Origin: Beroe forskalii
Taxonomy: Eukaryota > Ctenophora > Nuda > Beroida > Beroidae
NCBI GenBank assembly: GCA_011033025.1
Contig: WFMF01000027.1
Location: 806,001 to 870,000, forward strand
Reading direction: 5' to 3'
DNA length: 64,000 nt
A model generated the notes under the pieces. That model saw only the letters and a list, made by a program, of their open reading frames with translations, made no database searches and had not been told where the DNA came from. Position 1 is the first letter of the stretch. Each line of letters opens with the position of its first letter. This document shows positions 1 to 64,000 of this stretch, piece after piece. Both the position numbers and the translations under genes were made by a program.

Positions 1-256
1 GCTGCTGACTAATATACTACAGATAACTAGTGACTACTTGTAAAGGTAAGACAGGGCATGCAAAGATATAACTAAATTAATGTCTAAGATGAAGAAAGTG
101 TCAACTCGAAAATAATCAGAAATTTAGAATGTCATTGATAAAAAGAGACTGAGTCTCAGGAATAATGCATTGCAGCAACTGAAGAAGATACAAATATTTC
201 TTCATACTTTCCAAATTTAATTAACAATCAAAAAGTCTGAATAAACAAGTACCCAC

Positions 257-3200
257 ATCTTTTGGACCGTCAATAGTTATTCTGAAGTGTCGGGCGTTGT
301 CTTCAGTAGGGTTGGCAGTTATTCCGTCGATTCTCTCAGTCTGCAGACGACACGTTTCCTGGCAGTGACCAATATTAAATTACATCAAAACCAGTGAATT
401 GGAAGGGTCATCAGGACAAAAGCCACCAAAAATTACTTAGTTCTTTTTGACGAAATTGGCCAACCTCGGGGTCCCAGCCGGGATGACTTGTTTTGCCGGG
501 ACTTTAGGCGGTATTTTCGTTTTATTGCGAGTGAAAATTGAGGGAAAAACATCATTAAGTCATTATTTTGTCAAATATAATTCATTTGAATTGAATTAAT
601 CAAAAGAGCATTCTATTTAATTTGTGTGAGGATTTTTTTTGGAATAGAAATTGGCTTTTGGTGTTAACGTAGTTAAGTGGTTTTAATTTTATTAGGGATC
701 GTTCACATATCACGTAATCAATTTTTGGCCGATTTTAACCCCCCTTCCCCTCATAATCAAGTTTACAGTAGTTGTATTTGTTACAATAACATGTAACGTA
801 ATCATTCGGAAACCCCCCCCCCTAGGTGATTACGTAATATGTGAACGATCTCTAATTACGTATGTCGTAAGTCAGTGTCAAGGAATTAAGGCGTTGTGAT
901 AGTAGTGCAGAGGTGCCAAGGTAGTAAGTTAGGGGGGGATGAAGCCCAAAAAAAACCAAAAAAAACCAAAAAAAACCTAGCCCAAGAATCGGAAAAGTAG
1001 GGTGGGCCTTCGTTTTTTTTGGTTTTTTTTGGTATTTTTTGGTATTTTTTGGTTTTTTTTGGTATTTTTTTGGGTTAGGTTTTTTCAAAAATTTTGACTT
1101 TTTCATGCCAATATGGATTTTTGATGCTATTTAAGTGTTGTTATTGATATTACTATAGTTTCAAACAATATTCGTCAGTTTTTTTCAGCACGTTATTTTT
1201 TATTTTATTTTGTTTGATTTGCTACATCATATGAATTAGCTAGTAGCTAGTAGTACTGTAGTAGTCTAAGTAATAGTTTTAAAAATAAATCATTCTATTG
1301 GTTTTAATAAATTCATGCCAACGCATGGTCAAGTCTGCTGTAAAATATAAATAACATTGTTTCATTAAATAACATTGTTTCATTTTTATCAATGTTTTGG
1401 GTGATGAATGGCGTTTTATATGACATAATCAGTATGTCAAGGCATTGTTTTGGTGAACCATCAGCGAAGCACAGCTCAAGAGTTGCCGAGGGTCAGCCAG
1501 CATGGATCAGCAGGGGGTAAATAGGGGTCAGACTTAAATCACTCAGTGCTGAAATAATGACATAGGGGCCCTGCAAACTGCCAAGTGCTAGTGAACCAGG
1601 GGGTTACTCAGGGCTCACTGGTTTGCTCAGGGCTGATAAAGTTCAGACTAGTGTCACCTGAGATTAACAAGGTGTTTCGCACTGGAAAAGTCACCATGTC
1701 AAAGGATAGCCAAGGGTCGCCAGGGAGCCAGCTAGATGATTGTCCAATATCAGGTAATGGTCAGAAGGAGCCCCTGAGAGACCTGTAACGAGTCACTTGG
1801 GGTTCACTCAGGACCTCAGGATCAGTTCTAAAATATAAATGGATGCTTTTACTTGACTGATTACTATTGGAAGTCACTTATAAGAATACCTAAGAATGCA
1901 GCTAAAAACCTATAGGAAAAATTATAGGTACCTATTGGAAATCATCTTATATACTTGTTAAAAGAATCTGCAAGTGTCTTAATAACAGAGGAATTTCAGC
2001 ATTAACATCCCAACAATAATAAAATGTCTTCTTGAAAATTAACAAAACAGTCCTGAATGTGAATTTTGAATAATGGGACCAATTTCAGAAGGATAAGGTG
2101 AGTGAAAATGTTCAATTATATTCAGTAAATTAGACAATTATAGGTCGTTAAAGCTTCATAACAAGCTCCTGTGGATCTACAGTCACATGGTAGACATCGT
2201 AAAACAATCGAATTTTAACCTAAAAATCGTTTGGAAAGGTGCTAGAAATTACTAAAATGTAACCCAAAAAAAAACAAAAAAAACCTAAAAAAACCAAAAA
2301 AAACCTAGCCCAAGAATCGGAAAAGTAGGGTGGGGCTTGTTTTTTTTTTGGGCTTCATCCCCCCCAAGTTAGTAAGGCAGTGTCACGATAGATAAGCTAA
2401 ACGGTCAAGGTGGTGAGGTGGTACTTCGGTGGTATCAGGGCAGTTAACTTAAATAAGGGCAGTTAACTTAAAAGCGGTGTCAAGTAAGTGAGTCAGTGTC
2501 AAGGTAATACGGCGGTGTCAGACCGTAGCAAAGCGACGTCAGAGAGTAAAGAAGCTGACAAATAGTATTGTGTAGTGAAACGGTGTCAAGGTAGTAAAGT
2601 GGCATCAAGGTAGTAAGGCGATTTCAAGAGGTTCTAGGTCATCTGGCCTAACTGGACATTTGGCCTAACGCCTTTAACTCAAGAAATACTCAAGAAATTT
2701 TGAATTTATCTCTCTCCCCTGACCCTAACCAGTGTTAGGCCAGATGTCCAGTTAGGCCAAATGACCGAATACCATTTCAAGACGGCATCACGTTAGTTAT
2801 TGAGCTAAGCCAGAAGCCAAGGAAGTAAACTAGTCGTGTCAAGGTAGTAAAGCGGTGTCAAGGTGATAAAGCCGTGTCAATGTGGTAAAATAGTAAATTC
2901 GGTATTGAAATTCAGTTCGCATTCAGCACTTTCCAAAACATGCATACATAGTACCTAGTACCTACATACCCAAATGGTGATCTAATTTCTGGATGTGCCC
3001 CTTATACAAATCAGTTATTGTGTACATACACATTTTGGAATTTTTGGAAATGTTCAGTTTGCATTCTCAGTGTATCATTAATTAAAAGCCTTGTTTAAAA
3101 AACCGAATTTTGTATATTATTTCATTCATGAGGAACAACCTACAAGTTAACAGCCTATAACAATTTTATCATAAGCAAAACTCAAAAGGGGTAATATAAT

Positions 3201-4277
3201 AACTTAATAAGCTAAGCAAAATACAAATCAGTCTAGAATGTTGAAAATGTGACAAGTTCAATTTTTAATTTTGATTGTATTTTTGTAAGCATTTATTAAA
3301 AACAGCATGTGGTTCAGACATATTATCGTTGAATTTGGGCCCAAAACTTAGTTTGCACAAACCAGAATGTTTTTGAAACTGATCAAATAAAGATTCGTAA
3401 TTTTTCAAAGTCCAAATGTTCCGTTTTGGTACACTTTGTCCCGTTTCGTCCCGCTAAAAATGTCCCGTTCGAAAATTTTTATGAGCAAGGGGCATAACGG
3501 GACAAAACGGGATATAACCGGACGTTAGTCCCCCCGTCTGCATTCTCAGTGTATCATTTTGAAAGCCTAGTGTAAAAACCGAATTTTGTACCTATATTTT
3601 GTCATTCATGATGAACAAGTTAATAACAGCCTAATATAACAATTCTATCATAAGCAAAACCCAAAAGGGGTATTATAATAACTTAATAAGCAAAAGGGGT
3701 AATATCATAAGCGAAAGGAGTAATACCTATGAACAATGAGCATCAAGAGGAACATAAAAATAAGAAAATTATTGAAATCCTGGTTAAAATCCTGGTATCC
3801 CGGCTGAGATGACCCTGATCCCAGCCCTGGCCAGGTTTTTGAAGTCTCCCCAGTCCCAGTACAGGTCCCAGCAAGGATCAAGGTCATCCCAGCCTGTTCC
3901 TGGCCAGGATGCAACGGCCATCCTGGTCGACCACTGGACATCCTTGACCATATTTTTGTTAAATCTCTTCAAAATCTACACTGAATAAAAACTAAATAAA
4001 TCTCATGATCTCAACAGTCAAGGTGGCTCCTCTTAGTTCCTGCAACATTGATCAAATTTCTTACAAACAAGAGAAAAAGGGGATGAGAGCTCTAAACAAA
4101 TTTTCTTTTTGCCCCAGAAAATTCAACAATCTTTACTAGTCCAGATGTGATTTAGGTCGACTTTGAAACTTAACTTGAAGTCACTGTCTTCCCCTTCCAT
4201 TTCATTTCTATTATCCTACACTCTAAGGGTTGCCCCCTCATTACCTTTATTATTCTTCGAGGTAGTTCACCAGCCAT
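257..4277 (-). CDS. UBE2N: UBE2N/Ubc13 second copy, exons 1 and 2 only (continues beyond the window edge)
   Basis: Partial mirror copy of the right-arm ubiquitin-conjugating enzyme gene. Exon 1 is 4,277-4,245 ([11 protein letters not shown]) and ends in a consensus donor, GTAATG, at 4,244-4,239. Exon 2 is 358-257, 34 codons, with acceptor AG at 359-360 and donor GTGGGT at 256-251. It differs from the right-arm exon 2 by one synonymous change (CAG/CAA). Intron 1 is about 3.9 kb here against 1.3 kb on the right, because it has gained a 1.43-kb element (932-2,365), a 145-bp MITE (2,629-2,773) and about 1.06 kb near 3,017-4,080. Exons 3-5, with the catalytic cysteine, would lie outside the window, so whether this copy is complete cannot be judged. 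Its exon 1 donor is intact, unlike the other copy. Confidence 0.85.
692..855. mobile_element. 164-bp MITE with 5'-TTAGGGATCGTTCACATAT ends
   Basis: Both ends carry the inverted repeat TTAGGGATCGTTCACAT followed by ATTACGTAATCA (left copy CACGTAATCA), and the inside is C/G-run rich. The same element sits at the mirror place in the right arm (60,458-60,627), so it predates separation of the arms. The outer TTA/TAA could be a target duplication, as in PIF/Harbinger elements. No coding potential. Confidence 0.7.
932..2365. mobile_element. GGGGG-ended transposon, copy C (1.43 kb, internally deleted)
   Basis: Starts GGGGGGGATGAAGCCC and ends with its reverse complement. It is flanked by the direct repeat AAGTTA (926-931 and 2,366-2,371). 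The right arm has the uninterrupted site with one AAGTTA near 60,385, which proves a 6-bp target duplication. Each end also forms a hairpin of (A8CC)n, a core reading CCTAGCCCAAGAATCGG, and (GGT8)n; the core has the same orientation at both ends. Two longer relatives are at 49,011-52,140 and 54,794-59,100. The lysine-rich small ORF at 852-1,106 is an artefact of the A8CC repeat. Confidence 0.85.
2395..2900. repeat. Degenerate ~20-bp tandem repeat (GTGTCAAGGTAGTAAAGCG)
   Basis: Loose tandem copies of a phrase like GGTGTCAAGGTAGTAAAGCG run across this stretch and are interrupted by the MITE at 2,629-2,773. The mirror array is at 60,000-60,440 in intron 1 of the complete UBE2N gene. No coding potential. 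Confidence 0.6.
2629..2773. mobile_element. 145-bp hAT-like MITE with 8-bp target duplication
   Basis: The ends are inverted repeats built on GGTCATCTGGCCTAACTGG / CCAGTTAGGCCAAATGACC. The flanks are the direct repeat ATTTCAAG (2,621-2,628 and 2,774-2,781). The right arm carries the empty site with a single ATTTCAAG near 60,130. An 8-bp duplication fits the hAT superfamily; the assignment is inference. Confidence 0.8.
3017..4080. mobile_element. About 1.06-kb left-arm-specific insertion with internal direct repeats
   Basis: The right arm runs directly from AATCAGTTA to GATGAGAGCTC near 59,740-59,765, while the left arm has about 1 kb between these words. The inside holds two copies of a ~150-bp block (3,069-3,215 and 3,538-3,690), a GTCCCGTTT-rich segment with its complement ACGGGAC at 3,415-3,530, and a CCAGG-rich segment at 3,780-3,960. 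I could not define target duplications or a family. No convincing gene. Confidence 0.5.
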
Positions 4278-4723
4278 TATAGAGGTCCTAAAACACTGAC
4301 AAATAGAGTTAGTGAGGCTAAATAGTTCTTAAAATTATTCAACACAATCATCATACAGAAGGTAAATGTATAAATAGGTAGAGACTGTTTCTCTCCTCCA
4401 CATGGGTGCCCTGGGAACTGTCCCACTCTGTTTCAATCCCAGCCAGAGGGGTCTGGGCTGACAATCGCTAGCATTGCACTATACATACATGAATAGCTTC
4501 ATCCTGGGTCCAATCTCCCTGAATTCTTCAGTCCCCCCTTGTCACCCCCCATAAATTTTCACAATCCACTGTCCCCTACCTTTTTGGGCACCCTGTCACT
4601 GATTTTCAAAAATTCAACCAACCCCAAACAAAAACTAAATCTATTCAAAGTGGTGTTTGGATATATGATGCATATCTGAGATGCTCTCCCAGTCTCATAG
4701 GAACTGTTTTAAGACTCCCTTAA

Positions 4724-6900
4724 CCCTGCTAAAACTGGCACGAGGTTGATTCCGCCTCGCCCTCCTCTTCAATTGGCCATAACTTAGCTGTTACTTACTG
4801 TCTGAATTATTGACACACATGTATTTTAGCAGAATTTTATCTGCTTTTAGACCATGTAACTATCATTTAACTACTATCTGAAAAAACAATGAGAAATTTA
4901 GTGGTTTTTAAACATGATCAGAAAAAATTTGGCTGATATAGTGGTTTTCTGCATCCAGAACCCGACCCGAGGTGAATCAACCTCGCCCTCCCAGACACGC
5001 TAATTAGTTTACTTGCAAGGAGGCGTTCTGCTACTGTAATATTTCCGTAAACGCGGGATTGTGATTGTCACGTATGTAGGTTGCAATTGTAGATATGATT
5101 GCAGCACGTATCATATATCATAGGTTTGTGTGTAATACACCGCAACTCTCACATACAGCTTACACAAACATCCATGGGTGGAACTTGCAACCGGTAATCC
5201 CCATTTATTCAGGAAATTAGAAGCAGGTTATTTTATGACCATTTTCTAAAAGCAAAAATATTAAATTGAAAGATATTTCTGGAAATAGAATGATATTTAT
5301 CGTCGTCCATCTTTTATTGAACTTTCAACATATATGTTGAAACCATATATGGTTTATCATGCACCTCTAGCCTACCTTTTACAGTGCACCTTAAAACCCC
5401 GTTTATGCACCGTAGCACATCAAAACTTGTTATGGTCGAGTGGAGATAGATAACTTATTAATTTATTATGGTGCAGTGCAACAATCAATTATGCACGATA
5501 GGGCTAGTTATTGATTAGTTGATTCATATCATAATCCAAGATATATCCTTGTGTTTGAAAATATCACTGGTGAAACAGGTGGGAATAGTGAGAACAGGTG
5601 TGTGACACCGGTGGGAATAGTGATAACAGGTGTGTGAAACTGGTGGGAATAGTGATAACAGGTGCGTGACACTGGTGGGAACAGTGAGAACAGGTGCGTG
5701 ACACTGGTGGGAATAGCGAGAACAGGTGTGTGACACTGGTGGGAATAGTGAGAACAGGTGTGTGACACCGGTGGGAATAGTGAGAACAGGTGCGTGACAC
5801 TGGTGGGAATAGTGAGAACAGGTGCGTGACACTGGTGGGAATAGTGAGAACAGGTGTGTGACACTGGTGGGAATAGTGAGAACAGATGTGTGACACTGGT
5901 GGAAATGGTGAGAACAGATGTGTGACACTGGTGGGAATAGTGAGAACAGATGTGTGACACTGGTGGAAATGGTGAGAACAGATGTGTGACACTGGTGGGA
6001 ATAGTGATAACAGGTACGTGACCTCTGATGGAAATGGTGAGAACAGGTTTGTGACACTGGTGGAAATGGTGAGAACAGATGTGTGACACTGGTGGGAATA
6101 GTGAGAACAGGTGCGTGACACTGGTGGGAATAGTGAGAACAGGTGTGACACTGGCGGAATAGTGAGAACAGATGTGTGACACTGGTGGGAATAGTGAGAA
6201 CAGGTGATTGACTCTATAATCTATATCTATGAGGAAAAATAGTTGACACTAATATCGTGTTTGCGAGATTAACAGTCTTTTTATGAGCAAAATAATGAAC
6301 AAAAACACGAGAGACAGAACGCCTTACTTAAGTGAAGAATTGATCAACACGGTTATCACAGAATTTTGCTTCATTGTTCTAGCTTCATTTGATCTAAAAT
6401 GACATCACTTTGTGACGTGGTATAGGTATTAATGTTGGAACAGAACTTTCAGTGAATTGATAGTTTTGACAAAATTGTCTTGAAAACGTCGACCATAATT
6501 ATACTCCTACCTATGCACATAGTTTATTATCATAACTTATGTCATATTATTATTGAGTATCTTAATTATGGGTCCCTACACTCTACAGTCAACTTTGTAC
6601 CTAAAGCAAGTTTAGAGTTTCACAGAACGCTATCCAGTGTAGGAACACTGTGCTGACCTACATTGTTTATCTAATTGATGTACACATTATTTTGGTAATT
6701 CCCGCTTACACATTTACACATCTATCATCAAGCAAATTAGAAGGCTTGGAAGGAGGTAATTAATAAAAACGGAATTGCGCATTCATGAGAAGCAGTCTGC
6801 AGATCTGTTCGTAAATTAATTATTGTGTCTAGATAGGGCGAGGTTGTTTCCACCTCGGGTCGGGATCTCGATGCAGGCAAAAAGGTCGGATTTAGCAGGG
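4724..6900. mobile_element. 2.18-kb non-autonomous DNA transposon at TTAA (piggyBac- or Kolobok-like)
   Basis: The ends are CCCTGCTAAA and its reverse complement, with GAGGTTGATTCCGCCTCG-type hairpins just inside. It is flanked by TTAA at 4,720-4,723 and 6,901-6,904. The right arm has the empty site with one TTAA near 59,130. TTAA with CCC-starting ends is typical of piggyBac, and Kolobok also uses TTAA. No transposase is present. About a third of the element is the minisatellite at 5,572-6,210. The rest (4,724-5,570 and 6,210-6,900) is AT-rich and shows no gene. Confidence 0.85.
5572..6210. repeat. 32-bp minisatellite, about 20 copies
   Basis: The unit is GTGACACTGGTGGGAATAGT plus GAGAACAGGTGT, period exactly 32 bp. 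Because 32 is not a multiple of three, three units make one 32-residue protein period and all three minus-strand frames stay open for 177-217 codons. These open frames are a by-product of the repeat, not genes. The array is absent from the right arm because the whole host element is absent there. Confidence 0.9.
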
Positions 6901-7182
6901 TTAAAGAGCAGTTTATCTTGTATAAAGGGGGGAGTGTCACTGTCCCAATTGTCCCTTTTCCAATTTACTTTTTTTGAGTTAGGGACTGGTTTTTGGGAGA
7001 ATTAGGAAAACTGGTGCATTTGGGACAATTGGGACAAAAGTTGAAAAAATCAGTCATTATCATTTTTTACATTGATCAAAGTTTTTCCATCATTGAAATG
7101 ACAGCTATATTTGCTATATACCATTATTTGTGTGTATGTTGAATTAATCGCTCTCTTATCAGTTGCTTGATAATGATAATTG

Positions 7183-7239
7183 TTTTATTACTTGTTTTAT
7201 TACTTGTTTTATTACTTGTTTTATTACTTGTTTTATTAA
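7183..7239. repeat. 12-bp minisatellite TTTTATTACTTG
   Basis: Four perfect units plus a partial one, only in the left arm. The matching right-arm site (about 54,535) has a single non-repeated stretch. Just after it, a 24-bp phrase ending in AAATTTAAAAT is duplicated at 7,248-7,296. Confidence 0.85.
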
Positions 7240-7296
7240 TGTATAGTAGCTTGATCTCTTAAATTTAAAATAGCTTGATCTCTTAAATTTAAAATA

Positions 7297-7866
7297 TTCG
7301 TTATGATACACAGAATGAAAATTTTGAAATCTTACTAATGTTATCTTGCATAGAATGGACATGTATGTTATTTGTATTTTTAACTTATTAATTGTAACTT
7401 ATTAATTTCAACTAATATATTAATTATATCAAAGTGAAATTGATTTTGACTCACAGCAAGTAGGTAAATTTCTTTTTTGTAAATTCTTATTTAATCTATT
7501 GCTGTTGTACCAAGGGTGGTACCCAAGTACCCACAAGTATTTCCTGTAGCCGCAACAAAATCCAATTACCATGATCAATTGCAATACATTTTCCTAAGTA
7601 TTAATTCCTGCTTGGTTTGTTTTGTAATGGGTGTTTTTAATTAAATAGTATTTCACTATAATGGTTATGCAGCTTGTTAGGATATCCTGACTTTACTTTA
7701 TTTTATTATTTCAGTTTTTAAATTATTATATCAGTATATTATGTTCATATTAATTTAATCTAAATCACAATTGTCATATGACCAGAAAGAATTCAACTGT
7801 TCAAATTATGGTGTAATGTGCTACTAAATATAAACTTATTTGTTTTATTAAACTTATTCGTTTTAT
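7297..7866. other. AT-rich left-arm-specific stretch, no gene seen
   Basis: About 570 bp very rich in A and T lies between two positions that are adjacent in the right arm, apart from the hAT-like element there. It is probably an insertion, but I find no clean inverted ends or target duplication, and no ORF of interest. Confidence 0.4.
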
Positions 7867-7889
7867 TGTGGCTCAGTGTACCATTAACC

Positions 7890-8780
7890 ATGGCTACAAG
7901 TGATGGTCCAAAGGCTCCTGAGGACTTGCTCTGCAAAGTAAACGTTTGGCTTGGAAAGTCGATGAAGGATTTGAACTGCCCAGTCTCACGCTACGATCAC
8001 GTGACAAAACAAAAGTGCAGAGCTTTGGGGAGAGAGGACCTTGCTGAGTTGTTTAATGAAGCATTTCATTTTGTGTGGTACCAGAATGTGCATCTGCAGC
8101 AGACGATGACAGAGCTCAATGCAACGAGAGCTGAGCTGGTGAAATTGCAGAAACTGGCCATAGTTCAGCAGCATGAAGTGATTGTTAGTAAGGACAAATT
8201 GTTGGCATCAGTTCAGAGTGCAGTAACAGGGTCAGTTTAGAGTGCGGTAACAGCATCTGTATCAAAGACAGTGCAAGCAGAAATCAAGTCATACAGTGAC
8301 ACAGTTAAGTGTTCCACTGAATCCAATCAAATCAGTTCAGAAACACTTAAAAGTGTGGTGAAGTCAGCAGTGCAGGAAGAAGATCGGAGCAAAAACCTGA
8401 TGATGTTTGGAGTTCCGGAGGAGGGAAAGGAGAACTTGTCTGAGAAGGTTCAGGAAGTACTCAGTGAGCTCAAAATGAAGCCGGTTACTGAAGTTTGCCA
8501 TGTGGGGAAGACTGGGAGCAAGGAGAGACCAAGACCAGTGAAAGTGACTTTATCATGTGTCAGCACTGCGAGACATGTTCTTGTTCAAGCGAAAAAGTTG
8601 CGGAATTTACAGAAGTTCAGTGCAGTGTTCATCAGACCAGACAGGACAATGGAGGAATGGGCTGCACACAGGCTTCTCATCGAGGAGTTAAAGAAGAAAG
8701 AGTGGGGGAGCTGGGTAATGAACACTTGATCAGATTCGGGACCATGATGATAGAGGTTGAAACAGATGGAGGGTGACTTT
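7890..8780 (+). pseudogene. LINE ORF1-like protein, nonsense mutation (left-arm copy)
   Basis: From ATG at 7,890 (MATSDGPKAPEDLL) the frame reads 116 codons, hits TAG at 8,238-8,240, then continues in the same frame to about 8,729. The mirror copy has CAG (Gln) at that codon. After the stop comes a coiled-coil-like, Ser/Val-rich linker, then an RRM-like core (KNLMMFGVPEE) and the basic phrase ERPRPVKVTLS, followed by FIRPDRTMEE and EELKKK. This layout matches non-LTR retrotransposon ORF1 proteins (nucleic-acid-binding chaperones). No reverse transcriptase follows: only about 280 bp of 3' sequence, then a CCCCTCCGGGG hairpin and TCAATCAATCA near 9,049-9,071, which looks like a LINE 3' end. Confidence 0.7.
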
Positions 8781-9069
8781 CTCATTGCACATATTCAATT
8801 CTGATTTCTGGTGTGTTGATAGTCTATGTGGTGGAAAAATACTTATTGTCTGTCTTTTTAAGATTTTGATGAAGTGATGTGCAAATTTGATAGAAATCCA
8901 GACAAAACTGATATAGTTTTTGCGAAATTTATCATTTTTTGACTATATTGGCTTGGTGAATTTATGTTATTGAAATGAATGTTTCTCCTGTGTGGCAAAT
9001 GATTATATATTTTTATACAATATTCTTAGAAGCCCTTAGCAGTGCCCCTCCGGGGTTTTCAATCAATCA

Positions 9070-9345
9070 CTTAATAATATTCATACTACTATACTAAATA
9101 CAAGTTGTGAGATAAAAAACACTAAACTGCTGCTCAAAACACGATCATTTGTACCATGTATGGTGGCATAGATCCGCCAACAACTTAAAATTAATTTCAA
9201 CTTGATTTCGAATGTTGAAGTGAAATGAATTTCAATTCGAAAAATTTTTCAAATTTAAATTGAAATCAAAATCAATTCGAAATTCGTTTTGAATTGTTGG
9301 CGGATATATACCATGGCATATATCCGCCAACAATGAACAAGTTAA
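9070..9345. repeat. AT-rich inverted-repeat block with TTGGCGGAT hairpin
   Basis: The phrase GTTGGCGGATATATACC meets its own reverse complement at 9,295-9,331, forming a hairpin around CATGG. A third copy in opposite sense is at 9,163-9,181. Between them lies GAATTGAAATT-type simple sequence. The same arrangement, slightly diverged, is at 48,720-48,930. Probably a fused pair of small foldback elements. No gene. Confidence 0.5.
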
Positions 9346-10113
9346 AATCAATTTCAATTCGACGGACGTTGCCTCGACGGACGTTGCCCGTCTATTTCTT
9401 CTGACTGGATGGCGAGGTTGCAAAGTGACGTCCAAATGTGGAACGTTGCCCGTCTATTTCCTTTGATTCCTAAGCCCGCATAGGTGTGTGTACGCACCGC
9501 GCGCGCTTCCCTGTTCTGAGGAAGCGTGCCGCGCACGACGATATAGATAACATGGGTATACGTGTTTAGCAATTCCTCTGACATTTCCTAAGCCCGCATA
9601 GGTGTGTGTACGCACGCGGCGTTTCTCTACAGGAAGCGCGTCGCGCGACGATAACAGGGTTGCCCTAACCAGGACCCTGGTTACGCGCACGGAGTGTGCG
9701 ACGCCCCTGGTTAGGGAAACTATGCGGGCTTAGGAATCCTGTTTGGCTCGCACGTTTCTCCGTAAGGAATTAGCGCGTTGTCTGACCCTGGCCCTCTCGA
9801 CTCGCTCTAATGTCTAACCAGATCCCTGCCCTAGTCTTACGCGCGCGCAGCGCCTTGCTTGTCGTTTCGTGACGCCCCTGGTTAGGGGAACCTCTCGAGA
9901 ATCAGCGCCGCGCTGGTATCACTTTTCATTCACGATCCCCTTTGGCAGGCGCGCGCGTCTGCCGTCTGACAACCAATTCATTTTGATCGAATTATTTTTT
10001 TCGAGTTATTTTTTCCGATTCATTTTTTGACTCTCGGACATCATACCAGGGCCCTGGTTGCTAAACACGTATATAAAAATATGTACACAACTATGTAATT
10101 GTAAAGTAAACAT

Positions 10114-10159
10114 ATCGTTTTATTTGTAGGATGTTATAACATCCTACAAATAAAACGAT
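10114..10159. repeat. Perfect 46-bp palindrome
   Basis: The arms read ATCGTTTTATTTGTAGGATG and its exact complement around TTATAA, with no spacer. It is left-arm specific: the right arm near 47,360 has ACGATTGCG and about 48,610 has GTAGGATGTTACCC, separated. It may mark a joint between two inverted element copies. Confidence 0.85.
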
Positions 10160-10503
10160 TGCGTTAACATGTTACCCTACCCTCCGCCGCGCTCGCAACG
10201 TTTTCCGCGGGGAGTATGCAACACGACCCTCCAAACGTCCGAGTGTTGCGCGCAGGGATGGGAGAAATCCATCAATCGTTTTATCAGATAAATATAAAAT
10301 TTAAATAAATTCCCATAAACTTGATAAAATAAAAATCCAACAGTACAAATTGTAATAAACACCTTCTCGTCCTCGCGTGCGCGCCACGACTCGCAGACGT
10401 CAGACAATAAACACCAGTAGCCCTCAAATAACTTAGGAACTGTCCGCAAGGGGGCAATCCATAAAACTGAAAGACGTCCGCAAAGAGGGGGAACTGGCCA
10501 ATG

Positions 10504-10600
10504 TTGTCAGGCGTTGCCTGACCCCCTCGCGCGCGCGAAGCGCGCGCGCCACGACTCGCAATTCAAAATTTTAAATAATGGGTCTGACGACGTCAGACAA
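10504..10600. mobile_element. 97-bp hairpin-ended micro-MITE (hAT-like)
   Basis: Begins TTGTCAGGCGTTGCCTGAC, itself a hairpin, and ends GTCTGACGACGTCAGACAA, also a hairpin. Flanked by the 8-bp direct repeat GGCCAATG (10,496-10,503 and 10,601-10,608). The related sequence in the right arm (about 47,656-47,664) has the site uninterrupted. It is the longest of four family members in the window. Confidence 0.85.
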
Positions 10601-11024
10601 GGCCAATGCGGACGTGGGGGGAGGCCGAGGGGGGTTTAGCCAGATGCTGATGTCCGCATTATGATTAAGGGGCGATCCAGAAATGAGCTCAACACTTGGA
10701 TGGTGAGTCTCCAGTCACAATATTATCAAATCAGAAAAGGGACAGAGTGCTATGTAAGAAGCTGTGAGAAAAGGATTTGCTTTATAATTACCATTGACAA
10801 TGACACTCTATTTTCATAAAGGTATCTAATTTTTCGGTGTTTAAATCAGCTTTCAGAATTCAGTCTAAAAATCCAAAAAATAAATAAACGGGGAGGTTGC
10901 CTAATAAGCGTCTTTAGCTGGGAAAAAAAAATCAAAAATTTGATACTGATTTAACAGTATATTCACCTACGTACATGGCGCCGCGCGATCGGAAATTTCA
11001 GAAGAATTCTCATTTCTCGAGGTG

Positions 11025-11867
11025 TACTACGGTAGCAGCGTGTAGTTGTGTATGCACTTCGATGTCCAGAATTTTTGACCATTGGAAGTTGTTCTCCAGG
11101 CAATTCTGGTCCAGAATCATCTAGGTACCACTTTTGTATCGCTAGACACATGCCTGTGGGGCCACGCCCATGCCACGCCCTTAGGCGCGTATGGGTGAAA
11201 TTCGTATCTCGGTCCAGGAAGGTCGTAGAGACTCCGTTTTGGGCTCAAACGAAGCGCAATGACCATGTTTATATTAGACTTGTTAATAAACATATGCCCA
11301 AAAATGCTCAGGAAAAAAGTTATGGGAGAAAAACTGATTTTCGAGCCATGCGCGAGCCATGTATCGGATAATTTTCATATCTCTGTCGAGGAAGGTCGTA
11401 TAGACTCCGTTTTGGGCTCAAACGAATCGCAATGGCCATGTTTATATTTAATTTGGAATGAAAATTTGCCCTAAAATGCTCAGGAAAAAAAGTTATGGGC
11501 GAAAAACTAATTTTCGAGCCATGCTCGAGCCATGTATCAGGTAATTTTCATGATATCTTGGTCCAGGAAGGCCGTAAGGGCTTCTTTTATGGCTCGAAAA
11601 ACCACTTTAGCCTTGCTTATATTCGAGTTGTTAATAAACATTTATCCTAAAATGCTCAGGAAAAAGTTATGGGCTAAAAACTGTTTATTCCATTCATACA
11701 CAAAGCATTTATTGCATGATCAACTCGAATTCCCAGTGACGTAGCCGGAGGGTATGCAGACTATTCATTGTATGCCCTGAAAAGTCCCTAGCATAGTTTC
11801 AAACTTTGAGAAAACATCTTATCATAGCTGATTAGGCTAAATTTACCTGTTTGCTGTTAAAATCTGC
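11025..11867 (+). repeat. Left half of an 843-bp long inverted repeat
   Basis: This stretch is repeated in inverse at 13,981-14,825 with very high identity: a 107-codon open frame in each half translates identically. It contains three diverged ~150-bp tandem units marked by TTTGAGCCCAAAACGGAGTC. Similar units occur at 39,040-39,400. The identical open frames (11,048-11,371 and 14,479-14,802) are most simply explained by the recent or converted repeat, not by selection on a protein. Confidence 0.85.
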
Positions 11868-11996
11868 ATACCATGGAAATATTTTGCATACCCTGATCTC
11901 AAAGCCTTGCTAAGTTACTGCAAATTCCCTGAAAAATAAGGCAAGGGGCTATCTATAGTACTTGCATTAGCCAAAATACTCACTAAATCTTGATGT

Positions 11997-12260
11997 AGAT
12001 CTTGATGCAATATCCTCCCTCTAAACCTGTTAACCTGTTTTAGACCATTTACTGCTGAGCTTCCCTAATCCCTCACTTTTAAGTTACGACAATCTTTCTG
12101 TCATGAATCAAAATATTAAAGATATTCTGAATATTCAGAATATCTTTAATATATTGATTCATGACAGAAAGATTGTCGTAACTTAAAAGTGAGGGATTAA
12201 CGAAGCTCAGCAGTAAATGATCTAAAACAGGTTTAGAGGGAGGATATTGCATCAAGATCT
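11997..12260. repeat. Spacerless ~264-bp palindrome
   Basis: Starting from the centre near 12,134 (CTGAATATTCAG), both sides read outward through CATGACAGAAAGATTGTCG, ACTTAAAAGTGAGGGATTA and ATGCAATATCCTCCCTC with few mismatches. A partial single copy is at 13,895-13,990. A near-perfect palindrome without a spacer is usually unstable, so this is either recent or maintained. Confidence 0.85.
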
Positions 12261-12779
12261 GCTTTCGGGGTGCAAGCATGACTGCTTTAGTGGGGCTATC
12301 CAGAAATGAGCTCATCAAAAATCGGCCTTTTTTGAACATACATACATACTACCTCATCACTACCTCATCATTTGTGAAAGATACATACATACCCCAACCT
12401 CATCTTATCATTTCAAGATTTATGTTACAATGTTACGTAACTCATTCAACATGAAAGGCTGAAGTGATGTCACTACTATACTTCAATTTAAGTTAAATCA
12501 TCTTACTGGATGGATGTGAATTTTGAATTGAAGAGTCTTCTTGTAGCCTTGATTCAGTTTACCAGTGTGGTCCAATTTTACAACGAGTGGTCGATGTTTA
12601 ATTTTCACCTCTAAGTGATGAGCTCATCACTACCTACATACTACCTCATCACTACCTCATCATTTCCAAAACATACATACGTACCATACATACCCAAGTG
12701 ATGAGCTCATTTCTGGATGGCCCCTTATCATTGATAAGTTACTTGAATAAGTGACTTGAATCTAAATATGTTCTAAATC

Positions 12780-13420
12780 TGAAATGGACATTAACTACTT
12801 CTGATCATGCGATAACAGAAACCATTGGGCTGTGTATTGAAGTATTTAGATCGATTGAAACCATAGATAAAAGGGTCAATGGATCCATTTTTGGTGTTCA
12901 ATGGACATTGGACAATTGGACATGTCCAATGACTCAATGAGTCCAATGGATACACAACGGATCCATCTGAGTGGATGAAATGGACACAATCACCAAACCT
13001 GGTTTGGTGATTGGACAATGGACATCAGTCCGGTATTTTTTTTCAATGGATCCATTGTGCCCAATGATTCCATTATATCCATTGTATCCTATGGATCCAT
13101 CGAATCCAATGCATCCATTGGACACAATGGGAGACAATGGATCCATTGGTTACGATGGATCCATTGGACTTGGCTTAAGTAGTCACTCAAGCCTGGCAAT
13201 GTCTGACATGGCAAGGTGCAACAGTACCTCGTTAAATTGAAACTTTCTTTGACCAGAGGTATCTACTGTCACGAAAACCAAGGTCTTGCTCCTTGTTAGG
13301 GCAAGCAAGCACAGCGATCAAACAGAGATGCATATTGCCATAGCATGCGAGAAGCATGTTGATTGGACATGATGGATCCATTGGACAAGATTCACAACTC
13401 TTGTGACCCTTTATCCCACA
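12780..13420. repeat. CAATGGATCC/CCATTG-rich low-complexity block
   Basis: The stretch is saturated with CCATTG, its complement CAATGG, and GGATCC, in both orientations and without a fixed period. Both strands therefore give short open frames rich in Met-Asp-Pro or Gly-Ser-Ile (12,791-13,240), which are compositional. No gene. Confidence 0.6.
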
Positions 13421-13980
13421 ATATTATATCTTGTTTCAATCGATCCAAATGGTACTTCAATAAACAGTCCCAATGGCTTTTGAAACCGAGTGGCTCAGCA
13501 GTCAGCAATTTCAAATTTACATATTTAGATAAATCTTCATTTTCAAGTAACTTATCAATGATAACTAGAATAATAGCATCATGTCATTATAAGAGTTTCT
13601 GATCTTATTGATGATAATAAATGATATTTATATTACAAATATGTATTTTTATAGGTCAAAAGCAACTGGTCGAAATGTAGGTAGAAAGGACATGTGGAAT
13701 GTTTTGAAGCCTCGGTTTTGATGGTTTTCACTACAGAAACAAACTACCTTTACCTCAACCCTCTTCAATATAGAAACCATGATATGCAATTGCCAAGTCA
13801 TGAAGGATCTTTATTGAGCTCTTTCGACTTACCTACTTACCTTTTAGACCTACTTTTCGACCTGAGTCACATATCAATATTCAGTTAGTGTCTTGTGCCA
13901 TTTACTGCTGATCTATCCTCCACTTATATGTAACGACAATCTTTCTGTCATGAATTACAATATTAAGATATTCTGAATAT

Positions 13981-14825
13981 GCAGATTTTCACAGTAAACA
14001 GGTAAATTTAGCCTAATCAGCTATGATAAGATGTTTTCTCAAAGTTTGAAACTATGCTAGGGACTTTTTCAGGGCATACAATGAATAGTCTGCATACCCT
14101 CCGGCTACGTCACTGGGAATTCGAGTTGATCATGCAATAAATGCTTTGTGTATGAATGGAATAAACAGTTTTTAGCCCATAACTTTTTCCTGAGCATTTT
14201 AGGATAAATGTTTATTAACAACTCGAATATAAGCAAGGCTAAAGTGGTTTTTTCGAGCCATAAAAGAAGCCCTTACGGCTTTCCTGGACCAAGATATCAT
14301 GAAAATTACCTGATACATGGCTCCCGCATGGCTCGAAAATTAGTTTTTCGCCCATAATTTTTTTTCCTGGACATTTTAGGGCAAATTTTCTTTCCAAATT
14401 AAATATAAACATGGCCATTGCGATTCGTTTGAGCCCAAAACGGAGTCTATACGACCTTCCTCGACAGAGATATGAAAATTATCCGATACATGGCTCGCGC
14501 ATGGCTCGAAAATCAGTTTTTCTCCCATAACTTTTTTCCTGAGCATTTTTGGGCATATGTTTATTAACAAGTCTAATATAAACATGGTCATTGCGCTTCG
14601 TTTGAGCCCAAAACGGAGTCTCTACGACCTTCCTGGACCGAGATACGAATTTCACCCATACGCGCCTAAGGGCGTGGCATGGGCGTGGCCCCACAGGCAT
14701 GTGTCTAGCGATACAAAAGTGGTACCTAGATGATTCTGGACCAGAATTGCCTGGAGAACAACTTCCAATGGTCAAAAATTCTGGACATCGAAGTGCATAC
14801 ACAACTACACGCTGCTACCGTAGTA
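13981..14825 (-). repeat. Right half of the 843-bp long inverted repeat
   Basis: Inverse partner of 11,025-11,867. The outermost matching bases are TACTACGGTAGCAGCG. The two halves enclose about 2.1 kb holding the palindrome at 11,997-12,260 and the CAATGG-rich block. No clear target duplication: the flanks share only GTG. Confidence 0.85.
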
Positions 14826-15144
14826 GTGGCGACACCTACCTAATATGTATGTATCTTTCCCAAATGATGAGGTAGTGATGAGGTAGTATGTATGTATGTT
14901 CAAAATGAAAAGGCCGATTTTTGATGAGCTCATTTTTGATGAGCTCATTTTTGATGAGCTCATTTCTGGAATGCCCCTTATGAAAATTTTGGTCGATTTG
15001 ACTAGTTTTTCACAATCACAAGAAAATTGTTGATTTTTTGAATTTTGACTTATATCTTCGACATTGAGCCAAATGACAAACTTGCTTTTGTCACCATATT
15101 TGAGAAAATGGGCATAGAAGTGATGACCCAAAAGATCTTGAATG

Positions 15145-15272
15145 AAAATGCGGACATCCGGAGGGGGTATTTCAGGTTGCGAACGTTTGCGGACAAGGGG
15201 GGTGGGGGAAGGAGTCTAAAAAGCTTAAATAGCCAAAATTTTGCGGACGTCCGGTCCATTATGGATGGCCCC
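15145..15272. mobile_element. Truncated GGGGCCATCC-type MITE
   Basis: It carries GCGGACAAGGGG and GCGGACGTCC blocks and ends ATTATGGATGGCCCC, matching the right end of the intact relative at 47,418-47,710. The outer left end is missing or diverged. No coding content. Confidence 0.5.
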
Positions 15273-15562
15273 CAAGGTTGGCATCGACACACGCAACACC
15301 GACACTACATCGTTAAATCCATGATTGCGTTCAAGATGTTAGCCGTAGTGTTATTCTTGAGCGCTAGGGTGCCCTTCCCTCGTGGCACATTCGCCTGAAG
15401 CAAACAAGTTCGTCAATATTCAGTAAATTATGAATGAAGGCGGAGACAGTTATAATAATTCAAAATTTCAGTTTCAGCCAAAGAAATGTTGCCAAAAAAA
15501 GTTGTTCCGAATGATTCAAGGCCACATTAATCACTACAGCCGATAATGAGGAAATCACGCAC

Positions 15563-16442
<880 letters not shown>

Positions 16443-16449
16443 CTGTGGG

Positions 16450-17610
16450 ATAATCCAGTAACTGGAAAGAGGGGTTAAGTTGGAAATGGACAATAAATAG
16501 CCAGAAATTGTGTGACATTTCACCAGGAGTTAAGGAACCTTTCAGCTTCATATAGCGTGAACAAGGAATGTGGAAAATAAGGATATAACAGGAAAATAAG
16601 GATACACCAGGACTCAGGACAAAACTGAATCAGAACTACTTGCGAGCACAAAGCAATAGCAGACGGGCAATTAACTCGTCAGAAATTAGATACCTAAACG
16701 TAAACAGTTTACAGCGTATCTCATACTAATATTAATGATTGCTGGAAATAACATCCAACTGCCCTTCGAAATGACATCCGGCAATCTTACACTTCAACAA
16801 ACCGTTCTGCTGTATTTGCAGAGCTTGACTCGTCCACAAGATCCAACTTGAAGATGTAGTCCGTCCAGGAAGATGGTCCTCAATCCTCGTCAACAATAAA
16901 TAACAGTACCAGAAGCTGCTCAAACTGCTTCAGCCCCTGATATGCTCGAAACTAATATAAGAATGTTTCGAAAATGGTCAAAGTTACAAGAAATTAACAG
17001 TAAATGATTTTGATTTTGATAATTAATATTAGCCAATTTTGAGGGTACTTGTAGGCTTGCAATAATTAGTATTAGGCTCTAAGAGTATAATGTACCATGC
17101 ATAAGGAATGTTGGAATGGTACTTCAAGTGACTTCAAGAAATGAGAGAAATGTCTTTCACCAAATCAGTAGTACGACAATAAGATACAATTAAAGATTAA
17201 TTCTTCAAACATAGAAGACTGCAGCTGTTTTCCATCGCAGTAAAGTTAAATTGTAAGCTTTTCAGAAGCTTTCATCATCACAATAAGGAACATACTTCAT
17301 AGAAGTATAGACAGATAGAGAGACAGTGACTGACTCTGATGACTGCAACCTCAGTCAGTACATCATGGTTCTGCAGACCAATGGTTGAACCATTGCCAAA
17401 AAGTTCCTATGTCCGTGTTATAATTGGGTACTGGAATTAAATTATCTTAATTGCAATTAAATTATCTTAACTTCTGAAACATGTAGGAACACAAAGAGAT
17501 TTTACCCCTTAAAAAAATGTCCCAAATACAGTGAGCACAATCGTGCCAGAATATACAAAGAAATTTGTACAATGAAGACGGACCACATTATTTCTAATTA
17601 TTATCGAAAC
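16450..17610. other. Intergenic stretch with a stray 3' end of the repeated gene family
   Basis: 16,690-16,880 mirrors 44,790-44,990 and resembles 40,905-41,069: all can be read as a short conserved phrase around DLVDES/SANTAE and MRYAVN, of unknown origin. 16,865-16,960 repeats the 3' end (CAACAATAAATAACAGTACC) of the gene units at 18.6 and 19.8 kb. The rest shows no gene. Confidence 0.4.
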
Positions 17611-17613
17611 TAA

Positions 17614-18593
17614 TATAAGAATGTTTCGAAAACGGTCAACATTTACAAGAAATCAACTCCGATATACCCATCATAATACCGAGTAATAACCCCCGCCTAG
17701 GCCGAGGCACCAACCCAAGGAGAGCCCAAAAGAGGAAAAGCGCAGAAGCGGGATTAACCCCGCTCGAGAGATTCCTCAAAGCGCAACGACTCAGTGACCC
17801 CCAGAAAAACGAAGTCATCTGTGTATTCCCAGTTTCTCTAATAAAGCCGGAGAAGAAAGATTACGACAAGGCAAGAAACAGGATCTCCGAGATACTGGTA
17901 ATTACCTTGTACCCATCACATTATTCCTGATTTCCCTTGATTACTCCCCAATCCGGGATTCCGGGAATCTATAGTTAAAAAGACAAAACATATCAACTAA
18001 AATCATCAAATCATTTACTAATTAATCCCCAGATTATCAATGATATAAACGAACCAAGTGCAATTTTCAGATAGACCCCACATTCATAATACTTTCAGGA
18101 CCCCTTCAACTTACGGATAGAGAACGTCTCCAACGACAATCGCAGCAGATTGATAAAGTTAACTGTAGCGGATCATGAAACAGGGTCTGCAATTCTGAAA
18201 GGGTTAACGAACGCAGTGCCAGGGTGGACAGCATACAGGATACCAGACCCTGAGCCAGACTTGGAATTTTCACTCAGAATATGCAGCCAATGCCCAACGT
18301 CCCACCTATCTGACAAGCAGGCCCTGGAGAAACTGGTATCGTCTGCCATAGGGCACATCGTTGACCTAGAAGATGTCTCCATCACCAGCCCCCCCCCCCG
18401 CTACCATGTGGGGTCAAAACAGAACAAACTCTTCCTCAAAGCCAAAACAAATGAAGCCCTGACCCAGCTGAGGCTCGAAGCCAGGAAGAGAGACGGGGCG
18501 GCACACTGCATATTAACTCGTGCGTGGCTGGAATTTCCGAATGAGGATAAGGCGCTCAATCCTCATAAGGTCCTCAATCCTCATCAACAATAA
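17614..18593 (+). CDS. Unrecognised two-exon gene fragment, copy 1
   Basis: An upstream open stretch ending at 17,896 (phrases NNPRLGRGTNPRRA, FLKAQRLSDPQKNEVICVF, KARNRISEIL) joins through a GTAATT donor to an acceptor TTTCAG at 18,098. The downstream exon, 18,099-18,593, reads DPFNLRIENVSNDN, then LTVADHETGSAIL, CSQCPTSHLSDKQALEKL, LRLEARKRDGAAHC and stops at TAA. The 3' end has AATAAATAACAG. No start codon is visible in the first segment, so an exon is missing or this is a captured fragment. Related copies are 19,334-19,823 and, inverted, 42,855-43,345. I do not recognise a domain. Reading frame conservation between copies suggests past coding; present function is doubtful. Confidence 0.45.
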
Positions 18594-20370
18594 ATAACAG
18601 TACCAGAAGCTGCTTTAACTGCTTCAGCCACTGATATGCTCGAAACAAACATAGTAATGTTTCGAAAACGGTCGAAGTTACAGTAAACTCCAATATTATA
18701 CCCACTATCATATCAAGTAATAACCCCCGCCAAGTGCAGTAACATAAGATAACGAGGGGAGGGTAAAAGAGAAAGAATTGACATCGATAGAACGTGCCCT
18801 TAAAGATGGAAAATGGAGAAGGTTTAAATACTCGGACGATAAGAGAGTAGGGAAGGTAAGAGTGGAGAGGAGAATACTGAAGAAGGCTGAGCGATGTGAG
18901 AAAGGGAGTTCAAGAAGAAACGCAATGATGTACAGCGCATGCATAAGGAATGTTGCAAAAGTGGTGGGACTTCCAAAGCAATCAAGTAACTTCAGGAAAT
19001 GAAAGAAAGGTCTTTCACCAAATCAGTATACAACAATAAAATACAATTAAAGATAAATTCTTTAAACTTTTGAATATAGAGAACTGCTGTTTTCCATCAC
19101 AGTAAAGTTAAATTGTAAGCTTTTCAGTTGAAGCTTTTATTATCACATTCAGAAGCGTATTATTCCTGATTTCCCTTGATTACTCCCCAATCCGGGACTC
19201 TATTGTTAAAAAGACAAAACATATCAACTAAAATCATCAAATCATTTACTAATTGATCCCCAAATTATCAATGATATAAACAAACCAGGTGCAATTTTCA
19301 GTTAGACCCCCACAATCATAATACTTTCAGGACCCCCTCAACTTACGGATAGAGAACGTCACCAACGACAATCGCAGCAGATTGATAAAGTTAACTGTAG
19401 CGGATCATGAAACAGGGTCTGCAATTCTGAAGGGGTTAATGAATGCAGTGCCAGGGTGGACAGCATACAGGATACCAGACCCTGAGCCAGACTTGGAATT
19501 TTCACTCAGAATATGCAGCCAATGCCCAACGTCCCACCTATCTGACAAGCAGGCTCTGGAGAAACTGGTATCGTCTGCCATAGGGCACATCGTTGACCTA
19601 GAAGATGTCTTCATCACCAGCCCCCCCCCGCTACCATGTGGGGTCAAAACAGAACAAACTCTTCCCCAAAGCCAAAACAAATGAAGTCCTGACCCAGCTG
19701 AGGCTCGAAGCCAGGAAGAGAGACGGGGCGGCACACTGCATATTAACTCGTGCGTGGCTGGAATTTCCGAATGAGGATAAGGCGCTCAATCCTCATAAGG
19801 TCCTCAATCCTCATGAACAATAAATAACAGTACCAGAAGCTGCTTTAACTGCTTCAGCCACTGATATGCTCGAAACAAACATAGTAATGTTTCGAAAACG
19901 GTCAAAGTTACAAGAAATTAACAGTAAACTCCGATTGCCCACCATTATATCAAGTAAAAACCCCCGCCTAGTGCAGGTACATAAGCTAACGAGGGGAGGG
20001 TAAGAGAGAACGAACTGACATCGATGGAAAGTGGAGGAGGTTTAAAGACTCAGACGATTAGAGTAGAGTGGAGAGGAGAATACTGAAGAAGGCTGAGCGA
20101 TGTGAGAAAACAATTCAAGAAGAAACGCAATGATTTTGATTCTGATACTAATTGATAATGTACCACGCATGCATAAGGAAAGAAGGAATGTTGGAAAAGC
20201 GATGGCACTTCAAGTAACTTCAAGAAATGAAAGAAAGGTCTTTCACCAAATCAGTAGTACGACAATAAAATACAATTAAAGATTAATTCTTTAAACTTTT
20301 TAAATATAGAAATCTGCTGTTTCATATTACAGGAAAGTTTAATTCTAAGCTTTGTAGAAGCTTTTGTTAT
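17990..20370. repeat. Tandem duplication, ~1.23-kb unit (18.0-19.2 and 19.2-20.4 kb)
   Basis: The exon beginning DPFNLRIENV (18,099) and its surroundings recur 1,232 bp downstream (19,334). The unit runs from the TATCAACTAAAATCATCAAA phrase through the exon, the ATGTTTCGAAAACGGTC phrase and an AATTGTAAGCTTTTCAG phrase. The right arm has a rearranged version between 42,250 and 44,570. Confidence 0.8.
19334..19823 (+). pseudogene. Unrecognised gene fragment, copy 2 (frameshifted)
   Basis: Second tandem copy of the downstream exon. It matches copy 1 until the C run: nine C at 19,621 against eleven at 18,389-18,399. The 2-base loss shifts the frame (ending PPPLPCG) and the original frame resumes at 19,605-19,823 (CILTRAWLEFPNEDKALN). 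The upstream exon is not present in this unit. Homopolymer slippage or sequencing error could both explain the shift. Confidence 0.5.
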
Positions 20371-23300
20371 CACTATAAGATACTTCAAGTTAATAGTAAG
20401 ATTAGAGTGGTGACGGAGAAGTGGTTTTAATCTTAGGGCCCCCTTTACTGTTAATACACCCTATCACAAAAATTTGGACGAGGGAGTGCTGCCGGAAACT
20501 GGTAAGCCAACTTAACTGTGCACCCGATATTTCCTGAAGAAAACAGTTTCCCCAAACGATTGAAACGCAGCATGTAACTATACAGTTCCTTCACTGAACG
20601 GAGTGACCCCTTTCCTGCGGCACAATGTTAGCTATAAATGATTAGACTAAAATCATCTTAGAGAGCAAGTTTTAAAACGTTAAATGATACGATAAAATCA
20701 GTTAATCCAGAGCGATAAAAATCTCAGTCAGGCAATGAAATTTGGGTACGTCAGCATCACAAACGATACCAACAATCAGTCCCTGAAGTTGTCCACAGAC
20801 AACAAGGTAACCTCTTGCAAGACTTCCAGCGATAGCAGTATAGATTATAGGAGAGCAAGCACCTGTTTCTGCAACTACAACAGGGGACCCATCGGATGCA
20901 GTTCTGAATGACACTGAAGGCTCAGAGGGTGACACGTCAGAAGACTCTATACTCCCAGTAAGAAACTAGAAAGCAGGTGAATGAATACTTGAAAGTTAAG
21001 TACCCAAGAGTTCAGACCCGCTCGCTGACTTTTGGGCTAATGATCATTCCAAGTTCAGTCTGATTGGTCCAGTTGTCTGTAAGTACCTCTCGGCACCACC
21101 TGCTTCAACGTCAGTGGAATGACTGCTTTCTGCAGCCGGAAATGTTGTGGATGACAAGCACACTATAATGCAATCCTTTTCTTAAGTACAATTTAAGATC
21201 GGAAGATCCCTCGGTATTTCTTGAGCCAACCTCCAGAGGGGTTTGTGGACCAAAATAGTCGGGAGGGAGTTCCTGACGCAGTTTCTTTGCTTGGGAATAC
21301 ACATGCTGAGGAAGAGATTTAGGAAGGTAAGAGTGGAGAGGAGAATACTTAATAAGGCTGAGCGTTACAACAAAACCTCTTCTGAATTTGGGTTGGGTGG
21401 AAAATCATTAGGGGGCAGAGCCCCAGTTGATTTGCAGTGCATTTCTGATAGTACTGAATCTTACTGCTGTAATGTTTTACCCTCAAATGGTTTTGTGGCT
21501 GGATAACTGCACAAGCCAAAATAAGAATTGGACGCTCTACACCACTCTTGTGAAACGGAGTATCAGGGAAGCGTGCTAGTAGGGTACCAAAGGAAAGTAT
21601 TTTATAAGTTTATAATTTTATAGCATCATAGGAAAAGACATCTAGACTAGGAAGAGAGAGTAAGTTGATCTGCTGATGAACTTACTATGAAAGGAAGGTG
21701 TTATAGCAGAGGGGAATAACTATATATCATGATAAAGGAGATATAAGGGGAAATATAGGGAACATAGAAATAATAATGTCACAAGTAAACAGAGATGAAA
21801 AACAGCAAGACAGCATAACTAGTCCTTTTTCCCCCTTGCAGATTTAATGATTGAAGAGAAATTGAAGCACACATTTCCTCTACTGAAGAAAGGTGATAGT
21901 CTGAAGATTTAGAAAAGAGGAACTGACTGAGAATAAGTTCAGTTGGCGTCAAAAGGCGGAAAATCCTTCAATTCTGTTAACAAATATCACTGGAATGTTG
22001 ATGATGGTTCTTAGTTTGGATTATTCTTCGATCGACTTGAGAACTTTGATCTTGTCCAAAGTTCTCAAGTCACGACAATCAAATCCAAGTTGGCTATCGT
22101 GCTCAGAATGAAGAATTAATCAAAAGAAGTTACTAAAGGAAGATACTCAGAACCTCATGTGATAATAGCCATGCAGAAAGAAGTATTTCTCTGCTCTTCA
22201 ACGGTTAGCTCAGGGAAAACTCCGAGGTTTTTTGTTACATTTTTGTGGTTTCGGGGTTATTTACATTTTTTTAATTATTTTTAAAACATTATTTTTGTTC
22301 ATTATTTTTAAAAAAAACCAAAACTGTATAAAAATGAACAAACCTCGAGTAAACTAAAAACCCATCAAAATATCAGTTAAACTTTATGTTATTAAATTTC
22401 TAAACAAAAATTTTAATTAACCCCCCCACCATAATGACCAAATTTTTCCCCTAACCTGCAAATATTTGTACATAATTTTTTTTATACCTTATTTAAATAA
22501 ATTTTTTCAATAGTCTTAATTCTATTCATTGTAACTTTAGTTTATTATCATAATCTGCTTTAGTCCTTTGCCAAATGGGATTGGATTCTTATGCATGGCA
22601 GTTAGTACTTTCATGGCATGCAGGGATAGGAGAACATGCACATCCCCGAATGCTATGTGACTGATTACGATCTCAGTCAGGTAGGAAGAGACAATGAGAC
22701 ATGTGTTACTTTCATGAGGTCTGCCCTCTCATGGGTTCAAGACTTCCTGGGCGCTGGGGGTTTTGCATAAGACTTTTAACTCGGGTAACAACGGGTCATT
22801 CTTCCAAACTCGAGAGAGTGAGAGACTTTGTAGCGATTCCAGGTATTTCTTTATTACTTCAAAATAATTCAGAATTTTCCATATCTCATAAGAATATAAA
22901 ACCTATAAAGATGGCGGGAATTTCCTGAGGTCATCTTATTTCCATTCGATCTCCTCCAGCTACTGCACCTTGCTTTCCTTGTACACTCCAACTGTGGCAA
23001 AATATTGGGAAGCTAAATGAATCTGATGGTTTACTGATGACTGATTCAGATTAAATTCTTCTGTGCTTTATGTTTTATCTCAAACTCTAGCATAATTGGT
23101 AAATTTATATATTATATGTTATCAATTTAACTTTGATCAATGATTTCTAACTTTTAAAACATCAGAATATGCATTTTCCGTAGTCTATTAAGTATGAAAC
23201 CATTATGTAACCATCCAACGGACTGCAATGCAATTTGTTTTGCGCTCCCAAGATTCATGAAAATAAACTTCACTGCAATTATCTTATCGAAAATGTATAC

Positions 23301-23940
23301 TATAATTAAAATCATGCAGGGGAAATAAGCATTGATGTAGTGCATTTTGCAGTTATAATTCTGACAATGTATTTCATTAGTTCATTGGAATGGTCGTCAG
23401 CAACACGGCTTCCACGGATACATGGTGGTCTGGTTCTGTGAATACTGAGGATGGTTCATGTATTGAATTCCCCCACCAACATCCAAGACCTTAACACAAG
23501 AAGTGCAGCATCTAAATCCTGCACTTAGTCTGCCCAAGCTGACTGGGATCCCCCGAACTCGGGTTCTATTGGAGTATTGGTTGGTTACAGTTCTCAGTGA
23601 CCTTCAGGTATTGCGGGAGATTCCTGAGTTCGTCAAGTTTCCTCCGATATCCTCCACCTACTTCACTTCCTTTTTCCTCGAATCCCATAGCTATTAGCTG
23701 GCTAGACTCTCTGGCCGACCCAGAACTCTAATTTATGACTGTGCAGATTCCTATTCCGTGCTTTGCTTCTGATTTCTTTATTTGTATCCTTCTATTCATT
23801 ATTAAATTAATATTTATTTATGTCCTGCAGATCCCTTTGCAGACTGCTACAGAAGTCCAACACTGGTCCAGTGAAAGACTTCAGGTTATATCTGAACCCC
23901 TCAACGCCTCGGGTGTACCGTGGCCCGTGCCTTTGTTGGA
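20371..23940. other. End of the left arm and unsymmetrical spacer, no supported gene
   Basis: 20,400-20,500 and 20,740-20,830 still match the right arm (41,490-41,720, inverted). A 77-codon minus-strand frame at 20,702-20,935 (phrase RGYLVVCGQLQGLIVGIV) is partly conserved in the mirror, but there it is broken; I do not recognise it. 21,310-21,420 repeats family sequence also seen at 42,200-42,300. From about 21,500 onward I see only short open frames, AT-rich stretches (22,240-22,540) and no known domain. Confidence 0.4.
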
Positions 23941-24546
23941 TGTCTACAAACATTTCCGTTTGGAGCGTTCTAATTCGTCGGTGTAGCATGTACGCCTGAG
24001 TAGGTGAAAGCCGTGCCGAAACCCCTTCCAAGGACTTGACAGCTCCTGTACCACTTCATTTGTCCTGTTCTCCATTCCTAGAGACAGCTCGACAGGACCG
24101 GGTAGCCGGTGAAATGGCTCTCGGATATCGCACCTGGGCTGGTTCTCCGTCTTGAGCTGCAGTGGGTGCAGCGGCCGCAGTGTGGGCACTGGCAGTGTGG
24201 GCACTCGCAGGGTGGGCACTGGCAGGGTGGGCACTGGCAGGGTGGGCACTGGCAGGGTGGGCACTGGCAGGGTGGGCACTGGCAGGGTGGGCACTGGCAG
24301 GGTGGGCACTGGCAGGGTGGGCACTGGCAGAGTGGGCACTGGCAGGGTGGGCACTGGCAGTGTGGGCACTGGCAGGGTGGGCACTGGTAGTGTGGGCACT
24401 GGCAGTGTGGGCACTGGCAGTGTGGGCACTGGCAGTGTAGTGGTTATCACATCTGCTTGACATGCAGAAGGTCCAGGGTTTCGGCACCAGTTGTAAACCC
24501 TGGTCTTACGCAATGAGGAGACAGGCTTCGTGGTGTGAAAAATCAA
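23807..24546 (-). CDS. Hypothetical repeat-containing reading frame with a TLPVP array
   Basis: One minus-strand frame of 200 codons (24,546-23,944) consists largely of the five-residue repeat TLPVP, encoded by the 15-bp VNTR, then continues with RPLHPLQLKTENQPRCD and RHGFHLLRRTCYTDELERS. Another minus frame downstream (24,031-23,807) reads LSPTQAYMLHRRIRTLQTE and GPVLDFCSSLQRDL. Because 15 is a multiple of three, the array is open in several frames on both strands, which weakens the coding case. No recognised family. Confidence 0.2.
24181..24438. repeat. 15-bp VNTR, about 17 units of GGTGGGCACTGGCAG
   Basis: Perfectly phased 15-bp units with only G/T and few other changes (GGTGGGCACT or TGTGGGCACT). 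Variants are clustered at the 3' side (TGTGGGC), typical of slippage or unequal exchange. It is confined to the spacer and has no mirror copy. Confidence 0.95.
24424..24495 (+). pseudogene. tRNA-Val(GAC)-like sequence
   Basis: GTGTAGTGGTTATCAC matches the D-arm/A box of eukaryotic tRNA-Val. The anticodon arm is TCTGC-TTGACAT-GCAGA (24,452-24,468), five perfect pairs with GAC as the anticodon. GGTCC follows, but the T arm (GGGTTTCGGCACC) departs from the B-box consensus and the acceptor stem does not pair. Likely a tRNA pseudogene or the head of a tRNA-derived SINE. Confidence 0.5.
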
Positions 24547-25107
24547 ATGGATATGTCACAGTCACTGTCTCATATCTGGAAACCGTTCCTTATGAAGTCG
24601 GTTTAGAAAACTTGTTATCAACATAAAACCTGTTTTTCTTAACTCGTTTTAGCCTGCTGTACTAGAACCAGGAACTTGAGTCACGCCATGCTCACCCGGG
24701 CCTGACTGGAAGTTCAATTATCGTGCCAGACTCGGGGTATTGCAGGAAATCAAATGCGGTTCCTCAAGTCCCCAGCTTTGATCTCAGCTGCCATTATAAA
24801 GCTCAAAATAGCAAGTTAGATATTATGAAATGAGTTAGGAAAAGTATCTTTCACAACCGTGCTGTACAACCCGCTTCCTCACTGGGTGATTTTGGACTAG
24901 GAGAGTAGGAGGTGGGCAGGAAACTGATTTAAAAACCCTTAATGATTAATCACAAGGGTCATATTTATTGGAACTCAAGGCAATAGTCCGGCATTGTCCT
25001 TCTCTCATTATTCGGACCACAGTAAAAGAAAAGCATGGAAAATGTTTTTTAAGTCCTATAGTAATTGAATTTCAAGTTTTCTTTTTTTAAACTTTTTTTT
25101 TTCATTT

Positions 25108-25943
25108 TTCGATGTTAGGATGATAAAAGTTCAGGCATCCAATGAGTGGCTGCTAGCCAATTATTAGAGCTACCACTGTTGGCATCCAGTGGGGCGTCCC
25201 CGTGGATGGGTGGCGGGCCGAGAGCGATGCGCCTCACTTCCTCTCTGTTGATACGTCTCAGTCTTCGGGTCTCGACCGGAACGAAGGTGACTGTCACCTT
25301 ACCCTCAGAGTCCTTCCTTACAATCGGGCGTCTCCCTTCCCCGTGGAAGGTTAGTTCCGGGAGGATATCCTCCAGGGTGGGAGGATTCTGTGTCTCCAGT
25401 CGTGGCGCCTCTACCTCCAGGGTGGGAGGATTCTGTGTCTCCAGTCGTGGCACCTCTACCCCCAGGGTGGGAGGATTCTGTGTCTCCAGTCGTGGCGCCT
25501 CTACCTCCAGGGTGGGAGGATTCTGTGTCTCCAGTCGTGGCACCTCTACCTCCAGGGTGGGAGGATTCTGTGTCTCCAGTCGTGGCACCTCTACCTCCAG
25601 GGTGGGAGGATTCTGTGTCTCCAGTCGTGGCACCTCTACCCCCAGGGTGGGAGGATTCTGTGTCTCCAGTCGTGGCACCTCTACCTCCAGGGTGGGAGGA
25701 TTCTGTGTCTCCAGTCGTGGCACCTCTACCTCCAGGGTGGGAGGATTCTGTGTCTCCAGTCGTGGCACCTCTACCTCCAGGGTGGGAGGATTCTGTGTTT
25801 CCAGTCGTGGCACCTCTACTTCCAGGGTGGGAGGATTCTGTGTTTCCAGTCGTGGCATTTTTCGATGTTAGGATGATAAAAGTTCAGGCATCCAATGAGT
25901 GGCCGCTAGCCAATTATTCGAGCTACCACTGTTGGCATCCAGT
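25108..25943. repeat. ~80-bp direct repeats (25,108-25,186 and 25,861-25,943) flanking the 45-bp VNTR
   Basis: The phrase beginning CGATGTTAGGATGATAAAAG and ending GTTGGCATCCAGT is present on both sides of the VNTR segment with two or three differences. The VNTR relative at 36.3-37.0 kb lacks these flanks, so the 80-bp repeats mark either a local duplication or the borders of an inserted unit. Confidence 0.8.
25115..25858 (-). CDS. Hypothetical protein with ~11 copies of a 15-residue repeat
   Basis: A 247-codon minus-strand frame: about eleven repeats of PRLETQNPPTLEVEV from the 45-bp VNTR (25,372-25,858), then a non-repeated part reading ILPELTFHGEGRRPIVRKD, EGKVTVTFVPVETRRLRRIN and EEVRRIALGPPPIH, ending in sequence from the 80-bp repeat. 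The non-repeat part is also found at 36,300-36,480, where differences between the two copies fall mainly at synonymous third positions and the amino-acid changes are mostly conservative (V/I, D/N). That pattern suggests this was translated. No initiation context is convincing and no family is recognised. Confidence 0.4.
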   Translation of the reverse strand: MPRLETQNPPTLEVEVPRLETQNPPTLEVEVPRLETQNPPTLEVEVPRLETQNPPTLEVEVPRLETQNPPTLGVEVPRLETQNPPTLEVEVPRLETQNPPTLEVEVPRLETQNPPTLEVEAPRLETQNPPTLGVEVPRLETQNPPTLEVEAPRLETQNPPTLEDILPELTFHGEGRRPIVRKDSEGKVTVTFVPVETRRLRRINREEVRRIALGPPPIHGDAPLDANSGSSNNWLAATHWMPELLSS

Positions 25944-26239
25944 AATTCGAGTGACAACAAGCCACTTAACCACTTATTCGAGAGTTCTGTTGGCAGCCAA
26001 TAATTCGAGCCAGTTATTCGAGCTACCACTGTGGGTAGCAGCACCAATTGCAGTGCACCGCGACCAGGTTACTCGTGAATTCCAGGTCGTTGAAAATCAT
26101 TGTTTGTATTTCCCGAACCTCCGTGTGCAGCCTCATGAAGTCCTCTGTTCCGAACTCCGACAGTCACTTTGCATCCAGGTCCCTCAACAGCTCAGCCACC
26201 CTTTGATGCACCCTCCTTTCCCCCTCTCCGACATCGGGA
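25944..26239. other. Short intergenic segment rich in TTATTCGAGCTACCAC
   Basis: Several copies of the words CCACTGTTGGCA and AATTCGAG appear (25,920-26,030), probably decayed direct repeats. No gene. Confidence 0.4.
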
Positions 26240-26429
26240 CAGCACCTGGTAGTCTTTCCCACGGTACTATCTTGCAATACCTTTGCTCCTGCCTCTGGTC
26301 TGGTGACTTTGATGCTTGCAGGGCGGGGTGTGTTTTTCTTGGTTGAGTAATGAGTGGACATCCTTGCAGTCTGCTTTCTTGGTTCAGCTGAGGCTCGAGG
26401 CCTCATGGGCCTCTTTAGTGCTGTTGCCT
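26240..26429. repeat. Left part of unit X copy 1 (host of the foldback element)
   Basis: 26,240-26,429 is the same sequence, in the same orientation, as 34,162-34,350. In copy 2 (34,162-35,885) the text runs straight on through GCTGTTGCCTGTGAAGG; in copy 1 it is split by the 6.2-kb foldback element and resumes at 32,634. Two minus-strand frames across it (KRPMRPRASAEPRKQTAR) are basic and repeat in both copies but match nothing I know. Confidence 0.85.
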
Positions 26430-27834
26430 TAGGGTGCGCCCTTTTTTCAAAGTTTTTTAGGCACTTTGACTCGATTGTAGATCTCAGTGAGCTGATCACG
26501 AGGATATCAAGTTTTTTGAAATTGGACAATGTCTTCCTTTGCCTCTGGGCGTTTTTCTGTTTCGTGACGTCACATCACATGACCTGTCACGTGATCCGCC
26601 TGCTAGTACTTTGTGCGCGCTCAGGATTCCGCGCGCGCAATTGTAATTCTATGCGCGTTCGCGGATCTGAGTTGTCCGTGTCAATTCTGTGCTATCTATA
26701 TATGGCATTGGCAAGACTTATCTTTATTGAATAATGGAATTTTCTGAACCAATCTATGATAGACGCAGATAGCAAATAATTTTAGAATCAGCAAGTTTTG
26801 CCATTGCCATTTTCAGGCTGATAATTGCGATTACTTGGAAAATGGAAGCTTAAGTTTATACATTGAGAGCCAAGAAATACATTAGTACTATACAGGGTTA
26901 AAATTGTACATCCCAATCAGGAGTCAGGGTGCATGTGACTGCTGAGAGTCCCCAGTCAGATCACATGACAAAGCAGAGGACACTCTCCCTCAACAAATGA
27001 CCGAGCAGAACAAGGTTCTCGTGACTGATAGAGGAGGAAGCAAGCAGTATCTCTTTGACCATGAAGAAATCCAGTTAATTGTGACCTAGTTTGTTATATT
27101 TTTACGAGTAGGCCCTTTACCTAATTCCATTTCATCGTTCGGCAGTCTTGAAGATTATTCCGATCCTGAGATCCGTGAAATGTCATAAAAAGTTTTATTG
27201 GAAGTTTCAGTCATGAGTATGGAAGGAAGTCATGAACTTGAAGGGATGGCGTTCTGGCGTCGCCAGACTCCTAGGTCTGATAAAGTCGGACAAAGCGGAT
27301 TCAAAAACGACGGAATGTCGCTCGGAATCATGGGAATCGAAGTCTAATCCATAGTCAGGGATTAGACCTGTACTTTTGTTGTCCGAGATTGCAAATTCGT
27401 ACTCTTCTGATTTAGATGATTGGAAACGGCCAAGATAACGGTATGAAAGTTCCTCAGGATTGTGAACCGTCGCTCAAATCAGGACACCATGAAATTTTCT
27501 GATATAAATCTACTAATCCACAATAGACGCAGATAACAGATGATTTTAGAATCAGCAGGTCTTGCCAGTGCCATTTTCAAGCTGATAATTGCGATTACTT
27601 GGAAAATGGAAGCTTAAGTTTATACATTGAGAGCCAAGAAATACATTAGTACTATACAAGGTTAAAATTGTACATCCCAATCAGGAGTCGAGTGTCCCCA
27701 GTCAGATCACATGACAAAGCAAGGGACACTCTCCCTCGACCAATGATCGAGCAGAACAAGGTTCACGTGACTGATAGAGAAGGAGGAGGAGGAGGAGGAA
27801 GCAAGCAGTATCTCTTTGACCATGAAAAGATCAC

Positions 27835-30800
27835 GGAACCGACATTTCATCTCGCGACACTTCATCTCACGACATTTCATCTCCGACACTTCTTCTCAAA
27901 GTACGAAATTTCATCTCGTACTGTTTATCGATTGTATCTTAAAGTACGACGTTTGATCTCCAGGGTGCGACGTTCCATCTCAAAGGGTACGACACTTCAT
28001 CTCTGGGCATGACACCTTTCAGTGTACGACCCTTTATTTCAGACCGCGACATTTCATCGCTTGGTACAACACTTCATCTCAGGGTAGGAAACTTGATCTC
28101 AGGGTACGACACTTCATCTCAGTGTACGACCCTTCATCTCAGACTGTGACATTTCATCTCTAGGAACGACACTTCATCTCAGACTGCGACACTTCATCTT
28201 TTGGAACGACACTTAAATTTAGGGTTCTCTGATTTCATCTCAGACCATGAAACTTCATCTCAGATCATTTTTCTGGTACGACACTTCATCTCAAGGAACT
28301 ACACTTCATCCAGGGTACGACACTTCATCCCAAGGAAGGACACTTTATATCTGGGTACAACACATCATCTCGGGGTACGACACTTCATCTCAGATTGTGA
28401 CAATTCATCTCAGATTGCGACACTTCATCTCTGGGAACGACACTTAATCTCAGGGTACGAAACTTCTTCCCGGGGAACGACACTTCATCTCAGACTGCGG
28501 CATTTCATCGCGGTCCTGTTCCGACAGGATGGCAATGGGGAGGAACGGGACTCCCGTCCCATCCGGGCGCTTGGGAGCTCGGAGGCGCTTGTCTTGGCCA
28601 GTAGCTTCCTCTCCTGGGCGCTATACAGGGTTAAAATTGTACATCCCAATCAGGAGTCAGGGTGCATGTGACTGCTGAGAGTCCCCAGTCAGATCACATG
28701 ACAAAGCAGAGGACACTCTCCCTCAACAAATGACCGAGCAGAACAAGGTTCTCGTGACTGATAGGAGGAAGCAAGCAGTATCTCTTTGACCATGAAGAAA
28801 TCCAGTCTAAGTTTGTTATATTTTAACTAGTTTCTTATGCGACTATTTCATCTTTTGAAGCTTATAATTCCATTTCAAACGTTAAAAGTCTTCATTTATT
28901 GTTTTGTTCTTTTTTAATCATGAATGGAAGTATCAGTCACGAAACTTCATCTGGGATTATTTCTGGCGTCGCCAGACTCCCTAGGTCTGATAAAGTCGGA
29001 CAAAGCGGATTCAAAACGACGGAATGTCGCTCGGAATCATGGGAATCGAAGTCTAATCCCATAGTCAGGGATTAGACCTGTACTTTTGTTGTCCGAGATT
29101 GCAAATTCGTACTCTTCTGATTTAGATGATTGGGAAACGGCCAAGATAACGGTATGAAAGTTCCTCAGGATTGTGAACCGTCGCTCAAATCAGGACACCA
29201 TGAAATTTTCTGATATAAATCTACTAATCCACAATAGACGCAGATAACAGATGATTTTAGAATCAGCAGGTCTTGCCAGTGCCATTTTCAAGCTGATAAT
29301 TGCGATTACTTGGAAAATGGAAGCTTAAGTTTATACATTGAGAGCCAAGAAATACATTAGTACTATACAAGGTTAAAATTGTACATCCCAATCAGGAGTC
29401 GAGTGTCCCCAGTCAGATCACATGACAAAGCAAGGGACACTCTCCCTCAACCAATGATCGAGCAGAACAAGGTTCACGTGACTGATAGAGAAGGAGGAGG
29501 AGGAGGAGGAGGAAGCAAGCAGTATCTCTTTGACCATGAAAAGATCACGGAACCGACATTTCATCTCGCGACACTTCATCTCACGACATTTCATCTCCGA
29601 CACTTCTTCTCAAAGTACGAAATTTCATCTCGTACTGTTTATCGATTGTATCTTAAAGTACGACGTTTGATCTCAGGGTGCGACGTTCCATCACAAAGGG
29701 TACGACACTTCATCTCTAGGCATGACACGAGAGTGTACGACCCTTTATTTCAGAAAGATGACATTTCATCTCCAGTACAACACTTCATCTCAGGGTAGGA
29801 AACTTGATCTCAGGGTACGACACTTCATCTCAGTGTACGACCCTTCATCTCAGACTGTGACATTTCATCTCTAGGAACGACACTTCATCTCAGACTGCGA
29901 CACTTCATCTTTGGAACGACACTCAAATTTAGGGTTCGATACTTCATCTCAGGGTACGACACACTTCATCTCAGACACGACATTTCAGAGAAGGTACGAC
30001 ACTTCATCTCAAAGAACTGCGACACTTCATCTTTTGATGAAGACACTTCATCTCAAGATGACACTTTTATCTGGGTACGACACATCATCTCAGGGTACGA
30101 CACTTCATCTCAGACTGACACTTCATGAAGTTACGACATTCAGAGATGACTTCATCTCTGGGAATGACATTTCTTAATCTCAGGTACGAAACTTCTTCCG
30201 GGAACGACACTTCATCTCAGACTGCGGCATTTCATCGCGGTCCTGTTCCGACAGGATGGCAATGGGGAGGAACAGGACTTGAGATCCCATCTCGGGCGCT
30301 TGGGAGCTCGGAGGCGCTTGTCTTGGCCAGTAGCTTCCTCTCCTGGGCGCCGCCTGGGCCCTCCCTGGCCCCTCCCCCTTCTAGTAGTAGCGGCATTTCA
30401 TCTCAGACTGGGACGTTTCATCTCTAGGTACGACACTTCATCTCAGACTGCAACACTTCATCTCTGGGAAGTGTCGTACCCTGAGATGAAGTGTCGCAGT
30501 CAAAGATGAAGTATCGTACCCGCCAGAGAGAGTGTCGCAGTCTGACATGAAGTGCTGTACCCTGAAATGAATTGTCGTACCCAGAGATGAAGTTTCGTTC
30601 CCAGAGATGAAGTTTCGCAGAAGTGTCGCAATCAGAGATGAAAGTGTCGAGATGAGATGAAATGAGATGTCGTACGTCTGAGATGAAGTGTCGTACCCAG
30701 AGATGAGATGTCGTACCTTGAGATGAAATGTCGTAACCAGAGATGAAGTGTCGCAGTCTGAGATGAAGAATCGTGACGAGATATGAAGTGTCGTACCGAG

Positions 30801-31230
30801 AGATAAAATGTCGCAGTCTTAGATGAAGTGTCGTTCCACTTCCATGAGATGAAGTGTCGTACCCTGACTTGAAGTGTCGTACCCTGAGATGAAGCGTCGT
30901 ATCCTGAGATGAAGTGTCTTACATTGAGATGAAGTGTCGCAGTCTGAGATGAAGTGCCTTATCCAGAGATGAAATGTCGTAGTCTGAGACGAAGTGTCGT
31001 ACCCTGACATGAATTTTCGTGCACTGAGATCATGTTTCCTAACCTGATAAAAGGTGTCATCCCCAGAGATGATGTGTCGTAGCCTTGGAGATGAAACCAC
31101 GCGATCTCGAGATCAAATGTCGTACTTTACAGTACAATCGATAAACAGTACGAGATGAAATTTCGTATACTTTGAGAAGAAGTGTCGGAGATGAAATGTC
31201 GTGAGATGAAGTGTCGCGAGATGAAATGTC
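27835..31230. repeat. Two-way satellite, ~20-bp unit GTACGACACTTCATCTCAGG
   Basis: Forward arrays are at 27,835-28,515 and 29,545-30,470, and the reverse array is at 30,476-31,230. Units vary between CGACACTTCATCTC and CGACATTTCATCTC with spacers such as AGGGTA, AGACTG and TGGGAA. The switch of strand near 30,475 is the physical centre of the foldback element. A (GAG)n run sits beside each array (27,780, 29,487, 31,262). Open frames here (27,668-30,509, 30,819-31,391) are repeat-derived. Confidence 0.9.
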
Positions 31231-31691
31231 GGTTCCGTGATCTTTTCAAAGAGATACTGCTTGCTTCCTCCTCCTCCTTCTCTATCAGTCACGTGAACCT
31301 TGTTCTGCTCGATCATTGGTTGAGGGAGAGTGTCCCTTGCTTTGTCATGTGATCTGACTGGGGACACTTGACTCCTGATTGGGATGTACAATTTTAACCC
31401 TGTATAGTACTAATGTATTTCTTGGCTCTCAATGTATAAACTTAAGCTTCCATTTTCCAAGTTATACGCAATTATCAGCCTGATAAAGGCAATGGCAAAA
31501 CTTGCTGATTCTAAAATCATCAATTAACTGCGTCTATCATAGATTAGTAGATTGGTATCAGAAAATTTCATGGTGCCCAGATTTTGAGCGACGGTTCACA
31601 ATCCTGAGGAACTTTCATACCGTTATCTTGGCCGTTTCCCAATCATCTAAATCAGAAGAGTACGAATTCGCGATCTCGGACAACAGAAGTA

Positions 31692-31720
31692 CAGGTCTAA
31701 TCCCTGACTATGGGATTAGA
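31692..31720. repeat. 29-bp hairpin GGTCTAATCCC/GGGATTAGACC
   Basis: An 11-bp perfect stem with loop TGACTAT. Slightly damaged versions are at 27,342-27,370 and 29,050-29,080 inside the same foldback element. Confidence 0.7.
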
Positions 31721-32633
31721 CCTTGATTCCCATGATTCCGAGCGACATTCCGTCGTTTTGAATCCGCTTTGTACGAATTCATCAGACCCAGGAGGTCTGG
31801 CAACGCAAGACATAATCCCGTCATGACTGATACTTCCATACTCATGATTAAAAAAGAACAAAACAATAAAACGGATTTTTAGTGTTTCACATTTCACAGA
31901 TCTCGGGATCGGAATAAGCTTCAAGACTGCCGAACGATGAAATAGAATTAGGTAGAGGGCCTACTCGTTAAAATATAACAAACTAGGTCACTGTTAACTG
32001 GATTTCTTCATGGTCAAAGAGATACTGCTTGCTTCCTCCTCCTCCTCTATCAGTCACGAGAACCTTGTTCTGCTCGATCATTGGTTGAGGGAGAGTGTCC
32101 TCTGCTTTGTCATGTGATCTGACTGGGGACACTCAGCAGTCACATGCACCCTGACTCCTGATTGGGATGTACAATTTTAACCCTGTATAGTACTAATGTA
32201 TTTCTTGGCTTTCAATGTATAAACTTAAGCTTCCATTTTCCAAGTAATCGCAATTATCAGCCTGAAAATGGCAATGGCAAAACTTGCTGATTCTGAAATT
32301 ATTTGCTATCTGCGTCTATCATAGATTGGTTCAGAAAATTCCATTATTCAATAAAGATAAGTCTTGCCAATGCCATGGATAGCACAGAATTGACACGGAC
32401 AACTCAGATCCGCGAATTACAATTGCGCGCGCGGAATCCTGAGCGCGCACAAAGTACTAGCAGGCGGATCACGTGACAGGTCACGTGATGTGACGTCACG
32501 AAACAGAAAAACGCCCAGAGGCAAAGGAAGACATTGTCCAATTTCAAAAAACTTGATATCCTCGTGATCAGCTCACTGAGATCTACAATCGAGTCAAAGT
32601 GCCTAAAAAACTTTGAAAAAAGGGCGCACCCTA

Positions 32634-34161
32634 CTGTTGCCTGTGAAGGCCTCCATGTATCACGAGGTGCTACAGTTGATTGAGGTGAAGAGCGAGCTAA
32701 CTCACTGGGTTGGGACATATACCGACATTTTCCTTTTTCTTGCCAATTTCAATGTCTCCTTCCGATTCGCTCTTACTTTCCCTATTCGGATTCTGAAATT
32801 TGGATTTTGAAACTAAATGTTGTCCTTGGAATTTGTAGGTAGTCCTTTCTTCTTCGCTTTGGCAAGATGTTAGGCTGTATCATATTATGAAATTAGCTCA
32901 GCCTTCATTGGCAATTCGAGGACTCACTCCAACTATTTTAGGCTTTCACCACGTAGTACTTTATTACTTCAGGGAGCAAACGTTTGTTTCTCATCGGATA
33001 ATTTATTAAAGCATAAAATATAAATACATGGGATGGTAAATCTCCGAACCTACAATGGACTGCAGTAGCTTGCTCCCCAGGCCTAGCAATCTCTATATGG
33101 CATGCGTCTATTGCACCAATAGCACCTGATAAGGGTGTCAAGGAACGGAGAAGGTTTTTAAGGCTGAATTCCTCAAGAACTTTTCAGAATAAAACTGTAA
33201 GGCTTTTCAATGAAATTTTATCATTTCTACGGTATACAAATTATCATAATATTGTATTGCCAGCTCTTTATGATCATTTTATAGCATCTATAACAGTAGC
33301 TTGCAATCCTGCATGTTGAGGCTCGCCCACCCCTTTCTGTTAACATATTCGTTTCCTTGCAGTCTTACACTCTGGGCTTAGCAATCTCAATGTCAAGCTT
33401 CTGATGAAGGCTGGTGTAAGAAGTCAAATACCTGTGATGTAGGTAAAACTTAGGCCCTTATTGACAGAATTATACAGCAAAATCTGACAATATTTTAGAC
33501 TTTCAGTAATTAATAAACTCAAAAGTCGTGGTGAATGGTGATAGATGACGCTGTTTCTGTCTTACAGTTACTTTTACATGTTTTTAAGATATTAACTTCA
33601 TTTTCATTAATTTAATTTTGCTTTGCTGTGAACTTGATAAAATCCTGCTCAACTGCAAGTAAATGCTTACTACTTTAATGTACTTTTGTATTCGTCGATT
33701 CCTGAGAAAATGAAATTGAATACCAATGCCAATGCCAAATGTGACTTCTACACTACGTTTTTGTTTATGAGCGTTGGTATCGAAATTCAACACATACCTA
33801 ACACCTTTACCTAACACGATGTTGTCTTGATCGATTATCTGTAAACTTTCAGAACTATGCTAAGCCCTTTAATCGGATCCTTAAAAAACTCCTCTGAATC
33901 TCACCTTATTTCGTGCGTCCCCTCTCGTGATTCCCTGAAAAGACCTACTACCTGATCTTATCTGAAATATGTCCGCATCTTCTCTGCTTTTCTCCTCTGT
34001 CTGTCCTAGCAATCCCGCCCGGTTAAGTGACCGGCTAGCCTCCCCTTCATTCAAGAGGGCCATGTTGCTAGAGTCGCATTTCCCGTCTTTGGTAAATTGA
34101 TTATTGAGCGATCTGTTGAGGCCAGTATCGCGCCAGTATCAGGCCTACCTCACGCCGTTAT
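32634..34161. repeat. Right part of unit X copy 1
   Basis: The ~1.5-kb continuation of unit X after the foldback element. It matches 34,342-35,885 in the same orientation with small indels. It contains the Harbinger relic and ends with the phrase GCCAGTATCAGGCCTACC of the decamer foldback family. The 77-codon frame at 33,584-33,817 is identical in both copies (35,302-35,535), but this 3' half is nearly identical at DNA level too, so it is not evidence of coding. Confidence 0.8.
32938..33420 (-). pseudogene. PIF/Harbinger DDE transposase relic, copy 1
   Basis: Minus-strand text reads NEYVNRKGWASLNMQ (33,357-33,301), the hallmark VNRKG..S.N.Q block of Harbinger transposases, preceded by IEIAKP (about 33,395). 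Further downstream comes GAIGAIDACHIEIARPGEQA (33,125-33,060), which corresponds to the GAID.(T/C)HI.I block around the first catalytic Asp. In an intact gene GAID precedes VNRKG closely. Here a second IEIA-P block lies after it, so the relic is scrambled or partly duplicated, and it contains stops and shifts. The remaining transposase and the companion Myb-like protein are missing. Confidence 0.6.
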
Positions 34162-35885
34162 CGCGCCTGGTAGTCTTTCCCACGGTACTATCTTGCAATA
34201 CCTTTGCTCCTGCCTCTGGTCTGGTGACTTTGATGCTTGCAGGGCGGGGGGTGTTTTTCTTGGTTGAGTAATGAGTGGACATCCTTGCAGTCTGCTTTCT
34301 TGGTTCAGCTGAGGCTCGAGGCCTCATGGGCCTCTTTAGTGCTGTTGCCTGTGAAGGCCTCCATGTATCACGAGGTGCTACAGTTGAGTGAGGTGAAGAG
34401 CGAGCTAACTCACTGGGTTGGGACATATACCGACATTTTCCTTTTTCTTGCCAATTTCAATGTCTCCTTCCGTTTCTCCCCCACAACATTCGCTCTTACT
34501 TTCCCTATTCGGATTCTGAAATTGGGATTTTGAAACTAAATGTTGTCCATGGAATTTAGTCCTTTCTTCTTCACTTTGGCAAGATGTTAGGCTGTATCAT
34601 ATTATGAAATTAGCTCAGCCTTCATTGGCAATTCGAGGACTCACTCCAACTATTTTAGGCTTTCACCACCTAGCACTTTATTACTTCAGGGAGCTAATGC
34701 TTGTCTTTTTCAGCTCATCAGATAATTTATTAAACCATAAAATATAAATACATGGGATGGTTCATCTCTGAACATAGAATGGACTGCTGCAGCTTGCTCC
34801 CCAGGCCTAAGAATCTCTATGTGGCATGCGTCTATTGCATCAATAGCACCTGATCAAGGGTGTCAGGAAACGGAGGAGGTTTTGAAGGCTGAATTCCTCA
34901 AGAACTTTTTCAGAATAAAACTGTATATTTTCAATGAAATTTTATCATTTCTACGGTATACAAATTATCATAATATTGTATTGCCAGCTGCCTATGATCA
35001 TTTATAGCATCTATAACAGTAGCTTGCAATCCTGCATGTTGAGGCTCGCCCACCCCTTTCTGTTAACATATTCGTTTCCTTGCAGTCTTACACTCTGGCT
35101 TATCTCAATGTAAAGCTTCTGATGAAGGCTGGTGTAAGAAGTCAAATACCTGTGATGTAGGTAAAACTTAGGCCCTTATTGACAGAATTATACAGCAAAA
35201 TCTGACAATATTTTAGACTTTCAGTAATTAATAAACTAATAAGTCGTGGTGAATGGTGATAGATGACGCTGTTTCTGTCTTACAGTTACTTTTACATGTT
35301 TTTAAGATATTAACTTCATTTTCATTAATTTAATTTTGCTTTGCTGTGAACTTGATAAAATCCTGCTCAACTGCAAGTAAATGCTTACTACTTTAATGTA
35401 CTTTTGTATTCGTCGATTCCTGAGAAAATGAAATTGAATACCAATGCCAATGCCAAATGTGACTTCTACACTACGTTTTTGTTTATGAGCGTTGGTATCG
35501 AAATTCAACACATACCTAACACCTTTACCTAACACGATGTTGTCTTGATCGATTATCTGTAAACTTTCAGAACTATGCTAAGCCCTTTAATCGGATCCTT
35601 AAAAAACTCCTCTGAATCTCACCTTATTTCGTGCGTCCCCTCTCGTGATTCCCTGAAAAGACCTACTACCTGATCTTATCTGAAATATGTCCGCATCTTC
35701 TCTGCTTTTCTCCTCTGTCTGTCCTAGCAATCCCGCCCGGTTAAGTGACCGGCTAGCCTCCCCTTCATTCAAGAGGGCCATGTTGCTAGAGTCGCATTTC
35801 ACACCTTTTGGTAAATTGATTATTGAGCGATCTGTTGAGGCCAGTATCGCGCCAGTATCAGGCCTACCTCACGCCGTTATCGCGC
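34162..35885. repeat. Unit X copy 2, uninterrupted
   Basis: A direct tandem duplicate of copy 1 without the foldback insertion. The joint between copies is at CGTTATCGCGCC, then TGGTAGTCTTTCCC. It preserves the empty target of the 6.2-kb foldback element (34,342-34,350). Confidence 0.85.
34695..35110 (-). pseudogene. PIF/Harbinger DDE transposase relic, copy 2
   Basis: The same blocks as copy 1: VNRKGWASLNMQ near 35,085-35,040, and GAIDAIDACHIEILRPGEQA near 34,855-34,797, followed by PSHVFIFYGLINY. Small indels relative to copy 1. Broken by stops. It duplicated together with unit X. Confidence 0.55.
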
Positions 35886-36015
35886 CATTATCACGCCAGT
35901 AGCGCGCCAGGAGCACGCCAGTATCACGCCAGTAGCACGCAAGTAGCACGCGCATCACGCCAGTAACACGCGTCGACACTGGTCTTGCCAGGACGCCAGT
36001 AGTACGCCAGTATCA
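35810..36015. repeat. Array of ~10-bp units CACGCCAGTA / CGCGCCAGTA
   Basis: Starts with GGTAAATTGATTATTGAGCG and continues as CGCCAGTA-type decamers with variants. It is a one-armed relative of the decamer foldback element at 43,536-44,066; unit X copy 1 ends in a shorter piece of it (34,090-34,161). Confidence 0.75.
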
Positions 36016-36295
36016 TATACTGGCGGGTTACAACGTCCTGGCTACAAAGGGGGGTATTCAAGCCATATTTTTTGGAAAACACGTTTCTGAGATAATGGTT
36101 GACCCAAAAGGTATACCCCATGGTCCAACTTTTTGGCTGGGTTTGGTACCCCTAGACCCACTGGCGCCACCGTGGCCAAAAGTGCGCCCAAAATGAGCGC
36201 ATTTTTTTCAAAAGCGACTTGGACGGAATCTGAGGTGTGCAATCGATAGATAATGGTCCCCTGAGTTACCATTAAAAAAATTTAAAGTCGTCGTG
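36016..36295. other. Short unannotated stretch
   Basis: I see no gene or clear repeat. A 76-codon minus-strand frame (36,042-36,272) has no recognisable feature. Confidence 0.3.
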
Positions 36296-37046
36296 GATGG
36301 GTGGCGGGCCAAAAGCGATGCGCCTCACTTCCTCTCTGTTGATACGTCTCAGTCTTCGGGTCTCGACCGGGATGAATGTTATAGTCACCTTTCCCTCTGA
36401 GTTCTTCGTAACAATCGGTCGCCTACCTTCCCCAATCCCCATGGAAGGTTAGTTCCGGGAGGTTATCCTCCAGGGTGGGAGGATTCTGTGTCTCCAGTCG
36501 TGGCACCTCTACCTCCAGGGTGGGAGGATTCTGTGTCTCCAGTCGTGGCACCTCTACCTCCAGGGTGGGAGGATTCTGTGTCTCCAGTCGTGGCACCTCT
36601 ACCCCCAGGGTGGGAGGGATTCTGTGTCTCCAGTCAGTGGCACCTCTACCTCCAGGGTGGGAGGATTCTGTGTCTCCAGTCGTGGCACCTCTACCTCCAG
36701 GGTGGGAGGATTCTGTGTCTCCAGTCGTGGCACCTCTACCTCCAGGGTGGGAGGATTCTGTGTCTCCAGTCGTGGCACCTCTACACCTCCAGGGTGGGAG
36801 GATTCTGTGTCTCAGTCGTGGCACTCTACCTCCAGGGTGGGAGGATTCTGTGTCTCCAGTCGTGGCACCTCTACCTCCAGGGGTGGGAGGATTCTGTGTC
36901 TCCAGTCGTGGCACCTCTACCTCCAGGGTGGGAGGATTCTGTGTCTCCAGTCGTGGCACCTCTACCTCCAGGGTGGGAGGATTCTGTGTCTCCAGTCGTG
37001 GCACCTCTACCCCCAGGGTGGGAGGATTCTGTGTCTCCAGTCGCAT
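36296..37046 (-). pseudogene. Second copy of the 45-bp VNTR gene, frame-disrupted
   Basis: 36,300-36,480 encodes on the minus strand the same unique tail as 25,190-25,370 (EGKVTITFIPVETRRLRRIN, EEVRRIAFGPPPIH). 36,470-37,041 holds about twelve 45-bp units. Unlike the first copy, several units have 1-2 base indels (for example GGGAGGGATT near 36,614, CAGTCAGTGG near 36,637, ACACCTCC near 36,783), and the junction CCCCAATCCCC near 36,430 shifts the frame between repeat and tail. Orientation is the same as the first copy, so this is a dispersed repeat, not part of the palindrome. Confidence 0.5.
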
Positions 37047-37124
37047 TTCCCGTCTTTATTCGCAGTGCCCGAGCCTTTTGGTCGTGAGTCGTTGCTACTC
37101 CCAAGCGTTGTGTATCCTTAATTA

Positions 37125-37430
37125 AGCATTTAAAGGTGTATTTGTGAGTTTGTTAGAGAGTTCTGTTCTTGAAGTCTTTCGTTAATAATGATGAACGTTA
37201 AATAATGATTTAAGTTAAGAAACCATGTGCAACTCCCAACCTAGTTAATTATAAGTATCTGCTGCGTTAATTGTGCTCTAGCAACTCAATTAAGGAATTT
37301 TTATTACTATATTTTCCTCCTCCACTTCACGCTGATGATGAGGTAGCCGGTAGGTATCTTCCGCTGAAATCCTTTCGTTTTCCATATTTATTTTGTTGAA
37401 TTGGGCGAGATATGTCACGTGTTTTCTAGG
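37125..37430. other. Spacer, no gene seen
   Basis: AT-rich sequence between the VNTR and the CGACATT array. No credible gene. Confidence 0.3.
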
Positions 37431-37432
37431 AA

Positions 37433-37558
37433 AGTGCGACATTTGACCCCCCGACACTTGACCCCCCGACATTACATCCCCCGACATTACATCCCCCGAC
37501 ACTTGACCCCCCGACATTACATCCCCCGACATTACATCCCCCGACACTTGACCCCCTG
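37433..37558. repeat. 16-bp array CGACATTACATCCCCC / CGACACTTGACCCCCC
   Basis: Seven or eight units alternating between ...TTACATCCCCC and ...CTTGACCCCCC, starting GTGCGACATTTGACCCCCC. Complementary units lie at 38,337-38,374, 38,425-38,464 and 38,525-38,605, so the arrays bracket the MULE transposase relic like inverted terminal repeats. Confidence 0.8.
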
Positions 37559-37559
37559 T

Positions 37560-38194
37560 AGTTACTAAAAATGTGATAGACATGATTTGGATATTGCAAT
37601 AATGTTATAGAAGGTCTGGAGAAGTTCCGGTGGAGGTTCTGGATCCTGTCGTTCCTCCTTTTCTCCAGGGCAGATGACTTGAACACGTCTCCTCTGGTAA
37701 CGCGGAACATCTTGGCTCTGGAGAGGTTCTGCTGCGTCTGGAGAATCTTTAGGAGGGTCCAGATGGAGGGGTGGTGGCAAGACAGCAGGGAGTTGAAGGA
37801 GTGGTTAAAGTACTCCAGGGCGTTGGTGGTGCGGGCAGATCCAGCCGAAGCTCTGTCACGGACGTTCCACATGTGGAGAGGGAAGGGAAGATTGGGGGAA
37901 GTCGTCGTCCTCCAGCTGGAAGTCCGATCTAGGTCCTCTAGCCACGAGATCCGCAACAGGAAGGAAGGCCAGTGCCGCCAGCTTCTTCACTGTGAGCTTG
38001 AAGTCGTCGTCCTACTGGTGCTTCCTCATCAGGCCATGCTCCTTAACCAGCCGCTTGCACAAGTGGAAGAAGATACCTTCTGCTCCAATCCCAGGAAACA
38101 CTTCCAGAACAGCCTGAAAAGCACCTTGCTCATAGTCCGACAGAAAGGCCTCGAACAACCATTGATGACTAGAAACATCTACCCATGATTTCAA
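37560..38194 (-). pseudogene. Mutator-like (MULE) transposase relic
   Basis: MULE transposases cut and paste DNA with a DDE domain. From 38,194 downward the text reads FLSDYEQGAFQAVLEVFPG then EGIFFHLCKRLVKEHGL, matching the conserved (S/T)D.E.....A....FP....GC.FH....L.....GL block that includes a catalytic Asp. It continues with VKKLAALAFLPVADLV and, in another frame, WNVRDRASAGSARTTNALE, FNHSFNSL and HHPSIWTLLKILQTQQ, matching the R(T/S)NN..E......F......HP..W.......Q C-terminal block. At least one frameshift (near 37,960) separates the parts. The N-terminal half and zinc finger are missing. The flanking 16-bp arrays may be its terminal repeats. Confidence 0.65.
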
Positions 38195-38610
38195 CTACCT
38201 GAAAAGGTGCATATACGATTCCTTGCGTTTATTTGGTAGCAGAGGGTTCATGTTGCTTGACTCTACGTCTCAACTCAGTCGATGGTGCGACACCTGAACC
38301 CCCGTTCCCAAGCACAGTTGCATGGGAGTTTACTGTGCCTATAGAGGGGATGTGATGTCGGGGGGTCAAATGTCGCACTTACACACCTTGGTCAAGCCGC
38401 GGACCAGTGCGTTTGATCTATGTTTATTCATCGGGGGATGTATTGTGGGGGGGTCAAATGTCGCAGCAATCGTCGAACTGCGACGTTTGACCCCCCGCTT
38501 TCCTCTTTAGATTTACATTACTGTAGTAGGGGGTGAAGTGTCGGGGGATGTAGTGTCGGGGGATGTAATGTCGGGGGATGTAATGTCGGAGGGTCAAGTC
38601 TGCCGTCAAT
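38195..38610. repeat. Right-side CGACATT/GGGGATGTAATGTCG arrays
   Basis: Contains GGGGGGTCAAATGTCGCAC (38,356-38,374), GGGGGGTCAAATGTCGCAG (38,446-38,464) and GGGGGATGTAATGTCG repeats (38,525-38,605): inverted counterparts of the array at 37,433-37,558. A single forward unit is at 38,478-38,496. No clear target duplication. Confidence 0.65.
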
Positions 38611-40730
38611 TCACAAAAGGGCTTTATCGACATTTTTGAAGATTTTGATTTTTTCATTGAAAAGTTGTCAGACTGGTCTGAACTATCACCGGACGAAGTT
38701 AAATGGCTCTATCAACTTCCACGACCAAGTTTCTGTGGGTCATTTTCAAGGTAAATTGACAAAATGGCTGACAAAAGGGTTTTATCGAATTTTTGTATTT
38801 TTAATCCTCGATATATTGAACAATATGTGGCCCCAGGTAATGAAACTTAGTCTATGCTTTCTGGGGCCCCAGTTTTACCTAGGAACAAATTTTCAAGCAT
38901 ATAGAGTACACACTTCGATATTTGGAGGCTATTTGTCGATAAAGCCTTTTTGGGCAAATCCCTAAAAAGGGCTTTAAGTGTGGGGATGTAGCAGATTCAA
39001 GCTCCTTAGCATTCTAAGTTATATGTCTATTAACATGTTGAATATAAATTTCGACCTTAGAAATATTTTAAGCCCAAATTTGGGTCTCTAAGAAATTCAT
39101 GGGCCGAAGTAAAGCCTTATTTTCGGCCCCAAAAATGGTTTTTGGCCAATAACTTTTCTCAGGAGCATTTTAAACTATATGTTTATTCGCAAGTCACAAA
39201 TAAACTTGGCAATTCCGCTTCGTTTGAGCCCAAAACTAAGTCTCTACGACCTTCCTGAGCCGAGATATGATTTTTGGCCCATGAATCAGCTTTGGGACGG
39301 TGAGTCAGTTTTTGGCCGATAACGTCTTTCTTGACCACTTTAAACTATGAGTTTATTAAGAAGTCGTTAGTCGTATATAAATGTGATAATTGCACGCTGC
39401 CGCTGTGTATATTTAAAGTGGGAGCCGCTCAATCTTCTCATAAAGTTCTGGGGCAAACACATAGTGGAAGCATTCCGCATTATAACACATAGTAGGTCGG
39501 CAGGTCGTTGTGCTTTGCTAGCTCACTCGGCGCCGCATTCGCGGCGCCTCCCTCGCATAAAACAGGGGCTGGTGGAACCCATAAAGCTTTGGGGGAGGTA
39601 AATGGGCGATCCGGAGCCGAGGGTTTCATAAAAACGAAAATTACCCATTTTACCCGTTTTTTACCCGTTTCCGGTAAATCCAATTGAGATGGGTCAAAAA
39701 TTTCAACGGCATTCGACTCAGCGTTCAAAAATACATAAGAAACATCTTGGTTTTTGGCAAAAATTTTTCTTTTTGCCAAAAAATTTTTGGCCCTATTTTG
39801 CCAGCACCGATACTTTGTTTTTGGCGGCCTATGGTTCCCAAAACGCCATAGATGAGGTCGGCCAGAGATGCAAAACCACCAAATTTAACCTAGAAACACT
39901 CACCACCTCGGATACTCGCGATCGAGCCACTTTCCATAACCCACCCAACCCCAAACCCCTCAGGGGACCACGCCCAAAAGGGCATCTCGACGTTTGTGCA
40001 TTTTTGATTTCCGAAAAAGCACGAATTTTCAAGTACAGGTGACTTTGCGTGAAAAATCTAAAACTTTCAGGGTATATGTATTTTTTCGCGTAGAAAACGA
40101 TCCCGCCCATGATAATTCACCAAACTCGAAAAATAATTAGTTATTCAAAAACTTAATTGTGACAATAGTGAAACTTTTTGGCAACTTTGGAAAATTCCCA
40201 CGGTCGCATCTTTTGAGATTGGGGGCCGAAATTTTGCATGGATTACATTTGAAAGATATAAATTTGATAACAACGGGTCCTGAACAAATTGGTTATGATT
40301 TTATTACAGCAAGTCTGTTATAACGTGTCATTTAAGCACTTTTGTCAGAACACAACATTTGAGGAAAATCTGAGAAACATTATAGACAAAGTACCGTGAT
40401 ATTAATTAGGTGTCGACCACCTATTTTTAGGGCGTGTTTTCGATTACCAATGGTTTGAACAAGCCAGTACAATCACCGTCTCTGATAAAGCATATGCAGG
40501 CTCCAATAAAGCCATTTTCTGTGAAAAAAATCTAAGAAATTGCTTGTTTGGAGCACTTCCATTTGTCGCAGGTCCATGAAATTTTGTCAGAACATTAAAA
40601 ACGGCCTCAAAATTCCTAGGAACCCATTCAAACAAAAATTTATTGTCTGAAAAAATCGCCAGGTCAATTACAAGTTTGGAAAATTCAAACGTTATTTACT
40701 CAAAATGAACCTAAGTGCAATAAAGCCCTT
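38611..40730. other. Noncoding stretch with TIR-like fragments
   Basis: 39,040-39,400 is related to the long inverted repeat at 11,025-11,867 (TTTGAGCCCAAAAC, TCTACGACCTTCCT). 39,620-39,800 holds TTTACCCGTTTTTTACCCG and AAAATTTTT runs. Small open frames of 70-117 codons show no known domain. Nothing mirrors this in the left arm. Confidence 0.4.
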
Positions 40731-41069
40731 GTGTCAGATCACGGCAGAAGTGTCCCTTTACCTTTTCTAGTGACATTAATGACGATCTCAACTCTCACGG
40801 GGCGTCACGGCCTGATTTGTAAAGCTAAAACTATTCAGCACCATGCAAGATTGCGAGATTTTCCATTTGCCATCCGGTGTTTTTATGGAAAGCAAAATAT
40901 TTCAAAGACTCCCACGTCGGATCTCGTGGACGAGCCAAGCTCTGCAAATGCAGCAAAGCGTTTTGTTGAACTAGACGTTTACCGGATGCCTGTATTTTTC
41001 AAAACAATGTTATTTCAGGCAATCAGAAATATGTGTGTGAGACACGCTGTAAATTATTTAGGTATTTAA
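40731..41069 (+). pseudogene. Unrecognised repeated exon-like block
   Basis: A 112-codon plus-strand frame whose last third (DLVDEPSSANAAKRFVELDV, then MLFQAIRNMCVRHAVNY) recurs in diverged form at 44,800-44,960 and, inverted, at 16,690-16,850. Three loci with similar peptide phrases suggest descent from a coding exon, but stops and shifts occur in the other copies. No family recognised. Confidence 0.25.
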
Positions 41070-42240
41070 TTTCTGACGAGGTAATTGAGTAATTGTCCGT
41101 CTATTAAAAATAGGTTAAATGGAAGAAGTGATAGATCTGTCTAAACCCTACGTGGGAAATTTCTTAATCGTAGGCTGCTGGCAGAGAGCAGTTGGATCCT
41201 CTTCCGGGGTGTCAGGAAGGGTTTGAGGGCGGCTATAAGTTAGTGAGTACGGAGGAAAAGCACCAAAAGGGGGCGCAGGGGTGGCTGAGGTAAACCAGAT
41301 GGTATGGAGGCGTTAGTAGGCGTGGTAGGGTGTCTTGGGGTTAAAACCCTCTCCTCCGTTATCCTACTGTTCTAATATAAAATAAATATCTTTTTGAGGT
41401 GAGCTTCAATTCCTGGACTACACATTCCCATCCAGGAATAGCTCCTACTTTGAAGGATTCTGTTGAAATGACACTGATGTCTCAAGAGGTTACCACTTAC
41501 CTTGTTGTCTGTGGAAAACTTCAGGGACTGATTCTGAGCATCGTTTGTGGGGAAACTTTTTTCTTCTGGTAATATCGGATGAACAGTCAAAGTTGGCTAA
41601 CCAGTTTCTGACAGATGCACTTCCTCGTCCAAATTTGTGTGATAGGGTGGCCGGTGGAACTGTAAAGGGGGCCCTAAGATTAAAACCACTTCTCCGTCAC
41701 CCCTCTAATCTTACTATGAACTTGAAGTATCTTATAGTGATAACAAAAGCTTCTACAAAGCTTGGTACTAAACTTTCCTGTAATAGGAAACAGCAGATTT
41801 CTATATCTAAAAGTTAAAAGAATTTATATTGAAATTAAAACCTTAATAATTGTTGTACTCCTGACTTTGTGAAAGACCTTTCTCCCATTTCCTGAAGTTA
41901 TTTGGAGTCCAACAGCTTCTTCTTGAACTGGTTTTCAACTTAAGTGAGAAAAGTATCAGCTGTTATGAATGTGTGGCCTGTTTCAAAATATATCAGTGTC
42001 AGAGAAAAAAAAGCGCCGGGTGTCTGCTTAAACACAAGCCAGAGTGGTGAAGAGTGTCCAGTTCATATTTTGGCCACAAAACTAAAAGATTAAATCATTA
42101 CATCAGTAATATTCAGTACTCTATGAAATGCACTGGATATTATTTCCTCTTCTCGACCCATGGCAATGAATCCCTAGTACCATAAGATGCCAGCTTATGG
42201 TTTTCCACCCTTACCGAATTCAGAAGAGGTTTCGTTGTAG
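41070..42240. other. Inner end of the right arm
   Basis: 41,490-41,830 matches 20,280-20,830 inverted, and this is where the symmetry of the palindrome stops. 41,165-41,370 is G-rich with no left-arm counterpart that I found. No gene. Confidence 0.5.
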
Positions 42241-42854
42241 CTACAGTAAAAATAAAGTTTGAAACTATCTTTCTCACGTCGCTCAGCCTTATGAAGTATG
42301 CTTCTGAATGTGATAATAAAAGCTTCTGGAAAGCTTACAATTTAACTTTACTGTGATAGAAAACCACAGTTTTCTATATTTAAAAATTTCTAGATTTATT
42401 GTATTTTATTGTTGTACTACTGATTTGCTGAAGGACCTTCCTCTCATTTCTTGAAGTTACATGATTGCTTTTGAAGTCCCACCACTTTTGCAACATTCCT
42501 TATGCATGCGGGGTACATCATTGCGTTTCTTCTTGAACTGTTTTCTCACATCGCTCAGCCTTCTTCAGTATTCTCCTCTCCACTCTTACCTTCCCTACTC
42601 TCTTATAGTCCCAGTCTTCAAACCTCCTCCATTTTCCATCTTTAAGGGCACGTTTTATCGATGTCAATTCTTTCTCTCCCCTCGTTAGCTTATGTTACTG
42701 CACTAGGCGGGGGTTTTTACTTGATATGATAGTGGGTATAATATCGGAGTTTACTGTTAATTTCTTGTAACTTTGACCGTTTTCGAAACATTACTATGTT
42801 TGTTTTGAGCATATCAGGGGCTGAAGCAGTTTGAGCAGCTTCTGGTACTGTTAT

Positions 42855-43345
42855 TTATTGTTGATGAGGATTGAGGACCTTATGAGGATTGAGCGCCTTA
42901 TCCTCATTCGGAAATTCCAGCCACGCACGAGTTAATATGCAGTGTGCCGCCCCATCTCTCTTCCTGGCTTCGAGCCTCAGCTGGGTCAGGGCTTCATTTG
43001 TTTTGGCTTTGAGGAAGAGTTTATTCTGTTTTGACCCCACATGGTAGCGGGGGGCCTGGTGATGGAGACATCTTCTAGGTCAACGATGTGCCCTATTGCA
43101 GACGATACCAGTTTCTCCAGAGCCTGCTTGTCAGATAGGTGGGATGTTGGGCATTGCTGCATATTCTGAGTGAAAATTCCAAGTGTGGCTCAGGGTCTGG
43201 TATCCTGTACGCTGTCTACCCTGGCACTGCGTTCATTAACCCCTTCAGAATCGCAGACCCTGTTTCATGATCCGCTACAGTTAACTTTATCAATCTGCTG
43301 CGATTGTCGTTGGAGACGTTCTCTATCCGTAAGTTGAGGGGGTCC
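42855..43345 (-). pseudogene. Unrecognised gene fragment, right-arm copy
   Basis: Inverse of the exon at 18,099-18,593. The end of the frame (KQNKLFLKAKTNEALTQLRL to the stop at 42,855) is open. The beginning is broken at the G/C run (six G at 43,049-43,054 against eleven C in copy 1) and by other changes. Its upstream intron is inverted in place (43,360-43,535). Confidence 0.5.
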
Positions 43346-43359
43346 TGAAATTTACCTAT

Positions 43360-43535
43360 TCCTGATTTCCCTTGATTACTCTATTGTTAAAAGGAAAAAA
43401 CATATCAACTAAAATCATCAAATCATTTATTACTAATCAATCCCCAAATTATCAATGATATAAACAAACCAGGTGCAATTTTCAGTTAGACCCCCACAAT
43501 CATAATACTTTCAGGACCCCCTCAACTTACGGATA
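43360..43535. repeat. In-place micro-inversion of ~175 bp
   Basis: Relative to the surrounding right-arm unit, which reads in minus sense, this segment reads in plus sense, matching 19,165-19,355. One border carries a lone AATTTACC word and the other abuts GGGTAAATT, the terminus of the foldback element that follows, so foldback ends bracket the inverted piece. Confidence 0.65.
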
Positions 43536-44066
43536 GGGTAAATTGAGCGATCCGTCGAGGCCAGTATCACGCCAGTATCACGCCAGTAGCGCGCCAGTAC
43601 CACGCCAGTATCACGCCAGTATCGCGCCAGTATCAGGCCTACCTCACGCCGTTATCGCGCCAGTATCACGCCAGTAGCGCGCCAGTAGCATGCCAGTAGC
43701 GCGCCAGTAGCACGCCAGTAGCACGCCAGTATCGCGCCAGTATCACGCCAGTAGCACGCTAGTAGCACGCCATTGTCACGCCAGTATCGCGCCAGTCGAA
43801 CCTAACTTTAAGCCAGGACGCCAGTAACACGCCAGTATATGATCTGATACTGGCGTGCTACTGGCGCGCTAAACTGGTCGACTGGCGCGATACTGGTGCG
43901 TGCTACTGGCGATACTGGCGCGCGATACTGGCGTGCTACTGGCGCGATTATTGCGTGAGGTAGGCCTGATACTGGCGCGATACTGGCATGGTACTGGCGT
44001 GGTACTGGCCTGATACTGGCGCGATACTGGCGTGATACTGGCCTCGACGGATCGCTCAATTTACCC
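43536..44066. mobile_element. 0.53-kb foldback element made of CGCCAGTATC decamers
   Basis: Starts GGGTAAATTGAGCGATCCG and ends with its complement. Both arms are ~10-bp units (CACGCCAGTA, CGCGCCAGTA) converging on a non-repeat centre near 43,800-43,850. Relatives are at 34,090-34,161 and 35,810-36,015. No open frame longer than repeat artefacts. Target duplication not identifiable because one flank is rearranged. Confidence 0.8.
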
Positions 44067-45090
44067 AGGAATAATACGCTTCTGAATGTGATAACAAAAG
44101 CTTCTGGAAAGCTTACAATTTAACTTTACTGTGATAGAAAACCGCAGTTTTCTATATTCAAAAATTTATAGATTTATTGTATTTTATTGTTGTACTACTG
44201 ATTTGGTGAAAGACCTTTCTTTCATTTCCTGAAGTTACTTGATTGCTTTTGAAGTCCCACCACTTTTGCAACATTCCTTATGCATGCGGGGTACATCATT
44301 GCGTTTCTTCTTGAACTGTTTTCTCACATCGCTCAGCCTTCTTCAGTATTCTCCTCTCCACTCTTACCTTCCCTACTCTCTTATAGTCCGATTCTTTAAG
44401 CCTCCTCCATTTTCCATCTTTAAGGGCACGTTTTATCGATGTCAATTCTTTCTCTCCCCTCGTTAGCTTATGTTACTGCACTAGGCGGGGGTTTTTACTT
44501 GATATGATAGTGGGTATAATATCGGAGTTTACTGTTAATTTCTTGTAACTTTGACCGTTTTCGAAACATTCTTATATTAGTTTCGATAATTATGGTCATT
44601 TGTCTGTAAACATGGTTTGTATAGAGTCTTCCATGGGAAAAACACTGAAAATTTCTTTGTCTTTTCTGGCACTGTTGTGCTCACTGCCTGCAGTGTGCTC
44701 CCTCAATGGCATGAATCGCTGATTGCAAGTTGAAGCAGCTTCTGGTACTGTTATTCATTGTTGATGAGGATTGAGGACCATCTTCCTGGACAGACTACAT
44801 CTTTAAGTTGGATCTTGTGGACGAGTCAATCTCTGCAAATACAGCAGAACGGGTCGTTGAAGTGGAAGATTGCCGGATGCCATTTTTCAAGAGCAGTTGG
44901 ATGTTATTTCCAGCAATCATTAATATTTGTATGAGATACGCTGTCAACTGTTTACGTTTAGGTATCTAACTTCTGACGAGTTAATTGCCTGTCTGCTATT
45001 GTTTTATGCTTACAAGTAGTTCTGATTCAGTTTTGTCCTGAGTCCTGGTATATCCTTATTTTCCACATTTAACGGGGTCCTTGTTCACGC
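44067..45090. other. Right-arm copy of the repeated gene-unit flanks
   Basis: Direct repeat of 42,295-42,800 (AGCTTCTGGAAAGCTTACAA through ATATCGGAGTTTACTGT) at 44,085-44,560, the mirror of the left-arm tandem units. 44,790-44,990 is the DLVDES-like block. A 75-codon frame appears in both repeats (42,461 and 44,239) through DNA identity. No functional gene. Confidence 0.5.
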
Positions 45091-45101
45091 TATATAATAT
45101 A

Positions 45102-46165
45102 CTAGAAGGCCCGTTGGGCCTTCTGGGTCACGGGACACCGGGCTCACAGGAAACCCGAGACTCGGAGCCTAAATTCCGCAGTAATTTTGAACAAAATTAA
45201 TGGCTCACAACGCAAATTTCATGAATGACATAAACAAACATTTTTAAACGTAGGTATATGAAATTGAAATGTGGTCAATTGCGTTTTCAAAGTTTGGAAA
45301 TTTCCACTGTGATTCCGAACACTAAGTAAGTCATTGATGCAATTTTTTGTTGCTCGGGGTAGGGGTGCAACGTAACAAAATTACGAAATATTAACATAGG
45401 CTTTGAAAGTGAAAAAATAGAGCAAATTTTACAATCATGCAAATTAACATCGAGGACACAGTGAATAATAAGAACTTATCATGATTTATTAAGAACATAT
45501 TTAAGTTTAGATTCGGAGGAAAGATGAGCCACAAATTTGAACCCAAGCTCATTGAAATTAAAATTGTCCGCATTTTTATCTGTTTAAAACCCACTTCTTA
45601 CGTAAGTAAATACGAATGCCTCCGTCCGTCAAATTTTCGCAACAAACCATCGAATTTCTTTCTTGAAAAAATATCGCTTATTTTCACAATTAACAATGGA
45701 ACAAATTGTTCTACTCTTTTCTCCTAAGCTCCTACAACAGTGATAAGAGTTGATAGTCTTCTGTCAAAAACTCTTTACCGAACTCGAAAATTCCATTGGG
45801 AACGTTAATTATGAATTTCAACAGTGGAAACGTTTCCAAAATACACAATAACGAAATGGCAGATTCTTCGTTAAAATGCACGTGCAGTTTTGCGCGCGCT
45901 AGCACATGTATCCATAGCAACGCGCGCAACTGGTGAATCAAACCTATAAATCGATCTTGTTTTTCGCGACCCCATTTTCCACCTTTGAGCATTAATTACA
46001 GAAAATCTAAAGCCTTTACGCAAAAAAGAAGAATGTAGCAATACGAAGACACCTTTTCCCTACCACCCTGCAAAAAATCGCGGGTTTTCAACTCCTAGTG
46101 TGTCGGATTTTCTGGGAGAGCGAAAGCTCCTACCTTGAACTACCTCTCTCGATTATAATAATAGA
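45102..46165 (-). mobile_element. 1.06-kb non-autonomous Helitron
   Basis: On the minus strand it starts TCTATTATTATAATCG and ends with a 17-nt hairpin AAGGCCCAACGGGCCTT directly followed by CTAG. It sits between a host A (46,166) and a host T (45,101), and the left arm has the empty A-T site (CTTCATATAGCG, minus sense, near 16,550). These are the defining Helitron features: 5' TC, 3' hairpin plus CTRR, A/T insertion, no target duplication. No Rep/helicase ORF. The internal 45,391-45,992 frames are short and unrecognised. Confidence 0.85.
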
Positions 46166-46252
46166 TGAAAGCTGAAGGGTGAAAAGACCCCCTGCGCGCA
46201 GGGGGGTCACAACAACTTAACCCCTCTTCCCAGTTACTGGATTACCCCACAG

Positions 46253-47212
<960 letters not shown>

Positions 47213-47417
47213 AGTTCCTAAGTTATTTGAGGGCTACTGGTGTTTATTGTCTGACGTCTGGGAGTCGCATGGCGTCTGGGACTCCTACAATTTGTACTGT
47301 TGGATTTTTATTTTATCAAGTTTATGGGAATTTATTTAAATCTTATATTTATCTGATAAAACGATTGCGTTGTTTACTTTACAATTACATTGTGTACATA
47401 CTTTTATATACGTGTTT

Positions 47418-47710
47418 GGGGCCATCCTTAAAGGACGTCCGCAAAATTTCGGCCATTCTAGACCCCTCCCTCCCCCCTTGTCCGCAAACGTCCGCATTCC
47501 AGAAACCCCTTCTAGTGAAATAGCCGTCAAATCGACCAAAATTTCCGTTAGCTGCGGACGTCCGCATTTGGCCGAACACCCCCTCCCCCTATGACCGCAA
47601 ACGTTGTCAGGCGTTGCCTGACCCCCTCGCGCGCGTCAGACAACGCAAACGTCCGCATTGGCCAGACTCCCCCTCCCCCCTCATTGCGGACGTCCTTTAT
47701 GGATGGCCCC
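47418..47710. mobile_element. 293-bp MITE with GGGGCCATCC ends and 3-bp duplication
   Basis: Ends GGGGCCATCC...GGATGGCCCC, with GGACGTCCGC subterminal repeats. The flank TTT is on both sides (47,415-47,417 and 47,711-47,713), and the left arm holds the empty word CGTGTTTAGCAACC near 10,058-10,071. It is itself the host of the 40-bp micro-MITE at 47,604-47,643. A truncated relative is at 15,145-15,272. Confidence 0.8.
47604..47643. mobile_element. 40-bp micro-MITE with perfect 8-bp target duplication
   Basis: The complete insert is forty bases: the TTGTCAGGCGTTGCCTGAC hairpin, a CCCCTCGCGCG middle and GTCAGACAA. It is bounded by CGCAAACG on both sides (47,596-47,603 and 47,644-47,651). The longer relatives at 10,504-10,600 and 48,400-48,471 share both ends, so this is an internally deleted but apparently transposed copy. 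Confidence 0.8.
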
Positions 47711-47860
47711 TTTAGCAACCAGGGCCCTGGTATGGTGTCCGAGAGTGGGCACAAAAACATTTTTTACTCGAAAAATTTAAGTCAAGAAATGAATCGAAAA
47801 AAATAATTCGATTCAAAATGAATTGGTTGGCAGATCACGCGCGCGCGCCTGCCAAAGGCG

Positions 47861-48113
47861 GGTGAGTCTCCCATATAAACGAGAGCCTTCATTATCTATG
47901 ACAATGACGTCACTCAGAAAAATATAATTAAGCGCACCTAGCGCTCTAAGGACTAGGGTTAGGGTCAGGATTATATTAGGGTCAGGATTTGTAAAGGTTA
48001 GGGTTAGGATTAAGGTTAGGGTTTTGGTTTGGGCTATGGATAGGTTTAGGATACAGAAAAATTGACGTTTAGATCTGTGACGTCACTCAGAGCCGTTTAT
48101 ATGGGAGACATAC
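47861..48113. mobile_element. 253-bp MITE with 9-bp duplication and telomere-like core
   Basis: Inverted ends contain GTCTCCCATATAAACG and TGACGTCACTCAGA. The flank CCAAAGGCG is on both sides (47,852-47,860 and 48,114-48,122), and the left arm is unoccupied near 9,940. The nine-base duplication fits MULE-type transposition. The middle (47,953-48,040) is degenerate TTAGGG repeat. No gene. Confidence 0.8.
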
Positions 48114-48309
48114 CCAAAGGCGTAGGGGAATGACAAGTAATACCACTACCAGCGCCGCGCGCGGCACTGATTCCCGAGAGCAGAGAGGCTAGGTTCCCCT
48201 AACCAGGGGCGTCGCGTCGTCACGAATCGACAAGCAAGCGCGCGCGCGTAAAACTAGGGATCTGGTTAGAGTTGCCCATGCCCTATTCAGGACACACAAA
48301 TAAACACCT

Positions 48310-48495
48310 TCTTAAGCCCGCATAGGTGTGTGTACGGGAAGCGCGCCGGGCCGCGCGAGCCACACAGGGATATACGTGTTTAGCAAACACATACCTATGT
48401 TGTCAAGCGTTGCCTGACCCCCTCGCGCGCCATTTAAAATTTTAAATAATGGGTCTGACGACGTCAGACAATACCTATGCGGGCTTAGGAAATGC
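48310..48495. mobile_element. TAAGCCCGCATAGG-type element with a nested micro-MITE
   Basis: TTAAGCCCGCATAGGTGTGTG at about 48,313 faces CCTATGCGGGCTTAGG at 48,474-48,489. The 72-bp micro-MITE 48,400-48,471 lies inside it. The family also occurs at 9,471-9,738 in the left arm. Confidence 0.6.
48400..48471. mobile_element. 72-bp micro-MITE with perfect 8-bp target duplication
   Basis: TTGTCAAGCGTTGCCTGAC at the start and GTCTGACGACGTCAGACAA at the end. TACCTATG is on both sides (48,392-48,399 and 48,472-48,479). It differs from the 97-bp relative by loss of the CG-rich middle. Confidence 0.85.
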
Positions 48496-49010
48496 AGCCG
48501 CCGCGGCGCGCGAATTCTCAAACGTTGTCCGACCCCCGTTATATTTTGGTGATTTCGAATCGATTTTGATTTCAAAATACAACTCGAAAAGTTTTTTGAA
48601 TTGAAATTCGTAGGATGTTACCCTACCCTCGCGCGCGCGGTGCAACGATCCACATTTGGACGTCACTTTGTGACGCCTTCGCATGTCAGAGGAAATAGAC
48701 GGGCAACGTCCGTCGAATTGAAATTGATTTTAACTTGTTTCTTGTTGGTATATATAGTCATGGTATATATCCACCAACAATTCAAAACGAATTTGTAATT
48801 GATATTGATTTCGAACCGATTTTGATTTCAATTTAAATTTGAAAAATTTTTCGAATTGAAATTCATTTCACTTCAACATTAATTTGAAATCAAGTTGAAA
48901 TTAATCTTAAGTTGTTGGCGGATCTATGCCACCATACAAATGATTGTGTTTTTGAGCAACAGTTTAGTGTTTTGTATCTCACAACTTGTACTTAGTATTA
49001 TAATATAGTA

Positions 49011-52000
49011 GGGGGTGAAGCCCAAAAAAAACCAAGCCCTACCCTACTTTTCCGATTCTTGGGCTAGGTTTTTTTTGGTTTTTTTTGGTTTTTTTTGGTT
49101 TTTTTTGGGTTACATTTTAGTAATTTCTAGCACCTTTCTAAACGATTTTTAGGTTAAAATTCGATTGTTTTATGATGTCTACTATGTGACTGTAGATCCA
49201 CAGGAGCTTGGTATGTAGCATAAACGACCTAGAATTGTAATTTACTGAATATAATTGAATATTTTCACTCATCAAATTGTTTTGGCATCGGTCCGATTAT
49301 TCAAAATTCACATTCATGAGTGTTTTGTTAATTTGTAAGAAGACATTTTATTATTGTTGGGATGTTAATACTGAAATTCCTCTGTTATTAAGACACTTGC
49401 TGAGATTTTTATCAAGTATATACTTATATAATATATATTAAGATGATTTCCAATATTAGGTACCTATACTTTTTCCTTTAGTTTTTCAACTGCATTCTTA
49501 GGCATTCGTATAATAGTGACTTCCAATAATAAAGTAGTAATCAGTCAAGTGAAAGCATCCATGCATATATCAGAGCTGATCCTGGGGCCCTGATTGAACC
49601 CCAAATGACACATTTTGGTTCTCTCAGGGGTCTCCCCTTGTCCCTACTGACCCCTAATTGACTTCCCAGTGAACCTTTTAAGGCTGATCCCCTGGTCAGT
49701 GGTAACTGGTCACCCTCGACTGACCCACTATGTTATGACAGTGTTTGAATAAATTTTTACAAACTGGATTCTGACCTTGTAAACAACCATTAATAAAGCA
49801 CACACTGAAAGGCCTAATAGATTAATAAGATCATTAATAGCTTTTGTTGACCCTAGGCCAAGAAATACAATAAACAGCCAATAGTCCTATACTGAGAGGG
49901 GTTCTGGGGTTAGTAAGATGAGAATTGATTCCACAGAGAAAAGTTAATGAAGGTATTCACTAATCTCTAATGTATTACACCAACTCTAACCCTAACTAAA
50001 TAACTATGGCCCTAGCTGTTAATCTTCAGAGCATTTATAGAGACTACTAATACTAAAGCTAACCCTGAAAACTCCTTACTCTGGAGTCTGGAGGGTACTT
50101 TTTCCAGGTCAGGTCCATTTGAGCTTCGCCAAAGGGGTCATACTACTGTTCTAGGACCTACATGCGGATGTTTATAAAACTGTTTGAACATGGTCCTTAT
50201 TATAGAGTTATAAGCTTATTTATACAATTTATGTATGTCTATAAAACTTAATTGAAGAAATTTAAAGGTGTTCAATCACAGGTCACTGGTCAGGTAGGGA
50301 GGGGCCAGTCAATGATTAATGAAATTCAATACTACATGTCAAATCAATCACACATAGGGTCATTAAATAATGGCCAGTCAAGGGTGACCCACTGACCCAG
50401 GGATCAATGTATCATTCACCAGGCCCTGGGTCAGCCAAGTGTCACAAGAGAGTCAACCGACAACCAGGGGTAATTTAAGGGTTAAGCCATTGTTAAGAGC
50501 TTCCTGGGAGTCAGCAAGGTTCACCAGGGCCAAGAGGTATACGACATATCAGTGGAATACATATTTTCTTACCTTTCTATACTCCGATCGAAAGGCTTCA
50601 GACATAGAATCTTAGAATTCATAGAAGTTGGATTATTGATCCTAAAATTTCATATGTAACCTATTTGATCTGGTGAGGAGTTACGCTTAGGCCTTAGCTG
50701 AGCTTCTTGTCAATTGTATTTTACATACTTACTCAGGCTAATCCTCAGCTTTATGACTCCAATGAGTCCTGGAAGACCTTTATTCGGACCTTACATTCCT
50801 CCCTGCTGAACCAAGGCCAATCATTTCCTTACCTTAACCGACTGAGTGACCCTAACCCCTGGGGATACTTTACAGACCCTTACCTGGCCTTTAATTTTGA
50901 GCATATTACAACTAGAGGAGTATACATCCCAGCATTTACCAGAAGGTGTAGAGCTAACCCAGTAACCCAGTATTGAGCCCTGCAGTTTCAGTTCTTGTTG
51001 AATGAGCCATGCAGCTTGGACATCCACTGCATTGAGCCAGGCAAGACATGTAGGTTCTCTCCACTCCTCCATGGACATAAGTTGCATATATACCGCCAGC
51101 ACACAGGAAATATTTCCTTGTGCTTTGGAAGGTAAGTGAATCAAGGGTGAAACTGCACTTGGTTGACCCCTGTCAAACCCTTACCAACCCCAGAGGAAAT
51201 TTGACTGACCCTTTTCTGATACCTATTTGATATTTTACTGACCCCTAGCAAGAAGTAAAAAACCTGAGTGGCCTTCTCGCCTCTTCTGACTGCAATAGTG
51301 GCCTGGTCCCTTTATGACCATTGGCTGACTTCATGCTGAACCTTGGCTGTTCCTTAATAACAACTGAATGAGTGATTAACTGATGTCTTAATTGCCCTCA
51401 CCCGACTTCTTACCTCACAAGCCTTTTGATCCCATGGTAGCCTGACGACCCATTGCTATTAAACCTTGCCTAACTCCTGGCTCCTGCTGACCATTACCTG
51501 ATATTGGGCAATCATAGGTGACTGAATCCCTGGTGACCCTTGGCTATCCTTTGACATGGTGACTCTCCAGTGCAAATCATCTTGCTAATCTCAGACGACA
51601 CTAGTCTGAACATTATCAGCCATGAGCCAACCAGTGAGTCCTGAAAACCCCCTTGGTTCACTAGCACTTGGCAGTTTGCAGGGCCCTCTGTACTCATTTC
51701 AGCACTGAGTGAGCTCCTGGCTCCTGATGATTCAAGTCTGAGTTCTGACCCCTTTTAACCCCTGCTGATGCTGGCTGACCCTCGGCAACTCTTGAGCAGT
51801 GCTTTGCTGATAGTTCACCAAAACAATGCCTTGGCGTACTGATTATGTCATATAAAACACCATAAAACACCCAAAACATCGATAAAAACTGACGAATATT
51901 GTTTGAAACCATAGTGATATCAATAACAACACATTAATAGCATCAACAATCCATATTGGCTTGAAAAAGTCGAAATTTTTGGAAAAAACCTAACCCAAAA

Positions 52001-52140
52001 AAACCAAAAAAACCAAAAAACCAAAAAACCAAAAAAAAACCAAAAAAAACCAAAAAAAACCAAAAAAAACCAAGGCCTACCCTACTTTTCCGATTCTTGG
52101 GCTAGGTTTTTTTTGGTTTTTTTTGGGCTTCATCCCCCCC
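49011..52140. mobile_element. GGGGG-ended transposon, copy A (3.13 kb)
   Basis: Starts GGGGGTGAAGCCC and ends GGGCTTCATCCCCCCC. Both ends have the A8CC/core/GGT8 hairpin (49,020-49,130 and 51,990-52,125). It is flanked by TAGTA on both sides (49,006-49,010 and 52,141-52,145; six bases if one change is allowed), and the left arm has the empty site near 9,097. Internally the sequence is saturated with TGACC/GGTCA words (for example CTGACCCCTA, GGGTCAG) without a fixed period. A 90-codon frame (50,707-50,976) has no known domain. Superfamily unknown. Confidence 0.85.
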
Positions 52141-52149
52141 TAGTAGTGT

Positions 52150-53483
52150 GAATATGATTAATTGATTGATTGAAAACCCCGGAGGAGTATCGCTAAGGGC
52201 TTCTAAGAATATTGTATAAAAATATATATTCGTTTGCCACACAGTAGAAACATTCAATTCAATAACATAAATTCACCAAGCCAATATAGTCAAAAAATGA
52301 TAAATTTCGCGAAAACTATATCAGTTTTGTGTGGATTTCTATCAAATTTGCACATCACTTCATCGAAATCTTAAAAAGACAGAAAATAAGTATTTTTCCA
52401 CCATATAGACTATCAACACACCAGAAATCAGAATTGAATATGTGCAATGAGAAAGTTGCCCTCCATCTGTTTCAACCTCTGTCATCATGGTCCCGAATCT
52501 GATAAAGTGTTCATTACCCAGCTCCCCCACTCTTTTCTTCTTTAACTCCTCGACGAGAAGCCTGTGTGCAGCTCGCTCCTCCATTGTCCTGTCTGGTCTG
52601 ATGAACACTGCACTGAACTTCTGTGAATTCTGCAACTTTTTCGCTTGAACAAGAACATGTCTCACAGTGCTGACACATGATAAAGTCACTTTCACTGGTG
52701 TTGGTCTCTCCTTGCTCCCAGTCTTCCCCACATGGCAAACTTCAGTAACCGGCTTCATTTTAAGCTCACTGAGTACTTCCTGAACCTTCTCAGACAAGTT
52801 CTCCTTTCCCTCCTCTGGAACTCCAAACATCATCAGGTTTTTGCTCCGATCTTCTTCCTGCACTGCTGACTTCACGACACTTTCAAGTGTTTCTGAACTG
52901 ATTTGATTGGATTCAGTGGAACACTTAACTGCGTCAATGTATGACTTGATTTCTGCTTGCACTGTCTTTGATACAGATGCTGTTACCGCACTCTGAACTG
53001 ACCCTGTTACCGCACTCTGAACTGATGCCAACAATTTGTCCTTACTAACCCATATGTGTGCAGACTGCTAGATTGAAAAAGGGCTCGATAAAGACGCACA
53101 AAAATTGTGTGCTTTGAAGGAATTTGTACAGAAAGTTGAAGCGCGCAGAGGAAATCTGCGCATCTTTATCGAGGCCTCTGTCATTCGAGCGGTCTGCACA
53201 CATATGCGTTACAATCACTTCATGCTGCTGAACTATGGCCAGTTTCTGCGATTTCACCAGCTCAGCTCTCGTTGCATTGAGCTCTGTCATCTTTTGCTGA
53301 AGACGCACATTCTGATAACACACAAAATGAAATGCTTCATTAAACAACTCGGCAAGGTCCTCTCTCCCCAAAGCTCTGCACTTTTGTTTCGTCACGTGAT
53401 CTTAGCATGAGACTGGGCAGTTCAAATCCTTCATCAACTTTCCAAGCCCTATCAGGAGCCTTTGGACCGTCACTTGTAGCCAT
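52150..53483 (-). pseudogene. LINE ORF1-like relic, right-arm copy
   Basis: From ATG at 53,483 (MATSDGPKAPD) a deletion of about two dozen bases shifts the frame. The coiled-coil region is interrupted by a 156-bp MITE (53,051-53,206). A clean 224-codon frame then runs 53,034-52,360 with the RRM-like core (KNLMMFGVPEEGKENL), RPTPVKVTLSCVST and FIRPDRTMEERAAH. The 3' end has the CCCCGGAGGAG hairpin remnant and the tail ATTAATTGATTGATTG at 52,150-52,185. No reverse transcriptase. It has Gln where the left copy has a stop codon, so the two are broken differently. Confidence 0.7.
53051..53206. mobile_element. 156-bp MITE inserted in the ORF1 relic
   Basis: Perfect 15-bp inverted ends CATATGTGTGCAGAC. 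The left-arm ORF1 has the uninterrupted site (CTTACTAACAATCAC, minus sense). The immediate flanks (TAAC and TTAC) suggest a 3-4-base duplication, compatible with but not proving PIF/Harbinger. Confidence 0.8.
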
Positions 53484-53512
53484 GGTTAATGGTATAGTGT
53501 GATACACTTAGC

Positions 53513-54499
53513 CCCAGTGGAATAATTTTAAAAAGTGGCTGGGAATAAGGATTTAGCAGGAGAAAAAGGCTTTTTTGTTTAGCGGCGTCTCATCAGTCAT
53601 GATATCATATCTCTATCATGTGGAATTCCATATCTTCACTACGCAACATATTTACACGATTAATTTAAAGAGTTACAGCTCCACAGATGCAAATGAAATA
53701 ATGCAACGTGACTTACTTTTCACATTGTGCAACGTGCACGCATGATTTAAGTGTTTCAGGCAAAAGTAGGAAGTATTATGTTGCGATGCACACACACTCG
53801 ATGATTACACTAAATGCTTTTTACACATATTACGTGTACAAAGCAATTAGTGTAATCATCGAGTGGTGTGCGCGTCACGCGCGCAGCACAAATTAACTTA
53901 TTAAATTAAGCTTGGGACTCTGGTGCCATAACGCAAAGAGCTGAATGTTGATTACAATTTATACTATCATGGAGTATTGGAGTTTTAATCAAGCAATTTA
54001 ATTGCCTTTTTGAGTCATGGGGGATTTCACTATCCAGACCAAAATCTCGACGTCGACCTTACTATAACATTATTTTGGGCCATATATGGTATATGGCTTC
54101 TATTGTTCACTATGAATCAGATAAACACTACTTTACGACAATAAGATGACATAATTAGTTCCTGGCTGTATTAACAAGCGATGGTAGCCTTGCACTCCCT
54201 TGCAGGAGTCTCATGGCTACTTTGGGATCCTGCAGCTTTTTTAAGAGTCTTATGGCTTTTTTTGGAGTGTGACAGCTCTTTTTAGAGTGAATGACGCGCG
54301 TTCTGTGGGTGTTAATTGGATTCTGACGCAGTTTGCAAATTACTCCTTCATCAAAACTAACAAGTTGAGACAATATAAATAAATGCACGGCGTAAAATAG
54401 GCGAATACTAATGTCAACCTAAATGGGCTTTTTTGCTTCGATTGGGACAAGTTTTGGCTGGGATTGTCGCTCCCACAATCCTCGTATTATTCCACTGGG
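53513..54499. mobile_element. 0.99-kb hAT-like non-autonomous element
   Basis: Ends CCCAGTGGAATAAT and complement. A perfect 8-bp flank CACTTAGC is on both sides (53,505-53,512 and 54,500-54,507). The inside carries a hairpin at 53,799-53,866 (GATGATTACACTAA with complement) and repeated GCATAAGACTC-like words near 54,200-54,290, but no transposase ORF. The C/TAGTG-type ends and 8-bp duplication support hAT. Confidence 0.85.
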
Positions 54500-55022
54500 C
54501 ACTTAGCCACATTCAAGAGATCAAGCTACTACACAATTATCAAGCAACTGATAAGAGAGCGATTAATTCAACACGCACACAAATAATGGTATATAGCAAA
54601 TATAGCACTCATTTCAATGATAGAAAAACTTTGATCAATATAAAAAATGATAAATGACTGATTTTTTCAACTTTTGTCCCAATTGTCCCAAATGCACCAG
54701 TTGTCCCAATTCTCTCAAAAACCAGTCCCAAACTCAAAAAAAGTAAATTGGGACAGGGACAATTGGGACAGTGACACTCCCCCCTTTATACAAGGGGGGG
54801 GGGGGGGGGGGGGGTGAAGCCCAAAAAAAACAAGCTCTACCCTACTTTTCCGATTCTTGGGCTAGGTTTTTTTTGTTTTTTTTTGTTTTTTTGGGTTACA
54901 TTTTAGTAATTTCTAGCACCTTTCAAAACGATTTTTAAGTTAAAATGCGATTGTTTCATGATGTCTAATATGTGTCTGTAGATCCACAGGAGCTTGGTAT
55001 GTAGAATAAACGACCTAGAATT

Positions 55023-56256
55023 AGAATTATATATACAATGTCAAATTACAGTTCCGTAATGTCAGACATATAAAAATAGATATAAATATGAATAAAGTTG
55101 ACCCTGTCACTGTCACTGGCTTATTAACACAAAACACAAAGACTTATGTACAATAAGCTTGGCAGCAATTTTCAAGTTGCGCCATCCGCTAGGGCTTGCG
55201 ATCTGATTTCCGCTTTGTTAGTCCCTCCCTGAACCGGCTTGATATGGTGGCCTGGAGCAGGTTTAGTCCTTGGTTCTTCTCTACACCACACACTCCCCTT
55301 CGCTATGTAGAAGTGATGATCTGGATCCTCTCTCTTCTTCGCCCTCATCAGTTCCACCAGCTTCTTTCGTTCTTGCCTCTCCTCAGGGGTTAGATCTGGT
55401 GCCACAAACACTGACCTTGTCGTAGGACTTTCTCGTAACTTCTTCCCACATCTGCGGAGGCGTACAGCTGCGTCACTGTTCGTGAGACAGACCTTGACGG
55501 GGCGGGGTCTGTCTCCGTTCTTCTTCCCCAATCTCTCGCAAAATTCGACATGGGGCTTCTCCCCTGCTTTACTGAAAACTTCATTGACAATCTCACCCAA
55601 ATCCGTTTTGTCGCTCTCCTTAACACCGAACAAAATGATGTTTTTTGTCCTGTCCTCAGTCTGAACCACCTCTTTTACAACATCGGCAATCTCTTTAGCA
55701 GACACAGGCGAGACTTGACTGCTGAAACTTGAGTTAACTGCATCGCTGTAACTCCTTAACTCTGACTTTAACGTAGACTCGAGTTTCCCGACAGTATCAC
55801 TCTGCATTTCATCGAACTGCTTCTTCTGGCTCTGAAGTTCACTCCTCTGCAAACTCAAAACCTCGTCCTTAAGCTGATCAATTTTGCACGTTGACACTTT
55901 CAGAGCATTGTAGCACAATTTAAGCTGCCGCAACGCATTAACAAGCCGGACTGAAACATGCAATTGTCTGAATTCCGCACGGTCAAAGGCGTCAGGTGTC
56001 ATTTCGTCAATATCCTTACATTTCACTTGGGCACAAAGCGAACGCATCATCGTAGAAGTATCAAACAACATATCCTGAGCACTGTCTAAAGAGTACTGAT
56101 TCATGATAGAGCTTGGAGATGTACTTGTACACACTTGTATTTAGTTGTATTCCATGAATATCTTTGGTGGTAAACCGATGGTGTGTGTGTGATGCGCTTA
56201 TCTTAAAACTGCACAGAGAGATAAAAACGCAACGAAATCAAATTGCAATGGCTATT
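55023..56256 (-). mobile_element. 1.23-kb ORF1-only LINE-like retroelement
   Basis: Present in copy B but missing at the matching point of copies A and C, so its borders can be read: CTAGAATT on the left (55,015-55,022) and CTATAATT on the right (56,257-56,264), an 8-bp duplication with one change. It carries a single intact ORF1 (55,172-56,134), a short leader and a ~150-bp 3' region ending in an AT-rich tail, with no reverse transcriptase. This is like mammalian HAL1 'half-LINEs' and would need another LINE for mobility. Confidence 0.7.
55172..56134 (-). CDS. LINE ORF1-like RNA-binding protein, 320 residues, intact
   Basis: The longest non-repetitive open frame in the window. Residues 1-65 are helical-looking with a Cys/Met-rich start. 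About 66-135 is a heptad-like, Lys/Gln/Leu-rich segment (KIDQLKDEVLSLQRSELQSQ) probably forming a coiled coil. About 160-245 is an RRM-like core opening with TKNIILFGVKESD and including CERLGKKNGDRPRPVKVCL. About 246-285 is a basic C-terminal part (LTPEERQERKKLVELMRAKK) ending HHFYIAKGSVWCREE. This order is that of non-LTR retrotransposon ORF1 proteins, which coat element RNA. It is a distant relative of the ORF1 relics at 7,890 and 53,483. The ATG at 56,134 is the first in frame. Intactness implies a young insertion. Confidence 0.75.
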   Translation of the reverse strand: MCTSTSPSSIMNQYSLDSAQDMLFDTSTMMRSLCAQVKCKDIDEMTPDAFDRAEFRQLHVSVRLVNALRQLKLCYNALKVSTCKIDQLKDEVLSLQRSELQSQKKQFDEMQSDTVGKLESTLKSELRSYSDAVNSSFSSQVSPVSAKEIADVVKEVVQTEDRTKNIILFGVKESDKTDLGEIVNEVFSKAGEKPHVEFCERLGKKNGDRPRPVKVCLTNSDAAVRLRRCGKKLRESPTTRSVFVAPDLTPEERQERKKLVELMRAKKREDPDHHFYIAKGSVWCREEPRTKPAPGHHIKPVQGGTNKAEIRSQALADGAT

Positions 56257-59200
56257 CTATAATTGTGTAATTTACAGAATATAACTAAATATTTTCACTC
56301 ATCTAATCGTTCTGAAATTGGTCCAATTATTCCAAATTCATGTTCATGACTGTTTTGTTGATTTGCAAAAAGACATTTTACTATTGTTGGGATGTCACTA
56401 CTAAAATTCCTCTGTTATTAAGACACTTGCAGAGATTTTTCATCAAGTATATAGCATCATTTCCAATAGGTACCTTTACTCTTTCCTATAGTTTTTCAAC
56501 TGCATTCTTAGGCATTCTTGTCATAAGGACTTCCAATAGCAGTCATTCAAGTAAAAGCTGCCATTTATATATTAGAGCTGATCCCAGGGCCCTGTGTGAA
56601 CCCCAAGTGACACGTTGCGGTTCTCTCAGGGGTCTCCCCTTGTCCCTACTGACCCCTAGTTGAATTCCTAGTGCACCTTTCAAGGCTGATCCCTTGGTCA
56701 GTGGTAACTGGTCACCCTCGACTGATCCACTATGTTAACACTTAACACTATTTATGACTGTGTTTCAATAAATTCTTACAACTTAAACTGGATTCTGACC
56801 TCTTGTAAACATTGACTGACCCTACCTGGCACCTCAGTCCTCACACATATCACTTTAATGATGAACTTTTATAAATGTTTTGATGATGATATTTGAATAG
56901 CTTCAATAAAGGTTAAATAATTCAAATAACACTCATTAAAACACCCATTTATAAAGCACACACTGAAAGGCCTAATAGATTAACAATTAGATCATTTATG
57001 GCTTTTGTTGACCCCTTTGTTGGCCAAGAAATAAAATGAATAGCCAATAGTCCTATGCTGAGAGGGGTTCTGGGGTTAGTAAGGTGAGAATGGATTCCAA
57101 AGAGAAATGTTTATGAAGGCATTCACTAATGTCTAATGTATAACACCATCCCTAACCCTAACTAAGTAACTTTGGCCCCAGTTGTTAGTCTTCAAAGCAT
57201 TTTTGGGACCCTAATCCCTAATAAGCTAATACTTAATCTAAACCTGAAAATCTCCCTAACTCCTTACTCTGGAGTCTGGAGGGTACTTTTTCCAGGTCAG
57301 TCCCATATGAGCTTTGCCAAAAGGCTCATACTACTGTTGTAGGACCTACCAGTTTGTCAAACTGTTTGAACATGGTCAGTATAATAAAGTTAAAAGCTCA
57401 TCTATACAATGTACGCACTATGCACGACTATAAAACTTGATTGAAAAAATAATAGAAAGGTCATTGGTCAGGTAGGGAGAGGCCAGCCAATGATTAATGA
57501 AAGTCAATACTACATGTCAAATCAGTCACACATAGTGTCGTTAAATAATTATCAGTCTAGAGTGAGTCACTGATCCAGGAATCATTCACCAGGCGACAGG
57601 TCAGCCAAGGGTCACACGAGAGTCAACCAACAACCAAAGGTCATTTAAGTAGCAAGCCATTGTTAAGAGCTACTTGGGAGTCAGCGAAGGTCACCAGGGC
57701 CAGGAGGTATACGACATATATCAGGGGAATACTTATTTTCTTATCTTTCTATACTCCGATTGAATTCATAGAAGTTGGATTATTGATCCTGCAATTTCAT
57801 ATGTAACATATTTCGTCTTGTGAGAGGTGATGCTTAGGCCTAAGTGAGCTTCCTGTCAATTGTATTTTACGTACTTACTTAGGTCTTAGGCTGCCTAGTA
57901 AGTTAGGCTGATTCTCAGCTTTATCGCTCTAATGAGTCCTGGACCTTACATTTGCATTCCTCCCTGCTGAAACAAGGCCAATCATATCCTTATCTCAACT
58001 GACTAGCTGACTGAGTGCCCCTAACCCCTGGGTATACTTTACAGACCCTTTCCTGACCCTTTTCAGCATATTACAACTAGAGGCATATCCATTGCAACAT
58101 TATTACTTTATAACCAGAAGGTGTAGGGCTAACCCTGTATGGAGCCCTGCGGTTTCAGTTCCTTGTTTAATGAGCCATGCAGCTAGGACATCCACCGCAT
58201 TGAGCCAGGCAAGACATATAGGTTCTCCACTCTTCCATGGACATAAGTTGCATATATACCGCCAGCACACAGGAAATATTTCCTTGTGCTTTGGAAGGTA
58301 GGTGAGTCAGGGTGAAACTGCACTTGGTTGATCCTGGTAAACCCTTACCTCCTTACCTACCCCAAAGGAAATTTGACTGACCCTTTTCTGATACCTATTT
58401 GATAATTTACTGACCCCTAGCAAGTTAGCAAGAAGTAAAAAACCTGAGTGACCTTCTCGCCTCTTCTGACTGCAATAGTGGTCCCTTTATGACCATTGGC
58501 TGACTTCGTGCTGAACCTTGGCTGAATGAGTGATTTCTTGATTGCTCTCACCCGACTTCTTCCCTGCCTCAAGCCTTTTGATCCCATGGTAACATGGGGA
58601 CCCATTGCCTGGCTCCTGGATCCTGCTGACATTTACCTGATATTGGGCAATCATAGGTGACTTACTCCCTGGCGACCCTTGGCTATCCTTTAACATGGTG
58701 ACTCTTCCAGTGCAAAACACCCTGTTAATCTCAGACGACACTAGTCCGACCCTCGGCAACTCTGGAGCAGTGGTTCACTGATAGTTCACCAAAAAAGGCC
58801 TTGACGTACTGATTTTGTCATATAAAACACCATAAATCACCCAAAACATCTCTAAAAACTGCCGAATATTGTTCCAAACCATAGCAATATCAATAACAAC
58901 ACATTAATAGCATCAACAATCCATATTGGCATGAAAAGTCAAAATTTTGAAAAAACCTAACCCAAAAAAACAAAAATACCAAAAAAACCAAAAAAACCCA
59001 AAAACCCCCAAAAAAAACCAAGGCCTACCCTACTTTTCCGATTCTTGGGCTAGGTTTTTTGGTTTTTGTTTTTTGGTTTTTTGTTTTTAGCTTCATCCCC
59101 ATACAAGATAAACTGCTCTTTAAGGGAGTCCTAAAACAGTTCATATGAGACTGGGAGAGCATCTCAGATATGCATCTTATACGAACACCACTTTGAATAG

Positions 59201-59573
59201 ATTAAGTTTTTGTTTGGGGTTGGTTGAATTTTTGAAAATCAGTGGCAGTGTGCCCAAAAAGGTAGGGGACAGTGGATTGTGAAAATTTATGGGGGGGGTA
59301 ACAAGGAGGGATTGAAGAATTCAGGGAGATTGGACCCAGGATGAAGCTATTCATGTATGTATAGTGCAATGCTAGTGCTTGTCAGCCCAGACCCCTCTGG
59401 CTGGGATTGAAACAGAGTGGGACAGTTTCCAAAGCAACCATATAGAGGAGAGAAACAGCCTCTACCTATTTACTTATTTATACATTTACCTTCTGTATGA
59501 TGATTGTGTTGAATAATTTTGAGAACTATTTAGCCTCACTAACTCTACTTGTCAGTGTTTTAGGACCTCTATA

Positions 59574-62500
59574 ATGGCTGGTGAACTACCTCGAAGAATA
59601 ATAAAGGAAATGAGGGGGAAACCCTTAGAGTGTAGCAAAATAGAAATGAAATGGAAGGGGAAGACAGTGACTTCAAGTTAAGTCGACCTAAATCACATCT
59701 GGACTAGAAAAAGGAAATTTTTGTTTAGAGCTCTCATCACTTTTTTCACGCATTAACTGATTTGTATAAGGGGCCATCCAGAAATTAGATCACCATTTGG
59801 GTTTGTAGGTACTATGCATGTGTTGAGGAAGTATGTAAGTATAGGTTTGCAGACATAGGTTTGTAGAATGATGAGCTCATATCATAATGAGGGGTACTGT
59901 ACTAATATCTTGAAAATTTCCAAAAATGTGAAATTCCATCAGGTACATTTTATTCTACCCGTAGTGCAAATATTTCAAATGCGAACTGAATTGCAATACC
60001 TTGAAACGGATTTACTATTATACCACCTTGGCAGCTTTATCACCTTGACACAGCTTTACCACCTTGACACGACTAGTTTACTTTCTTGGCTTCTGGCGTT
60101 GCTCAATAACTAACGTGGTGCCGTCTTGAAATCGCCTTACTACCTTGATGTCACTTTACTAGCTTGACACCGTTTCACTACACAATACTATTTGTCAAAT
60201 TCTTTACTCTCTGACGTCGCTTTGCTACGGTCTGACACCGCCTTATTACCTTGACACTGACTCACTTACTTGACACCGCTTTTAAGTTAACTGCCCTTAT
60301 TTAAGTTAACTGCCCTGATACCACCGAAGTACCACCTCACTACCTTGACCGTTTAGCTTATCTATCGTGACACTGCCTTACTAACTTACTACCTTGGCAC
60401 CTCTGCACTACTATCACAACGCCTTAATTCCTTGACAATGACTTACAACATACGTAATTAGAAATCGTTCACATATTACGTAATCACCTAGGGGAGGGGG
60501 TTTCCGAATGATTACGTTACATGTTATTGTAACAAATACAACTACTGTAAACTTGATTACGAGGGATAGGGGAGGGGGGGTTAAAATCGGCCAAAAATTG
60601 AGCACGTAATATGTGAACGATCCCTAATAAAAGTTAAAACCACTTAACTACGTTAACACCAAAAGTCCATTTCTATTCCAAAAAAATCCTCACACAAATT
60701 AAATAGAATGCTCTTTTGATTAATTCAATTCAAATGAATTATATTTCACAAAATAATGATGTTTTTCCCTCAATTTTCACTCGTAATAAAACGAAAATAC
60801 CGCCTAAAGTCCCGGCAAAACAAGTCATCCCGGCTGGGACCCCGATTTGTCAAAAAGAAGTAATTTTTTGGTGGCTTTTGTCCTGATTACCCTTCCAATT
60901 CTCTGGTTTTGATGTAATTTAATATTGGTCACTCTCAGGAAACGTGTCGTCTGCAAACTGAGAGAATCGACGGAATAACTGCCAACCCTACTGAAGACAA
61001 CGCCCGACACTTCAGAATAACTATTGACGGTCCAAAAGATGTGAGTACTTGTTTATTCAGACTTTCTGATTGTTAATTAAATTTGGAAAGTATGAAGAAA
61101 TATTTGAATATTTGTATCTTTTTCAGTTGCTGCGATGCATTATTCCTGAGACTCAGTCTCTTTTTATCAATGACATTCTAAATTTCTGATTATTCCCGAG
61201 TTGACACTTTCTTCATTTTGGCCTATAAGGAAGCATGGGATACGGGAGTGTCTTAGACATTAATTTAGTTATATCTTTAGTTATACCTTTACAAGTAGTC
61301 ACTAGTTATCTGTAACTACTCAAGATAATTCGCTGCTGACTAATATACTAGTATATTATTCAGCAGCGAATTATCTTGAGTTATCTGTAGTATATTAGTC
61401 AGCAGCGAATTTAAGGTATTATCTTGATTCCCTGCAGTCACCCTATTATCTTGAGTTCCTGCAGTCACCCTATTATCTTGAGTCCCTGCAGTCACCGTAC
61501 GCCAATGGAGTGTTTAACTTGGAGCTCTTTCTGCCGGAGGAGTACCCAATGGCTGCCCCCAAAGTGAGGATGCTCACCAAGATCTACCATCCTAACATTG
61601 ACAAGCTGGGGAGGATCTGCCTGGACATTCTCAAAGGTACCACAAACATGTCCCAAACATGTCACACAATGTCCCAAACCTGTCATGTGATATGTCTATT
61701 ATGTCACACTATGTCTCCTGTGACATGTCTATTATGTCACACCATGTCTCATGTGACATGTCTATTATGTCACACCATGTCTCATGTGACATGTCTATTA
61801 TGTCCTGTCTCATGTGTCTCATGACATGTCAATTTGGTAATCACACCATGACATCTCATATGACATGTCTTATGACATCAATTTATGTCACAATGAATGT
61901 CTCATATGTAACATCTCATATGTCATGCTCTCATTATATTATGTCACACCATGTCTCATGTGACATGTCTATTATGTCACACCATGTCTCATGTGACATG
62001 TCTATTATGTCACACCATGTCTCATGTGACATGTCTATTATGTCACAGCAGCGAAGTCTCGGGCGAAGAAAGTATGGATTACACTTCCTTAACCGTCACT
62101 GGCCTGTTTACTTGAATCTTTCAGAAGTAAAACCTTCGAAATAAACAAAACAAAAAAATGTCTCTTTTCAGACAAGTGGAGCCCAGCTTTGCAGATTCGC
62201 ACAGTTCTTCTGAGCATACAAGCCTTGTTGAGTGCCCCCAACCCTCTAGATCCCCTAGCTAATGACGTGGCAGAACATTGGAAGGATAATGAATCAGGAG
62301 CTATTGAGAAGGGTGAGTTCAAAATCATCGCATTAAGTCACATTCACTCCTAATATTACCTTAAATCAATAAGAATAAATGCTGTTTAAACATAACTACA
62401 ATGTTTTATGTTGTAACAATTTAAGCTATTTACACCAATTAGTATTTGCACATTGGTGATTTAAGTATCCGAAATATTTATCAGGAATTTTTGCGAGTGA

Positions 62501-63393
62501 AACTCACTGCTTCTTATGGCTATTTTAATAGCCGATCTCAGAGATAAGGCTGATGTGACAGCAGTTGACCTACTTAACTGTAATGCGCGCCGTTATCTTT
62601 TGAGACATGCTCGCGCAAAACTTTAATTAATGCGCGCGACGAAAATTTTAATGTACGAGATTTCCGATCGTGTCCTGATTTTGTCATACCTCAATGGCCT
62701 TTATTAAGTCGGCTTTTTTCAACCGGCCACATTTAAAATTTTCGAGCGTTTGACAGATCGATGATTTTACACTCTGGAATAACCAATATTAAAACCATGA
62801 ACCCAAACCATTACTACTCTTTACTGGATGTATTGCTTCAAAAGAAACATTTCCTTTATGTCGGTCTAATTTCTTGATTTAGATCATTATCTGTGTAAAT
62901 TAAATATACACTATATAAGCCAAGTTTAATTTTACCTAAATTGATTGCACTTTCATTTGACCGGCCGAACTTTAACCTCCTTTTTTCAGTTTCACTGACC
63001 CTAATAGGCCAAATCTCAAAGTCTTTTTTGTCCTTAAGGTTAAACAGCTCGACGAGCTGATCATACTTGTTCGTCAATTGGAAGAAAAATTACAAAGTTG
63101 TGGCCATTCGGAGCGTGAAAATGGTAATTTAGTAAAAAAGAAAATTTCAGTGAAAAGAAAATCTTTGTCCTAAATGTGGCCATTCTGATACAAGAATAAA
63201 TTACCAGAAACTAAAACTGCCGGAGAGGAAATAAAGAGGCCGTAAAAACAGCCAGAAGAACGCGCCTCCGGTAGGTATTATTGCAGCCCATTTCAGGCAA
63301 CACAAATCCTGTTTTGTATTCTATTTGCAACTCATTTCAGCTCGTGAGTGGGTAAGGAAGTACGCGATGGCAAAGGATGCCGCCTGCAGATAG
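59574..63393 (+). CDS. UBE2N: Ubiquitin-conjugating enzyme E2 N (Ubc13), five exons
   Basis: UBE2N builds Lys63-linked ubiquitin chains with a UEV partner (Mms2/Uev1) in DNA-damage tolerance and signalling. Exons: 59,574-59,606, 60,939-61,040, 61,492-61,636, 62,172-62,312, 63,341-63,393 (TAG 63,391). Together 157 codons, against 152 in human. Visible are [11 protein letters not shown], the HPN motif (residues 78-80), the active-site Cys88 in GRICLDILK, the MAAP loop that faces RING partners, [17 protein letters not shown], and a short C-terminal tail (AKDAACR) longer than the human one. Acceptors are all AG and donors of exons 2-4 are GT. The exon 1 donor reads GAAATG, where the mirror copy has GTAATG, so normal splicing of exon 1 is doubtful in this copy. 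Intron 3 holds a 33-bp minisatellite. Confidence 0.92.
59764..60440. repeat. Intron 1 repeats: AGGGGCCATCC end fragment and CTACCTTGACACCG array
   Basis: 59,771-59,800 is a lone AGGGGCCATCCAGAAATTAG terminus (mirror at 2,980-3,010). 60,000-60,440 is the mirror of the degenerate 20-bp array at 2,395-2,900. The 81-codon open frame 59,868-60,113 falls in these repeats. Confidence 0.6.
60458..60627. mobile_element. MITE with ATCGTTCACATATTACGTAATCA ends, right-arm copy
   Basis: Mirror of 692-855, inside UBE2N intron 1. The ends are TTAGAAATCGTTCACAT and ATGTGAACGATCCCTAA. Shared by both arms. Confidence 0.7.
61319..61380. repeat. 62-bp palindrome in UBE2N intron 2
   Basis: CTCAAGATAATTCGCTGCTG and its complement around TACTAGTA, with two mismatches. 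The left arm lacks it, continuing directly from CTAGTTATCTGTA to GTATATTAGTCAGCAGC at its own end (1-40). It looks like a local inverted duplication of the adjacent word. Confidence 0.8.
61430..61491 (+). promoter_or_regulatory. Triplicated splice acceptor of UBE2N exon 3 (27-bp repeat)
   Basis: Three copies of ...CTGCAG|TCACC end at 61,437, 61,464 and 61,491, spaced exactly 27 bp. The last gives the conserved protein. Use of the first or second would add 18 or 9 residues in frame without a stop (units SPYYLEFLQ and SPYYLESLQ) just before SPYANG. Confidence 0.7.
61690..62050. repeat. 33-bp minisatellite in UBE2N intron 3
   Basis: Units of TGTCTATTATGTCACACC plus ATGTCTCATGTGACA, period 33, in two blocks (61,693-61,810 and 61,930-62,048) separated by diverged copies. 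Because 33 is a multiple of three it produces a 161-codon open frame (61,659-62,144) and a retained-intron extension of exon 3; both are artefacts. Confidence 0.9.
62313..63340. other. UBE2N intron 4
   Basis: Noncoding between donor GTGAGT (62,313) and acceptor TTTCAG (63,340). AT-rich with a few CG-rich words (62,585-62,645). I see no other feature. Confidence 0.6.
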
Positions 63394-64000
63394 ACGCTTG
63401 CTCGTAGTGGCTAGCTGCCCCTCGGGGTAGCTACGAGAGTACTTCGTGCTTCATTTACACCACCTCAACCTTTCAAATGAATTCCAAAGGAGTGTTTTGC
63501 GAGGCGTCGTGTATCCCAACTTACGTGTTGAAAATTTATTTTTTGCGCGTTTCTGTGCTTCATTAACACCAACTCCACACCAATATAGACAAGGCCCGCT
63601 AAACCAGAGGGAGGGCATTTTAAAAAACTTAGGGGGATATCTTGCTGTTTCTTGTCAGGTGGTCAGGCAACGCCTGACAAGTTGGTTCCAGATGTGTGTT
63701 AAGCTGCGTGTTAAGGGGTACATTTCGAAGTGGTGACCAAAGACCGTATCGATATACAGGATTGCTAAAACCAGGAAGGGCTGTACATTGTAATCATACG
63801 TAATAATTAATAAAGTCAACTGAAACCAACACCATATAGTCCTAAGGTTTGGAAAATGTCTTGCTAAACACGTATTGAATGGTAAACCCCTGTTCGTGTT
63901 GCGCAGCGCGCGTACGCTCACCTATGCAGGCAGCGGGCATAGGAAGAAAATGCCCTCCCTCGGGTTTTACGGTCCTTGTCGGTTGTCCAATTTCCATAGT
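63394..64000. other. UBE2N downstream flank
   Basis: Contains the hairpin TTGTCAGGTGG.../...CGCCTGACAA at 63,652-63,680, related to the micro-MITEs, and a diverged piece of the TGCTAAACACGT...CTATGCAGG family at 63,863-63,945. No clear polyadenylation signal within the first 350 bp that I would insist on; AATTAATAAAG at 63,807 is a weak candidate. No further gene. Confidence 0.5.

Follow-up and report, generated by a model that had tools for sequence, protein, structure and literature searches.

The human Y chromosome, for example, has palindromes that undergo gene conversion and whose long inverted arms hold genes. Inverted duplication is also a known kind of chromosome scar, and the closest cases that we have found lie at the breakpoints of the D. 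mojavensis inversions 2h and 2q, for which PMC3355041 describes inverted duplications measuring about 1, 4.3 and 7.1 kb; one of the copies is degraded, and another gene has been copied without its first exon. Duplications in an assembly may also be false, and the marks of these given in PMC9516828 are half read depth, gaps and discordant reads. For another ctenophore, Hormiphora, PMC8527503 gives 2% SNP heterozygosity, 3.2% combined heterozygosity and three heterozygous inversions, and therefore alleles as far apart as the two arms described below are conceivable.

The window analysed here is the whole stretch of 64,000 nucleotides (C325:806,001-870,000, in a contig of 925,060 bases), and positions are those of the window unless a contig is named. 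It was compared with the DNA on both sides (C325:706,001-806,000 and 870,001-925,060), and genome-wide searches covered 216,145,372 bases in 1,134 contigs. The general layout is as follows:

-924..20,810 (C325:805,076-826,810), minus strand: left arm, probable derived copy, delimited by minus-strand self-BLAST, with the inner end placed by local alignment
20,811..41,496: spacer of about 20.7 kb, rich in repeats and palindromic nowhere but in its own internal transposon
26,430..32,633: Foldback-like transposon of the spacer, with inverted ends of about 2 kb that contain sub-repeats of about 20 bp
41,497..62,533 (C325:847,497-868,533), plus strand: right arm, delimited on the same self-alignment basis, probably the parental one, running on into the right flank through UBE2N
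62,518..62,533, plus strand: 16-bp hairpin GGCTATTTTAATAGCC with a 7-bp stem, outer end of the right arm; its other copy (C325:805,076-805,091, minus strand) lies just left of the window

Minus-strand self-alignment rendered colinear inverted blocks at C325:805,076-826,560 and 847,540-868,533, and an additional match of 53 columns moved the inner arm ends to 20,810 and 41,497, the arms measuring about 21.7 kb (left) and 21.0 kb (right). DNA of single-copy origin is thus found inverted on both sides of a segment, as in an inverted duplication produced by staggered breaks. Like the duplications at 2h and 2q described in PMC3355041, the two copies flank a segment, one of them is degraded and a gene has been copied without an end exon; unlike those, the arms are of about 21 kb and enclose a spacer of 20.7 kb. 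The original prediction of a 61-kb near-palindrome with colinear inverted arms was right as to inversion and colinearity but not as to limits, since the left arm starts 925 bases before the window and the right one ends at 62,533 instead of 61,410. The asymmetric spacer that it placed at 20,950-41,380 is indeed not palindromic overall, although a dispersed transposon inside it (26,430-32,633) forms a separate inverted repeat. Contig C692 carries two low-copy relatives of the inner arms, which also touch 21.1-21.5 kb and 41.0-41.4 kb of the window, so that the inner arm ends are less exact than the outer ones. The same contig was considered as the site of a second duplicated gene and was dropped, no protein family being recognised there.

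The inverted repeat of the spacer, which we take to be a Foldback-like element, resembles Foldback transposons in its long inverted ends with sub-repeats, in its many dispersed copies and in its 9-bp target duplication (CTGTTGCCT, at 26,421-26,429 and 32,634-32,642), a likeness that concerns this element only and not the arms. Many relatives were found elsewhere in inverted pairs among the 37 of 777 candidates that were scored. For these reasons, dispersal and a target duplication of its own, it was rejected as the innermost core of the palindrome.

Over 15 hand-picked blocks of the chain the arms differ at 425 of 7,155 gap-free columns (5.9%), a count from which C325:805,670-805,879 (left exon 3 of UBE2N and tandem repeats), off-chain tandem matches and two weaker colinear matches at 9,813-10,065 (72 and 76%) were left out. 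Divergence per block ranges from 2.3 to 15.8%, being below 5% in 7 of the 15, with a median of 2 differences per 50 columns. The differences are clustered, with near-identical sequence between the clusters in the four stretches inspected. Alignment is now limited to about 7.2 kb per arm, and much of the remainder consists of private insertions. The locus is similar to the human Y palindromes in its long, inverted, gene-bearing arms, but here the divergence is about 4-6% and indels are many, so that conversion along the whole arms is not seen, and only exons 1, 2 and 4 of UBE2N are near-identical. The insertions that could be delimited, together with an older remnant, are the following:

933..2365: transposon present in the left arm only, with AAGTTAG on either side of it; the empty site is at 60,381-60,387 in the right arm
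49,007..52,141: transposon private to the right arm, related to the previous one; the empty site is in the left arm, near 9,083-9,091
7782..9091, plus strand: broken coding remnant, common to 52,141-53,494 in the right arm

Near-identical copies of the left-arm transposon exist elsewhere in the genome. The right-arm element has a short target duplication, about TACTA, and less certain edges. The arm-specific transposons that had been predicted are borne out by private insertions in both arms, and their empty sites indicate that the arms have been separate DNA for some time, either as alleles or as paralogues. The remnant, which we take to resemble the first ORF of a LINE, is present in both arms and was therefore there before they separated. 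No Pfam match was obtained for it; of the ten open frames tried against Pfam, nine gave no match and one gave a match below its cut-off.

Both arms carry exons of UBE2N, read outward in each case, as had been proposed:

59,574..59,606, plus strand: right copy, exon 1, with GAAATG after it in place of the expected GT donor
60,939..61,040, plus strand: right copy, exon 2, one of five recognisable right exons
61,492..61,636, plus strand: right copy, exon 3, containing GRICLDIL, the active-site region
62,172..62,312, plus strand: right copy, exon 4, inside the right arm
63,341..63,393, plus strand: right copy, exon 5, ending in a stop, 808 bases beyond the arm
4245..4277, minus strand: left copy, exon 1, with intact donor GTAATG
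257..358, minus strand: left copy, exon 2, identical to right exon 2 at 101 of 102 bases
left of the window: left copy, exons 3 and 4, exon 3 (C325:805,786-805,916) being garbled

The right copy is 77% identical over 150 columns to human UBE2N, and UBE2N was the top match when 51 residues of its exon 3 were searched against the PDB. In the left copy exons 1 to 4 were found, and the copy is cut within the last intron (intron 4). A motif scan of the 9.4 kb beyond its end revealed no exon 5, and in the 99-kb left flank exon 5 has no better DNA match than one of 29 bases at 79% (E 0.11). Exon 5 was thus found only beyond the right arm, the gene being contiguous with its old neighbour on one side and cut on the other, as expected from staggered breaks. 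The left exon 3 is frameshifted and far more diverged than the surrounding DNA, and short homopolymer runs make up 53% of its bases, a share at the 99.4th percentile for the 219 kb examined, because of which it may represent poor consensus rather than decay. By contrast with surroundings that differ by about 4%, exons 1, 2 and 4 differ at only 1 of 276 bases between copies; the exon identity of 101/102 reported earlier holds for exon 2. Different lesions in the two copies had also been noted, and both copies are in fact defective: the right one has GA for GT in the donor after exon 1, and the left one has the garbled exon 3 and lacks exon 5. Genome-wide, a 27-base stretch of exon 1 is present once in each arm and nowhere else. 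No third copy of UBE2N was found, the E2-like matches outside C325 being at most 58% identical (45 of 45 candidates scored).

The homology between the arms ends sharply on both sides, at the final base of the hairpin GGCTATTTTAATAGCC, and the flanks beyond do not align. This hairpin has exactly two exact copies in the genome, both at arm ends, whereas the reversed-pattern control gave 25 and 21. Comparison of the left flank (706,001-805,075 of C325) with the right flank (868,534-925,060) rendered 131 minus-strand and 49 plus-strand matches, of which only one per strand, of 131 columns at 76-77% identity, falls within the 28 kb of right flank nearest to the arm (at 872.5 kb); the remaining ones lie beyond 897 kb, most within a local repeat cluster. 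Near the arms, homology running on into the flanks, as expected of a false haplotype duplication, is therefore limited to these two weak matches. There are no N bases in the window, and the only gap within the 219 kb examined is one of 100 N at C325:732,745-732,844. An apparent outward continuation of the palindrome on nearly the same axis (C325:758-765 kb against 907-917 kb) was rejected as a local repeat, since the same family is present at 733-746 kb and, in the opposite orientation, at 766-774 kb.

A low-copy relative of the left flank at C325:804,148-805,075 lies at C447:558,294-559,366; it aligns as two pieces, with 94 and 90% identity, and C447 continues with a different sequence exactly where C325 passes into the arm. 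For the right flank at 868,534-869,700, the 40 of 294 candidates that were scored included its own place and no second copy, the other matches (at most 113 bits) being repeats that do not cover exon 5. Two queries with 10 kb of flank listed no haplotype copy, but the query's own place was likewise unlisted, so that this carries no weight. The idea that contig C572 holds the other haplotype of the left flank was rejected, since in the 16 kb of it that were compared all that matches is a repeat element with inverted ends.

These results suggest that the structure is probably a real inverted segmental duplication, produced by a small inversion with staggered breaks and with the right arm as the parental one. 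The order would be L - A' - S - A - R, where A is the right arm, original and joined to R through UBE2N, and A' the left arm, a flipped copy that was cut in intron 4 of UBE2N and attached to unrelated DNA, L. In the simplest mechanism, a small inversion of the spacer S would have involved a simple break at L and a staggered break with strand cuts about 21 kb apart, and fill-in and end joining would have left S flanked by two copies of A in inverted orientation; later, the arms would have drifted by about 4-6% and gained independent transposon insertions. The geometry, the sharp ends, the gene continuity on one side and the private insertions with their empty sites are observed, while the parental side, the order of events and the staggered breaks are inferred. 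The sharp outer ends, the near absence of flank homology close to the arms, the presence of exon 5 on the right only, the switch point marked by C447, the lack of a second right flank among the candidates scored, the restriction of the exon 1 piece to the two arms, the lack of N bases and the D. mojavensis precedent all argue for a duplication. Alleles should stay alike beyond the arms, which these do not, and only one copy has the full exon set. Several observations go against it. The near-identity of exons 1, 2 and 4 is easier to understand from alleles, gene conversion or selection acting on both copies than from a dead copy, and many blocks show an allele-like divergence. The GA donor sits on the supposedly parental right copy, the left one having GT. 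The stagger of 21 kb exceeds the 1-7 kb of the cases described in PMC3355041. The old L-S junction was not recovered, and C447 is at most a candidate for the ancestral state. The same layout could also have been generated by template switching in replication, if a fork stalled at L had jumped to the hairpin in intron 4 of UBE2N, copied the arm in reverse and then returned. Such an event would be a variant of the duplication and not an addition to it, and we regard it as a tentative one: the break falls at a hairpin of a kind that begins at only 87 of 63,980 positions in the window, and the short clusters in which the arms differ hint at local switching, but the outer junction, where the left flank ends in TATCCCATGAA and the right flank begins with GATCTCAGAG, has no obvious microhomology, and the inner junction is heavily eroded.

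The original prediction left the choice between an inverted duplication and two haplotypes joined head to head. The former is the better supported, whereas a head-to-head join fits poorly, because it predicts homology outward into both flanks and the homology stops instead at the hairpin. An assembly artefact of another form could be envisaged, in which the assembly set two divergent haplotypes of one locus in opposite orientations and made a further false join at the left outer end, or gave a heterozygous inversion in both its orientations consecutively. Misassembly had been considered possible from the start, and the allele-like blocks (7 of 15 below 5%) and the near-identical exons are in keeping with it; so are the lack of a third UBE2N in the genome, the left exon 3, which resembles poor consensus with its homopolymer runs, and the heterozygosity and heterozygous inversions described in PMC8527503 for Hormiphora, a different ctenophore. 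As in the false heterotype duplications treated in PMC9516828, two copies a few per cent apart share one contig; here, however, there is neither a gap between the copies, one of the marks named there, nor flank homology, and without the latter an artefact would need at least two gapless false joins. In view also of the abrupt outer ends and the one-sided exon 5 we consider it unlikely, the near-identity of exons 1, 2 and 4 being what keeps it under consideration. That the whole is a giant transposon with the two 21-kb arms as terminal inverted repeats is almost certainly wrong: the arms are inverted and have sharp, identical outer ends, but no direct repeat common to the outer 15 bases of each side, and hence no target-site duplication, was found there, UBE2N crosses the right end into exon 5, and the 16-bp end has only two copies in the genome.

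The case illustrates that sequence alone can separate an old inverted duplication from joined haplotypes, by way of the flanks, the continuity of the gene on one side only and the empty insertion sites. If the duplication is real, as we favour, a 21-kb inverted duplication is documented in a transposon-rich genome. If it is an artefact, it would be a warning that gapless contigs may hold inverted false duplications that mimic pseudogenes of a core enzyme. The two outward copies of UBE2N are the only ones found and their defects are complementary. A quite improbable idea, prompted by the likeness of exons 1, 2 and 4, is that the arms still undergo gene conversion over the exons, or else that the right copy splices a non-standard GA-AG intron and the left one yields an isoform with another end.

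A contig of 13,339 bases (C1134) carries cox1. Its genetic code, taken with its small size and divergence, points to a non-bilaterian animal, perhaps a ctenophore: TGA is read as Trp, and AGA falls where animal cox1 usually has Arg, which fits code 4.

Repeats in the two arms of the probable inverted duplication and in the spacer between them, with their relatives on other contigs of the assembly, are as follows:

window 11,025-14,825: left-arm-specific element; inverted ends ~850 bases long, 173-bp sub-repeats
window 25,201-25,857 and 36,292-36,958: two arrays of a 45-bp minisatellite in direct orientation, one on each side of the spacer transposon
window 32,634-34,167 and 34,342-35,886: 1.5-kb tandem duplication
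window 43,536-44,066 and L034 3328-3501 (contig C447): 11-bp satellite GCCAGTATCAC in an inverted-repeat arrangement
L035 and L036 (both contig C692): low-copy unit, a relative of the inner arms, in two copies ~57 kb apart

The element private to the left arm is a young insertion, and its inverted ends differ by 1.1%. In the spacer, the minisatellite arrays that flank the Foldback-like transposon are 94% alike, and the exact edge of this transposon is the start of the tandem duplication (window 32,634), the copies of which have diverged by 2.6%. The satellite of the right arm is present on C447 too, and the two copies of the low-copy unit on C692 are 87-89% alike across their three longest matches.

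Sequences resembling the E2 class, to which UBE2N belongs, were found elsewhere in the assembly, as was a mitochondrial contig:

L025 1-1887 (contig C745): long open frame, von Willebrand A-like and E2 ubiquitin-conjugating domains (labelled by eye)
L026 184-1998 (contig C358): long open frame, same domains (labelled by eye)
C273:91,116-91,632 (-) and 218,337-218,753 (+): inverted pair of E2-like exons on a single contig, ~127 kb between them
L033 1-1560 (contig C1134): cox1 on a small, divergent mitochondrial contig

The exon pair on C273 is a second inverted case, so that such pairs may be common in this assembly. In both long frames a von Willebrand A-like domain appears to be fused to an E2 domain, as judged from the by-eye labels; VTSPA repeats are numerous in one of the two. 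The best reading of the mitochondrial cox1, also judged by eye, takes TGA as Trp, AGA as Arg and ATA as Ile.
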